From a virus: a DNA stretch of 48,356 nt. Each line of letters opens with the position of its first letter. Within the stretch, counting starts at the first letter, position 1. A model generated the notes under the pieces. The model worked only from the letters and a program-made list of their open reading frames with translations. It searched no databases and was not told the DNA's origin. Shown here piece after piece: positions 1 to 48,356 of the stretch. The stretch covers positions 1-48,356 of IMG/VR virus record IMGVR_UViG_3300030382_000911, one strand, 5' to 3'. A program made the translations under genes and the position numbers.

Positions 1-89
1 TAAAACAGCAACCGTTGGCACTGTAGCCACTACACGAGGGTTTACGACAGAGGGCGACGGTAGTGGTGCTCAGTGGAAGCGGGTGTCAG
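1..89. repeat. Terminal redundancy of the assembly, left copy
   Basis: Bases 1-89 are identical to 48268-48356. The second tailspike reading frame continues in register from the right end into the left end, which shows the molecule was circularised during assembly. This is best read as an assembler overlap within a gene, not as the phage's physical terminal repeat. The physical ends cannot be located from the sequence alone. Confidence 0.95.
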
Positions 90-1726
90 GTTCAGGAGCA
101 AGCTCACAAAGTCCCAGTGATACAGGCAACGCCTACATATATGATGCGCTAGGGAATCGTTGGGATATAGTGCCAGACCACGGTTCAGTAAATGTTGACC
201 AGTTAGGTGCCTTAGGGGACTGTACGGGTGTGGGTGTTGGGACTGATGACACAGCAGCGTACCAATCTCTACTAAACTGGGCTGGTGGAGGCGATTACCG
301 AAAAGTATCCAACTCGCATAACAAGCGATACAGAATCACAGCGCAGATAGATGCAAATTACTCTTCTGGCAGGCGCGGTATGGAGATTGACTTTGCTGGC
401 CCAGTAACACCAGACGCAACAGCGTTCTGGGCGTTTAGGTTCACAGGTTATCGGGATAGTAAGTTCCGTATGTACGTACTGGAAGGGGGTGTGGACGCTG
501 ACTATTCACAAGAGAACCCAGTAGGAGGTTCGCTAGCGTTCGATTTTATAGCGTGCAGACGGTGTAAGATAGACATTGACGCGGAAAGCTATCTAGGCCG
601 AGTAACACAAACACGGTCGTCTAACACACCATTCAAGCTATCGTTCTTAGACTTCTATCTTAACTGTGGAGATATAACAACTTCACCTGGCTCACAACCT
701 TGTGGTCAAGCGGGATTCTTTAGAGGTACATCCGCGTTTGGTGGGTTCCGCTATATAAACTGTGCATGGAATAAATACATGCCAGTGTTTGATTCTATAG
801 TTGACTGTGTGGTTGAGCACGCAGAGTTTGGGCCAAGTCCGGCTATCCTGTCATCATGGGAGTGGAGGGGTTGCGGTTCGTTATGGTTGGGTGAAATGCT
901 ATATGGTGACGAGACAGGCACACAAACGGGAATGTTATTTACAACTAACGCGGGTGGTACAGGTTGTCGTCGGGTTGAGATACAAAATTTCTTTAGCGTA
1001 TTTTGCGACACAGCCATAAAGTACGAGAACAGCGAAGCGGGTGACTACGCCCTCAAGATAACAAACCTACAGACACGAGACTCAACAACGGCAGGGCTTG
1101 TCCTAAATAACGTCAAGGGTGCTGATGTGCAAGTCAAGTCACAGGCTGACGCAAGTGCAATTATAATGCAGTCTGGCTGCAGGGATATAAAAGCCGATGT
1201 GTATGGTGACTTAAACCTAAAAGAGTCGGTGATTGTCGAGGCGGGGGTAAGTGATGTAGTGCTTACAGGGACTTCACGAGATGCATCACAAGAGCTAGCA
1301 AGTACATACGCTAATGTAAGGGTGGACTCTGTAGACTCAGGGATAGTTATAGACGAGTTTCATACAAGAGGTACATCAGCAAGTGGGTCTCTAGACTTAA
1401 TAACAGGTAATGCTGTAGTAGTTCGAGGGGGGAGGTTAGAGGCGCAGCCAAGCCTAACTGACTCTAGTCCTAGCTCAGCTTTAGACGTTAACGGATTGCG
1501 TACAAAATACTACGGGGTAGCGACAATACCGACTGGCTCATCCAGCGTTGTAGTTTCGCACCAACTTTACCAGCAACCTTCCTTTATAATAGTTACGGGC
1601 AGGCAGAGAAGCGATGTGCGTTACAGTTCTGTGAATAGTACAACGTTCGCACTGAATATTGACTCAAATGCGGCAAGTGATATCGAAGTATCATGGGTGG
1701 CTGTGACGAGTGATGGAAGAATCTAA
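2..1726 (+). CDS. Second tailspike/tail fibre protein, C-terminal 574 residues
   Basis: This is the downstream part of a gene that begins at 48023; joined across the circular junction it gives a 656-residue protein. Near full-length residues 98-106 there is a EGDGSGAQW stretch, and near residue 162 a TDDTAAYQSLL stretch. The latter resembles the entry to pectate-lyase-like right-handed beta-helices in phage tailspikes. The rest is rich in short beta repeats with Asn, Gly, Val and Ser, as expected of a beta-helix. The GTG at 83 is only an internal codon. Likely role: receptor binding or depolymerisation of surface polysaccharide. The substrate and catalytic residues cannot be named. Confidence 0.85.
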   Translation, partial: KTATVGTVATTRGFTTEGDGSGAQWKRVSGSGASSQSPSDTGNAYIYDALGNRWDIVPDHGSVNVDQLGALGDCTGVGVGTDDTAAYQSLLNWAGGGDYRKVSNSHNKRYRITAQIDANYSSGRRGMEIDFAGPVTPDATAFWAFRFTGYRDSKFRMYVLEGGVDADYSQENPVGGSLAFDFIACRRCKIDIDAESYLGRVTQTRSSNTPFKLSFLDFYLNCGDITTSPGSQPCGQAGFFRGTSAFGGFRYINCAWNKYMPVFDSIVDCVVEHAEFGPSPAILSSWEWRGCGSLWLGEMLYGDETGTQTGMLFTTNAGGTGCRRVEIQNFFSVFCDTAIKYENSEAGDYALKITNLQTRDSTTAGLVLNNVKGADVQVKSQADASAIIMQSGCRDIKADVYGDLNLKESVIVEAGVSDVVLTGTSRDASQELASTYANVRVDSVDSGIVIDEFHTRGTSASGSLDLITGNAVVVRGGRLEAQPSLTDSSPSSALDVNGLRTKYYGVATIPTGSSSVVVSHQLYQQPSFIIVTGRQRSDVRYSSVNSTTFALNIDSNAASDIEVSWVAVTSDGRI

Positions 1727-1770
1727 CGTAGTGAACATAGCATAGGTTATAAGTGACCAACGGAGTAATA

Positions 1771-2001
1771 ATGAAACGAAACTTAACATCACGAGAGTAC
1801 ACAGGTAACACTACGTTGCCTGCTAATCAAAATCGTGGGTACTTCTACATAGTATTCACAACGGGTACTGGCACAGTAGAGTTCAACAAGGGTGGTGGGC
1901 TAGTTCCCATCGCAAGCGGTGAGCACTACGAGCCATACGTTGCGCCAATCGGTGAAATCTCAGTAGTGACTACAGGTACGTTCGTAGTCATAGAAGGCTG
2001 A
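1771..2001 (+). CDS. Small hypothetical virion-associated protein
   Basis: The product has 76 residues. ATG 1771 is chosen over the in-frame GTG at 1753 because ACGGAG (1760-1765) is correctly spaced for it. The sequence is beta-rich, with many Thr, Gly and Val, no Cys and no membrane segment (for example FTTGTGTVEFNKGGG). This composition fits a small fibre, decoration or tail accessory protein, and it directly follows the tailspike gene. I do not recognise the family; the function is inferred from position and composition only. Confidence 0.6.
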   Translation: MKRNLTSREYTGNTTLPANQNRGYFYIVFTTGTGTVEFNKGGGLVPIASGEHYEPYVAPIGEISVVTTGTFVVIEG

Positions 2002-2058
2002 TATGCCTGATTGGAACGGTACAACCTGAGCTGCTATGAGTATTGACAGGTGGGTGTA

Positions 2059-2397
2059 ATGATAAAACACGAGAGACGCACAGTGAAACAAGATTCCTTC
2101 CACAAGTGGGTGGCAACGATTGTCGCCATAGTAGTACTTGCGTGGGGTGGTCTTGCTTATTTTGTTCAAGCAGAAGATAATAAGACTAGACTAGAACTAC
2201 AAAGTCAAATCAACTTATTGAACAGTCAACAAGCTGTCGATATGAGAGTTAACGAACTAGTATTCAAGATAGATAAACAACTATCAAATATTGAATCACA
2301 ACTGCATCGTCAGAACTCACTGATTGAAGAAGTACGTAAATTACGAAATGAGGTCAACGACTTGAAAGTTCAGTTAGCAACGAGGGTTAAAGTATGA
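2059..2397 (+). CDS. Membrane protein with coiled coil, spanin or holin candidate
   Basis: The product has 112 residues from ATG 2059, behind AGGTGG (2048-2053); an in-frame GTG at 2050 is less well placed. It has a basic N-terminus, one membrane segment at about residues 18-36 and then a long heptad-rich stretch (about 40-110) that should form a coiled coil outside the cytoplasm. That is the topology of an inner-membrane spanin (Rz-like), although no embedded outer-membrane partner is evident. The stop overlaps the next gene's start as ATGA, and the position before the terminase genes matches the T7 lysis cluster. A membrane-anchored protein of another kind remains possible. Confidence 0.55.
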   Translation: MIKHERRTVKQDSFHKWVATIVAIVVLAWGGLAYFVQAEDNKTRLELQSQINLLNSQQAVDMRVNELVFKIDKQLSNIESQLHRQNSLIEEVRKLRNEVNDLKVQLATRVKV

Positions 2398-2747
2398 TAG
2401 CTGCAATCACAGCAATTGGTGGTTTAGTTAAATCATGGTTAGACCGGAAAGCTAAAGAACAGGTCGCAAAGGCAGACGCTTATGCACAACGTAAGAACAT
2501 TGAAGCAACGTACGATAACATAGCGTTACAGAACATGAAGTTCTCAATGAAAGATGAGTTCCTGTTAGTAATCATTTGGGCACCCATAGTATTAGCGTGG
2601 TTCGACGAGGAGCGAGCTAGTGCGTGGGTAGCGTTTATAGGAGAACTCCCTGTATACTACCAAGTGTTATTGTTCGGTACAGTAGCATCAGTGTTTGGAC
2701 TACGTTGGTTAATAAGTAGACAAATAAAGCAGGTGTTAACGAAATGA
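2394..2747 (+). CDS. Probable holin (three-TM holin-like)
   Basis: The product has 117 residues. It has a hydrophobic or amphipathic N-terminal helix (about 1-15), a charged middle part, then membrane segments at about 56-70 (following MKDEF) and 88-108, ending in a short basic tail. This layout resembles 3TM-type phage holins, in which a KDE motif precedes a membrane helix. Holins form lesions in the inner membrane that time lysis. It overlaps the upstream membrane protein (ATGA at 2394) and the downstream small terminase gene (ATGA at 2744), so the three are probably translationally coupled. Confidence 0.6.
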   Translation: MIAAITAIGGLVKSWLDRKAKEQVAKADAYAQRKNIEATYDNIALQNMKFSMKDEFLLVIIWAPIVLAWFDEERASAWVAFIGELPVYYQVLLFGTVASVFGLRWLISRQIKQVLTK

Positions 2748-3067
2748 GTAAAGCAACAGAATCGAAATTGGAGGCCCTTCACGGGGCCGTAGCCACTGTT
2801 CTTACGGCTCAAATTGAACACAAGGCAGAGGTTAAGGAATTTGACGAAGACGGCTTAGAAGTGGGTACAGGGGAAATGGTGCATACTGCTACCCCTGCTA
2901 CTATTGCCGCCGCCATTAAATTTCTGAAAGACAACCAGATTACTTGTGACATTGAGAACAACACTGAAATGAATAACCTACGTGAGACACTGGCGAACAA
3001 ACAACGTCGGTCACGGTTAGGTAATGCTAAAGATGCAGCACATCTAGCAGTCGTAGGTGAAGAGTAG
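2744..3067 (+). CDS. Terminase small subunit (DNA maturase A-like)
   Basis: The product has 107 residues, close to T7 gp18 in size and in the same place just before the large terminase. The segment ATPATIAAAIKFLKDNQITC is characteristic of small terminases in podoviruses. The N-terminal part (SKATESKLEALHGAVATVL) is a predicted helical DNA-binding or oligomerisation region. It would bind concatemeric phage DNA and regulate the large subunit during packaging. Translation probably couples to the holin gene through ATGA. The family call rests on remembered motif similarity plus context. Confidence 0.8.
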   Translation: MSKATESKLEALHGAVATVLTAQIEHKAEVKEFDEDGLEVGTGEMVHTATPATIAAAIKFLKDNQITCDIENNTEMNNLRETLANKQRRSRLGNAKDAAHLAVVGEE

Positions 3068-3074
3068 GTAAAGA

Positions 3075-5096
3075 ATGAACATAGACGGCTTATCTTACAG
3101 TGAACTTGTAGAACAGGTTGGTGTAGATATTGCCGCTGCTATCATGGAACGTAGGTCAGATGACAGCATAGACGACTCTGTCGATGGAGAATACTCCGAT
3201 GCAGAGTGGGAGTCAGTACTACAGGAACGTCCAGAAATGGGTCTTCCAGAAGATGCTGAGTTCACACGTATGGCTAATGACAGAGACTATATGCTGTCTC
3301 TATCTGACATAGAACAAGAGTGTGTGATGCGTTGGGCTGAGATTGAAGCCTTGCGTGAACACTATGCGTTGTTTGAAGACTTTCTGTATGACTGTATGAC
3401 TGAGCTTATGGGATTCAATTGTACAGAACTTCAAATAGACATAGGACGTTTCCTACAATCAGACGTTAAATACGGAATGATTCAGGCACAGCGTTCGCAG
3501 GCGAAGTCTACAATCGTGGCCATGTTCGCAGTTTGGCAGTTGATACATGACTGTAAACACAGAATACTAATTATATCGGCAGGCTCAGAAGTTGCAGCAG
3601 AGATTGCTAACTGGGTAATACAGATTATCATGAATTGGGGCATACTTGAGTGTATGCGTCCTGACAGACAACATGGTGACAGAGCATCTAGTAAAGCGTT
3701 TGATGTTCATTGGCAACTAAAGGGTGCGGAGAAGTCACCGTCCATCGCGTGTATTGGTATAACAGCCAACATGCAGGGTCGTCGTGCTGACTTACTAATC
3801 CCTGACGATATAGAATCATCAAAGAATGGTTCAACAGAAGTGCAACGACAAGCACTAGAACATTTGTCGAAAGACTTTACATCAATATGTCAGAAAGGTC
3901 GTATCATGTATCTTGGTACACCACAGACTGTTGACTCCATCTACAACAACTTGTCAGCTCGTGGTTACACAATACGGGTATGGACAGGTCGAGTACCAAC
4001 ACAAGAAGAAGCTAAGTTCTATGGAGACACATTAGCGCCGTTTATTCGACGTATGATGGATGACCCTAAGAACCAGATAGGCGGTGGACTAGATGGAGAC
4101 AGAGGTGTTCCAACAGACCCTATTCTACTAGACGAGGAAGCATTAACAGCTAAAGAGTCTGACCAAGGTGCAGCATACTTTAACTTGCAGCACATGTTGA
4201 ATACGGAAATGTCTGATGAGAACAGGCATCCTCTGAAAGCTAAGAACTTGTTAGTGATGCCATTCGGACACGACAAAGCGCCGGGAGAACTAACGTGGCT
4301 ACCAAGCCCTGAGAAGTTAATTAACTCAGCAGGCAAGTTCAACAGTAAACCACAGTTCTATCGTCCATTTAGTACAAGTGTAGAAGTATACGAGTACGAA
4401 GGTAAGATGATGTATGTAGATACTGCTGGTGGTGGTAACAATGGAGATGAGACTGTAGCTGCGGTTACATACTTCCTACATGGTTACATCTTCCTAGCAG
4501 AAATACTGAAAATCCCAGGCGGTTACAGTGACGAGTATTACCAACAGTTAAGTAAGTTAGCTATTAAGCATAGTGTAAACATCATTGAGGTTGAAAAGAA
4601 CTTCGGTAATGGTGCATTTGCTGCTGCATGGAGACCTGTATTACAACGAGTATACAAATCCGCTGGACTATCTCATGCACCTTCTATTGAAGATATATGG
4701 GAATCAGGACAGAAAGAACTACGTATTATTGATACCTTAGAGCCTGTTATGGGCAGACATAGATTAGTAGTACATGAAGACATTATTGACTATGATGTAG
4801 ATAGTGTGCAGAAGTACCCTATCGAACACAGAGAACAGTATAAGTTCTTCCATCAGATGCAGAAGATTAGTCGTGAACGTGGTGCATTACTACATGATGA
4901 CTCAATTGATGCTGTAGCTGGTGCCGTACGCTACTGGACGGATAGAATTGCAGTAGACGAGAAAGTACGTATGCAACAGAAAACCACTGACGAGAACATA
5001 GAGTTCTTTAAAGAGTGGGGCGGTGACATAGGTACGCACCAAAACGGCGTGTTAGGACTTAGTTCAGACAGGTTCAACAAAACACGCAGACATTAA
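3075..5096 (+). CDS. Terminase large subunit (DNA maturase B-like packaging ATPase/nuclease)
   Basis: The product has 673 residues, somewhat longer than T7 gp19. The ATPase domain shows a Walker A-like QRSQAKST with K144 and S145, a Walker B DLLIPDD ending at D244-D245, and a following YLGTPQT coupling segment. The C-terminal nuclease domain shows DTAGGGNNGDET (D449) and DDSIDAVAGAV (D608, D609, D612), acidic positions typical of RNase H-like terminase nucleases. It pumps DNA into proheads through the portal and cuts the concatemer. The extra N-terminal segment is acidic (residues about 28-60). The gene starts 8 bases after the small subunit. Confidence 0.93.
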   Translation: MNIDGLSYSELVEQVGVDIAAAIMERRSDDSIDDSVDGEYSDAEWESVLQERPEMGLPEDAEFTRMANDRDYMLSLSDIEQECVMRWAEIEALREHYALFEDFLYDCMTELMGFNCTELQIDIGRFLQSDVKYGMIQAQRSQAKSTIVAMFAVWQLIHDCKHRILIISAGSEVAAEIANWVIQIIMNWGILECMRPDRQHGDRASSKAFDVHWQLKGAEKSPSIACIGITANMQGRRADLLIPDDIESSKNGSTEVQRQALEHLSKDFTSICQKGRIMYLGTPQTVDSIYNNLSARGYTIRVWTGRVPTQEEAKFYGDTLAPFIRRMMDDPKNQIGGGLDGDRGVPTDPILLDEEALTAKESDQGAAYFNLQHMLNTEMSDENRHPLKAKNLLVMPFGHDKAPGELTWLPSPEKLINSAGKFNSKPQFYRPFSTSVEVYEYEGKMMYVDTAGGGNNGDETVAAVTYFLHGYIFLAEILKIPGGYSDEYYQQLSKLAIKHSVNIIEVEKNFGNGAFAAAWRPVLQRVYKSAGLSHAPSIEDIWESGQKELRIIDTLEPVMGRHRLVVHEDIIDYDVDSVQKYPIEHREQYKFFHQMQKISRERGALLHDDSIDAVAGAVRYWTDRIAVDEKVRMQQKTTDENIEFFKEWGGDIGTHQNGVLGLSSDRFNKTRRH

Positions 5097-5116
5097 TATA
5101 AGAGAAGGAAAAGAAG

Positions 5117-5482
5117 ATGAGTAAAGCTCGCTTCCCGCAACGTCTTGACATTCGAGACATGCCTCGTGACAAATCACGTTCATTAGGTGCGTTACGTCAG
5201 GCACTATGTGCATCATTTAACTACTGCCGCAAGTATCCAACAAAGATGGCTATCTTGAAAGAAGTACTTAAATATACGTACAATCGAATCAATGAGTTCG
5301 AGAAAGAACTAGCAGCACATGAAGCTAGTAAGTCAGATAGTAAGTCAACAGACAGCCCTGAATCCACTGAGAAGGCTCCTGTAGCTGACCCTAAGCAATC
5401 AGGCGACTCTACTGAGAAAGCTCCTGTACAGGTCGCTGAGCAAGCAGAACCGACTCCTGCTAAATCTAAATCTACTAAATAA
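5117..5482 (+). CDS. Hypothetical protein with Lys/Ser/Pro-rich tail
   Basis: The product has 121 residues behind AAGGAAAAGAAG. Residues 1-75 are basic and probably helical (DMPRDKSRSLGALRQALC near the N-terminus). The last 45 residues are low-complexity Lys/Ser/Glu/Pro/Ala with two near-copies of STEKAPV. Such tails suggest a flexible linker or disordered end. It lies between terminase and the next small gene in what should be the last-transcribed cluster. I do not recognise the family; a packaging or nucleic-acid-binding accessory role is only possible. Confidence 0.7.
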   Translation: MSKARFPQRLDIRDMPRDKSRSLGALRQALCASFNYCRKYPTKMAILKEVLKYTYNRINEFEKELAAHEASKSDSKSTDSPESTEKAPVADPKQSGDSTEKAPVQVAEQAEPTPAKSKSTK

Positions 5483-5496
5483 AGGAATAACCTAAC

Positions 5497-5814
5497 ATGG
5501 CAAATTCATTAGGAATCCCAGAACGTACTATGTTGCAGATTGTTGACTCTGCAAACTCTATCAACACTATCGGTGGAGTAGACGGGCGCAAGTCTACATA
5601 TCAACCTTTAGTTGTTCGTATCACTGACCATGACCGTGATGGTGGTGTTGGTGAAACAGACAATCCAGAAAACATGGCGCTGTTCTTATCCATCCGTCAT
5701 GGCGAACCTTGGAAGAATGATGTGGGTATTGAACATATCCTGTCAGAAGGTGACGCTACTAAGACGGACGCTACAGTAATCTACCCTAACTTTGATTACT
5801 CTACATTCGAATAA
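5497..5814 (+). CDS. Hypothetical protein, last gene before the non-coding region
   Basis: The product has 105 residues from ATG 5497 behind AAAGGAATAACC. It is acidic with no membrane segment or Cys; ITDHDRDGGVGETDNPENMA is a notable Asp/Gly-rich stretch that could bind metal but matches no motif I can name. Good ribosome binding site and codon use like its neighbours support a real gene. It ends the rightward cluster before a 778-base non-coding stretch. Function unknown. Confidence 0.7.
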   Translation: MANSLGIPERTMLQIVDSANSINTIGGVDGRKSTYQPLVVRITDHDRDGGVGETDNPENMALFLSIRHGEPWKNDVGIEHILSEGDATKTDATVIYPNFDYSTFE

Positions 5815-5842
5815 GTAATAAGTTATAAGTAATATAAGGAAG

Positions 5843-5880
5843 TAGTATGTACTATAAGCTGTACTATGTAGTATGTACTA
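5843..5880. repeat. Two direct copies of TAGTATGTACTA
   Basis: The 12-base word TAGTATGTACTA occurs at 5843-5854 and 5869-5880, 26 bases apart. It is nearly palindromic, and the interval between the copies repeats parts of it (GTACTATG). It lies just after the last gene of the rightward cluster. A protein-binding site or an RNA structure are both possible. Confidence 0.8.
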
Positions 5881-5972
5881 CCTCCTGTACTTTCATTATA
5901 TACTATGTTCTATGTTATATGTAGTACTCACAAGTTGTTTTAATGTATGCAGCTCAAACGGCGAAAAAGGGC

Positions 5973-5989
5973 TAAAATAGGCCATTTTA
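5973..5989 (+). other. Hairpin TAAAAT-aggcc-ATTTTA
   Basis: A perfect six-base stem (5973-5978 with 5984-5989) closes a five-base loop. It lies 158 bases after the preceding stop codon and has no T-run directly behind it, so it is not a standard terminator. A short GTAC/GTAC inverted repeat around a T-rich loop follows at 6000-6014. Confidence 0.5.
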
Positions 5990-6093
5990 AGGGTAAATAG
6001 TACACTTTTTGTACAGTGATTTAGCACTTTTCCCTTATAAATCAAGGACTTTTATTTCTCGCACTTATATAGGGAATTAATGGCTTAATGACC

Positions 6094-6120
6094 GTTACAA
6101 ATCCCACAAAGTGGGGTAAC
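6094..6120 (+). other. Two-part hairpin in the control region
   Basis: An outer stem GTTAC/GTAAC (6094-6098 with 6116-6120) encloses an inner stem CCCAC/GTGGG (6103-6107 with 6111-6115) with an AAA loop and an AAAT bulge on the 5' side. Pairing is perfect in both parts. There is no T-run after it. It sits just upstream of the CATTG repeats. Confidence 0.55.
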
Positions 6121-6152
6121 AACGTAGTAAGAAGCCTATACAATAGAGATAA

Positions 6153-6245
6153 CCAATAAGAACCAATACACAACATTGGTAAACATTGTAGAACACATTG
6201 GTCATACATTGGTTACAATAGTATCAAAATAGTAAAAACACATTG
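6153..6245. repeat. Phased CATTG/CCAAT iterons, left cluster
   Basis: CATTG occurs at 6174, 6184, 6196 and 6207, with steps of 10, 12 and 11 bases, and again at 6241. Just before, the reverse-orientation word CCAAT occurs at 6153 and 6163, a 10-base step. Spacing close to one helical turn is what a protein array on one DNA face would need. More copies at similar steps occur at 6384/6395, 6531/6544/6555/6566, 6619/6629 and 6660/6672, the last four inside the first early gene. Confidence 0.7.
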
Positions 6246-6300
6246 TAGTTATGAGGGGATACTCCATCCCATACCCATAAATCATATGTCCCCCATAGGC

Positions 6301-6355
6301 CACTCACTCACTCACTCATTCATTCGCTGGCGCTCATTCATTCGTTCGTTCGTTT
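6301..6355. repeat. Imperfect tetranucleotide tract
   Basis: The tract starts with four CACT units, then two CATT units, a central CGCTGGCG and further CATT and CGTT units. It is low in complexity and sharply different from its surroundings. Such tracts are prone to slippage during replication. Its position between two groups of CATTG repeats suggests a structural or boundary role, but none is proven. Confidence 0.8.
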
Positions 6356-6424
6356 AGTGTGCCATAAGTAAACATCGAGTGAACATTGAGCATCCATTGG
6401 TTGTTACTAACATTTGTGTATGTG

Positions 6425-6453
6425 TGGGCTTACGCCCAGATATGTCTCTTTTG
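6425..6453 (+). terminator. Terminator-like hairpin before the early genes
   Basis: A perfect five-base stem TGGGC/GCCCA (6425-6429 with 6434-6438) closes a TTAC loop, followed after a short gap by a pyrimidine-rich CTCTTTTG. The T-run is short and delayed, so termination would be weak. It could instead attenuate leftover transcription from upstream. Confidence 0.35.
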
Positions 6454-6506
6454 TACAAAGAGGCTATCATGTTAATACAACATACAACATACATATGTCT
6501 CTTTTG
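6440..6506. repeat. Two direct copies of ATATGTCTCTTTTG
   Basis: The 14-base word occurs at 6440-6453 and 6493-6506, 53 bases apart. The first copy runs into a near-palindrome CTCTTTTGTACAAAGAG. The two copies flank a CATACAACATAC-type stretch. This may mark paired promoter or operator elements of the early region; no function is established. Confidence 0.7.
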
Positions 6507-6592
6507 CGAATCGGTTATGCTTAGTGTATACATTGTGTATATACATTGTGTAACCATTGTCTACACATTGAAGAGATATTGGAGAACATATC

Positions 6593-6817
6593 ATGTCATA
6601 CGAACAAGAGTGCAAAGCATTGGTAATCATTGAGTACACTGTAATAACACTTGTACTAGCATTGGCTGTAACATTGGCTGCTTGGTTGTTTGATAACTTT
6701 GATACTCAACAGGAAGAGATACGTAAGGCTAATGCTTGTATAGAACGTCTTGTGTTATTAGATGTTGAGCGTCGTGATATTGAAGTGCATGGTGCACATT
6801 GTTGGGTTAAGCAATAA
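6593..6817 (+). CDS. Small early membrane protein
   Basis: The product has 74 residues from ATG 6593 behind TTGGAG (6579-6584). One membrane segment spans about residues 11-32, followed by a charged helical tail of about 40 residues with two Cys (NACIERL and AHCWVKQ). It is the first gene after the non-coding region, the place where T7-like phages carry host-takeover genes. The reading frame also contains four CATTG repeats. Family and function unknown. Confidence 0.65.
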   Translation: MSYEQECKALVIIEYTVITLVLALAVTLAAWLFDNFDTQQEEIRKANACIERLVLLDVERRDIEVHGAHCWVKQ

Positions 6818-6842
6818 GTTAAAGAGTAATAAGGAGCTACAT

Positions 6843-7181
6843 ATGTCTTTTTCGTCTGCGTCAAACAAACTAAAAACAATAAAACTTAACACTACATACA
6901 TAGTTAGCCACACTGATGAAGAGTGTGCTAAACCACAAGCTGTCTACTTATTTGCTTACACTTCGAGAGTAGGAAAGAAATCAATCGTAGTGAGAGTTAA
7001 CAAACGCTCTATCCCTGTTAATGCTAAGACAGTTGCTGAGAAGGGTATTATAAAGGCTTTGAGTATCAAGCGTAGATATGCTGGTGTTAGTCAGTGTGAG
7101 TACATATTTATATCTGGGGCATTGACACTTCTGTCTAGGATTCAGTATCAAAAGGATGTATTTAGTAAAGAAGCTGCTTAA
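6843..7181 (+). CDS. Small basic early protein, unknown function
   Basis: The product has 112 residues. ATG 6843 is chosen over the upstream in-frame start at 6762 because AAGGAG (6830-6835) lies at the right distance and the upstream start would overlap the previous gene by 56 bases. The protein is strongly basic (KSIVVRVNKRS, ALSIKRRYAG), so nucleic acid binding or interaction with a host target is plausible. It lies between the first early gene and the first RNA polymerase. Not recognised. Confidence 0.65.
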   Translation: MSFSSASNKLKTIKLNTTYIVSHTDEECAKPQAVYLFAYTSRVGKKSIVVRVNKRSIPVNAKTVAEKGIIKALSIKRRYAGVSQCEYIFISGALTLLSRIQYQKDVFSKEAA

Positions 7182-7207
7182 CAAGTAGCTAATCCATCTA
7201 TCTGTTA

Positions 7208-7274
7208 GGCCACGTACAACTATTACTAGGCGAGGTCCGTGGCCCAAAGAATTTAACGAATGAGCGGAAACGCT
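7208..7274 (+). other. Hairpins in the leader of the first RNA polymerase gene
   Basis: A seven-base perfect stem GGCCACG/CGTGGCC (7208-7214 with 7238-7244) encloses a 23-base loop. A second hairpin AGCG-GAAA-CGCT (7263-7274) has a GNRA tetraloop. Neither is followed by a T-run. In T7 the early transcript is cut at RNase III hairpins between genes, and these lie in an equivalent place, so transcript processing or stability control is likely. Confidence 0.5.
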
Positions 7275-7299
7275 ATTTAATCTTTATTGGAGTTATATC

Positions 7300-9426
7300 A
7301 TGTTATCATTTGTATCAAACAACATCGCTAAAGCTGTATCTGTGAACACTATCCAAGAGGAAGTGAATGTATTGCTGGACACAGCACGTAATGACATTGC
7401 GTTATTCGAAGCTGTTGAGGAATGGTTAGCAAATGAACTGGGTACATTGCCTGTCATCGAAGAAGGTGAAGTCAGTGTTAAGTATCAGAACTCACGTGGT
7501 TGGGTGATGTACAAACAACAATCTCTGTCACAATCATTATGGGTGATAGCTATGCAACAAATGCAATATCATGGTGCTGTTAACGCAGACCTAGTTGCTG
7601 TTGCATCTGCTAACTGGATTAATGACCATGTGTATCAAGAGTTTGATGACCTTGGGCAAAAGAACCATAAGAAGGTTACTGTGACTAAAGATGAGTTGTT
7701 AACTACTGCTAAAGAAGTAGTGGCTGCAATGCATCATTGTAACCTTATCAACAGTGAGCTTGAAAAGAGTAAAGTTCGCCTGTTAGATGGTAACATTATA
7801 ACTGTCAAGGCATATAAAATGTCTGATGAGTTACGAACTGCATTGAATGAGTTAATTGATTCAATGCGTGAAAGAGTGGCAATGAAATGTCAACCACTGC
7901 AGAACAAACCAATGGACTGGGTGGATGCCAAGACTGGTATCGCTGATGGTGCTAACATGAAGTTAGTGTCTGGTTCAAAGCTTCGTACTAAGAAGGTTGA
8001 TAAGCATGTGTTAGATGCTGTTAACAAATTACAAAGTGTTAAGTTCACTGTAGCGCCTTGCATCTTAGAGGCTGCTAAGGATATGAAGCTAAATGGTCAA
8101 CTGTACAAAGGTGATACATTGAAAGGTATGTTCAAGCTCAAGGAACTTAATGCTGAAGCGTTCGACTTATATCGTGAGATTGAGACGTTGGACGGTAAAG
8201 AGTTCTACTTCCCTGTTACGATGGATACTCGTGGCCGCATGTACTACAGAGGTGGTCTGTTATCACCTCAGGGCGTTGATTTCTGTAAAGCTGCCTTCCA
8301 GTTCGCTGGATTTAAAAAGCTTGGCAGAAACGGTTTCAAGGCGATTTGTATTCATACGGCTAATGTCCTTGGTTTTGATAAAGCCAGCATTAAGAATCGT
8401 ATCAAGTTTGTTCAGAAGAATTGGGCTAAATTGATGGAGATTTCGAGCCATATGGACGTTAGAGAGGCATTTAAGGGTGCTGACGTGTTCCAAGCCCTTG
8501 TTGCTGTTAAAGAGCTACAGCGGCTCGCTCAGATTGATTCTGATTGGGCTGACAAAGAATCCAACTTGGTATGCCATCAAGATGGAACATGTAACGGTTT
8601 ACAACATATGGCTGCTATCACTGGCGACCGGCCTACAGCAATCGCTGTTAACTGTGTCGCATCATCACAAGAAGATGAACCAGCAGACATATATGGCATA
8701 GTTTCTGAGGCAGCTGTGAAGTTTGCAGTTGATGACTCAGTAGCTGAGCTTATTAAGAAGTACGGTCGTGATATGGCTAAGAACCCAGTAATGGTTACAG
8801 GCTATGGAGCGTCTGACAACACAATTATTACCAACACTCAAGAATATCTTGCGCTGAAAGGTGAAGACGTGAGTATGGGTAAGGATGTTGCAGAAGCTTA
8901 CTTAGGTGCTATCCAGAGCGTTGCGGGTGCTGTTACTCAGTTAACAGATGCTATCTCAAATCGTATGACTTATGCAGTTAAAGATGGTAAGCGTCAGTTT
9001 ACTTGGAAAGCTGCTGATGGTTTCATAGCATCAACTTGTTATGAAGAGTTTGAAGATGTAACAATCCGTGTAGGTCAATCATTGTCAGTACGTATGCGTG
9101 GTCAGGGTAAACAACATATCGACCAACGTAAGACAGTACAAGCAATGTCTCCTAACTTCGTACACTCTATTGATTCCTGTCACCTTCGGATGGTAGTGAA
9201 TGCGGCAGAGTACGACTTAGTTGCTGTTCATGATTCAGTAGGTAGCTCACCTTGTGATTACTTCACAACCAGCTCATTGATTCGTGAGAAGTACGCTATG
9301 GTTCATAAGTGCTACGATGCACTGGCTGACCTTTGTGAGTCTATTGATGAATCAAAGCCTGAGTTCCCAGTTGAGAATGACTTCTGTGCTAAAGAAGCTC
9401 TGAAATCAGCTTACATTTTCTCTTAA
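7300..9426 (+). CDS. Single-subunit DNA-directed RNA polymerase 1 (short form)
   Basis: The product has 708 residues, against 883 in T7 RNA polymerase. Conserved parts are present in order: RGRMYYRGGLLSPQG around residue 315, motif A QDGTCNGLQHMAAI with catalytic D428, motif B KNPVMVTGYGAS with K494 and Y502 (eight apart, as K631 and Y639 in T7), a SPNFVHSIDSCHLR segment and motif C VHDSVG with D645. About 110 residues fewer precede motif A than in T7 and several internal spacings are shorter, so promoter recognition is probably different. The start has TTGGAG eleven bases upstream. Position in the early region suggests it takes over from host polymerase. Confidence 0.93.
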   Translation: MLSFVSNNIAKAVSVNTIQEEVNVLLDTARNDIALFEAVEEWLANELGTLPVIEEGEVSVKYQNSRGWVMYKQQSLSQSLWVIAMQQMQYHGAVNADLVAVASANWINDHVYQEFDDLGQKNHKKVTVTKDELLTTAKEVVAAMHHCNLINSELEKSKVRLLDGNIITVKAYKMSDELRTALNELIDSMRERVAMKCQPLQNKPMDWVDAKTGIADGANMKLVSGSKLRTKKVDKHVLDAVNKLQSVKFTVAPCILEAAKDMKLNGQLYKGDTLKGMFKLKELNAEAFDLYREIETLDGKEFYFPVTMDTRGRMYYRGGLLSPQGVDFCKAAFQFAGFKKLGRNGFKAICIHTANVLGFDKASIKNRIKFVQKNWAKLMEISSHMDVREAFKGADVFQALVAVKELQRLAQIDSDWADKESNLVCHQDGTCNGLQHMAAITGDRPTAIAVNCVASSQEDEPADIYGIVSEAAVKFAVDDSVAELIKKYGRDMAKNPVMVTGYGASDNTIITNTQEYLALKGEDVSMGKDVAEAYLGAIQSVAGAVTQLTDAISNRMTYAVKDGKRQFTWKAADGFIASTCYEEFEDVTIRVGQSLSVRMRGQGKQHIDQRKTVQAMSPNFVHSIDSCHLRMVVNAAEYDLVAVHDSVGSSPCDYFTTSSLIREKYAMVHKCYDALADLCESIDESKPEFPVENDFCAKEALKSAYIFS

Positions 9427-9434
9427 TAAACAAA

Positions 9435-9452
9435 GGCGGCGTAACAGCCGCC
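9435..9452 (+). terminator. Hairpin after RNA polymerase 1
   Basis: A perfect GC-only stem GGCGGC/GCCGCC (9435-9440 with 9447-9452) closes a GTAACA loop eight bases after the stop codon. The following bases (AAATTGG) contain no T-run, so it is more likely a 3' stabiliser or weak pause site than an intrinsic terminator. Confidence 0.45.
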
Positions 9453-9467
9453 AAATTGGAGTAAGTT

Positions 9468-9773
9468 ATGAAACTTGTAGATGTACTAAAACGAATTAAA
9501 GAAGACACAGTACTTAGTATTGGTATTTGTGGTAACTACAAACGAATAGCCTATGAACACGAGTTACCAGATAGTTTAGATGAGTTCGACGAGTGTATGG
9601 TAGCAGCGTGTGAAGGTTGGGTGTATTTCTCAGGTAATTGGATGTTTCCAATAGCATATGAGGGGTTACGTGAGGCTGATGCATATGAGTTACGGCATAA
9701 ATGGACTGGTGAGTACGGTCGTCGTCGTATGGAACTACTAGATAGAATGATTGGTATTGCGGAGGATATGTAA
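9468..9773 (+). CDS. Hypothetical protein, early region
   Basis: The product has 101 residues from ATG 9468 behind TTGGAG. It is acidic and mixed helix/strand (DSLDEFDECMVAACEGWVYF in the middle), with no membrane segment or recognisable motif. Its stop overlaps the next start as TAATG, so translation is probably coupled to the SLOG-like gene. Not recognised. Confidence 0.7.
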   Translation: MKLVDVLKRIKEDTVLSIGICGNYKRIAYEHELPDSLDEFDECMVAACEGWVYFSGNWMFPIAYEGLREADAYELRHKWTGEYGRRRMELLDRMIGIAEDM

Positions 9774-10315
9774 TGATTGTTACAGTGATTGGTTCGAGAA
9801 GTACACCAGCTATCGTCCTTACGAAGATGATTGAGATTAACAAGTGGTTAATGAAGTCAGGTGTAGTAGTTCGCTCAGGTGCAGCAGGTGGTGCTGACTC
9901 CACAGTTAACACTGCTTACAATGAAAGTGTTGAAGCTGGTATTCCTGTAAAACATCCAGAGGTTTATATACCTTGGGGTGGGTTTGGCAGTGAGATACGG
10001 GGACACATTCATTACTCAGTACAAGGTTACAACATGAATGCGCGTCAAATAGCACAACAAATGCACCCAGTATGGGAGCGTTGTTCTCATGGTGCAAAAG
10101 CATTACACACTCGTAACGTGTGTCAGATACTAGGTAGCGAATTACAGCACCCATCAGACGTTGTTCTATACTGGTGTCGTGAGAAAGGCGGCGAGCCAAC
10201 TGGTGGAACAGCAACTGCTGTGCGACTAGCAAAACATCATAATGTTAAATGTGTGAACATGATTCATGCAGATTGGAGTAAACAACTACGGGAAGCATTA
10301 GGTATCCCTTTGTAG
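9773..10315 (+). CDS. SLOG/DprA-like Rossmann-fold protein
   Basis: The product has 180 residues. The N-terminus carries GSRSTP (residues 7-12) and SGAAGGADS (35-43), the glycine-rich nucleotide-binding pattern of the SLOG superfamily that includes DprA and LOG proteins. A late GGTATAVRLAKHHN segment fits the C-terminal part of the fold. Known family roles include loading recombinase on ssDNA (DprA), nucleotide hydrolysis (LOG) and ligand sensing in defence systems. In a phage early region a ssDNA-management or anti-defence role is plausible but unproven. It overlaps the upstream gene by one base. Confidence 0.7.
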   Translation: MIVTVIGSRSTPAIVLTKMIEINKWLMKSGVVVRSGAAGGADSTVNTAYNESVEAGIPVKHPEVYIPWGGFGSEIRGHIHYSVQGYNMNARQIAQQMHPVWERCSHGAKALHTRNVCQILGSELQHPSDVVLYWCREKGGEPTGGTATAVRLAKHHNVKCVNMIHADWSKQLREALGIPL

Positions 10316-10329
10316 TTTAGAGAGGGCTT

Positions 10330-10851
10330 ATGGTTGCTACTAGACGTAGTGGTGGCGGACGTAAGCCCACAGTACATCCGAACCCGTTCGTAATATACGA
10401 TGAGTGGGGAGACCCAGAGAATATACTTTGGGGCACAGAAGACGTATTAGACATACGCATTGAAGACATTCTTGTTGGTTGTGTTAGAGCGTTTAACGCA
10501 GGCAGTAAGAGACAGAATTATATTAATTGGTACAAGTTGCTGAGGACATACCGCAATGTATGGGAGTTGTCAGCAACTAACATCAAGGCGTACTTAGGTT
10601 GCTCTGATTCACAGGTACATAGGTACATGCAAGTTATTAAACTAGCTAACCCATTTATTGATAGATACATGGAAGGGCGTAGCGGAAGCAGTGTAAGAGG
10701 CTATGTAGACCTCACCTTCGGGCAAGTACGGGCAGGATATAATGTACTAGGAAAGCCGAAGGAGGGAGTAGTCGAAACAAACAAAACTGGAGACAAATCA
10801 TGCAATTCAATCCAAAAATCGTTACAGCAGTTGCTGGCCAAAGCAAAGTAG
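10330..10851 (+). CDS. Hypothetical protein with possible helix-turn-helix
   Basis: The product has 173 residues behind AGAGGG. The N-terminus is basic (MVATRRSGGGRKPT). The segment TNIKAYLGCSDSQVHRYMQ resembles a helix-turn-helix with a turn near Gly-Cys-Ser, so DNA binding is possible. No family is recognised. Its 3' end overlaps a 66-codon gene that has its own ribosome binding site. A regulator of early or middle expression would fit the position. Confidence 0.65.
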   Translation: MVATRRSGGGRKPTVHPNPFVIYDEWGDPENILWGTEDVLDIRIEDILVGCVRAFNAGSKRQNYINWYKLLRTYRNVWELSATNIKAYLGCSDSQVHRYMQVIKLANPFIDRYMEGRSGSSVRGYVDLTFGQVRAGYNVLGKPKEGVVETNKTGDKSCNSIQKSLQQLLAKAK

Positions 10852-11000
10852 ATAAGAATGGCCATGCGGTGACCAAGAACGTATGTAACGGTCGCGTTGG
10901 TGGTCATCATGGTGCAACCAAAGATGATAACTGGCGTGAGCGCCATAACAAGAAACAATTAGTCACACGACGTGTTGCAGTTAGCGACCCGTACTCGTAA
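10800..11000 (+). CDS. Small basic protein overlapping the previous gene
   Basis: The product has 66 residues from ATG 10800 with TGGAG about ten bases upstream; it overlaps the preceding gene by 52 bases in another frame. It is basic and rich in Lys, Arg, Asn and His (NGRVGGHHGATKDDNWRERH). The ribosome binding site and continuation 149 bases beyond the previous stop favour a real gene. Function unknown. Confidence 0.55.
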   Translation: MQFNPKIVTAVAGQSKVDKNGHAVTKNVCNGRVGGHHGATKDDNWRERHNKKQLVTRRVAVSDPYS

Positions 11001-11232
11001 GTAAGTAAAGAGTAGTTTTCGTTGTGAGAGGCTATTTATTATAAAATAAATGCTAACGACAGCGTACAAATGAAGGCAGTAGCATAATAGCTAAACACCT
11101 TCCAAGGAGTGAGTCTTCCTTGTCATAAGAAAAGACCGTAGACCGCCGAGCTACGTATTAAGAAAGTAGGCACATTTAATGAGTGCATTAATGATAGTGT
11201 ACTGATTAAATAATTAACTAAGGAGAAACACC
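11001..11232 (+). promoter_or_regulatory. 232-base intergenic stretch with hairpins
   Basis: No gene is visible. An A/T inverted stretch (ATTTATTATAAAATAAAT, around 11035-11052) could help open DNA or serve as a promoter -10 region. CGTAG/CTACG (11137-11141 with 11151-11155) forms a hairpin with a nine-base loop. The stretch ends with AAGGAG (11220-11225), the ribosome binding site of the next gene. I see no certain promoter. Confidence 0.4.
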
Positions 11233-11412
11233 ATGAAAAATAGCAGTTCAAGTAAGTTCAAAATGATTGGCCAACAAAAGGCTTGGAAACGTGAGATGCG
11301 TAAACAGAATGAACAAGACCGAATCATGACACCACAGAAAAGTGATGCTATGTTACGTGGCTACGAGTTCATCCAAGCGTTTATGTCTCATGGTGTACAA
11401 GTAGTGCGGTGA
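11233..11412 (+). CDS. Small basic hypothetical protein
   Basis: The product has 59 residues from ATG 11233, behind AAGGAG (11220-11225) at ideal spacing. It is strongly basic in its first 40 residues (KMIGQQKAWKREMRKQNEQD) and probably helical, ending in SHGVQVVR. The excellent ribosome binding site and the tight link to the next gene (stop at 11412, next start at 11417) support it as real. Nucleic acid binding is possible; no family recognised. Confidence 0.65.
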   Translation: MKNSSSSKFKMIGQQKAWKREMRKQNEQDRIMTPQKSDAMLRGYEFIQAFMSHGVQVVR

Positions 11413-11416
11413 GTTT

Positions 11417-11644
11417 ATGAACTTATTAAAAAGAGGTTGGCGTAAGTTACGTGCTAACGTACAACCAATTGTTTCAAAGTATGTAGAATGTGATCGTATA
11501 TCATTAGGAGTGTCTGACTTCAGTGTATGTGTGCATGTATGGAACAATAACGACATCACTGACTTTATATACATATCACGACCACTAGAAGAAATAACAT
11601 TGAAGATGGTGGTTAAAGAAATTCATAAGTACTTCAACAACTAA
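11417..11644 (+). CDS. Hypothetical protein, early/middle region
   Basis: The product has 75 residues from ATG 11417, with GGTGAG of the preceding gene's end acting as ribosome binding site. The N-terminus is basic (LLKRGWRKLRANVQP), the middle is beta-rich (ISLGVSDFSVCVHVWNNND), and the C-terminus helical. No motif is recognised. It is followed by a string of palindromes. Confidence 0.6.
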   Translation: MNLLKRGWRKLRANVQPIVSKYVECDRISLGVSDFSVCVHVWNNNDITDFIYISRPLEEITLKMVVKEIHKYFNN

Positions 11645-11657
11645 GTGCTTAGAATGA

Positions 11658-11683
11658 GAGGATAGTATCCTCATACGTATGAG
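11658..11683 (+). other. Overlapping perfect palindromes
   Basis: GAGGATA-g-TATCCTC (11658-11672) is followed, sharing three bases, by CTCATACGTATGAG (11670-11683), a 14-base perfect palindrome. A further GAGC/GCTC pairing can form with bases after 11680. The arrangement could switch between alternative RNA hairpins or act as tandem binding sites for a dimeric protein, just upstream of the gene at 11739. Confidence 0.6.
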
Positions 11684-11738
11684 CATATATCTTTGGGACG
11701 CTCACCCAACTTAAACTTAAAAGAAAGGAAACAACAAT

Positions 11739-12167
11739 ATGTCTAAATTTGATTTTTCAGCACTGGAAGCAGCAGCAGTATCTAACAACTTCTCTGGCGC
11801 TTCACGTACTCCAACCTATGCCTTGCCTGTAGAAGAAGCTCGTGCATGTGTTAAAGTTCGTGACGGTAACAAGAAGCCAGCCGAAGACGGTACTCAAGCA
11901 CTGACCCTAGCACTGGGTAAGTACACTCTGCCTCTAGATGTTGTCAAGCAAGGCGCGACACGTATCAATGCATCAGCCGAACAAGTTGAAGGTTTCACTG
12001 AAACTCTACTTGCTGCTGTTGAAGCTGGTCAGTTCGATAATGAAATCATTGCTGCTCAGAAGCGTGGCGAAGAAGCAGCTAACAAACCTGCTGCTCCAAA
12101 GGCTGAGACTCCTGTAGAAGAAGAAGCCCAAGAAGCACCAGAAGGTGTAGACTTGGATTCTCTGTAA
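11739..12167 (+). CDS. Ala/Glu-rich protein with acidic C-terminal tail, possible ssDNA-binding role
   Basis: The product has 142 residues behind AAAGGAAACAACA. The N-terminus is MSKFDFSALEAAAV, the middle a compact domain (about 30-105), and the last 35 residues Ala/Pro/Glu-rich ending DLDSL. Acidic tails of this kind occur in phage ssDNA-binding proteins such as T7 gp2.5, where they contact partner proteins. The FDFSALEAAA start resembles the N-termini encoded at 22643 and 23580. The ssDNA-binding idea is inference only. Confidence 0.65.
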   Translation: MSKFDFSALEAAAVSNNFSGASRTPTYALPVEEARACVKVRDGNKKPAEDGTQALTLALGKYTLPLDVVKQGATRINASAEQVEGFTETLLAAVEAGQFDNEIIAAQKRGEEAANKPAAPKAETPVEEEAQEAPEGVDLDSL

Positions 12168-12178
12168 TCTATAGTTGG

Positions 12179-12217
12179 CATTGCCGTATAGCCGTCTAAT
12201 GACGGTTATACACAATG
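12179..12217 (+). terminator. Long hairpin after the acidic-tail gene
   Basis: An 11-base-pair stem with one G-U pair joins 12186-12196 to 12201-12211 around a TAAT loop, and CATTG/CAATG (12179-12183 with 12213-12217) extends it. No clear T-run follows (TTAATTAA), so termination would be inefficient; RNA processing or 3' protection is also possible. Confidence 0.5.
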
Positions 12218-12271
12218 TTAATTAACAGGAGCAAGGGATGTTATGTAGTATCAACAGAGTAGGGTGTAAAC

Positions 12272-12442
12272 ATGTTTGGAAAGGAACAACCTGAAATCAC
12301 TGATGAGCGCGACGTAGGCGACTATATCACCATGTTGCAACAACAAGGTAAACGCGAACTTCAGATGTTTTTATCAGGAGAAGAAGATGAAGTGGGTGGA
12401 GATAGCATCGAACCTACCAGTGGGCGGGAAGACTCAGACTGA
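12272..12442 (+). CDS. Small acidic protein overlapping the primase start
   Basis: The product has 56 residues from ATG 12272 with a modest AGGGTG upstream. It is acidic (EITDERDVGDYITM, then LSGEEDEVGGD) and overlaps the primase gene by 56 bases in a different frame; the primase ribosome binding site (CAGGAGAAGAAG) lies inside it. The overlap suggests translational coupling to primase. The weak ribosome binding site leaves some doubt. Confidence 0.45.
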   Translation: MFGKEQPEITDERDVGDYITMLQQQGKRELQMFLSGEEDEVGGDSIEPTSGREDSD

Positions 12443-13172
12443 GTGTCCTGAGAACTGTGGTAGTGGTGAGAAGTTATCTGTAACACACGACGTTAAAGAA
12501 TATTGGTGTAACTGCTTTAGATGTGGTTACACCGATAATTACGACAAAGGTACTCTATCGTTAGCTCAACTCAAAGAGATAAAAGAGTTGAATGAGCGAG
12601 CTAAGAATGCCAATTTGAAAGTCGAATTACCGAAGGATGTAACAGATGACATACCACGAGAAGGAAGACTCTGGTTATACAGAGCTAGCATTAGTCCGAG
12701 TACGATTAAGAAGTATCGTATCCAATATTCAGAAGAGCATAGACGCGTTATATTACCTGTGTTCGATAGTTCAGGTAAGCTCATCTGGTATCAAGCCAGA
12801 GCAGTTCATCCAGAACAAGAACCTAAGTATATACAACCAAGCGCAGATAGAAGTGAAATTATGTTTGCCGCCAGAAGTAGAAAGACATCTTCACGAGCTA
12901 TTATCGTTGAAGACATTCTATCAGCAATACGAGTCGGAGCTAGCGCAGATGCCTTCTCATTGCTCGGTACAAAAATTACGACCGCACAAGCTTCTAGACT
13001 TATGAAGTACGACCGAGTAACAACTTGGTTAGACTCAGACAGAGCGGGTAGAAATGGTGCCTATAAAATAGGTAAAGAACTAGGGTTAGTGACTGAGGTT
13101 GACAACATAGTAACAGACCAAGACCCTAAGATGTTAACTAATAAACAGATTAAGGAAATATTATGTCAATAG
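12387..13172 (+). CDS. DNA primase (zinc-binding and TOPRIM domains)
   Basis: The product has 261 residues. The N-terminal zinc-binding domain shows CPENC and CNCFRC (about residues 20-47); the TOPRIM core shows IIVEDILSAIRV (about 170-181) and TWLDSDRAG (about 214-222), the Glu and Asp-x-Asp that bind metal in primase catalysis. It corresponds to the primase half of T7 gp4; the helicase half is a separate gene 500 bases downstream. It makes short RNA primers for the lagging strand. The start lies behind a good AGGAG, inside the previous small gene. Confidence 0.88.
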   Translation: MKWVEIASNLPVGGKTQTECPENCGSGEKLSVTHDVKEYWCNCFRCGYTDNYDKGTLSLAQLKEIKELNERAKNANLKVELPKDVTDDIPREGRLWLYRASISPSTIKKYRIQYSEEHRRVILPVFDSSGKLIWYQARAVHPEQEPKYIQPSADRSEIMFAARSRKTSSRAIIVEDILSAIRVGASADAFSLLGTKITTAQASRLMKYDRVTTWLDSDRAGRNGAYKIGKELGLVTEVDNIVTDQDPKMLTNKQIKEILCQ

Positions 13173-13528
13173 CACCAGATAAAGGCCATGAATTAAATCA
13201 TGTGATGCTGGGTTTAAAACCTATAGCGTCACTAAGTAAAAAGAAAGACCCTGTACAATATGAGCGAGCATTAAAGCTACGTCATGTACAAGGTGTTGTA
13301 ATAGTGCGTCAGACAGATGACGTTATTACTGTGTCTAAAGCAGATAATGCTAAGCTACACGCTGTATACACGATTCTTACTACCAAAGAAGCTAACAAGC
13401 TAGTACGTAGTAAAGAGGGTAAACAGGTGCTTATGGGTCGTATGTTTGGTTACACAGATAACCAGATTGCGGACTTCATTAAAGCAGACATTAAGTGTGA
13501 TTGTGCTGAATGCAGGTGGGACGGATGA
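13163..13528 (+). CDS. Hypothetical protein between primase and helicase
   Basis: The product has 121 residues from ATG 13163, overlapping the end of primase by 10 bases and preceded by AAGGAA. The middle is alpha/beta (HVQGVVIVRQTDDVITVSK) and the C-terminus ends with a small cysteine cluster, CDCAEC, which may bind metal. It could be a factor linking the separate primase and helicase, but the family is not recognised. Confidence 0.65.
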   Translation: MSIAPDKGHELNHVMLGLKPIASLSKKKDPVQYERALKLRHVQGVVIVRQTDDVITVSKADNAKLHAVYTILTTKEANKLVRSKEGKQVLMGRMFGYTDNQIADFIKADIKCDCAECRWDG

Positions 13529-13695
13529 AGAAATACCTAGTATTTAACGCTGCATTAGATATCCTAGATTTCTGCGAAACGCAAGCAGAAGCAGACGAAC
13601 GCGCAAAGACACTAGCAGCGCGGCACAACATTACAATATATGTGAGTACGATAACAAACAGGTGGCAAGTAGGTACGTACCGAACACCAATGTAG
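13525..13695 (+). CDS. Small hypothetical protein between primase and helicase
   Basis: The product has 56 residues. ATG 13525 is chosen over the in-frame ATG at 13510 because AGGTGGGACGG lies directly upstream and it overlaps the previous stop as ATGA. The sequence (KKYLVFNAALDILDFCETQ, then a helical Ala/Glu/Arg stretch) looks like a small beta-alpha fold. Not recognised. The last bases carry the ribosome binding site of the helicase gene. Confidence 0.6.
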   Translation: MKKYLVFNAALDILDFCETQAEADERAKTLAARHNITIYVSTITNRWQVGTYRTPM

Positions 13696-13709
13696 GAGGT
13701 CTTATCATT
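13694..13709 (+). promoter_or_regulatory. Strong ribosome binding site paired with an AUU codon
   Basis: AGGAGGT occupies 13694-13700. The only in-frame codons at usable distance for the helicase are ATC (13704) and ATT (13707); there is no ATG, GTG or TTG in that frame nearby. The first in-frame ATG lies far inside the conserved protein. AUU starts are rare but known (E. coli infC). Confidence 0.55.
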
Positions 13710-14951
13710 GATTTAGCATTACTACGTATTATTAAATACAAAGAACAATTCGACAAAGTACAACGTTATATACCTAACGCTGCTATTAGTAAAAAGACTA
13801 AGGCGATAGTATCTGACATACGTAAGTACTTTAAAGACAATCCCGAAGAGACAGTACTAGACTTTCCTTCATTCCGTAGTATGTTCTTTACAGTATGGCA
13901 TAAGAACATGAACGACGAGTCTTGTGACTACTACAATAAACTGATTACTCGAATGGAAGAAGATGTTCCTGAAAGTGTGAAGAAGAACATTATTAACCAG
14001 CTACTTGAGTTAGAGTTTGCTACTAACGTTGGTAATATAATCAGTGAATACGAAGCAGGCGAAGAAATTGAAGTAGTACTGGAAGTATCAAAACTAGCGA
14101 ATGCTGTGAAGGACGCACTAGTAAAGACTACAGGCGTAGAGTATGCAGGATTCGATGATGCTACAGTAGGTGACACTGACGACGATACAGGTTACGAGTG
14201 GCCAATAGCCATTATGAACGAGACCTACCGACGAGTACAAGGTGGTGACCAGTATATTGTTGCAGCGCGTCCGGGAAAAGGTAAAACAAGTTTCTTGACT
14301 CATCTAAACTGGAGTCTCGTACAGCAGATGCCAAAGAACAAATACATAGTATGGTTCAACAATGAATCAAGACGACAGCGTATTATGTCTAGGCAAATAC
14401 AGTCAGCACTGAACAAAACGAACGGTGAACTGAAAGCACTCAAAGATAAAGGAGAGCTACGTGATGCATACATTAATGAAATGGGGTCTACTGATAGAGT
14501 GCGTGTTTATGATATTCACGGACAAAATAACATCTACCTCGAAGATATACTTGAAAATATTGGGTTGGATAATGTTGGTGCCATTGTCATTGATATGCTG
14601 GACAACGTTAAATTCCCTACGCGCCGTGATATTCGTGAAGACCAAAAGCTGGAGCAACTTTACCAGTGGTCGAGAGAATTAGGTGTAAAGTACAACTGTC
14701 CTGTCTTCCCAACATCGCAGATTAGTAATGAAGGTGCTGGTATGCAGTACCCAACTGAGAACATGTTGAAGGACTCTAAGACAGGTAAACAAGGTGCATG
14801 TGATGGTATCATAATGATAGGAGCTAGTGATGACCCACTACTTCAGAACAAACGATTCATATCAATGCCAAAGGATAAGAACAAACGTGAAGGTCTGCCA
14901 AAGATGCAAGCCGAAGTAACGTTTGATGCAGACAGAGGAAGATACATATGA
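13707..14951 (+). CDS. Replicative DNA helicase (T7 gp4 helicase/DnaB-like)
   Basis: The product has 414 residues if translation begins at ATT 13707; an in-frame GTG at 13662 would add 15 residues but lacks a ribosome binding site and overlaps the previous gene. The RecA-like core shows Walker A ARPGKGKTSF, Walker B AIVIDMLDN, a PTSQIS segment and an arginine-finger region near VTFDADRGRY at the C-terminus. Residues 1-150 form a helical N-terminal region. It unwinds DNA ahead of the polymerase as a ring. T7 encodes this fused to primase; here it is separate. The 3' end overlaps the next gene as ATGA. Confidence 0.88.
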   Translation: MDLALLRIIKYKEQFDKVQRYIPNAAISKKTKAIVSDIRKYFKDNPEETVLDFPSFRSMFFTVWHKNMNDESCDYYNKLITRMEEDVPESVKKNIINQLLELEFATNVGNIISEYEAGEEIEVVLEVSKLANAVKDALVKTTGVEYAGFDDATVGDTDDDTGYEWPIAIMNETYRRVQGGDQYIVAARPGKGKTSFLTHLNWSLVQQMPKNKYIVWFNNESRRQRIMSRQIQSALNKTNGELKALKDKGELRDAYINEMGSTDRVRVYDIHGQNNIYLEDILENIGLDNVGAIVIDMLDNVKFPTRRDIREDQKLEQLYQWSRELGVKYNCPVFPTSQISNEGAGMQYPTENMLKDSKTGKQGACDGIIMIGASDDPLLQNKRFISMPKDKNKREGLPKMQAEVTFDADRGRYI

Positions 14952-15391
14952 TAATATGGTTCACACAACATGCTATAGCAGATACAGCTGCCAAGATTGT
15001 ACAAGGAAACAAAAAGAAGGCGGAAGAAGCAATAACTGAGGATACAGTAAGGAATTTAACTAAGGAGCTAGAACTTCTAAAAGAAAGTATTCACAGTAGA
15101 CAACTAACGATTCGTGACTTGTATAGAAAGCTAGAAGAAGACATACTACGAAGTGATGACATCAACGGACAGATTAAAGAGCTAACTAAAAAGCGTGGTC
15201 GAATTGGACGCCACAGTGAGATAGTTAGTGACACTGTGTACCTAGCACATTGTAACGGGCAAGTGTACTGCAAACAGAAAGACTTATCCAATCAAAGAGC
15301 ATACATTGACATGGGTGTATTATTTCATGATGAAGAATCAGCTAAGAAGTACATTGAAGAAGCTAAAGCAAGAGTGAGAGGTACATTATGA
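14948..15391 (+). CDS. Coiled-coil hypothetical protein
   Basis: The product has 147 residues, with its start overlapping the helicase stop (ATGA) and GAGGAAG upstream. Residues about 25-95 are a heptad-rich, charged helix (TKELELLKESIHSRQLTIRD) likely to form a coiled coil; the C-terminal 55 residues are a compact basic/acidic domain with two Cys. It may be a replication accessory protein by position. Not recognised. Confidence 0.65.
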   Translation: MIIWFTQHAIADTAAKIVQGNKKKAEEAITEDTVRNLTKELELLKESIHSRQLTIRDLYRKLEEDILRSDDINGQIKELTKKRGRIGRHSEIVSDTVYLAHCNGQVYCKQKDLSNQRAYIDMGVLFHDEESAKKYIEEAKARVRGTL

Positions 15392-15909
15392 GTATTAGAA
15401 CTTGGAAAGAGTTAGGAGAGAGTTGGGAGACTGCTCCCGAATGGGCGAATAGTGTTAGAGTAAATCCAGTGGGCGACTATTGGTGTGGTATATTAGAAGG
15501 TACTGGGGCAGTACACACACGCATTGGTGATAACGACATCTTTCCCGGACTACCACCATCGAGTAATCCTATTGCTCGTCGAGAAACATTTAAACCAGAA
15601 GCATCCGGTCTATCCTGTAACTACTACGTGGTAGACATTAAACAACCTACCTCTGTAGGTAAACCTTATACTGCGGAGTGTAACGATATTATAGAAGCTC
15701 TACAGATGAATGCTACAGAAGCTAATATATTCAAAGAGATTTGGCGGTCAAGTGCAGCAAAGGCACTAGGTAAGAAGAAGGCTGGTAACACAGACAGGCG
15801 CGGTGCTGAGAAGATTTCATTCTTCGGTATCCGGTATGCACTATTACATGGTGTACCACTAGAAGACCTTAACAAAACACTTAAACATATGAAGGTATCT
15901 AAACGATGA
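15388..15909 (+). CDS. DUF3310-like phage protein (possible nucleotide kinase relative)
   Basis: The product has 173 residues. The middle segment CNYYVVDIKQPTS, then YTAECNDIIEALQM, then IFKEIWRSSAAKALGKKK and AEKISFFGIR resembles the pattern of DUF3310-type phage proteins, a group I recall as including T7 gp1.7 (a nucleoside monophosphate kinase). The N-terminal 60 residues look like a separate domain. It lies directly before thyX, nrdB and nrdA, which fits nucleotide metabolism. The kinase activity is not established by sequence. ATGA overlaps join it to both neighbours. Confidence 0.5.
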   Translation: MSIRTWKELGESWETAPEWANSVRVNPVGDYWCGILEGTGAVHTRIGDNDIFPGLPPSSNPIARRETFKPEASGLSCNYYVVDIKQPTSVGKPYTAECNDIIEALQMNATEANIFKEIWRSSAAKALGKKKAGNTDRRGAEKISFFGIRYALLHGVPLEDLNKTLKHMKVSKR

Positions 15910-16592
15910 GTAAGTTAGTCGAGTACCTAATGCATATGGGTAACGATAACACTATTGCTAACACGGCTCGAGTATCAATGGGTTGTACTGACGATTGGTT
16001 AGAGTTACCAAGTGGTTATAGTGAAGATAGACGAGACAGTCTGATTAACTTCTTAGCCAGAGAAAGACATACATCACCTTTCAGACATAATGCAATTAGC
16101 ATTCGCTGTAAGGTTCCTATTTTTATTGCCCGTCAGTTGGGCAAGCACCAAGTTGGCCTATCTTGGAATGAAGTATCACGTCGATATGTAGACGCAAATA
16201 TTGAATTCTTTGAGGCACAAGGCACATGGCGCAAACGCCCAGATAAAAGTATCAAACAAGGTAGTGGTGGTCTGTTCGATGAGGTAACTCAAAGTATACT
16301 AGACGACCAATACGAAAATGTACTAGATGTAACTCTAGGTACGTATGAATCATGGATTGCGCAAGGTGTTGCTCCTGAAATGGCACGTATGATACTACCA
16401 CAATCTATGATGGTAGAGTACATCTGGACTGGTTCACTAATGGCGTTTGCCCATGTATTCACGCTACGAGTTGATGCACATGCTCAAGTCGAAGCTAACA
16501 AGTTCGCAGTAGAACTTGATAAAGTAATACGTCCACTCTTTCCAAAGAGTTGGGCAGCATTAGTTGGAGCAGAAGGTGAGTTTACTAAATAA
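15906..16592 (+). CDS. thyX: Flavin-dependent thymidylate synthase ThyX
   Basis: The product has 228 residues, a normal ThyX length. It makes dTMP from dUMP using FAD, NADPH and methylene-tetrahydrofolate. ERHTSPFRHNAI (53-64) and the signature region KHQVGLSWNEVSRRY (80-94) are present. In the classical RHRx7S motif the two Arg are replaced by Lys and Gln and the spacing is one longer; I recall similar KH-type variants in other phage ThyX proteins. It starts at an ATGA overlap with the upstream gene and precedes nrdB, so these form one nucleotide-supply operon. Confidence 0.9.
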   Translation: MSKLVEYLMHMGNDNTIANTARVSMGCTDDWLELPSGYSEDRRDSLINFLARERHTSPFRHNAISIRCKVPIFIARQLGKHQVGLSWNEVSRRYVDANIEFFEAQGTWRKRPDKSIKQGSGGLFDEVTQSILDDQYENVLDVTLGTYESWIAQGVAPEMARMILPQSMMVEYIWTGSLMAFAHVFTLRVDAHAQVEANKFAVELDKVIRPLFPKSWAALVGAEGEFTK

Positions 16593-16602
16593 TAAAGTAC
16601 GA

Positions 16603-17583
16603 ATGCAGACCTATAAGGAAGCATATACTTTTGACTACCCCGCATCTATAGAGTTTGCGGAAGCTCAAGAGAAAGTATTTTGGACAGCAAACGAAGTACA
16701 TGTAGATAAGGACGTCCACGACATTCTTACAAACATGACAGAGGCAGAACGGCATGGGGTTATTACTACTCTTAAGTTGTTCACACTATACGAATTAGTA
16801 GCTGGTAATGAGTACTGGGGAGGTCGCTTTAAGCGGATGTTCCCACGCCACGATATCAGACAGATGGCTGCTACATTCGCATATACAGAATTAGGTATAC
16901 ATGCACCTTTCTATAACAAGATTAACAAAGCACTTGGTTTAGATACCGATGAGTTCTACACAGATTATGTGAATACTCCAGTACTAAAAGAACGCATGGA
17001 GTTTATAGACGCCATGGTTGACCATAAAGATGATTTAATATCATTGGCTGCGTTCAGCTTAGTTGAAGGTGCTGTACTGTATAGTGCATTCGCCTTCCTG
17101 AAACACTTTCAAGCAAACGGTAAGAACAAACTACTGAATGTGGTGTCTGGAATTAACTTCTCTGTAAGGGATGAAAATCTACATGGTGAAGGTGGTTCAT
17201 GGGCTTTCAGACAGTTATTAGCTGAGAAGCTAGAAGCTGGTATGGAAGTAGACCCAGTGGCACTGCAAGCTAAAATCTATAAAGTAGCAGTTGAGTTATA
17301 CAAACATGAAGCAGCGATTATAGATATGCTGTTTGAAAAGGGTGATATTGAAGGTATTACAAAGACAGACATGAAAGAGTTCGTAATGAGCCGGATTGAT
17401 GTTTGTTTAGGTAAACTTGATGTAGACCCATGGTTCAAACTAGGTAGCACATCTATCGAGAAATGGTTCTACAAAGACATTAACATGATTAAGTTCGGTG
17501 ATTTCTTTGTTGCTGTATCTGCGGAGTATAATCGTAATTGGAAGGAGAATGGTTTCATATGGCAACTGAATACGAACGTTTAA
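16603..17583 (+). CDS. nrdB: Class I ribonucleotide reductase, small subunit
   Basis: The product has 326 residues from ATG 16603; upstream in-frame GTG (16576) and TTG (16564) codons exist, so the start is uncertain and its ribosome binding site is weak. The R2 ferritin-like helices show TELGIH (E96, H100), Y104 in the radical-tyrosine place, VEGAVLYSAFAF and DENLHGE (second E-x-x-H). E96 to H100 is one residue longer than the E-x-x-H of E. coli NrdB. It generates the radical used by NrdA to make deoxynucleotides. It overlaps nrdA by 25 bases. Confidence 0.9.
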   Translation: MQTYKEAYTFDYPASIEFAEAQEKVFWTANEVHVDKDVHDILTNMTEAERHGVITTLKLFTLYELVAGNEYWGGRFKRMFPRHDIRQMAATFAYTELGIHAPFYNKINKALGLDTDEFYTDYVNTPVLKERMEFIDAMVDHKDDLISLAAFSLVEGAVLYSAFAFLKHFQANGKNKLLNVVSGINFSVRDENLHGEGGSWAFRQLLAEKLEAGMEVDPVALQAKIYKVAVELYKHEAAIIDMLFEKGDIEGITKTDMKEFVMSRIDVCLGKLDVDPWFKLGSTSIEKWFYKDINMIKFGDFFVAVSAEYNRNWKENGFIWQLNTNV

Positions 17584-19253
17584 GTAAAGAACGAAAGCAA
17601 CTACAAGCCAAAGCAGAAGTACCTGACTGGATGACAACTGGTGGTTACCAGATGTTTAAATCTAAGTACATGTATAAAGGAATTAATGTTAACGATACAT
17701 TCTGGCGTATAGCTAAATGTGCTGCTAAGCATATGGGTTCCTGTAAACAATCATGGGCTGATGACTTCTACGCGATTCTTAGTAGAGGTTGGTTTGGTGC
17801 ATCAACACCTGTACTAGCTAACATGGGAACAAATCGTGGAATGCCAGTGTCATGTAGTGGACAAGTAGTTGGTGACAGTATTGACGAATTTTATAAGTCA
17901 GCTCATGAGTTAGCTGTACTTACTAAAGATGGATTTGGTACATCGTCTTACCTTGGCGACATTCGGAGTAGAGGCAACTCAATTTCCGTAGGTGGCACAG
18001 CATCAGGAGTGCTTGACGTTATAACTTCCTACGTGGAGGTAATGCGCAAGGTAAAACAAGGGCAAGCCCGAAGAGGAGCATGGGCAGGCTACTTGCCAAT
18101 CGACCACGGTGATTACTATGAAGTAGTTAATTACCTAGAACATCATCAAGACGACCTAAACTTAGGTTGGGTTGTAACAGATGAGTTCATAGAGCGATTA
18201 AAGGCAGGTGACACGGACGCAACGAGACGCTTACAAAGAGCTATGAAGGTGAAAGCTGTAACCGGAAAAGGTTATTTCTTCTTCGTAGACAAAGTGAATC
18301 GAGCCAGCCCTCAGATGTACAAGGACTTAGACCTTAGTGTGAAGGCCAGTAACCTTTGTATTGAGATTGCATTACACAGTGACCCAGAACACTCGTTCAC
18401 GTGCGTACTAGGTTCTATGAACTATGCTAAGTATAATGAATGGAAAGATACTAACGCTATTCAAATAGCAACAGTCTTCTTAGATTGTGTTGTATCTGAG
18501 TTCTTAGAACAGGCTAAAGGTAAGTCAGGTTTTGATAAGGTAGTTCGTGCCACTGAGAAGTCACGAGCAATTGGTTTAGGTGCATTGGGATTACATACGT
18601 ACCTACAACAAGAGGGTATTCCGTTCGAGTCTTTCGAGGCGCATATGCTGAATAACCGTATCTTTAAAGAACTACATGACGAAACACTTAAAGCCTCTCA
18701 ATTCCTAGCAGATGAGTTAGGTGAACCTGAGTGGTGTAAGGGTCATGGTGTACGTAATACTCACCGGACTGCTATTGCGCCTACAACTACCAACGCATTG
18801 ATTTGTGGTGGTGTATCTCAGGGTATTGAGCCTGTAGTAGCTAACTTATATAACCAACAGACAAGTGCTGGTGTGTTGTACCGTGTAAACCCGGTGTTCC
18901 TAGCGTTAGCTAAAGAGCGTGGTGAGTTTACTGACGAGTTAGTGAAAGACTTAGCAGAAGAGACTGGTGGTTCTGTACAACACTTAGATTGGTTAACTGA
19001 CCATGAGAAGGAAGTGTTCAAGACAGCGTATGAGATTGACCAGAAAGCAATCATTCGTATGGCTGCTGCACGACAACCACATATCTGTCAGTCACAATCA
19101 TTGAACCTATTCTTTGATGCAGACGAAGACGAAGAGTACATTATGGAAGTTCACCAAGAAGCTTTCCTTAATGAAAACATTTTAGGTCTGTACTACATGC
19201 GAACTAAAGCAGGTGTGCAGGCGAGTAAGGGAGATTGCAAAGCCTGTGAGTAG
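17559..19253 (+). CDS. nrdA: Class I ribonucleotide reductase, large subunit (short)
   Basis: The product has 564 residues, against about 760 in E. coli. ATG 17559 is chosen over the in-frame TTG at 17538; AAGGAG lies at 17542-17547. Catalytic features are PVSCSG (C99), NLCIEI (N265, C267, E269), TCVLGS (C282) and a C-terminal CKAC (C560, C563) redox pair. The protein begins almost directly with the catalytic core, so there is no ATP-cone domain and dATP inhibition through that domain should be absent. It reduces ribonucleoside diphosphates with NrdB. Confidence 0.92.
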   Translation: MATEYERLSKERKQLQAKAEVPDWMTTGGYQMFKSKYMYKGINVNDTFWRIAKCAAKHMGSCKQSWADDFYAILSRGWFGASTPVLANMGTNRGMPVSCSGQVVGDSIDEFYKSAHELAVLTKDGFGTSSYLGDIRSRGNSISVGGTASGVLDVITSYVEVMRKVKQGQARRGAWAGYLPIDHGDYYEVVNYLEHHQDDLNLGWVVTDEFIERLKAGDTDATRRLQRAMKVKAVTGKGYFFFVDKVNRASPQMYKDLDLSVKASNLCIEIALHSDPEHSFTCVLGSMNYAKYNEWKDTNAIQIATVFLDCVVSEFLEQAKGKSGFDKVVRATEKSRAIGLGALGLHTYLQQEGIPFESFEAHMLNNRIFKELHDETLKASQFLADELGEPEWCKGHGVRNTHRTAIAPTTTNALICGGVSQGIEPVVANLYNQQTSAGVLYRVNPVFLALAKERGEFTDELVKDLAEETGGSVQHLDWLTDHEKEVFKTAYEIDQKAIIRMAAARQPHICQSQSLNLFFDADEDEEYIMEVHQEAFLNENILGLYYMRTKAGVQASKGDCKACE

Positions 19254-19677
19254 CGTAAGTAATTTAACAGAGCAAGAAATCGAGAATATGAGTACAGCTG
19301 AGTTAGCATTTGCTATCGGTTGTTGGCATGAAGAACGTAACTTAATCGACGGTTCAACTGACGAAGCACAGTTCACTAAAGGTTTTGAAGAGTTTGTAGA
19401 AGTCTATATGGCACTGCATCCGGGAACATCACCTATCGACTGTGTGACGGATTTGACAATGATGTTGTTGAAGATGTTGAATAAAGGGCGTATTAAGACA
19501 GACCCAGATGGTAGTACACTAGCTGACTCTATCGGTGACGTTAACGTTGTACTGATTAATCATGCAGTTCGTAATAACCTGACGTTGGCCCAGTGCCTTC
19601 GTAATGCATTACTAGATATCAAAGACCGCAAAGGTAAGATGATTGACGGTGTGTTTGTAAAAGAAGCTGATTTGTAA
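19246..19677 (+). CDS. MazG-like nucleotide pyrophosphohydrolase
   Basis: The product has about 143 residues if it starts at GTG 19246 (overlapping nrdA, AAGGGAG upstream); GTG 19213 and ATG 19288 are alternatives. The all-alpha NTP-PPase core shows FEEFVEVYMAL (E-E-x-x-E), then DSIGDVNVVLINHA in place of the usual E-x-x-D, and the ending IKDRKGKMIDGVFVKEADL, which I recognise from phage MazG-like proteins. Such enzymes hydrolyse (d)NTPs or related alarmone-type nucleotides. The position after nrdA fits nucleotide-pool control. Substrate unknown. Confidence 0.75.
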   Translation: MSSVSNLTEQEIENMSTAELAFAIGCWHEERNLIDGSTDEAQFTKGFEEFVEVYMALHPGTSPIDCVTDLTMMLLKMLNKGRIKTDPDGSTLADSIGDVNVVLINHAVRNNLTLAQCLRNALLDIKDRKGKMIDGVFVKEADL

Positions 19678-19759
19678 TTACTTGGTTGTGTTTGCAAATC
19701 AAAGCGAGTGACTGATAACACTATAACATGCGCAAGACAGTGAGTCTGTTACCTACAGA

Positions 19760-19770
19760 AAGGAGGTGAT
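19760..19770 (+). promoter_or_regulatory. Extended Shine-Dalgarno-like site without a gene
   Basis: AAGGAGGTGAT is a perfect 11-base complement of the conserved 3' end of bacterial 16S rRNA (ATCACCTCCTT). No ATG, GTG or TTG occurs at usable distance downstream. The GTG inside it would open only a 24-codon frame. AGGT/ACCT (19764-19767 with 19771-19774) can fold part of it away. Confidence 0.55.
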
Positions 19771-19818
19771 ACCTATCTTCCAGACGCTCCACTGGGTTAA
19801 TAAATGGAGCACTAACTA

Positions 19819-19881
19819 TCCCCGTAATTCGGTAGAGTGAAGGCGTACGATTCATTGAAGGTTCAAGTCCTTCTACGGGGA
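19819..19881 (+). tRNA. tRNA-like element lacking a D arm (degenerate or novel)
   Basis: An eight-base perfect acceptor-like stem TCCCCGTA/TACGGGGA (19819-19826 with 19874-19881) encloses a nine-base linker (19827-19835), a six-base stem with one G-T (19836-19841 with 19851-19856) and a nine-base loop, and a canonical T arm GAAGG-TTCAAGT-CCTTC (19857-19873). The linker and next bases contain GGTAGAG, a D-loop-like word, but the D stem is missing. The CCA end is not encoded. No standard seven-base anticodon loop forms; ACG lies in the nine-base loop. A decayed tRNA, a tRNA mimic or a chance fold are possible. It is not a confident functional tRNA. Confidence 0.4.
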
Positions 19882-19885
19882 GCTA

Positions 19886-20078
19886 CTTATTTACCACTAA
19901 CTTAGCATAATGTAACCGTATTATGAATACGACACCGACGGGTGTGAGTACGGTGGCGATAACTTGTAGTCTAAAAACTTCTCTAGGGTATACACTATTG
20001 GAGGTACTGTAGGTGAAGGCTTAATGCACCAAACGTTAAGGGTGGGGATACTCGTGTGAGTAGTTAGTGGTAAATAAG
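19886..20078. repeat. 17-base perfect inverted repeat, 159-base spacer
   Basis: CTTATTTACCACTAACT (19886-19902) is the exact reverse complement of 20062-20078. In RNA the arms would form a 17-bp helix closing the inner hairpins. The right arm includes the first three bases of AAGGAG (20076-20081), the ribosome binding site of the gene starting at 20088. No target duplication is visible at the outer ends, which argues against a simple mobile element. Confidence 0.85.
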
Positions 20079-20087
20079 GAGAAGCGA

Positions 20088-20294
20088 ATGAAAACATTTG
20101 AAACAACAGCAGGGGAACTCACAGTAGACTTTGAAACGTTCGATGGTGCTCCCTTATTCACAGTAATACATAACGGAGATGTTGTAGTAGAAGAGTCGGA
20201 GAGCTGTGTGCGTTTGAGTAATCACCAAGCTTATCAACTAGCGTTACACGTACTAACGAACATCGAAGTACAAGACAGTAGAGGAGGAAACTAA
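20088..20294 (+). CDS. Small acidic hypothetical protein before DNA polymerase
   Basis: The product has 68 residues from ATG 20088 behind AAGGAGAAG, which is preferred over the in-frame GTG at 20067. It is acidic and beta-rich (ELTVDFETFDGAPLFTVIHN) with one Cys. Its ribosome binding site begins inside the right arm of the 17-base inverted repeat, so its translation may be controlled by that structure. Its stop overlaps the DNA polymerase start (TAATG at 20294), so polymerase translation may be coupled to it. Not recognised. Confidence 0.7.
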   Translation: MKTFETTAGELTVDFETFDGAPLFTVIHNGDVVVEESESCVRLSNHQAYQLALHVLTNIEVQDSRGGN

Positions 20295-22609
20295 TGAGAG
20301 TACTTACCTTTGATTTAGAAGTACAGAACCATACGCTACATAAGCGGAAGGCTTCTCCTTTCGACAAAAGAAACTACATAGTAGAAGCAGGGTGGAAAGT
20401 TAACAACGGGCCAGTACAGAGTAAACGTTGGGACGCGTGGCACCGTGAGTCTGTTATGGATGAACAATTCAACTCACTTGAGAAAGGTGATGTGATTGTC
20501 GGATTTAATATAAAGTTTGATTTGTTATGGGTATGGCACCAAGAGTCACTACAGAACGCACTAAAGCGCGGTGTACGCATCTTCTGCTGCCAGTACGCAG
20601 AGTACCTACTAGGTGGTCAGACTAAAGAAGTACAAATGACTTCAATGAATAACGTCGCTGAAATGTACGGTGGCGGTTGTAAGATTGATGCTGTAAAAGA
20701 ACTGTGGGAAGAGGGATACTTAACATCGGAAATCCCACCAGACTTACTACACGATTACCTCTGCGGCGATGGTGATGAGATTGTAGGTGACGTAGAGAAT
20801 ACGTACCGTATCTTCCGTGGGCAAGTTAAGCGTATGAAGGAAGAGCATCCTAAAGAATTTAGAACAATGATAAACTTCCGTATGGACGGTTTATTAGCAA
20901 CAACTGAAATGGAATACAATGGTGTTTACTGTAACGGTGAAGTCGGAGAAGAACTACGTAAAGGTCTAGTATCAGAGATTGAACGCACTACAGCAGAACT
21001 TGAATCATTTATTCCTGAACTACCACCAGAGTTAGTATTTAACTGGGGTAGCAACGTACACAAATCATGTTTAATATTTGGTGGCGTGGTGAAGTACCAA
21101 AAATGGGTAGCACACACTGATGAGAACGGTAACTTAATCTACGCTAAGAAGACTATTCAACAGCCACTGTTCAACAACGAACCAGTGCCTAAAGAAGAGT
21201 GTATCTTAGCAGGTCAGTTATACGTGAGAGAAGTACCGGAGGGCCAAGGTTTTGAGCACAAAGGAAAGTTCTATCAGACGCAAGACCGATATAAAAGTGG
21301 AAAGAAAGCTGGATTGGGTAAGTTTAAGAACGTTACAGTCCCTGACGAAACTAAGCCTAAAGGTGCGAAGAAAGACCACTACTTCAAGTTCGATGGGTTT
21401 GTTAAGCCTCATCACTCTTGGAAGTCAGAGACAACAGACGCTTACGATAACCCATTATACAGCACAGGAGCTGAGGTTATTAAGAAGCTTGCACAACGTG
21501 GACTCAAGTTCACTGACGCGCTCGCTAAAAGAACGACTCTTGATAAAGATTTGGGAACATATTACTGGAAGGAAGATAAGAAGGGTAAACGTAAAGGAAT
21601 GTTGTGCCTCATTGATGACGATGGAATCATTCACCACGGACTCAAGCATTCGAGTACTGTTACCAGTCGCATGTCTTCGTCCGACCCCAACCTACAGAAT
21701 ATACCGAGAGGTGATAAGAGCAACGTTAAAAAGATGTTCCAATCACGATTTGGGGATGGAGGAAGAGTTGGAGAGATTGATTACAGTCAGTTGGAGGTTG
21801 TAGTACAAGGCGTATTAAGTGGTGATGAGAACCTGCGCCGAGACTTAAACAATCGTATTGACTTTCACTGTAAACGACTGGCTGCGAAGTTAGGTGAGGA
21901 CTACGACGAGGTTAAACACAAGGCTAAAGTGCTAGAAGTACCTGAATACACAGTGGCGAGAACTAACGCTAAGATATTCTCATTCCAACGTGCGTATGGT
22001 GCTGGCGCTGAGACAATCGCACAGTCAACTGGTATGCCACGTAGTGAAGTTGATGCCCTAATTGCAGCCGAAGAGAAGTTGTATCCAGGAGTAGTAGAGT
22101 TCGATAAGCAACTTGAAACTACTATTAACAGTAATCGTATACCAACAAGTAATAAAATATTTATCGAAGGTGTAGCATTCTCTCAAGGTGAAGCACACTG
22201 GGATAGTCCTACTGGAACACGTTATATATGGCGTGAAGGTGAGACTCCTGAGTTCATGCATAAGCATGGTAAGTACACTGGATTCAGTCCTACAGAGCGT
22301 AAGAACTACCCCGTACAAGGTTTCGGTGGTGAGATTGTGCAGACTATGTTAGGACGGGTATTCCGTTATATGCTAGAGAACGACCGCTTTGGTGGTGAAG
22401 TACTTCTAGTAAATACAGTACACGACTGTGTATGGTTAGACGGTAAGAATGATAAAGTAGAGAAGGTATGTAAAGAAGTACAAGGTATCTTAGAAGATGT
22501 TCCTAATACTTTCAATACAGCATACCCTGACACTTTAAACATTGACGTACCATTCCCGTGTGAAACAGAAGTAGGCAGCGACTTCTTCGATATGACAGTT
22601 ATTCATTAA
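20294..22609 (+). CDS. Family A DNA polymerase with 3'-5' exonuclease domain
   Basis: The product has 771 residues, near T7 gp5 (704). The exonuclease domain shows DLE (D7, E9) at the start, a VGFNIKFDLLW segment and YLCGDGDEIVGDVENTYRIF. The polymerase domain shows TSRMSSSDPNLQNIPRG, motif A EIDYSQLEV (D496), motif B ARTNAKIFSFQRAYGAG, and motif C VNTVHDCVW (H710, D711). The residue after the catalytic Asp is Cys where T7 and E. coli Pol I have Glu. It copies the genome, probably with a host processivity factor as T7 does. Its translation is coupled to the preceding small gene. Confidence 0.93.
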   Translation: MRVLTFDLEVQNHTLHKRKASPFDKRNYIVEAGWKVNNGPVQSKRWDAWHRESVMDEQFNSLEKGDVIVGFNIKFDLLWVWHQESLQNALKRGVRIFCCQYAEYLLGGQTKEVQMTSMNNVAEMYGGGCKIDAVKELWEEGYLTSEIPPDLLHDYLCGDGDEIVGDVENTYRIFRGQVKRMKEEHPKEFRTMINFRMDGLLATTEMEYNGVYCNGEVGEELRKGLVSEIERTTAELESFIPELPPELVFNWGSNVHKSCLIFGGVVKYQKWVAHTDENGNLIYAKKTIQQPLFNNEPVPKEECILAGQLYVREVPEGQGFEHKGKFYQTQDRYKSGKKAGLGKFKNVTVPDETKPKGAKKDHYFKFDGFVKPHHSWKSETTDAYDNPLYSTGAEVIKKLAQRGLKFTDALAKRTTLDKDLGTYYWKEDKKGKRKGMLCLIDDDGIIHHGLKHSSTVTSRMSSSDPNLQNIPRGDKSNVKKMFQSRFGDGGRVGEIDYSQLEVVVQGVLSGDENLRRDLNNRIDFHCKRLAAKLGEDYDEVKHKAKVLEVPEYTVARTNAKIFSFQRAYGAGAETIAQSTGMPRSEVDALIAAEEKLYPGVVEFDKQLETTINSNRIPTSNKIFIEGVAFSQGEAHWDSPTGTRYIWREGETPEFMHKHGKYTGFSPTERKNYPVQGFGGEIVQTMLGRVFRYMLENDRFGGEVLLVNTVHDCVWLDGKNDKVEKVCKEVQGILEDVPNTFNTAYPDTLNIDVPFPCETEVGSDFFDMTVIH

Positions 22610-22642
22610 ACAGAAATATTAAACCAATAGTAAGGATTAAAC

Positions 22643-23500
22643 ATGGATTTTTCAAAATTAGGTCAAGCCGCAGCAGCAGCTGAGGATATGACGAAGAACA
22701 AATCATTTGAACGTGAACTTCCACGGGCAGGTGTAGCACTACTACGATTCCGCGACTACATTGAACTTGGCCGCCACGAGTCAAAGAACCCAGCACATAA
22801 ACCGGCACTGAAAGCAATGTTGGTATTTGAGCTAAACCATCCTGACCATATGATTGAGATTGATGGTAAGAAAGTACCTTCTATTATTACTATCCGTACT
22901 AATAAAGGTTCCACCAGCAAGTCCGGCTTTAAGAAGCTGTTCAACGTAATGAACAAAGCTTGTGGCGGTGATAAGCAACACTTCGTACAGATGATTGGTA
23001 TGCCGTTCTTAGGTGAGATTTACCACAACACTGTAGGTGAAGGTGATAAGAAGCAAACCTACGCAAACTTGGACTCAGAAGGCGCGTGGTCATTACGAGC
23101 TCCTGTGCAAGTAGATGCACTAACCAATTCTCAGACTGAGATTCCTGTACGTGAGCTAGACGGTACACCTAAAGTATTCCTGTGGGAAAGTCCGGGAATT
23201 GAAGACGATGACATTAAAGCAATGTGGGAATCTATCTACATCGAAGGTGAGCGTGAAGTAGAAGACGCTAAGACCAAAGAGAAGAAGACTATCTCTAAGA
23301 ACTGGATTCAAGAAACCATTATGAAGAATCTGGAATGGGAAGGTTCAACTACTCAAGCACTTACTGAGGAACATGTGAACCTTGATGAAGAGGGTGAAGA
23401 AGGTAGTGAAGGTACACAAGAACAAAACCTGTCTGCTATGTCCGATTCTGCCTCTGCTGAGCCTGCCTCAGAAGACGGTGATGACGATTTAGATTACTAG
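22643..23500 (+). CDS. Probable ssDNA-binding protein with acidic tail
   Basis: The product has 285 residues behind AAGGAT. It starts MDFSKLGQAAAAAED, continues with a basic/aromatic beta-rich domain (for example VALLRFRDYIELGRHESKN and PSIITIRTNKGSTSKSG) and ends in about 50 strongly acidic residues closing with DGDDDLDY. This layout and the place between DNA polymerase and exonuclease match T7-like ssDNA-binding proteins (gp2.5 role). The N-terminal peptide is shared with the exonuclease gene downstream. The call is from architecture and context rather than a clear motif. Confidence 0.6.
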   Translation: MDFSKLGQAAAAAEDMTKNKSFERELPRAGVALLRFRDYIELGRHESKNPAHKPALKAMLVFELNHPDHMIEIDGKKVPSIITIRTNKGSTSKSGFKKLFNVMNKACGGDKQHFVQMIGMPFLGEIYHNTVGEGDKKQTYANLDSEGAWSLRAPVQVDALTNSQTEIPVRELDGTPKVFLWESPGIEDDDIKAMWESIYIEGEREVEDAKTKEKKTISKNWIQETIMKNLEWEGSTTQALTEEHVNLDEEGEEGSEGTQEQNLSAMSDSASAEPASEDGDDDLDY

Positions 23501-23509
23501 CCTATGGTT

Positions 23510-23542
23510 GGTCAGAGTTAGGGAGAAATCCCTTCTCTGGCC
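23510..23542 (+). other. Hairpin with GNRA tetraloop between SSB-like and exonuclease genes
   Basis: An outer eight-base stem with one G-T (23510-23517 with 23535-23542) and an inner five-base stem AGGGA/TCCCT (23520-23524 with 23529-23533) close a GAAA tetraloop, with a small internal loop between. There is no T-run. The shape resembles RNase III processing hairpins between T7 genes; it could set the ratio of the abundant ssDNA-binding protein to the exonuclease. Confidence 0.6.
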
Positions 23543-23579
23543 TACTCAGTTAGTTTAAATGCCATAAGAGGATTCTAGA

Positions 23580-24581
23580 ATGGATTTAAGTAAGATTGGT
23601 AAAACTGCTGCTGAAAATGACAGTGTGCAGAGAAAGATAGTAAAAGGACGTGTACTACAGTATGACGCAGACTTCGCTTGCTACGAAGTGTCAGACTTAG
23701 AAGAACCTGTTACAAAGAGTTTCCAGCGTTTGCTTGACCACATTGAAATGAAACGGGCTATGGTAGGTGCAGAGCGTGTGAATGCTTTCATCACTTTAGG
23801 TGAGAAGTCAGGTCGTGAAGATATGGCCACTGTTAAAGAGTACCAAGAGAACCGTGACCCAGACAAACCTATTAAAGTAAGAGTACGAGAGTTGCGTCAT
23901 ATGCTGGCTAACTTCGAAGCTACTCCGACCATCACACCAGTTATAGGATTGAATTATGAAGCAGATGATCTTATGTGTATGTACCAATCGGCTAACCTCG
24001 ATAATTCCATCCTCATGTCAGGTGACAAAGATTTGTGGATGGTACAAGGACAACATGCTGATGTACGAACAGGGCGAACTTGGCTTGTGGAAGGTTATGA
24101 AAGTACAAGGTACAAAGAAGTAGGTAATGTAAAACCTAAACTTGTAGGAACTGGTTACTCTTGGTTCTGGCACCAGATGATTATGGGTGATACAGCAGAT
24201 AACATTCCCGGACTGCCCAAGATTCATAACAGTCTGTTAGATGTGTATACACCATTGAAGTCTGGTAAACCACGTAAAGATGGTTTAGCTCAGTGTGGTG
24301 AAGCAAAAGCTGTAGCAATGTTATTAAATGCTAGAGATTGTAAAACAGCAGCTAAACGAGTGTATGACGCATACTGGCGTACATACGGTGGTGAGGCTAT
24401 GGAACGATTCATCGAACAAGCATACCTACTATGGATGCAACGTGATGATAACCCATGGGACGTATTGTATTATATGCGTGACAATGCTGGTTTGAAGTTA
24501 TCGCCAAGTCTAAGACAGATTGCTGTCATCGGTGAGTTCAAAGAACGTAAACTTACAAGACAACGATTAAAGGAAAGTTAA
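23580..24581 (+). CDS. 5'-3' exonuclease (FEN-like, T7 gp6 role)
   Basis: The product has 333 residues, close to T7 gp6 (300). The FEN-fold acidic motifs are present: YEADDLMCM (about 123-131), SGDKDLWMV (about 142-150) and MGDTADNIPGLP (about 200-212), followed by CGEAKAVAML of the helix-hairpin-helix region. It removes RNA primers and degrades host or concatemer ends. It begins MDLSKIGKTAAEND, similar to the ssDNA-binding protein's N-terminus. The ribosome binding site is AAGAGGA; the stop overlaps the next gene as TAATG. Confidence 0.88.
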   Translation: MDLSKIGKTAAENDSVQRKIVKGRVLQYDADFACYEVSDLEEPVTKSFQRLLDHIEMKRAMVGAERVNAFITLGEKSGREDMATVKEYQENRDPDKPIKVRVRELRHMLANFEATPTITPVIGLNYEADDLMCMYQSANLDNSILMSGDKDLWMVQGQHADVRTGRTWLVEGYESTRYKEVGNVKPKLVGTGYSWFWHQMIMGDTADNIPGLPKIHNSLLDVYTPLKSGKPRKDGLAQCGEAKAVAMLLNARDCKTAAKRVYDAYWRTYGGEAMERFIEQAYLLWMQRDDNPWDVLYYMRDNAGLKLSPSLRQIAVIGEFKERKLTRQRLKES

Positions 24582-24769
24582 TGCGAGTAATTATCCCAGT
24601 TAATGAACTACAGGAAGGCGAAGAGTCAGTAACGTTAATGAGCGTTGACTTCGGTGAAGTATCTGAACGAGTAGCCAAACGTAAGTTCCGAGTAGTGTTG
24701 AAGGAGTGGGGAATCCCTGTACGACAACATAAACGTATTATCAAAGAGTACTTCCCAAACAAGAAGTGA
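24581..24769 (+). CDS. Small hypothetical protein after exonuclease
   Basis: The product has 62 residues, starting at a TAATG overlap with the exonuclease. The first half is acidic (PVNELQEGEESVTLMSVDFG), the second strongly basic (RKFRVVLKEWGIPVRQHKRI). It probably depends on translational coupling. Not recognised; a protein-nucleic acid adaptor is possible. Confidence 0.6.
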   Translation: MRVIIPVNELQEGEESVTLMSVDFGEVSERVAKRKFRVVLKEWGIPVRQHKRIIKEYFPNKK

Positions 24770-24776
24770 GTGATGT

Positions 24777-24887
24777 ATGGAACCCAATAAAGAAGAAGCC
24801 AATGTGTGTACTATCATTGCTGTATTAATTGGTGCGTTCTTCGCCTGTAGTGCGATAGCAGAGATAGCAGGATGGTGTGTAATATGA
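24777..24887 (+). CDS. 36-residue single-pass membrane protein
   Basis: The product runs from ATG 24777 to TGA 24887 and consists of a short charged N-terminus (MEPNKEEAN) and one hydrophobic helix (about residues 10-33) with three Cys. AAGAAGTGAG lies upstream. Its stop overlaps the next gene's ATG as ATGA, the linkage used throughout this genome, which supports it despite its size. It may alter the host membrane or accompany lysis; unknown. Confidence 0.5.
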   Translation: MEPNKEEANVCTIIAVLIGAFFACSAIAEIAGWCVI

Positions 24888-25306
24888 GAACAGTAAGATT
24901 AGTAACAGTAGATGTAAGAGAAGTAACTTGTGCGCATGGTGCAGAATTCTTCAATATAGCGAGTGCAGATGACGAGTGGCAACGAGTAGGTGTTGCCGGC
25001 GAACCGGAAGTTATACAGACAGCTATCCCTTGTCGTATAACACACTTCCGAAGAAGACATGGTAATGAAACATTAGATACCTACCTAGCTATAGACCCAC
25101 GTGTTAAGGAAGAACTAGCACTATTCCGTGGCCCAGACTTAGTAGAGGGTATTAAGGAGCGGTGGGATGCAGAAGTACGCACACTGAAAGAATACCTACG
25201 TACAAATAGAAACGTAAGAGATAATCTACGCACTCAGTTAAAAGACCTACATGAAGCTAGTGTCGGGCAACGTATTAAGTGGGTGTTTACAGGAGTTCCG
25301 CGATGA
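24884..25306 (+). CDS. Hypothetical protein before ligase
   Basis: The product has 140 residues from ATG 24884, chosen over the in-frame start at 24872 because of the ATGA overlap with the 36-codon membrane gene. The first 70 residues look beta-rich (RLVTVDVREVTCAHGAEFF); the rest is a charged helical stretch (GIKERWDAEVRTLKEYLRTN) likely to form a coiled coil. Its stop overlaps the ligase start as ATGA. Not recognised. Confidence 0.65.
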   Translation: MRTVRLVTVDVREVTCAHGAEFFNIASADDEWQRVGVAGEPEVIQTAIPCRITHFRRRHGNETLDTYLAIDPRVKEELALFRGPDLVEGIKERWDAEVRTLKEYLRTNRNVRDNLRTQLKDLHEASVGQRIKWVFTGVPR

Positions 25307-26178
25307 GCTTAAACATTAAACCTCAGAAAGCAAAACATCTGCACTTAGAAGCAGAGAAGAAGAAACCAGCATTTGTAGGAAAGAAGTATGCAATATTTGA
25401 AAAGTATGATGGTTGGTATGGGTATCTGGATTTTCCTAGTTGTGTCATACACTCACGTGCCTTACGCGAAATACCCGCTCTTCGTGAACTATCCGATGCG
25501 ATTAGAACGAACAGTCCGACGACTCGTGGCAGGTTAATCTTCGAGATTATGATTGATGGTTTAGAGAAGAACTCATTCAGTGAATTGAATGGTATCCTAA
25601 ACCGTAAGTACGAACAGGCAGATGGTGCCTATATAATCGTGCATGATTACATCCCCGAGTGGAAGTTTGACGTACCATTCAAGACAAGGTTCGCCTTTGC
25701 ACAAGAGATTGTAAATCGTATTGATATGCAGGAAGTAGTGATTGCTCCTGTCATTGCAGTTAGCACCGAAGTAGAGCACTGGAAAGAAGCTGCATTCGAT
25801 GTATGGACTGATGGTGGTGAAGGTGTAGTACTTAAAGACATTAATGCGCCGTACTACCCAGACAAACGTAATGGCTCACTCCTTAAAATAAAGGAAGAAG
25901 TCACCGTAGAAATGAAGGTACTAGAAGTTATCCGTGGGCAAGGTGAACATAGTCACATGGCAGGTAAGCTGCTCTGTATTGATGAAGTTAACCAGAAGCA
26001 CGAGATTGGTCTAGGTATGATGAAACATGAACAACGTGAGTCAATCATGAAAGACCCATTCTCTATTGTAAATAGTGTAGTAGAGATTAAGGCTATGAAG
26101 AAGTTGAAGGACGGTTCATACCGCGAACCTCGGTTCCTAGCTATCCGCTACGACAAAGAAGTGCATGAACTTGGCTAA
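25303..26178 (+). CDS. ATP-dependent DNA ligase
   Basis: The product has 291 residues from ATG 25303 behind AGGAG (25290-25294); an in-frame ATG at 25279 is less likely. The adenylation motif I EKYDGW gives nucleophile K34; motif III RGRLIFEIMIDG, motif IV GGEGVVLKD and motif V LLKIKEE follow in order, then an OB-fold-like C-terminus ending in YRE-PRFLAIRYDKE. Shorter than T7 ligase (359). It seals nicks in Okazaki fragments using ATP. The start overlaps the upstream stop as ATGA. Confidence 0.92.
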   Translation: MSLNIKPQKAKHLHLEAEKKKPAFVGKKYAIFEKYDGWYGYLDFPSCVIHSRALREIPALRELSDAIRTNSPTTRGRLIFEIMIDGLEKNSFSELNGILNRKYEQADGAYIIVHDYIPEWKFDVPFKTRFAFAQEIVNRIDMQEVVIAPVIAVSTEVEHWKEAAFDVWTDGGEGVVLKDINAPYYPDKRNGSLLKIKEEVTVEMKVLEVIRGQGEHSHMAGKLLCIDEVNQKHEIGLGMMKHEQRESIMKDPFSIVNSVVEIKAMKKLKDGSYREPRFLAIRYDKEVHELG

Positions 26179-26233
26179 ATCAATGTTCCAAAAGGTGTGT
26201 GAGGCAGTTAAGCAGAATATTGAGGAATGAACA

Positions 26234-26617
26234 GTGGCGAGAAGACTAAAAGTATCTGAGTTGGCATCAGTACGAAAGCAGTTGGTAACAAAGCAAAAGA
26301 ACCGTTGTACAATATGTAGTAAACCATTCACAGCAAAGGACGACGCAGTTGTTGACCATTGCCATGACACAGGGTTTATTCGAGGAGCAGTGCATAGGTC
26401 TTGCAACCAAGCAGAAGGAAGAGTGAAAACTAAAGCTAGATTAGGACACCGTGGGGTTGGTGCGTATGAATACATTATCGGTTTAGGTAAATACCTAGAG
26501 TCTCATAGTAAACCACACTTACAGCTACTCCACCCAACACACAGAACCGAGGACGAGAAGCGTATCGAACGGAACAAGAAAGCGCGTAAGTTAAGGGCAG
26601 CAAAGAGAGCAAAGTAA
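26234..26617 (+). CDS. Recombination endonuclease VII-like nuclease
   Basis: The product has 127 residues from GTG 26234 with GAGGAA (26222-26227) upstream. The His-Me finger core shows CTIC (C25, C28), VDHCHDTG (D41, H42, H44) and VHRSCNQAEG (H54, C57). In T4 endonuclease VII the second zinc pair is Cys-x-x-Cys; here it reads His-x-x-Cys. It would resolve branched DNA before packaging, the role T7 gives to the unrelated endonuclease I (gp3). The stop overlaps the next start as TAATG. Confidence 0.87.
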   Translation: MARRLKVSELASVRKQLVTKQKNRCTICSKPFTAKDDAVVDHCHDTGFIRGAVHRSCNQAEGRVKTKARLGHRGVGAYEYIIGLGKYLESHSKPHLQLLHPTHRTEDEKRIERNKKARKLRAAKRAK

Positions 26618-29019
26618 TGTTAGACCAGCAAATAGCATGGGAAAAAGAATGTCTCAAACGAGGCTCAGAACGTTACTACGCTAACCAAGATAGGTTACGG
26701 GAACAAGGTGCAGGCGATACAACGGATGTTATGTCGCACCTTATCCAAGAACGTTTACAAGATACAGCAGATTACTTAAAAGATTTAGTAGAGGACAACT
26801 CAGTTGGACGTAATGCTAAATACAATCGAGTAATCAGAGTTGCTGCACAGGGAGACTACTTAGTACTAGCTTATCTAGGATTGAAGTCAGTACTCAAAGG
26901 TATACAAATCCCTGAGAAGAACTCGCTAATGAAAGTTACACTGGACATTGGCTCACGCATTGAAGCAGATATTAAATGCAAGATGTTTGAAGCTACTAAG
27001 CCAGAGTATTTTGATGTAGTACGTAAGTCATTCGCTCAGCAGAATGTTACTGACTACGTACATAAACACAAAGTCATGATGAAGAAGTTCAGTGACTTCG
27101 AGCTAGAGTGGGATGATTGGACTTCCTTAGAGAAGGTTCAGATTGGCTCACGAGTAATACGAGCAATACTAAATACGTTTGGTGACGTTGTGTTTATGCA
27201 CAAGGAGTACCGACGTAACAAGACAATATACATTCTTGAAACTACAGCGCAGTTTGATGATTGGGCTGCTGAGTTCGAGAAGGAGCGTGGTTTATTGTAC
27301 CCAATGTACCTACCACTTAAAGTTCCACCTCGTGCGTGGGAAGATAATGTAACAGGAGGTTACTATCACCCTAGTCTACGTATGCGATTCATTAAGACCA
27401 AAGGTCGTGACCATCGTCAGTTCGTAGAGGAAAGTATGCCTAAGCAACATATGGACGCTGTTAATAAGATGCAACGTACAGCTTGGCAGATAAACGAGGA
27501 TGTATTAAAAGTACAAGAAGAGATATACCAGAAAGGTCTAGGTATTGGTATGCCGAGTAATCGGATTATCGAACGTCCTCCATTCCCTGAACATCTACGG
27601 GAGATTGAGAAGGAAGACTTAACTGATGAACAGAAGCTTGAAGTCCGTGATTGGAAGATGCAAGCTAAGTCCTCGTATGGTCGGGAACGACAACGTAAAG
27701 GGCAAGTCCTAGCATTCATGCAGTCACACAAGTTAGCCAAAGAACTTAGACAATGGAACAAGTTCTATTTTGCTTACTCCTGTGATTTCCGTGGTCGGAT
27801 ATACTGCGCCACAGCCGGCCTGTCGCCTCAAGGTGCTGACACGGCTAAGGGTCTGCTTAGATTCCAAAAGCCCGTCAGACTGGGACACAGCGGCCTTAAA
27901 TGGCTTGCTATCCAAGGGGCGAATACCTTTGGTGAAGATAAGCTAACCTATCAAGACCGAGTGCAGTGGATTAAGTCACAAGAACCAAATATACGACAAG
28001 TTGTAGAAGACCCAATCAATTCACGTGAGTGGTGGGGAAGTGCAGACAAACCGTATCAGTTCTTAGCATTCTGTTATGAGTGGGCAAGGTCTAACTATGG
28101 TAAGAACCCAGAAGCAATGGGACATTTACCAGTAGGGCTTGATGGTTCGTGTAACGGACTACAACATTTCTCAGCTATGTTACGTGATGAAGTAGGTGCT
28201 AAGGCAACTAACTTAATTGACGTGCCAAAGCCAGAAGATATCTATCAGGAAGTAGCTGACCTAACAACTAAGAAGTTGAAGAAGTTAGTTAATGAGCCTG
28301 AGAACGAGTACGCAGCAGTATGGTTGCGTGTGGGTATAAACCGTAAGTGTGCAAAACGACCAGTAATGACTTTGCCTTACGGTGCTACAAGAACGTCTGC
28401 TCGTGAGTATATCTTCGAGTATGTACGAGAGAATTGGCGTAAGTTCAATCTGCCTGACAAAGAACAGTTCTTAGTAGCTAACTACCTGACACCTATTTTA
28501 TGGGAAGCTATCGGGGAAGTAGTGATAGCAGCTAGAGCAGCAATGGACTGGTTGCAGAAGAACGTAGGTGAAGGTTATTGTAAGTGGCACAGTCCACTAG
28601 GTTTCCCTATATTCCAATACTACAAACATGCGAAAGGTCAGGACGTTAAGACACAGATTGACGGACGTATACTTCTTAAAGTACGAGACTTAGATAGCCG
28701 TGGTGAACCTAAGAAGTCAGAGCAACGGAATGGTGTAGCTCCAAACTTTGTCCATAGTATTGATAGTTCACATATGGTACTCACTATTAATGGTACTAAG
28801 CTAGAAGACTTGGCAATGATTCATGATGACTACGGCACTCATGCTGGTAATACAGAAGAGTTATTCAAAGTCATTAGAAAGTCATTCCTGTATATGTACT
28901 CGAACTATACTCCATTACATGACTGGGGTGAGCAGGTAGGTGCAGACATGGACACCATACAGAAAGAAGGTACATACAACATTAAGTCTATACTAGATGC
29001 TGATTACTTCTTTGGTTAA
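26617..29019 (+). CDS. Single-subunit DNA-directed RNA polymerase 2 (long form)
   Basis: The product has 800 residues. Conserved parts in order: CDFRGRIYCATAGLSPQG (about 389-406), motif A DGSCNGLQHFSAM with D509, motif B AKRPVMTLPYGATRTS with K580 and Y588, NGVAPNFVHSIDSSHMV, and motif C MIHDDYGTH with D737. The end, LDADYFFG, parallels the T7 C-terminal foot. It is closer to T7 RNA polymerase in size and motifs than the first polymerase, and the two differ greatly in sequence, so this is not a recent duplicate. It lies immediately before the virion genes, suggesting late transcription. Confidence 0.93.
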   Translation: MLDQQIAWEKECLKRGSERYYANQDRLREQGAGDTTDVMSHLIQERLQDTADYLKDLVEDNSVGRNAKYNRVIRVAAQGDYLVLAYLGLKSVLKGIQIPEKNSLMKVTLDIGSRIEADIKCKMFEATKPEYFDVVRKSFAQQNVTDYVHKHKVMMKKFSDFELEWDDWTSLEKVQIGSRVIRAILNTFGDVVFMHKEYRRNKTIYILETTAQFDDWAAEFEKERGLLYPMYLPLKVPPRAWEDNVTGGYYHPSLRMRFIKTKGRDHRQFVEESMPKQHMDAVNKMQRTAWQINEDVLKVQEEIYQKGLGIGMPSNRIIERPPFPEHLREIEKEDLTDEQKLEVRDWKMQAKSSYGRERQRKGQVLAFMQSHKLAKELRQWNKFYFAYSCDFRGRIYCATAGLSPQGADTAKGLLRFQKPVRLGHSGLKWLAIQGANTFGEDKLTYQDRVQWIKSQEPNIRQVVEDPINSREWWGSADKPYQFLAFCYEWARSNYGKNPEAMGHLPVGLDGSCNGLQHFSAMLRDEVGAKATNLIDVPKPEDIYQEVADLTTKKLKKLVNEPENEYAAVWLRVGINRKCAKRPVMTLPYGATRTSAREYIFEYVRENWRKFNLPDKEQFLVANYLTPILWEAIGEVVIAARAAMDWLQKNVGEGYCKWHSPLGFPIFQYYKHAKGQDVKTQIDGRILLKVRDLDSRGEPKKSEQRNGVAPNFVHSIDSSHMVLTINGTKLEDLAMIHDDYGTHAGNTEELFKVIRKSFLYMYSNYTPLHDWGEQVGADMDTIQKEGTYNIKSILDADYFFG

Positions 29020-29024
29020 AGCAA

Positions 29025-29034
29025 CCTTATAAGG
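29025..29034. promoter_or_regulatory. CCTTATAAGG palindrome overlapping a ribosome binding site
   Basis: The ten-base perfect palindrome lies between the second RNA polymerase and the first gene of the virion module and includes the AAGG of AAGGAT, the ribosome binding site for ATG 29044. It could bind a regulator or simply be chance. Confidence 0.35.
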
Positions 29035-29043
29035 ATTACTATT

Positions 29044-29490
29044 ATGAACTTAAAGTTACTAGATGAGTGGCATACTTTAACAGTACCCGAACGACGAGAT
29101 AAACTTGTAGAGTTAGGGCGAGTATGTAAAGAACTCGAAGGTGACGTAGGTGTGGATATTGAACCAAAGGTATACTCAGCAGATGGTGTGTATGCTCGTG
29201 AGATATTCATACCGAAAGGAACTGTGCTGGTGGGTGAGATTCACCTACTAGCTCAGATTAATGTAGTGTCAAAAGGTAAGATACGTGTAGCGACAGAGGA
29301 AGGTGTGAAAACCGTAGAGGCTCCGCACACGTTCGTTAGTCCAGCAGGAACTAAACGAGCAGGTTACGTACTTGAAGATACTGTCTGGACAACATTTCTA
29401 CCAACTGACAAAACATCCGACGAAGACGTATACAAGGAGTTCATAGCTCCTGACTACAATACATTGGATAAACAATTGGAGAATAAATAA
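29044..29490 (+). CDS. Cupin-like protein at the start of the virion module
   Basis: The product has 148 residues. Residues about 52-120 form a beta-barrel pattern (IFIPKGTVLVGEIHL, then KGKIRVATEEG, then PHTFVSPAGTKRAGYV) that fits a small cupin domain; one His of the usual metal set is at GEIHL, the others are not evident. The first 45 residues are helical. Function unknown: sugar binding, small-molecule metabolism or a structural role are all possible. It overlaps the next gene by one base. Confidence 0.6.
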   Translation: MNLKLLDEWHTLTVPERRDKLVELGRVCKELEGDVGVDIEPKVYSADGVYAREIFIPKGTVLVGEIHLLAQINVVSKGKIRVATEEGVKTVEAPHTFVSPAGTKRAGYVLEDTVWTTFLPTDKTSDEDVYKEFIAPDYNTLDKQLENK

Positions 29491-29744
29491 TGTCATTCGT
29501 TGCAGCAGCAATTGCCGTGACTGCCGGAGCTACACTATACTCTAGTAAGCGTCAGCGGGATGCTCAAAAACAAGCTCAGAAAGATGCAAAGTTAGATGCA
29601 TACGAGGCGGAGAGTCAAGCACGTAAAGCAGAAGTATTCGCCGAGACTGAGGGCGAAGGTCAAGGTCAATTAGGACAAGTGAGTCTAGAAGTAGACGATG
29701 AGTTGGACGAAGATGAAGAATCTAACTCTAACGTAAGTATTTAA
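29490..29744 (+). CDS. Small protein with hydrophobic N-terminus, tail-assembly candidate
   Basis: The product has 84 residues: a hydrophobic Ala-rich start (about 3-18), a basic helix (SSKRQRDAQKQAQKDAKLDA) and a strongly acidic tail. It directly precedes the portal gene, where T7 has gp7.3, a small virion and tail-assembly protein. The correspondence is by position and composition only. Confidence 0.6.
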   Translation: MSFVAAAIAVTAGATLYSSKRQRDAQKQAQKDAKLDAYEAESQARKAEVFAETEGEGQGQLGQVSLEVDDELDEDEESNSNVSI

Positions 29745-29753
29745 GGAGTTATG

Positions 29754-31292
29754 ATGGAGTTGAAGTCATTACAATCTAAATACTTGACTGGTGAGTTTAA
29801 ACTGAAAGGTGAGTTCCTATCAGGTTCTGGTCAACGTGAGACTATTCTAACAAACGCTGAGCGATACGCAGGGTGGACATTACCACGACTGTTCCCTCGT
29901 GACCCGTTATTAGAGTATGACGAAATGCAGAACGATTTCCAGAGTGTTGGCGCACAAGCAGTTACTAATCTAGGTAATAAGATTATGATGGCTTTATTCC
30001 AACCAGCGAAACCATTCTTTCGTATGACGCTTACACAAGACCAACGTCAAGCATTAGTAGACAATGGTATATCAGGCGCACAAGTAGATGCATCATTAGC
30101 GGAGTCAGAACGTGAAGCTATGAGAGAACTAGATAAGATAGGTGCGCGGGTATCTATGATTGAGATAGTTCAGCAGTTAATCGTTACTGGTAACACTATG
30201 TTGTATATCGCCCCTGACGATAAGCTAAACGTATACTCACTACGAGACTATGTTATTCAGCGTGACTTACGTGGAACACCCACTAAGATTATAATTCAAG
30301 AATCTAAGGTAGTTAATACACTAAGTGACGAACTAGCAGCACTCGCTATGTCTCAAGGCTATAATGAAACGGATGAAGTATCCCTGTACACAGGTATCTG
30401 TCGTGTAGGTAAAGACCGGTTCATGGTATGGCAAGAACTAGAGGATATGTGCTATTGCCACAAGAGAGTAGGCTATTATACAGAGGACACGTTACCGTGG
30501 ATTCCTCTAACATGGACACTAGCTCGTGGTAAAGACTACGGCACTGGATTAGTAGAAGAGTACGCAGGTGACTTCCATACACTGAGTACACTAGCAGAAG
30601 CAATGCTAGATTATGCAACTGTAGTGACTGACGTTAAGAACTTAGTGAACCCAACAGGGATGACTGATGTTCGAGCATTAACAGAAGCACCATCGGGAGC
30701 GTACGTACAAGGTCGTCAGGAAGACTTATATGCTTACACTGCATCTAAGGATATGGCGCAAGCTAGTCAGTTCCTAAATGAAAGATTCGATTCAGTAGCT
30801 AGACGAGTAGCATCAGCATTCCTACTTAACAGTCAGGTAACTCGTGATGCAGAACGTGTAACAGCAGAAGAAATCCGAATGCAGGCCCAGGAACTTGAAA
30901 GTTCTCTAGGTGGTGTGTATTCAAGATTAGCAAGTGAGTTACAGTTACCGTTAGCAAAACGTCTACTAAGAAAGATAGACCCAGCGTTCAAAGATATTGA
31001 GCCAACGATAGTTACGGGTTTCGACTCACTTAGTCGGAATAGTGAATTAGACAACATTCGAGCTTTACTACAAGACTTAGCAGGTGTAGCAGCACTACCA
31101 GAGACAGCACAAGCATGGATTAAGATGGACGACTTCATTGCAACATTAGGCGCAGGACATGGTGTTGATTATCAGAAGTTCCTGAAAGATGCTGATACAG
31201 TCAAAGCTGAGAACAAGGCCCGAATGCAAGCACAGGCTCAGGCTGCTGGTATGGAAGCAAAGGCAGTAGAGCAAGGTAAAGGTGGTAATTAA
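29754..31292 (+). CDS. Portal (head-tail connector) protein
   Basis: The product has 512 residues from ATG 29754, spaced five bases from AAGGAG (29743-29748); ATG 29751 is the alternative. T7 gp8 has 536. Recognisable parts are RETILTNAERYAGWTLPRLF near the N-terminus, MALFQPAKPFFRM, and the long helical RVTAEEIRMQAQELESSLGG, all typical of T7-like portals. The dodecameric ring is the channel for packaging and ejection. Its stop overlaps the scaffold start (TAATG). Confidence 0.92.
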   Translation: MELKSLQSKYLTGEFKLKGEFLSGSGQRETILTNAERYAGWTLPRLFPRDPLLEYDEMQNDFQSVGAQAVTNLGNKIMMALFQPAKPFFRMTLTQDQRQALVDNGISGAQVDASLAESEREAMRELDKIGARVSMIEIVQQLIVTGNTMLYIAPDDKLNVYSLRDYVIQRDLRGTPTKIIIQESKVVNTLSDELAALAMSQGYNETDEVSLYTGICRVGKDRFMVWQELEDMCYCHKRVGYYTEDTLPWIPLTWTLARGKDYGTGLVEEYAGDFHTLSTLAEAMLDYATVVTDVKNLVNPTGMTDVRALTEAPSGAYVQGRQEDLYAYTASKDMAQASQFLNERFDSVARRVASAFLLNSQVTRDAERVTAEEIRMQAQELESSLGGVYSRLASELQLPLAKRLLRKIDPAFKDIEPTIVTGFDSLSRNSELDNIRALLQDLAGVAALPETAQAWIKMDDFIATLGAGHGVDYQKFLKDADTVKAENKARMQAQAQAAGMEAKAVEQGKGGN

Positions 31293-32200
31293 TGTTTATT
31301 TTTAAACACAAGTTAATGGAAGAGGCAGGCAGTGGAGAGCAACCGCAAGGTGGTGGCGCTCCTGCACAAGAAGGTCAGCAACAACCTACTCCTACTGATA
31401 ACTGGAAGGAAGACCCTCGATTAGACGAGAATGGTAATCCAAAAGAAGAAGCTCCTAACGAGGCACCTCAAGGTAATGAGCAGCCTAATAAGGATGAAGA
31501 TTCAGGTAAAGTAGAAGATAAGACAGAAGATAAAACAGAAGGTCAAGATAGCGAGACACCTAAAGAATTTGATGGTGAACGACTATTAGACACTCCTGTA
31601 GTATCACAAGTTGAATCTCTAATTAAAGATGCTGGACTTGACCCTAGTGATATTGCTAAAGCAGTATCGACAGGAGACGGTAAACTAAGTACAGAAGCAT
31701 TGAAAGCTTTGTCTGAGAAGCATGGTGACGCAGTAGCATCACTCGTAGCTAACCAGTTACAAAGTTTCCATAAAGAAGCTCAGTCTCGTGCACAAGCTCG
31801 TGACAAAGCAGCATTCGACCATGTACAGGAAGCATTCAAAGACGTTACTGACCAAGACGGACAGAAGACGTGGACTGAGCTTTCAGGATGGGCTAAAGAG
31901 AACATCCCTAATGATGAGCGTAAAGAGATTAACAAGTTGTTGCAACAAGGTGGTATTGCTGCCAAGTATGCACTGGACGACTTAGTTAATCGCTTCAAGT
32001 CATCAGACTCATTTGTACAAAATGCAGACCTAGTATCAGGTGATAGTGCAGTTAATGATAACGGCCTAGTACCTATTAGTAAGCAAGAGTACTCAACTAA
32101 ACTACGCGAACTCGAAGCGAAAGGTCACGTATACGGACAATCTAGCGAGATGGACAAGCTAGACCGTCAACGTGTAGCCGGTCAACGACGTGGTATTTAA
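31292..32200 (+). CDS. Capsid assembly scaffolding protein
   Basis: The product has 302 residues, similar to T7 gp9 (307). Residues about 10-90 are low-complexity, acidic and Pro/Gln/Glu-rich (AQEGQQQPTPTDNWKEDPR), residues about 95-240 helical, and the C-terminus basic (DRQRVAGQRRGI), the part that usually binds the capsid protein. It guides prohead assembly and is then lost. It lies between portal and capsid genes as in T7 and its start overlaps the portal stop. Confidence 0.9.
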   Translation: MFIFKHKLMEEAGSGEQPQGGGAPAQEGQQQPTPTDNWKEDPRLDENGNPKEEAPNEAPQGNEQPNKDEDSGKVEDKTEDKTEGQDSETPKEFDGERLLDTPVVSQVESLIKDAGLDPSDIAKAVSTGDGKLSTEALKALSEKHGDAVASLVANQLQSFHKEAQSRAQARDKAAFDHVQEAFKDVTDQDGQKTWTELSGWAKENIPNDERKEINKLLQQGGIAAKYALDDLVNRFKSSDSFVQNADLVSGDSAVNDNGLVPISKQEYSTKLRELEAKGHVYGQSSEMDKLDRQRVAGQRRGI

Positions 32201-32228
32201 ACAAGACATTTCCTAGGAGAAATAATAA

Positions 32229-33323
32229 ATGTCAATTATTGGACAACCAGTAGCAACACAGCAAGTACGTTCTGGTCATCAGGGTGGCATCGACACTGGT
32301 AACATCAACCCACTGTACATCGAACAGTATGGCGGTGAAGTTGAACATCGGTTCTTGAAAGACAGCTTTATGCGTCAGTTCTTCAAGTTCAAATCAGTAC
32401 GTGGTACAGACACAATTACTAATGACCGGATGGGTCATACGGCACTACAGAAAGTATCTCGTGGTGTTCGCCCGAATGACTCAAGCCCTACCTTTGATAA
32501 CATCTCTGTTAAAGTAGACACTATCGTTCTAGCACGTACTAACCAGTTCCTACTTGACGACTTCCTATCTCACATTGATGTTCGTAAAGAAGTAGGTATT
32601 GAACACGGTAAAGAAATCGGTAAATTCTTCGATGAGTCATTCATCGTACAGGCTATCAAAGCATCACAGATTACTAACGTAGACCCAGCGGGTAACTCTA
32701 CCGGTGGTTGGGAAGATGCAGTTAACCCCAGTGCCGCAGTAGTGCCATCTAATGTTGTTCGTACAGCACCAGAAGGGTTCCAAGGTGGTACTGTAGTAGT
32801 ACTAAATGCAGCAGGGGATGAAGAAGACCCTGACCTGTTAGAACTGGCTATTCAAGACTTATGCCAAACCATCGAAGAGAAAGACGTTGATATCACTGAT
32901 GCAGTGTTATTGATGCGTCCTGCCCAGTACTACACTCTGTTGAAGAACGATAAGTTGCTGGATAAAGACTTCTCATCTATGAATGGTGATTACGCTCAAG
33001 GTAAAGTACTTAAAGCGAACGGTGTTCGTCTACAAGTTACTAACCGTTTCCCTAAGCAGGCTGACGTGGGTCAGACCCATTACCTGTCTAACGCTGGTAA
33101 CGGTAATGCATACGATGTAACTCAAGCAGATGTGAACTGTAAGGTTCTTCTGATGATGCCTAAAGCACTATTGGCTGGTGAGACTATCCCTCTTACTTCC
33201 AAAGTGTATTACTCAGACATTGAATTACAGTGGTTCATTGACTCATACCTTGCGTATGGTGTTACTCCGAACCGAGCTGAAATGGCTGGCGGTATATATA
33301 CATCGACCCCGACTACAGCTTAA
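32229..33323 (+). CDS. Major capsid protein
   Basis: The product has 364 residues, against 345 in T7 gp10A. T7-like HK97-fold markers include QYGGEVEHRFLKDSFMRQFF near residue 40, VKVDTIVLARTNQFLLDDF, MRPAQYYTLLKND, and a C-terminal region SDIELQWFIDSYLAYGVTPNR. It forms the icosahedral shell. A strong terminator-like hairpin follows, which would favour high expression of this gene relative to those after it. The ribosome binding site is TAGGAG. Confidence 0.95.
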   Translation: MSIIGQPVATQQVRSGHQGGIDTGNINPLYIEQYGGEVEHRFLKDSFMRQFFKFKSVRGTDTITNDRMGHTALQKVSRGVRPNDSSPTFDNISVKVDTIVLARTNQFLLDDFLSHIDVRKEVGIEHGKEIGKFFDESFIVQAIKASQITNVDPAGNSTGGWEDAVNPSAAVVPSNVVRTAPEGFQGGTVVVLNAAGDEEDPDLLELAIQDLCQTIEEKDVDITDAVLLMRPAQYYTLLKNDKLLDKDFSSMNGDYAQGKVLKANGVRLQVTNRFPKQADVGQTHYLSNAGNGNAYDVTQADVNCKVLLMMPKALLAGETIPLTSKVYYSDIELQWFIDSYLAYGVTPNRAEMAGGIYTSTPTTA

Positions 33324-33351
33324 TTAGTTAGTAATAGCTAGTAATACTTTC

Positions 33352-33378
33352 AAGCACATTACGTAGTGTAGTGTGCTT
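33352..33378 (+). terminator. First hairpin after the capsid gene
   Basis: A perfect seven-base stem AAGCACA/TGTGCTT (33352-33358 with 33372-33378) encloses a 13-base loop, followed by TATAAG rather than a T-run. It may work together with the better terminator 22 bases downstream. Confidence 0.5.
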
Positions 33379-33399
33379 TATAAGTACTATTGGTACTGA

Positions 33400-33430
33400 A
33401 CATATGTGGGTTCCTCCATATATGTTTTTT
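33400..33430 (+). terminator. Intrinsic terminator after the major capsid gene
   Basis: A ten-base stem with one G-T pair (33400-33409 with 33416-33425) closes a six-base loop and runs directly into six T (33425-33430). It lies at the place of the T7 terminator T-phi after gene 10, so it probably limits read-through into the tail genes. It is the clearest intrinsic terminator in the window. Confidence 0.85.
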
Positions 33431-33451
33431 CTTTGCAAAGGAAAAGAACGT

Positions 33452-34051
33452 ATGACAGAACTAGAAGCAATGAACATGTTGCTACGATTGATTGGTTCGT
33501 CACCTGTAAACAGCTTGAGTACACCTCATCCTGATGCAGCGAACGCTAAAGTCACACTGGATAGGATTCGTAAACAGTTCCAACGTAAAGGTTGGTGGTT
33601 TAACGTAGATTATAAAATCACAATGAATCCTGATAGTAATGATGAGATTAAATTACCTAGCACTTATAGCACAGTAATATTTCAGGACAGTAGCTTAATC
33701 AAACGTGGTAAATATGTATACAACAAGATAGAACAGACTAACAAGATGTATCAGCCGGTCATTATAGAACGTGCTGTTAATACTCTTGATTGGGATGAGC
33801 TACCACAATCAGTACAAGAATACTGTGCTTACTTCGCAGGTAGTCAGTTTATTCGTGATGAGTTAGAAGACCCTCAGAAAGAGGCAAACCTTCAACAGTC
33901 AGCAACGCAAGTTCTGATTGATATTCGTCAACAAGACTTAGAAGAAAGTAAGTTCAACATGTTTAACAAACGGAGAGTGTTACAAGCTCGTGCTGGTGTA
34001 TCACCATATAGCCGAGGAACACAGCGCTTCTTCGGAACACCAGATGCGTAA
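33452..34051 (+). CDS. Tail tubular protein A
   Basis: The product has 199 residues from ATG 33452 behind AAAGGAAAAG; an upstream in-frame start at 33371 would read through the terminator and is rejected. T7 gp11 has 196 residues. Typical features are MTELEAMNMLLRLIGSSPVN at the N-terminus, RIRKQFQRKGWWFNVD, and FAGSQFIRDELEDPQK. Twelve copies form the gatekeeper ring between portal and nozzle. Tail tubular B follows nine bases on. Confidence 0.93.
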   Translation: MTELEAMNMLLRLIGSSPVNSLSTPHPDAANAKVTLDRIRKQFQRKGWWFNVDYKITMNPDSNDEIKLPSTYSTVIFQDSSLIKRGKYVYNKIEQTNKMYQPVIIERAVNTLDWDELPQSVQEYCAYFAGSQFIRDELEDPQKEANLQQSATQVLIDIRQQDLEESKFNMFNKRRVLQARAGVSPYSRGTQRFFGTPDA

Positions 34052-34060
34052 GGAGGATGT

Positions 34061-36433
34061 ATGCGTATAGAAGATTCGTACCCAACTCCTGTACTTGGTG
34101 TGAGTACGTTACCTCCAAGGAATAGACTACAAGGGCAAGCTGGATTACAGAAGAATTTCCGTTCTGACCCGATTCAGCGCCTCACCAGACGGCCCTCGCT
34201 GGCCTACACGGGGAGTTCTCTTTTAGTCGATGGGATAGCAGCCGCTGATGTTTTTCACCACTCCTACGAGCGTGATGGCAGCACATATACGATTGTTGTG
34301 GATAAATCTAACGGGGCTATGTACGGCTTCGTAGATAATCAAGCAGTAACGATGGGTGGTGACTTGAGCGCAAGTTATGGGCCTAACTTAGTCGCACAGA
34401 CTATAGACCATAAGACGTACATACTAAACAAAGACACAGTAGTAACAATGTTACCGGCAACGGACGAGAACACAATAGAACGTGTAAGTCATATGAATGT
34501 GACTACTGCCCTTGCATATGGAGAGACTGTTAAAGTAACACTGATAGAAAGTAACGGCACACGTACTACTTACTCATTCTCTGTACCTGACTTGTACGAC
34601 CCAGCTAACCCTAATGACCCACCAGACTACGACACTGCTGACAAGGCGCGAGCGACAGCTAATGTTGCTGAGAAGTTCGCAGGGTTTATTAATGCTAAGG
34701 CTGGGATTGAGGCACGTAGCTTAGGTTCCACTGTTTCTGTATGGGAGACAGGGAGAGCAAACTGGGTAGAGTTAGAAGTAGAGACAGGACAAGGTGACAA
34801 GTCAATAGTAGTGTTCAACCAGACTGTAGAGAATATCGAAGGTATTCCTAAGTATGCAGTAGTTGGTACACGGATTAAAGTACGACCTAACCCAACATCC
34901 GACAAAGGCACTTACTACCTACAAGCTGAAAGAACGGCGGATAGTGCGAGTGGTGAGGATATGGAGGAAGTTGTATGGGCAGAGAACAGAAACCCTGAAC
35001 AAGAGTACAGCTTCGACGTATTAACATTACCTAGAGTTTGTGAGTTCATTGGTAATAGTTTCACTATGAAGCTACCTGATTGGAAAGACAGACAAGCTGG
35101 TGATGATGATTCAGTACCTCAACCTAAGTTTGTGGGTCAGACAATAACTGATGTAGGATACTTCCAGAAACGGTTAGTATTTTTGACTGAGAACTATGCA
35201 GTAATGTCAGAGACTGATGACGAGTTAAACTTCTGGCGGCAATCAGCAGCTAAGTTACTAGTTAGTGACAGAGTAGAGGTTTCATCTTCTGCTGTAGGTA
35301 TCGACAAGTTACAGTTCATATTACCTCATAACAGGGACTTGTTGTTCATAGCATCAAATGGTCAGTTCAAGATTGATGGTTCGCGAGGTGTAACACCTGA
35401 GACTATTAGTATGGCGCTGACTACAAAATACGAGTGTCAAACAACTGTAGCACCCACAACAATGGGTAACTCAGTCTTCTTCCCAATTGACTACGGGGCC
35501 TCAACAGGTCTTCAAGAATACACTGGTGAGAAGGATACTGGACAGGACTTCGCAGCACCATTAACACAGCACATAGTAGGATACATGCAAGGTAAGGCAA
35601 AGATGCTAACTTCATCACCTAACCTAGAGATGCTTGCTATGACCACAGAGAATGCAGATCGAAACCAGATTTTCGTGTATGAGCAATACACAGACACCAC
35701 TGGTAAACGCCGTAATCAAGCGTGGAGTGAATGGACATTTGCAGGTAATGGCGAGATTGTAGATTTACAGTTTAAAAACGATAAGTTGTCAGTCTTAATG
35801 GTAGAGGGTAGCAAACTCTATTCTAAACCTATTAGTATGTACACGCGAGCGACTACTGGACTTGAAGAGATATACTTAGACGACTTATACCAAACAACCA
35901 CAACAGGAGATAATGTAACAGTTCCTGTAGGTTATCCATTAGACGAGAATACTATCTGTGTTCGCGGTGATGGTACACAGAATGAGTTGTTCAAAGTCGG
36001 CTTCACAATCAGTGGGAGAACACTTACATTCGATGAGAATATAGGTGTTGGTCTAGTGTATGTAGGACGACCTTTCGAGTCTCGTTACCAACCAACACGC
36101 CCGTTCAAGTACGATGAGAACGGTGTAGCAATCACTACTGACAGAATCCGTGTAGGACGATACATACTTAATCTTTCAGACACTAATGAAATTAAGATGC
36201 ATATCAAGTCGGACTACTACGATTATCCAGACCAAGTATTTAACAGCCGGTTTGTAGGTGGGTTACAGAACACATTAGGTTCAGTGCCGTACTTTACAGG
36301 AGACCATAAGTTCTCATTCTCACAAGACGCAAGACTTGCTGATGTAGAGTTCTACTGTGACAACTGGTTAGGGTGTACAATCTCAGGCATTAGTTGGGAA
36401 GGTCAGTACTTCCAGAGTAAAGGAAGAATGTAA
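34061..36433 (+). CDS. Tail tubular protein B (nozzle)
   Basis: The product has 790 residues, equal in size to T7 gp12 (794). The N-terminus carries GVSTLPPRNRLQGQAGLQKN and RLTRRPSLAYTG, well-known T7-like nozzle features; DVGYFQKRLVFLTENYAVMSE lies in the beta-propeller part and LQEYTGEKDTGQDFAAPLTQ later. It forms the distal tail tube and binds fibres. Bases about 34165-34260 use unusual C- and G-ending codons. The stop overlaps the next start (TAATG). Confidence 0.93.
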   Translation: MRIEDSYPTPVLGVSTLPPRNRLQGQAGLQKNFRSDPIQRLTRRPSLAYTGSSLLVDGIAAADVFHHSYERDGSTYTIVVDKSNGAMYGFVDNQAVTMGGDLSASYGPNLVAQTIDHKTYILNKDTVVTMLPATDENTIERVSHMNVTTALAYGETVKVTLIESNGTRTTYSFSVPDLYDPANPNDPPDYDTADKARATANVAEKFAGFINAKAGIEARSLGSTVSVWETGRANWVELEVETGQGDKSIVVFNQTVENIEGIPKYAVVGTRIKVRPNPTSDKGTYYLQAERTADSASGEDMEEVVWAENRNPEQEYSFDVLTLPRVCEFIGNSFTMKLPDWKDRQAGDDDSVPQPKFVGQTITDVGYFQKRLVFLTENYAVMSETDDELNFWRQSAAKLLVSDRVEVSSSAVGIDKLQFILPHNRDLLFIASNGQFKIDGSRGVTPETISMALTTKYECQTTVAPTTMGNSVFFPIDYGASTGLQEYTGEKDTGQDFAAPLTQHIVGYMQGKAKMLTSSPNLEMLAMTTENADRNQIFVYEQYTDTTGKRRNQAWSEWTFAGNGEIVDLQFKNDKLSVLMVEGSKLYSKPISMYTRATTGLEEIYLDDLYQTTTTGDNVTVPVGYPLDENTICVRGDGTQNELFKVGFTISGRTLTFDENIGVGLVYVGRPFESRYQPTRPFKYDENGVAITTDRIRVGRYILNLSDTNEIKMHIKSDYYDYPDQVFNSRFVGGLQNTLGSVPYFTGDHKFSFSQDARLADVEFYCDNWLGCTISGISWEGQYFQSKGRM

Positions 36434-36954
36434 TGAGTATTTATGCAACAGCAGTAACGTCTGGTATTGAAGCATTAGCTGGTATCAAAGCAGACCAAGC
36501 CTATGACCAAGCATACAACGTTACCTACGCAGCAGAGGCACAACGGGCTAACATCCGTAATGCAATGCACGCAGCAGAGTTGAATGTAACTGCGGTACGC
36601 CAAGATAAAGTATTAACTAATACTATGATTGGCATGAAGCAGGACGAGGCAGAAGCAGCAGCTAAAGTAGCAGCAGCAACAGCAGGTGTTGAAGGGGGTT
36701 CTGTAGATGACATTATCTACGAGACCGAGAAGAATGAGTCACTAGCTATCAACAGTGCTAACCGTAGAGCTGAACAATCTATTGAGAGTCAACTAGCACA
36801 GATTGGTTCAGGTATGAGTAGCTTATTAGCAGTAAACGACGACTTACCAGAAATCAGTTACATTGATAACCTATTAGGTGCAGTGTCTAGCTTTGAACTA
36901 GATGATGCTAGGATTGGTGAAGCATTTGCTGCATGGTCAGGAGGAGAAGCGTAA
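36433..36954 (+). CDS. Internal virion protein (T7 gp14-like)
   Basis: The product has 173 residues, against 196 in T7 gp14. It is Ala-rich and helical (AEAQRANIRNAMHAAELNVT; EAEAAAKVAAATAGVEGGSV), with the GVEGGSVDD-type segment seen in T7-like core proteins. In T7 the homologue is ejected first and forms a pore in the outer membrane. Position after tail tubular B and before the two large internal proteins supports the call. Its start overlaps the upstream stop by one base. Confidence 0.8.
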   Translation: MSIYATAVTSGIEALAGIKADQAYDQAYNVTYAAEAQRANIRNAMHAAELNVTAVRQDKVLTNTMIGMKQDEAEAAAKVAAATAGVEGGSVDDIIYETEKNESLAINSANRRAEQSIESQLAQIGSGMSSLLAVNDDLPEISYIDNLLGAVSSFELDDARIGEAFAAWSGGEA

Positions 36955-36956
36955 CT

Positions 36957-39239
36957 ATGTTTGGACAACCCCAACGTAGTGCCACTAAAGATGCGAACGA
37001 GGGTGTGGTTTATCCACCCTCTAAGCAGAGTACAGCGCGTACAGTAGGCACACAGCAAGTACAAGTAAGAGAACAGCCGGGACTAGAAGCATTTGCTAAT
37101 AGTGTAGGTAACGCCTTACAGAAACGTATGGCAGAAGAAGCGGTCAACATCAACGAACAACGTGCTAACAAAGCCGCTGTACGTCAAGGTCAAGACCATG
37201 CGATTAACACAGTAGATGCAGCTAAGAAACATCTTGGTTGGGAAAAGGCTGTGTTCGGTGAGAACATAGAATACCGTGCTGCCCAGCAGAGAGCCGCCCA
37301 GAATGCCGTCCAGAGCGCCTATTTAGAGCAGGCAACCCAACTAGATGACTATGCTGGGGAAACCCCTGAGCAGTACGCTAAGCGCCTAGAATCGGGCCTT
37401 GATAAAGTCTTAGAGCCTTACGGTTCTGACGAGGAAACCAAGGGCCTTGTAGCGAATGCTTACAACACAGCATCAGCTAAGTTAGCAGCGAAACAATATG
37501 AGAGTCATTACGCCTACAATCAGCAACAGCAACGTGAGACATTCTACAATCAGACATTACAAACGTTTGACCAGTGGAATGTAGACAAGACTTTGTTGTC
37601 CTCGCCACAAGAGACTCAAGGTTTCATGGCAGGTATTCAGAAGTTCTTTCGTGGAGCTACTCGACCTAATGGTATGTCGGACATTGCTTGGCGAGGAACT
37701 ATCAATGAGGCGTTGAACACTTCTCTACGTAACGGTAACATCGGTGCATATAACGCAGCTAAAGCTAATGGGTTCTTAGACGGTATGTCTAGTAAAGAGC
37801 GTGTTGCACTAGACCAAGCGATTAGTGCATACGACACTGACTTTACTCAAGACGTACAGTTAACATATGAGAATGCCGAACTAGCAGCAGAAGAAGCTAA
37901 TAACTTAGAAGTTGCAGCAGGTATATACCAGAACGTTAAACAGGAAGTGTCTCAATTACGAGAACGCTCAAGTGGAACAGACCGCGCAGAGTTAGCAATA
38001 GCTCGTGCACAAACCAAAGCTCAGAAGGGTATCAACAGTGCAGAAGAAGAAGCTAAACGCATTGCGAAGAAGGCGTATGAATCAGCACTGGAGAAACAAG
38101 CAAAGCAAGAACGAATCGACGGAATCAAACTCGCACTTAGACAAGACGACCCCATCGCAAGAGCGGGTAGTATAAGTGAGCTTCAACCTAAGAAGTCTGA
38201 GTTAGAAGAGGTAATGGACTTAACAATAGTTGAGGACGTGACTCGACTAACAGCGTCAGACAAACCACTTACTGAGTCAGCAGCAGTTAAAGCTATGATT
38301 GAGAATCCGGCTGTAGCTAAATCTGTAGCAGCTAGGTTACGTGGTCGTCAGGTAGAGTCACCATTAGTTAAGCGTGTGACTGAGACATTCCTGAACGGTT
38401 TCCATGGGATGATTGATGAGAACGGGCAGTTGAATGAGAAAGGTATTGTAGCAATGCAATCCATTAGTCAGTTCGCACAGAACGATGATACATTCAAAGC
38501 AACTATCGGTTCAGCTAACTTTGATAAGTATGAGATAATTAGACGCGGAATGTCTGTAGGACAAACTGTAGAGATGATTAATAAAGACATTGATTCTTAT
38601 GCACGTAATAAAGGTAATCGGGATGCTTATGCAATAGACTGGAACCTTAAAGGTGACGAGTCAAAGCGTGACAGAGTAACAGACTTATATCGTAAGTTCA
38701 CAGGTAGTGCGCCTAACAGTGCATCATTAGCTTATGCTCAGGAAGAGTTAGACAGAGGTCTGGTAGTTTATCAAGGTGATATGAAAGCAGCGGAGAAATA
38801 TCTACGTACTTCACTTATCAACGGTAGCTTAAACTATAGAGGTCGAACAATAGTCAATGGTAAACACTTGAACAACGTAACTAACTATAACTTTGAACAG
38901 TTAATGGATGGTGCATCAAGTCAAGTAGGACAGACATCTTTAATCACACCAATCTTAATGGCTGGTGGTTTACAAGTAGATGACGACAATCCTATGGGCG
39001 ATTTAGCGAAGAACATGAACTTCTTCACAGTAGATGGTACTGATGGATTCTTTGTAGACTCAAATGAGTTCCAGCAACCAATCCGTGTATCGAGTGATAC
39101 TATGAAAGCATGGGCTGCTGTACTAGACCAACGTAAACAGTTTAAAGAACTGGAAGAAGAAGCACACGGCGAATCATTTGACAGATGGTATGAAGAACAA
39201 GAACAACTTCGTAGCACTGGCAAAATACATTTACAATAG
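36957..39239 (+). CDS. Internal virion protein (T7 gp15-like)
   Basis: The product has 760 residues from ATG 36957, with AGGAG ten bases upstream at the end of the previous gene; an in-frame start at 36933 would overlap it. T7 gp15 has 747. The protein is helical, Ala/Gln/Glu-rich (for example QREQPGLEAFANSVGNALQK at the start and long charged helices at 330-400). In T7 it forms part of the periplasmic DNA-ejection channel with gp16. Bases about 37281-37445 have codon use unlike the rest of the gene (many GCC, CAG, ACC). Confidence 0.82.
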   Translation: MFGQPQRSATKDANEGVVYPPSKQSTARTVGTQQVQVREQPGLEAFANSVGNALQKRMAEEAVNINEQRANKAAVRQGQDHAINTVDAAKKHLGWEKAVFGENIEYRAAQQRAAQNAVQSAYLEQATQLDDYAGETPEQYAKRLESGLDKVLEPYGSDEETKGLVANAYNTASAKLAAKQYESHYAYNQQQQRETFYNQTLQTFDQWNVDKTLLSSPQETQGFMAGIQKFFRGATRPNGMSDIAWRGTINEALNTSLRNGNIGAYNAAKANGFLDGMSSKERVALDQAISAYDTDFTQDVQLTYENAELAAEEANNLEVAAGIYQNVKQEVSQLRERSSGTDRAELAIARAQTKAQKGINSAEEEAKRIAKKAYESALEKQAKQERIDGIKLALRQDDPIARAGSISELQPKKSELEEVMDLTIVEDVTRLTASDKPLTESAAVKAMIENPAVAKSVAARLRGRQVESPLVKRVTETFLNGFHGMIDENGQLNEKGIVAMQSISQFAQNDDTFKATIGSANFDKYEIIRRGMSVGQTVEMINKDIDSYARNKGNRDAYAIDWNLKGDESKRDRVTDLYRKFTGSAPNSASLAYAQEELDRGLVVYQGDMKAAEKYLRTSLINGSLNYRGRTIVNGKHLNNVTNYNFEQLMDGASSQVGQTSLITPILMAGGLQVDDDNPMGDLAKNMNFFTVDGTDGFFVDSNEFQQPIRVSSDTMKAWAAVLDQRKQFKELEEEAHGESFDRWYEEQEQLRSTGKIHLQ

Positions 39240-39247
39240 GAATGAAT

Positions 39248-42200
39248 ATGGCTAAGACATATCACGGACAAGAAGCAGTTAATAAACTGGAGGCTGACTT
39301 AGGTCGTCCTCTTAGTTTAGCAGAACGCAGAGTAGCTGAGGAAGAAGGCTACGTAGATGGAGAGTACAAAGATGATAAAGGTATCTCTACATCAGGTGTT
39401 GGACAAACAGGTAAGTATCGTGATATGTCCTTCACCGAGACATTTGACGAACATCGGAAGTATGCAGCGGAGTCTATACAAGGCTTCGACAATCTACCAG
39501 AAGAACTACAAGCAGAGTTCATACAACTAGCGTACAGAGGTGACTTACAACAGTCGCCTACTGCACGTAAGATGTTCAACGAAGGTAATTATGAAGAAGC
39601 ATCTAAAGAGTTGTTGAATCATAAAGAATACAACGAACGGAAGAAGCAAGGTGATGATGGTGTTACTAGACGACTAGAAGCAGCATCAGAGGCTATTGTA
39701 AATTTTCCAGAACCCTCGGCTGATAAATCACAGGTACAGTCGAAGGGTACAATTAAAGACGTAGTTGATGGCGACACATTTACAACAGGTAATGACACCT
39801 TACGTGTAAGTGGTATCAATACTCCTGAATCAGTACATCCAGATGAAGACCGGAATACTGAGGAAGGTAAAGTAGCATCTGACTTCGCTAAAGATGTAAT
39901 GCCTGTAGGTTCAGAAGTAACAGTAGATAGTTATGGTAAAGGTACATTTGGCCGTAACTTGAGTGGTGTGACACGTAACATCAACGGTACAGAAGTAGAC
40001 TATGGTTTAGTGGCACTAGACCAACAAATGTCTACTTACTATACCAAGTACGGTGAACACCCTGACCCTATGAAGCATGACCAATATAAGGAGTACTACA
40101 GCCGTCTAGTACCCTATCAACTAGGAACAAGTGAAGAGTTACCTAGTAAAGGAGAAATGGAAGAAATGACGGTATTACAACAGAAGTTCAGTAAGACGTA
40201 TCGCGACTTCAAGGAAGGAGAAGCTACGCAAGAACAACTGGATAGCGTAACAGCGGAGTTGTACGGCGACCCTCAAAAGGTTATGAAGTACAGACGCGCA
40301 TTAGTACGCGGAAACTTCCAGATGAACAGTTCTAATCCGAACACACTCGCAGGTGCCATGAAGATAGCTATGGAGAACCAGCCTGAGTTAGTAGGAGAAT
40401 ACAATCGTGCAGTACGTAATGGACATTTACAGTTCAGTAATGCACCAGAAGAGGAACCTTCATTCTGGACTAAAGCCGGAGCTTCATTCGGTATGTTCAG
40501 TAGTGTTGCTAACGTAGCAGATACTGAGAATCTATGGAGCGCACGACGCCATGGCGTGGATGCCAAAATACCAGAAACAGAACTAGTGAAAGGTGTACCT
40601 GACCAGTACCACAGTTTAATACTTCAAGAGTCAGAGAAGTACAACGACACAGCAGCGTTAGTACTTCGCGACCAGTTACAGTCAGATATTGAGAACAACA
40701 AGATATTTGACAACATGGAGTGGTACGCACAGTTCGGTTATGGGGCGTTGTCTCTGGTGGCAGACCCACTAACATTTGCACCAGCAGGTATGGTAGCAAA
40801 GGGTGGACAAGCCATTGTTAACACCAATAGAGCGTGGCAAGTAGCTCGTGTAATAGGTGGTAAAGAGATAGTAGCTGGTAGTGCTGGCGGTGCTAAGTTA
40901 ACAGCTTATGCAGCCGCTGGTGCTACTGAGGGTGCTATCATTAATGCGCCTCGTTTGACAGGCGACCACACATACACTGCCCGTGACTATCAGTTAGATA
41001 TAATGATGGACACAGCATTCGGTGTGGCATTAGGCGGAGCTATCAGTGCTGTACCTTATACAATCGAATACTCGAAGCAGTTGCGTAAGTCTAGGCAGAT
41101 AGAACAAAGTCAGATTATGCAGAAGGCTGAACAGGAGTCTGAGGCGAAAGCTAAAGGTGTATCTGAGTCAGATGTTGTAGGTTCGGTTAATCCAGAAATG
41201 GATGTAGTCAAAGAGGAAGTACAACAGAAGGCACAAGTACCAAAGGCACAAGCTAAGGTTAAACGTGCTACTGGCATCAAGTTCCCTGAGTGGAGTGCTG
41301 TAGGTGAAGTGTCTAGTGATGGGTACAACAAAGCAGTAAGTACACTTAACAACTTGTTCCCGAAGAACTCATCAATGCGTAAGTTACTTAACGTAGGGAT
41401 TAACCTTAATAAGAAAGCAGACGATGAGACCCGTAGTATTGTAGACAAGCTGAACTCAGATATTCTACACATAGCTGCTGCATTCCCGTCAGGTAAAGTA
41501 CCAAAGGAAATTGGTAAAGCGTTAGAAGGTGTAGCTTTCAACCAAAAGAGTTATACCCGTAAGAACGCTATGGCTACATTGTTACAGGGTGATACAGCAG
41601 ACCAAGTTGGTGAGTTAACATCTTACATAGAAACATTACGTAACCGTGAAGAGTTATGGGATGGGTATGATGTGCAACCGCTAAGTGGCAGTGAGTTCTT
41701 TAAACATCAAGGAGACATACTAACTCGTGAGTTTGGTAGTCAAGGCGATGATATATTTGAACTTACAAACACATTACCAAAAGAGCTGTCGTACCTGAAA
41801 GATGTAGTTGAACTGAACAAGGTTGCTGTCGAGAAAGCAGACCCAGCGTTTACTGAGTTAGTTGAAGAACTGAACGGTATGGTTGCTGTACGTATGGAGC
41901 AGATTGAGTTCGCAGATAGACGACGTTACACAGACTCCCAGCAATCATGGGGTAAGTCTGTTGAAATGTCTGCTACTGAGATTATGCAGAAACTACGTGA
42001 AGAAGGCTTAACACCTAGAACAGCAGAGTATAAGAAACGTCTTAAAGAGTTACGTACTTATGGTAGAAAGGCTGTAGGTGAAGAAGTTAATCAAGTTGGT
42101 AAACTAAATGACTTCACAGTTGGTACTCTACGTAAAGAGTCTGACCCTGATTCAGAAGTGTATTACTCACTAGATGATGCAAAGCAGGAACTACTTAAAC

Positions 42201-45145
42201 TACAGAAGATTCCTGAACCAGATGAAGGCCAGATTAAACAAGCGAAGATGCTGCGTGAGCGTATAGAAGGTGCTAACAAAGACCAGACTACTGAGCTTGT
42301 GAAAGACAACTTAGAGCAAGACTTACTACCTCGTTCGTATACGAGAACAGTCACTACATCAGCAATCAAGTCACCTACTAAAGCTAACTTAGAGACAATG
42401 AGAACTAACGTCCGTAAGATTGGTAACAGGCTTGGTGTGTACGAGATAAAAGGGAAGAAAGACCGTAAGGAAACTCAAGCCCGTTTGGAACAAATATCTC
42501 GTGCTATGGTTAAGAATAAAGACAAAGTACTTGACCGTATGGTTACTGCTGGTAAATGGCAGAATGTCGAGGATGTAATCAGAGCTAGTCACGCGCTGGC
42601 TAACGAAGAGAACCTAAAACGTGTTAAAGCGCCCGTTAATAACAAACCTAAGCCAGAGACTAAAGTAGAGGCCACTACGTCAGTTGAGCAACCTACACCT
42701 CCTGTACGACTAGATGAGCAAAGTCTGGATGTACTGGATGAGACGATACCACCAGAAGTACACGGTAAATCACCAGAGGAAGTACAGCAGATTAAGGATG
42801 CAGAAGCAGATGCTTATAAGAAGTTGTTGGAAGAGTCCAGTAAGAAGATTTCTGAGAACATGGGTAACTTTGTACGCTCAGGTGAGAAAGATGCATTCGC
42901 TAAAGCTAGGAAGCCTACAGGTGCATTAGACCGTGTTGGTCGTATGGCTGCTAAGATTACTGAGGACATTGGCTCTAAGTTACAGAATAGTAAGTTAACG
43001 TCATTAGAATACTTTGGTAGTAGAGTAACTGAAATTGGTCGTGGTTACGGTGGTAACATCAGACGTAAGGCTACAGGCGGCATAATTCGTGACGGAGTAT
43101 ATAAAGAGAGTATGATGAAAATCATGCCTCAGTACGTGCGTATTATGGATGATTACGCTGCTGCTCACGGTGCTGGTGCAGTAGGTAAGATGAACGCACA
43201 GCAGAAAGCGGGTGCTGATAGTAAGATTGTGAAACAATTCAACCGTGATGTATTCCGTGTACAAGAGTTACGTCGTCAAGGACGGACGAGTGAAATCAAT
43301 GTACATAAGTCTGTACTTGAGTTCGTCGACCAGTGGGATAAGTACATGGACTTCAACCACAATACATTAGTGGAAGCAGGTGTAGGTGGATTCACTAAAG
43401 ACCGTAAAGTCAAGCACTATATCCCACATATATGGGAAAGTGCTAAGCTGAAGCACATGATGAAAGTGCATGGTGAGGATAAAGTATACGAGTTATTCAG
43501 AAGAGCATACAAGTCTGCTATACAGAGTGGAACTAATCCTGCTGACGTAAGTGAAGCGAACCAACTAGCAAACAAACTAGTTGATTGGATTATAGAATCA
43601 GATGAGACAGAACTTGACCAATTCCTACCAGTGAAAGATAGTCGTGCAAAACAACGTATGGACATTGATACAACTATGGAGTTTGAAGGTTTATCTATTA
43701 TGGATATTCTAGATGATGAAGTAGCTGGTATTGGTATGAAGTACTCCAATCGTATGGCAGGTTGGGTAGGTTTAAGTAAGTCAACTGATGGTACACTAAC
43801 TTCGCAGATGGATATTGAACTGTTCAAGAAGAACATGATAGCTGAAGCCAAAGAGAAAGGTATTGACAGCAAGAAGTATGAACAGTACTACGACGATGTT
43901 ATTAACCTAATGTTTGGACGACCTACTCGTGGTGGACTCACAGCAGAACTACGTCAGTTGAAAGACCTTACAGCACTAACACGTATGGGTGGACTAGGTA
44001 CTGCACAGTTAATCGAGACTGGACAAGTAATAACAAGGTCTGCACTGAACTTATCGGCTAGTAATGCGAAGCGAGTAATTGCTGACAACGTCACGGCTAG
44101 TAAGAGTGAAGATAGCCTAATGAGGGAAATACAATCAATTAGTAGCATAACAGATGATATTGAATGGTTGGATAGACAGTCCGTACACTTAGACCAAGCT
44201 GAACTACAAAAGCTTAACAAGATGCGACAAGTAAGTTTGTACCTAGCAGATAAGGCCACTTTCGGTAGCCTAAAAGCGCCTGCTAGCCGTTTGCTGGGGA
44301 AAACTACTGGCTTCAATGCAGTTAGGCGTGCTCAGTCAAGAATCGCTCAGATGAGCTTTACGGTTGACGTAATGCGGCATTTTAAGGCTGGGAAAGGGGT
44401 AATGGGCAATCAGCGGATGGCAGACTTAGGTTTGACAGAAGTCGATGGTACAGACTCTGGAATGTCAGAAGTTGTAAGTAAGTACGTCGAGTTTGATGGT
44501 GACGGATACCCTACTAAATTAAATGTAGACAAGTGGCCAGACGATGTACGCGAGAGATTCCAATTTGCAATGTTACGCGAGGAGGCCCAACAGGTTCAGC
44601 GTACACAAGTTGGAGAGTTACCACCGTGGATGAATAGACCGTTAATGTCACTAGTATTCCAATTCCGTCAGATGCCTATCGTAGCTAATAATAAACAGTT
44701 AGGACGAAACATGGCGTTTGCAGATAAGGAAGCAGTGACAGCGACTATGCTGAATGCAGCTATCTCTGGGATGGTTCGGTACAGTAAGTTCGCTGTGTTA
44801 GGTGTAGGTTATGCCTCACTTACAGACAGTGACGTACAAGAGCCTAACTACAAAATGATGCAGACAGACAAGTACATTGCACAGTTTGGTATATTCCCTG
44901 ATGCGAAAGACTTCGTAATGGGAGCGTATCAAGCAGGCACTTCGGACAAACCTTTAGAACGTATGAAGGATGAAGTGTTCGGTCAGATACCAGCAATGGG
45001 TTTAATGAGTGACTACAAAGAAACACTCACTAACGATATGGGTTCTCGTGAACAGATTGAAGCCGCACAAGGTCTTGTGCCTTTAGGTAATACCGCTTAT
45101 GCAGATATGGTGCATACGTGGATGGTAGATACATTCGGAGAATAA
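39248..45145 (+). CDS. Giant internal virion protein (T7 gp16-like) with muramidase and SNase-like domains
   Basis: The product has 1965 residues from ATG 39248 (AGGAA six bases upstream; ATG 39242 is too close), against 1318 in T7 gp16. Residues 1-150 match T4 lysozyme spacing: E33, D42, T48 correspond to E11, D20, T26, within EEGYVDGEYKDDKGISTSG. Residues about 167-285 resemble staphylococcal nuclease: VVDGDTF, LRVSGINTPE and YGKGTFGRNL give D176, R186, E194, R236 equivalent to D21, R35, E43, R87; D40 is Asn191 here. T7 gp16 instead has a transglycosylase domain. The long remainder is helical with hydrophobic stretches (about 490-620), as in ejected channel proteins. It probably opens peptidoglycan and perhaps cuts nucleic acid during infection. 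Confidence 0.85.
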   Translation: MAKTYHGQEAVNKLEADLGRPLSLAERRVAEEEGYVDGEYKDDKGISTSGVGQTGKYRDMSFTETFDEHRKYAAESIQGFDNLPEELQAEFIQLAYRGDLQQSPTARKMFNEGNYEEASKELLNHKEYNERKKQGDDGVTRRLEAASEAIVNFPEPSADKSQVQSKGTIKDVVDGDTFTTGNDTLRVSGINTPESVHPDEDRNTEEGKVASDFAKDVMPVGSEVTVDSYGKGTFGRNLSGVTRNINGTEVDYGLVALDQQMSTYYTKYGEHPDPMKHDQYKEYYSRLVPYQLGTSEELPSKGEMEEMTVLQQKFSKTYRDFKEGEATQEQLDSVTAELYGDPQKVMKYRRALVRGNFQMNSSNPNTLAGAMKIAMENQPELVGEYNRAVRNGHLQFSNAPEEEPSFWTKAGASFGMFSSVANVADTENLWSARRHGVDAKIPETELVKGVPDQYHSLILQESEKYNDTAALVLRDQLQSDIENNKIFDNMEWYAQFGYGALSLVADPLTFAPAGMVAKGGQAIVNTNRAWQVARVIGGKEIVAGSAGGAKLTAYAAAGATEGAIINAPRLTGDHTYTARDYQLDIMMDTAFGVALGGAISAVPYTIEYSKQLRKSRQIEQSQIMQKAEQESEAKAKGVSESDVVGSVNPEMDVVKEEVQQKAQVPKAQAKVKRATGIKFPEWSAVGEVSSDGYNKAVSTLNNLFPKNSSMRKLLNVGINLNKKADDETRSIVDKLNSDILHIAAAFPSGKVPKEIGKALEGVAFNQKSYTRKNAMATLLQGDTADQVGELTSYIETLRNREELWDGYDVQPLSGSEFFKHQGDILTREFGSQGDDIFELTNTLPKELSYLKDVVELNKVAVEKADPAFTELVEELNGMVAVRMEQIEFADRRRYTDSQQSWGKSVEMSATEIMQKLREEGLTPRTAEYKKRLKELRTYGRKAVGEEVNQVGKLNDFTVGTLRKESDPDSEVYYSLDDAKQELLKLQKIPEPDEGQIKQAKMLRERIEGANKDQTTELVKDNLEQDLLPRSYTRTVTTSAIKSPTKANLETMRTNVRKIGNRLGVYEIKGKKDRKETQARLEQISRAMVKNKDKVLDRMVTAGKWQNVEDVIRASHALANEENLKRVKAPVNNKPKPETKVEATTSVEQPTPPVRLDEQSLDVLDETIPPEVHGKSPEEVQQIKDAEADAYKKLLEESSKKISENMGNFVRSGEKDAFAKARKPTGALDRVGRMAAKITEDIGSKLQNSKLTSLEYFGSRVTEIGRGYGGNIRRKATGGIIRDGVYKESMMKIMPQYVRIMDDYAAAHGAGAVGKMNAQQKAGADSKIVKQFNRDVFRVQELRRQGRTSEINVHKSVLEFVDQWDKYMDFNHNTLVEAGVGGFTKDRKVKHYIPHIWESAKLKHMMKVHGEDKVYELFRRAYKSAIQSGTNPADVSEANQLANKLVDWIIESDETELDQFLPVKDSRAKQRMDIDTTMEFEGLSIMDILDDEVAGIGMKYSNRMAGWVGLSKSTDGTLTSQMDIELFKKNMIAEAKEKGIDSKKYEQYYDDVINLMFGRPTRGGLTAELRQLKDLTALTRMGGLGTAQLIETGQVITRSALNLSASNAKRVIADNVTASKSEDSLMREIQSISSITDDIEWLDRQSVHLDQAELQKLNKMRQVSLYLADKATFGSLKAPASRLLGKTTGFNAVRRAQSRIAQMSFTVDVMRHFKAGKGVMGNQRMADLGLTEVDGTDSGMSEVVSKYVEFDGDGYPTKLNVDKWPDDVRERFQFAMLREEAQQVQRTQVGELPPWMNRPLMSLVFQFRQMPIVANNKQLGRNMAFADKEAVTATMLNAAISGMVRYSKFAVLGVGYASLTDSDVQEPNYKMMQTDKYIAQFGIFPDAKDFVMGAYQAGTSDKPLERMKDEVFGQIPAMGLMSDYKETLTNDMGSREQIEAAQGLVPLGNTAYADMVHTWMVDTFGE

Positions 45146-45148
45146 AGA

Positions 45149-48013
45149 ATGGCAAAGACGCGTAACGACATAGTTAGTAACGGAAGCTCTACTATATATG
45201 ATGTGACCTTTGATTTAGGTTTCATTAAGAAAGAACATATATATGTATATGCAGAAGGTAGTAACTATACAGTTCAGTTAGCTTATAACTGGATTAGTGA
45301 TACGCGTATTGAATTGGTAGCACCTGTTCCGGCAGGTGACACCTTTCACATACGCAGAGTAGTACCACGTGACCAGTTAACAAACGATTACGAAGATGGT
45401 GCAATACTCAGAGAAGATAACTTAGATTCGTCTTTCCTACAGGCATTGATGGTTCTAGAAGAACTCTCTGATGGTTACTTCTTAGTAGATGGTAGCGAGT
45501 TTAGTGTTGAGAACGACATTAACCTAGATGGTCAGAAGTTAGTGGGTAGTGACATTATTAATGCTATCCAAGTGTTCTATGAACGCAATGGTGGAACACT
45601 AGCAGTAGATAATGTACAAGCTGCTATTGATGCGTTAGATAGTTATCGTGTTTCTATGCAAGGTAACTTAACTTCAAACAACGCGAGTATTAGCACACTT
45701 ACATCAGACTTAGATGCAGCAGAAGTACAGATACAAGCAAACTTAGACAACATCGACCAGTTCCGTTTAGACATTGCAGCCAATGCGCTAGACATTAGTG
45801 CGTTGAACACTAATAAGATGGATAGGGATGTTGATGCAGTATCTGGTAATGTTGCTGTATTTAACAGTGCAGGTCATGCGATTGATAGTGATACGTCTAT
45901 TGATGACATTATCAACTCAGCACCAACATACTCTCAGGAGACAGTACCAACTGGTGTAATACCTGAGAACGCTATTTGGTACAACCCGTCAATCCCCGCT
46001 TATTTCATTTACTATGTAGATGGAGACAGTAGTCAGTGGATTGAGATAGGGCAATCAATACAAAGTGAAGTAGTACCAGACCCTAGTTTATATACCACAA
46101 CACTAGATATTGTTAATAGTAGTGTTGCTTACCCAGTGGGTACGGTCATTACCACTACAGGGTACTCAGCGAATGGTGATGGTGGTGCCGGGTTGTGGGA
46201 ACTCACGAACATAGTAGATAGTCCGTCAAAAGAGCCGTACGAGCTAGGTGAACCATCGCTACGGGATGCTTCGGGTAGAACTTGGGTATTAGTAGGGCAG
46301 ACAGTGAATGTACTAAGTATAGGTGCAACCGCAGACGATACTGGATTTAACAATAAGTTGGTTCTTTTTGCGGGGATACAAGCAGCTAACAGTGGGTACA
46401 CAAAACTAGACCTGCAAGGACTAAATTTTTACACCCAAGATTTTGTGGCAGCAACACTGCAAGATAAATTCGAGATAGCGAATGGTAGTATTACGTACAA
46501 TGGACTAACACATGTTCAGTATGTACTAAGGCTAAAAACCATATCGGATTTGATAGTCAAGGACTTAGAGGTAAATGCGAGTAGTTTAGCAGCGAAAGCA
46601 TTATTGATAAATCCTAACAACGCAGCATGTAAGATTGATGTTATCAGATGTGATATAGGGAACACATTGCAGACAGATACCGTTACCGGTTTCGCAGCGT
46701 GTGTCCAAGTATCCCCTGAGTCTGGTGTTGGGGATTACTTTGAAAGTTGTAATGTCATAGGTGGTAAGTACTATAACTCGACAAGCACAAAAACCAACAC
46801 AGGTAAACTAACTTCAGTTGGTAGAGGTGTGTACGTATCTGACTGCGAGTATAGTACGGTAAGCGAGGTACGGGTAGAGGATATAGGGCCGTATTACGAT
46901 GGAGACGGTGTAGTTGTGACTGCTGAGGGTTCAGTAGTAGGGCGCAGAGCTAGCTTCAAAGCGCGAGTTGGTAACTGCTACTTTAAAGACTGTCAGAAAC
47001 GGGCAGTGAAGTTGCAAGTAGCTCGGGCAACCGTGAGCAACATAGAAGTAGAGCGGACACAGGCGTTTACGAAAGCTGACGGTCAAAGTGAAGTAGGTAT
47101 GTTAGAAGGTGGTGTAGTGACAGACGTTCATTGTACTTACGCGAATGGTGCAGAACCAACTAACATTGTTAGCTTTATTGTAAATAACCCTGACACATAC
47201 ACAGGTGTGCCTTGTAGTGTAGACAACATAACAGTCAGTAGCGAAAACCCATTAGGTATAGTAGAGGACATTGTAGGTTTCGCACTGTACGCAAGTGACA
47301 CAACATTAGTCGGCTGTCGGATGAGTAACATAAACCTATCCTGTAAAGTTCGGAACATTGCTAGAGTGTACACTGCAAACCAAGCGAGTAATACTAGGCA
47401 CTTTGCACCGTTACTAATAAAAGATGTTAACTTTGAAGGTTGGGCTGGTACAGCAGAAGATGGAGTGCTATTCATGACGAGGGGTGCATCAAGTTATAAT
47501 GGTGTAGACCTTAACGCACAGCATGTAGTAGCGAGAGACAAGACAGTAGCCCCTCTGAGCCACTTGAGTTCATTACCTGGGTCTACAGCGTTCCTATCGG
47601 TAACTACTATTTACGCAGAGGCAATAGCAGTGTCTGACCCTCGGTTTATCGAGAAGTACGGGGGTGGTGCAAGAGTTATTACATACCCTGTCACAGAAGG
47701 TAGTACAATAGACATTAGATTCACACTAAAGTCAGCATACAGCGCAGTGTTAGTGACGGTAATGTTTACGTCTAGTAGAGACGACGATTTTAATAAACTG
47801 CACACAGGCGGTGTAATTCAGGCGTCAATAAGTAGAGCGTACTACGCTGAGACTGTAGCTGGGATAAAGAGTTCAGCACAGACCGGTAGCATAGCTATAA
47901 CACCTAGTGGGACTAGTAGAGAGTTCAACGTAACGAAAAGCGCAGGCTCTACAAACTCATCAGGCTACATAACAGTTGTGATAACGGACAACGGTGACGC
48001 TGAACAAGCTTAA
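45149..48013 (+). CDS. Tail fibre/tailspike with T7 gp17-type N-terminus
   Basis: The product has 954 residues. Residues 1-150 match the T7 gp17 tail-attachment domain: STIYDVTFDLGFIKKEHIYV, IRRVVPRDQLTNDYEDGAIL, REDNLDSSFLQALMVLEEL. Residues 155-225 contain a helical coiled region. Near 340 lies ANGDGGAGLWEL and near 390 SIGATADDTGFNNKL, the same order of elements as in the second tailspike, followed by beta-helix-like repeats and a compact C-terminus. It attaches to the tail and probably degrades or binds surface polysaccharide. It ends nine bases before the second tailspike gene. Confidence 0.9.
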   Translation: MAKTRNDIVSNGSSTIYDVTFDLGFIKKEHIYVYAEGSNYTVQLAYNWISDTRIELVAPVPAGDTFHIRRVVPRDQLTNDYEDGAILREDNLDSSFLQALMVLEELSDGYFLVDGSEFSVENDINLDGQKLVGSDIINAIQVFYERNGGTLAVDNVQAAIDALDSYRVSMQGNLTSNNASISTLTSDLDAAEVQIQANLDNIDQFRLDIAANALDISALNTNKMDRDVDAVSGNVAVFNSAGHAIDSDTSIDDIINSAPTYSQETVPTGVIPENAIWYNPSIPAYFIYYVDGDSSQWIEIGQSIQSEVVPDPSLYTTTLDIVNSSVAYPVGTVITTTGYSANGDGGAGLWELTNIVDSPSKEPYELGEPSLRDASGRTWVLVGQTVNVLSIGATADDTGFNNKLVLFAGIQAANSGYTKLDLQGLNFYTQDFVAATLQDKFEIANGSITYNGLTHVQYVLRLKTISDLIVKDLEVNASSLAAKALLINPNNAACKIDVIRCDIGNTLQTDTVTGFAACVQVSPESGVGDYFESCNVIGGKYYNSTSTKTNTGKLTSVGRGVYVSDCEYSTVSEVRVEDIGPYYDGDGVVVTAEGSVVGRRASFKARVGNCYFKDCQKRAVKLQVARATVSNIEVERTQAFTKADGQSEVGMLEGGVVTDVHCTYANGAEPTNIVSFIVNNPDTYTGVPCSVDNITVSSENPLGIVEDIVGFALYASDTTLVGCRMSNINLSCKVRNIARVYTANQASNTRHFAPLLIKDVNFEGWAGTAEDGVLFMTRGASSYNGVDLNAQHVVARDKTVAPLSHLSSLPGSTAFLSVTTIYAEAIAVSDPRFIEKYGGGARVITYPVTEGSTIDIRFTLKSAYSAVLVTVMFTSSRDDDFNKLHTGGVIQASISRAYYAETVAGIKSSAQTGSIAITPSGTSREFNVTKSAGSTNSSGYITVVITDNGDAEQA

Positions 48014-48022
48014 GGAGATACG

Positions 48023-48356
48023 ATGGCAATACCAGATTATCCAAACAACCCAGCAGTAGACGATGAGTTTACTGTAGGGTTAGTAACGTTTATCTGGGAT
48101 GGTGAGAAGTGGAGGCGTAAGCCTCTACCATCACTAGCACCAGATGCAAGTAATATACAGTACGACAACACTAACACCGGTATGGTGGCAGGTAACGTAC
48201 AAGACGCAGTTGATGAACTGTACGCAGGTTTAACATTAGACACAACAACAAGCCTAATTAACTACAATAAAACAGCAACCGTTGGCACTGTAGCCACTAC
48301 ACGAGGGTTTACGACAGAGGGCGACGGTAGTGGTGCTCAGTGGAAGCGGGTGTCAG
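48023..48356 (+). CDS. Second tailspike/tail fibre protein, N-terminal part
   Basis: The gene starts at ATG 48023 behind a strong TAAGGAG (48010-48016) and runs off the right end, continuing at base 2. The N-terminus (MAIPDYPNNPAVDDEFTVG, then FIWDGEKW) looks like a small attachment domain, followed by a stretch with NVQDAVDEL. A similar short element, NVQAAIDALDS, occurs in the preceding tail fibre. Lying 9 bases after that fibre, it is probably co-transcribed with it. Lacking a gp17-type N-terminus, it may attach through the first fibre; that is an inference. Confidence 0.85.
   Translation, partial: MAIPDYPNNPAVDDEFTVGLVTFIWDGEKWRRKPLPSLAPDASNIQYDNTNTGMVAGNVQDAVDELYAGLTLDTTTSLINYNKTATVGTVATTRGFTTEGDGSGAQWKRVS
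48268..48356. repeat. Terminal redundancy of the assembly, right copy
   Basis: This is the right-hand copy of the 89-base overlap with the window start. Counting in triplets from the ATG at 48023 shows that base 48269 is the first base of a codon, matching base 2 of the window, so the join restores one uninterrupted gene. Confidence 0.95.

Follow-up and report, generated by a model that had tools for sequence, protein, structure and literature searches.

The DNA analysed here (the window; all 48,356 nt of the IMG/VR virus record IMGVR_UViG_3300030382_000911), from a small podophage of marine type, encodes two single-subunit RNA polymerases and raises the question of how two such enzymes could share the transcription of one phage genome. 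A sequence-only reading had proposed that host polymerase and the two phage enzymes act in turn, each phage enzyme on promoters of its own. Both enzymes proved to be complete and divergent, as that reading held: the open reading frames at 7300–9426 (RNAP1, 708 aa, early region) and 26617–29019 (RNAP2, 800 aa), both on the plus strand, start with ATG, run uninterrupted and match the T7-family polymerase domain PF00940 (E=9.9e-54 and E=8e-97, respectively), with only 21% identity to each other. A search of the whole record for RNA_pol-family proteins matched these two and no third. In an alignment with T7 RNAP both keep D421/R423/G424/R425, D537, Y571, R627, K631, Y639, N781, H784, H811 and D812 (T7 numbering), and motifs A, B and C are in place, so that the motif list of the earlier reading (including the RGR segment, K and Y eight apart, NFVHSID and the His-Asp of motif C) was right. 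The positions through which T7 RNAP contacts its promoter (746/748/756/758) differ between RNAP1 and RNAP2, in a loop that aligns poorly.

RNAP2 has an RPOL_N match (E=8.5e-11) and a phmmer match to T7 RNAP of E=2.5e-84. RNAP1 has an unusual, shortened N-terminus and is about 21% identical to the T7 and SP6 polymerases; a Pfam search found no RPOL_N (PF14700) match in it, yet its AlphaFold model (pLDDT 85, pTM 0.81) follows T7 RNAP along the chain. The best PDB match to this model is the T7 RNAP elongation complex (TM 0.71 by query length), and the best match among viral models is RNAP1 of phage phiV141. G+C content and third-position G+C are alike in both genes (0.42/0.376 for RNAP1, 0.429/0.39 for RNAP2). 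The catalytic residues are kept in 13/13 aligned RNAP1 and 14/14 aligned RNAP2 copies, and between the relatives R8W and H4/4 RNAP1 is under purifying selection (dN 0.093, dS 0.74, dN/dS about 0.13), evolving faster than RNAP2 (dN/dS about 0.04). Neither enzyme is a decayed copy, in agreement with the earlier reading. A small hairpin in the RNAP1 leader (AGCG-GAAA-CGCT, 7263–7274, plus strand) has the same sequence in the window as in R8W and H4/4.

The two genes occupy different types of place, one early and one directly before the virion genes, as the earlier reading had it. RNAP1 lies upstream of the DNA primase gene (12387–13172; phrog_47, E=4.9e-43), the first replication gene downstream of it, and of the DnaB-like helicase gene (13662–14951; phrog_19, E=3e-57), as the polymerase genes of T7 and SP6 do. 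The DNA polymerase gene (20294–22609; phrog_17, E=2.1e-123) and a block of exonuclease, ligase and endonuclease VII genes (23580–26617) follow; RNAP2 comes directly after this block, and the virion genes start behind it (short tail fibre, portal, scaffold and major capsid, 29044–33323, assigned by profile matches in agreement with the R8W gene order), all on the plus strand. The same location, flanked by DNA metabolism and virion genes, is seen in KP34, phiKMV, RHEph27 and Cyclitvirus 1.204.O; according to the KP34 paper it is typical of phiKMV-like phages, all other clusters carrying the gene upstream of DNA metabolism (PMC6834552). With RNAP1 in the T7/SP6-type place and RNAP2 in the phiKMV-type place, both layouts are thus present in one genome. 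The label 'T7-like' does not suit the backbone, which is better described as a phiKMV-like layout plus an extra early polymerase than as a T7-like genome with one extra. An intrinsic-terminator-like hairpin after the capsid gene (33398–33427, plus strand) corresponds in position to Tphi of T7 and the terminator of KP34. Close behind RNAP1 we also observed a DprA-like recombination mediator (9773–10315; phrog_768, E=2.7e-55).

The ends of the record are identical over 89 bp (1–89 and 48268–48356), and this overlap points to a circular assembly, probably a near-complete genome cut inside the tail-fibre region; an ORF of that region appears to cross the join, from about 48023 into 83–1726. By analogy with H4/4 (L002), whose corresponding stretch contains a 217-bp terminal repeat, the physical genome ends probably lie in a long non-coding stretch (5815–6378, strand unassigned) that separates the terminase end of the late region from the first early gene. 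The largest ORF of the window, 39242–45145, is a single uninterrupted frame of 1967 aa; its counterpart is annotated as an endolysin plus a −1 frameshift fusion in H4/4 and as two separate genes in R8W.

The pair is conserved and old, and it is already annotated in relatives, namely the Alteromonas phages H4/4 and R8W (Foturvirus) and the Vibrio phages JSF7, phiV141 and K385 (Tawavirus). Contrary to the earlier reading, which named no described case, the genome announcement of H4/4 lists 'two DNA-dependent RNA polymerases' (PMC5658483); the text of the R8W paper makes no mention of RNA polymerase (PMC8228385). Using tblastn and record tables, we found the same pair in about 20 near-identical Vibrio K phages; in PhPV1.2 RNAP2 is intact and RNAP1 is in pieces in the record. 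Both polymerases are present in each near-complete record of the clade, as they are in the IMG/VR records spanning both places (G001, G003, G005, G006, G007, G010, G012). Clade records with one polymerase are 18–39 kb long, and those that could be positioned (G004, G008, G009) stop short of the place of the other enzyme. The next-nearest RNAP2 homologues (34–37% identity) come from 13 records of 39.6–47.5 kb with a single polymerase each; in many of these a second match is listed that comes from the C-terminal tail of the one polymerase ORF.

H4/4 and R8W resemble the window most closely. Both polymerases are in the same two places (65% and 70–72% aa identity), and gene order, RNAP1 leader hairpin, the element before the early genes described below and the terminator after the capsid gene are shared. 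At the DNA level, in contrast, megablast aligns only 8% of the 22-kb late half, the part compared, with H4/4 (77% identity), which falls short of the high genome-wide nucleotide similarity expected within Foturvirus; given this low similarity the window probably represents a separate genus-level relative. The Vibrio phages (JSF7, phiV141, the K385 group and PhPV1.2; Tawavirus and relatives) have two polymerases in the same layout, but their RNAP1 is only about 33% and their RNAP2 about 45% identical to those of the window.

In a tree of 41 polymerases, including 13 RNAP1 and 14 RNAP2 copies, each enzyme forms one clade (100/100 in both cases) and the same Vibrio/non-Vibrio split is found within both; the pair is therefore old and has been inherited vertically. 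The RNAP2 clade groups with RHEph27, Alfirin and Cyclitvirus (87/82), its closest relatives with a single RNAP. The RNAP1 clade, a deep and compact polymerase branch (about 700 aa), has a long stem; together with the 21% identity this rules out RNAP1 as a recent duplicate of RNAP2. As N4 and KP34 sit on long branches with unsure places in the tree, we name no donor for RNAP1. G010:C1 (loci L110–L112) carries a far more divergent RNAP1-like gene (branch 2.32) in the usual place, 28083–30092 of the reverse complement; its RNAP2 is ordinary, and RNAP1 may have been replaced there.

The proposal that each enzyme has its own promoters found no support in the sequence. We compared all 20-mers of each genome with one another, and the top family corresponded to the known promoters in T7 (17 copies), SP6 (13) and KP34 (4, the published TAATGTTACAGGAGTA). 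The same scan yielded promoter-like families in two single-RNAP relatives, GCTTCYGGACCCTTTTAGGA in RHEph27 and TGCCACTCCTTAGARNAAC in Cyclitvirus 1.204.O, in each case immediately downstream of the RNAP gene, ahead of the capsid gene and ahead of the tail fibre. In the window and eight other dual-polymerase genomes, the top 20-mer families look like coding repeats, and no repeated promoter was found in the window or in most of the dual-polymerase genomes. Likewise, pairs of non-coding 24-mers agreeing at at least 19/24 positions number 88 in T7, 38 in SP6 and 6 each in RHEph27 and 1.204.O, but 0 in the window, R8W, H4/4 and G001; G003 has 4. KP34 gives 3 such pairs, none of them its promoter, so few-copy short promoters would escape this test. 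Two gaps that are promoter sites in the single-RNAP relatives, the one downstream of RNAP2 and the one ahead of the capsid gene, are mostly only about 10–40 bp long here and have no promoter-like motif in common; in several dozen relatives, the sequences at these two places share only ribosome-binding sites. An EM motif search on upstream regions returned mostly codon bias, scoring no better than reverse-complement controls, and was rejected. Neither k-mer enrichment nor gap-only 18-mer clustering revealed a T7-style repeat or a convincing promoter family, respectively; matches in sigma-70 scans did not exceed the shuffled expectation, and Rfam at gathering thresholds gave no RNA family. The window thus lacks the many near-identical phage promoters of a T7-type transcription programme; T7, SP6, KP34, RHEph27 and 1.204.O served as positive controls.

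Only one promoter-like element was found in the window, at 6035–6075 (plus strand) in the non-coding DNA that precedes the early genes. It consists of TTATAAATCA-N3-ACTT followed, within about 10–25 bp, by a core resembling T7/SP6 promoters (CACTTATATAGGGA at 6062), and has a putative promoter function. The element is conserved in some relatives; R8W, H4/4 and G001 each have a single copy in this stretch (the H4/4 copy lies 223 bp away from the record end and the terminal repeat), and the Tawavirus genomes gave no match. The core of the R8W and H4/4 copies is CTATAATAAGGG and contains a perfect sigma-70 −10 hexamer; judged by this sequence, it may be a host early promoter there. G003 carries the element twice, before the early genes and just before a primase-sized gene (266 aa), with identical 24-bp cores (24/24); no IMG/VR contig besides these has the exact G001/G003 core. 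Xp10 offers a precedent for two copies: its promoters were recognised as a pair of perfect repeats ahead of the structural genes (PMC4331800).

Other non-coding features were noted on the way. In the non-coding DNA of JSF7 (L003) the motif GTACAGTTAATGCAGC occurs twice (at 30641 and 38594 of the reverse complement), once ahead of the early genes and once ahead of a middle gene, which are the two types of place where G003 has its element. Ahead of the DNA polymerase gene, a long non-coding block (19678–20066) has a conserved counterpart in R8W (74.6% over 387 nt). Within it, at about 19820–19880, lies a tRNA-like fold with acceptor and T arms (TTCAAGT loop) and without a proper D arm; ARAGORN makes no call, and the R8W counterpart scores weakly as tRNA-Sec (17.5 bits). 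A second conserved block (GTAGCATAATAGC, GTGAGTC) lies at 11001–11232 in the window and at 7365–7560 in L002, so that the H4/4 copy has another location, ahead of the helicase gene; it is possibly a structured RNA.

The explanation that we favour, with modest confidence, is that the phage belongs to an old Autographivirales lineage of the phiKMV type, comprising Foturvirus, Tawavirus and uncultured relatives, which has a second, early polymerase, and that both enzymes are active and take part in a relay. The window has the marks of that order: single-subunit RNA polymerase of its own, genes on one strand, T7-type head-tail genes and an R8W-like gene order. Both enzymes would, to judge from their residues, be active, template-dependent polymerases. 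Host RNA polymerase would transcribe the early genes, RNAP1 among them; RNAP1 would then transcribe the middle genes for replication and nucleotide metabolism, with RNAP2 at their end, and RNAP2 would drive the virion and packaging genes. Such a relay is plausible and is the best reading of the gene order. Two results speak against this explanation: a scan that recovers the promoters of T7, SP6, KP34, RHEph27 and Cyclitvirus detects no repeated one for either enzyme in the window, and the short spacers downstream of RNAP2 and ahead of the capsid gene contain only ribosome-binding sites. As no repeated promoter is visible, transcription probably starts at few or weak-consensus sites, the late genes being reached mostly by read-through. 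A three-step cascade (host enzyme, early RNAP1, late RNAP2) of two mutually orthogonal one-piece polymerases with few, unusual start sites is a version of the relay to which we give somewhat less than an even chance; in the literature searched we found no such plan described for any phage of the T7/phiKMV order. T7 and SP6, which like the window encode a single-subunit polymerase early and upstream of the replication genes, differ in having one polymerase and 13–17 conserved promoters; KP34, phiKMV, RHEph27 and 1.204.O also have one polymerase only, and repeated promoters are recognisable in KP34, RHEph27 and 1.204.O.

Both polymerases, or RNAP1 alone, might instead start at one shared site before the early genes and read through the whole genome, with RNAP1 as an early booster and RNAP2 as its later replacement and no strict split between middle and late genes. 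The sole promoter-like element, single also in R8W, H4/4 and G001, would agree with this, as would a late region almost without spacer DNA; the second copy in G003, directly ahead of the primase gene, points to a middle-operon start, and the conserved terminator after the capsid gene to a dedicated late transcription unit, so that we regard this as unlikely. T7 RNAP partly serves genome internalisation and priming at phiOL/phiOR. RNAP1 could similarly act mainly in DNA entry or replication priming at the genome-end region rather than in middle gene expression, since the conserved element is found in non-coding DNA next to the genome ends, the location of phiOR and phiOL in T7; as the second G003 copy is away from the genome ends, we consider this quite improbable. 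Two phage polymerases in one podophage also recall N4 (Schitoviridae), whose several enzymes act in turn, and one of the enzymes might thus be carried in the virion and transcribe the early genes. N4, in contrast, has a virion polymerase and a two-subunit enzyme, not two one-piece T7-type enzymes; RNAP1 is encoded among the early genes as a 708-aa T7-type chain instead of a virion protein of ~3,500 aa, the largest ORF of the window has 1967 aa, and the RNA_pol matches fall only in two single chains, with no counterpart of the two-subunit RNAPII, so that an N4-like logic is very improbable. That RNAP1 is decayed or inactive, as its shorter chain, missing RPOL_N match and long stem branch might hint, is hardly credible in view of its intact frame, the catalytic residues in 13/13 copies, purifying selection and a confident polymerase fold in the model.

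In the literature searched, mostly outside subscription journals, we found neither a functional study of two or second single-subunit polymerases in this order nor transcription data for any of these phages. The pair is a long-standing, stable departure from the rule that a T7-like phage has one RNA polymerase, and it is conserved in phages of Alteromonas and Vibrio. The division of labour is directly testable, as the lineage has cultured members (H4/4, R8W and JSF7), and the missing repeated promoters turn into the concrete question of how these enzymes choose their start sites. The RNAP1 branch could, moreover, supply an orthogonal enzyme.
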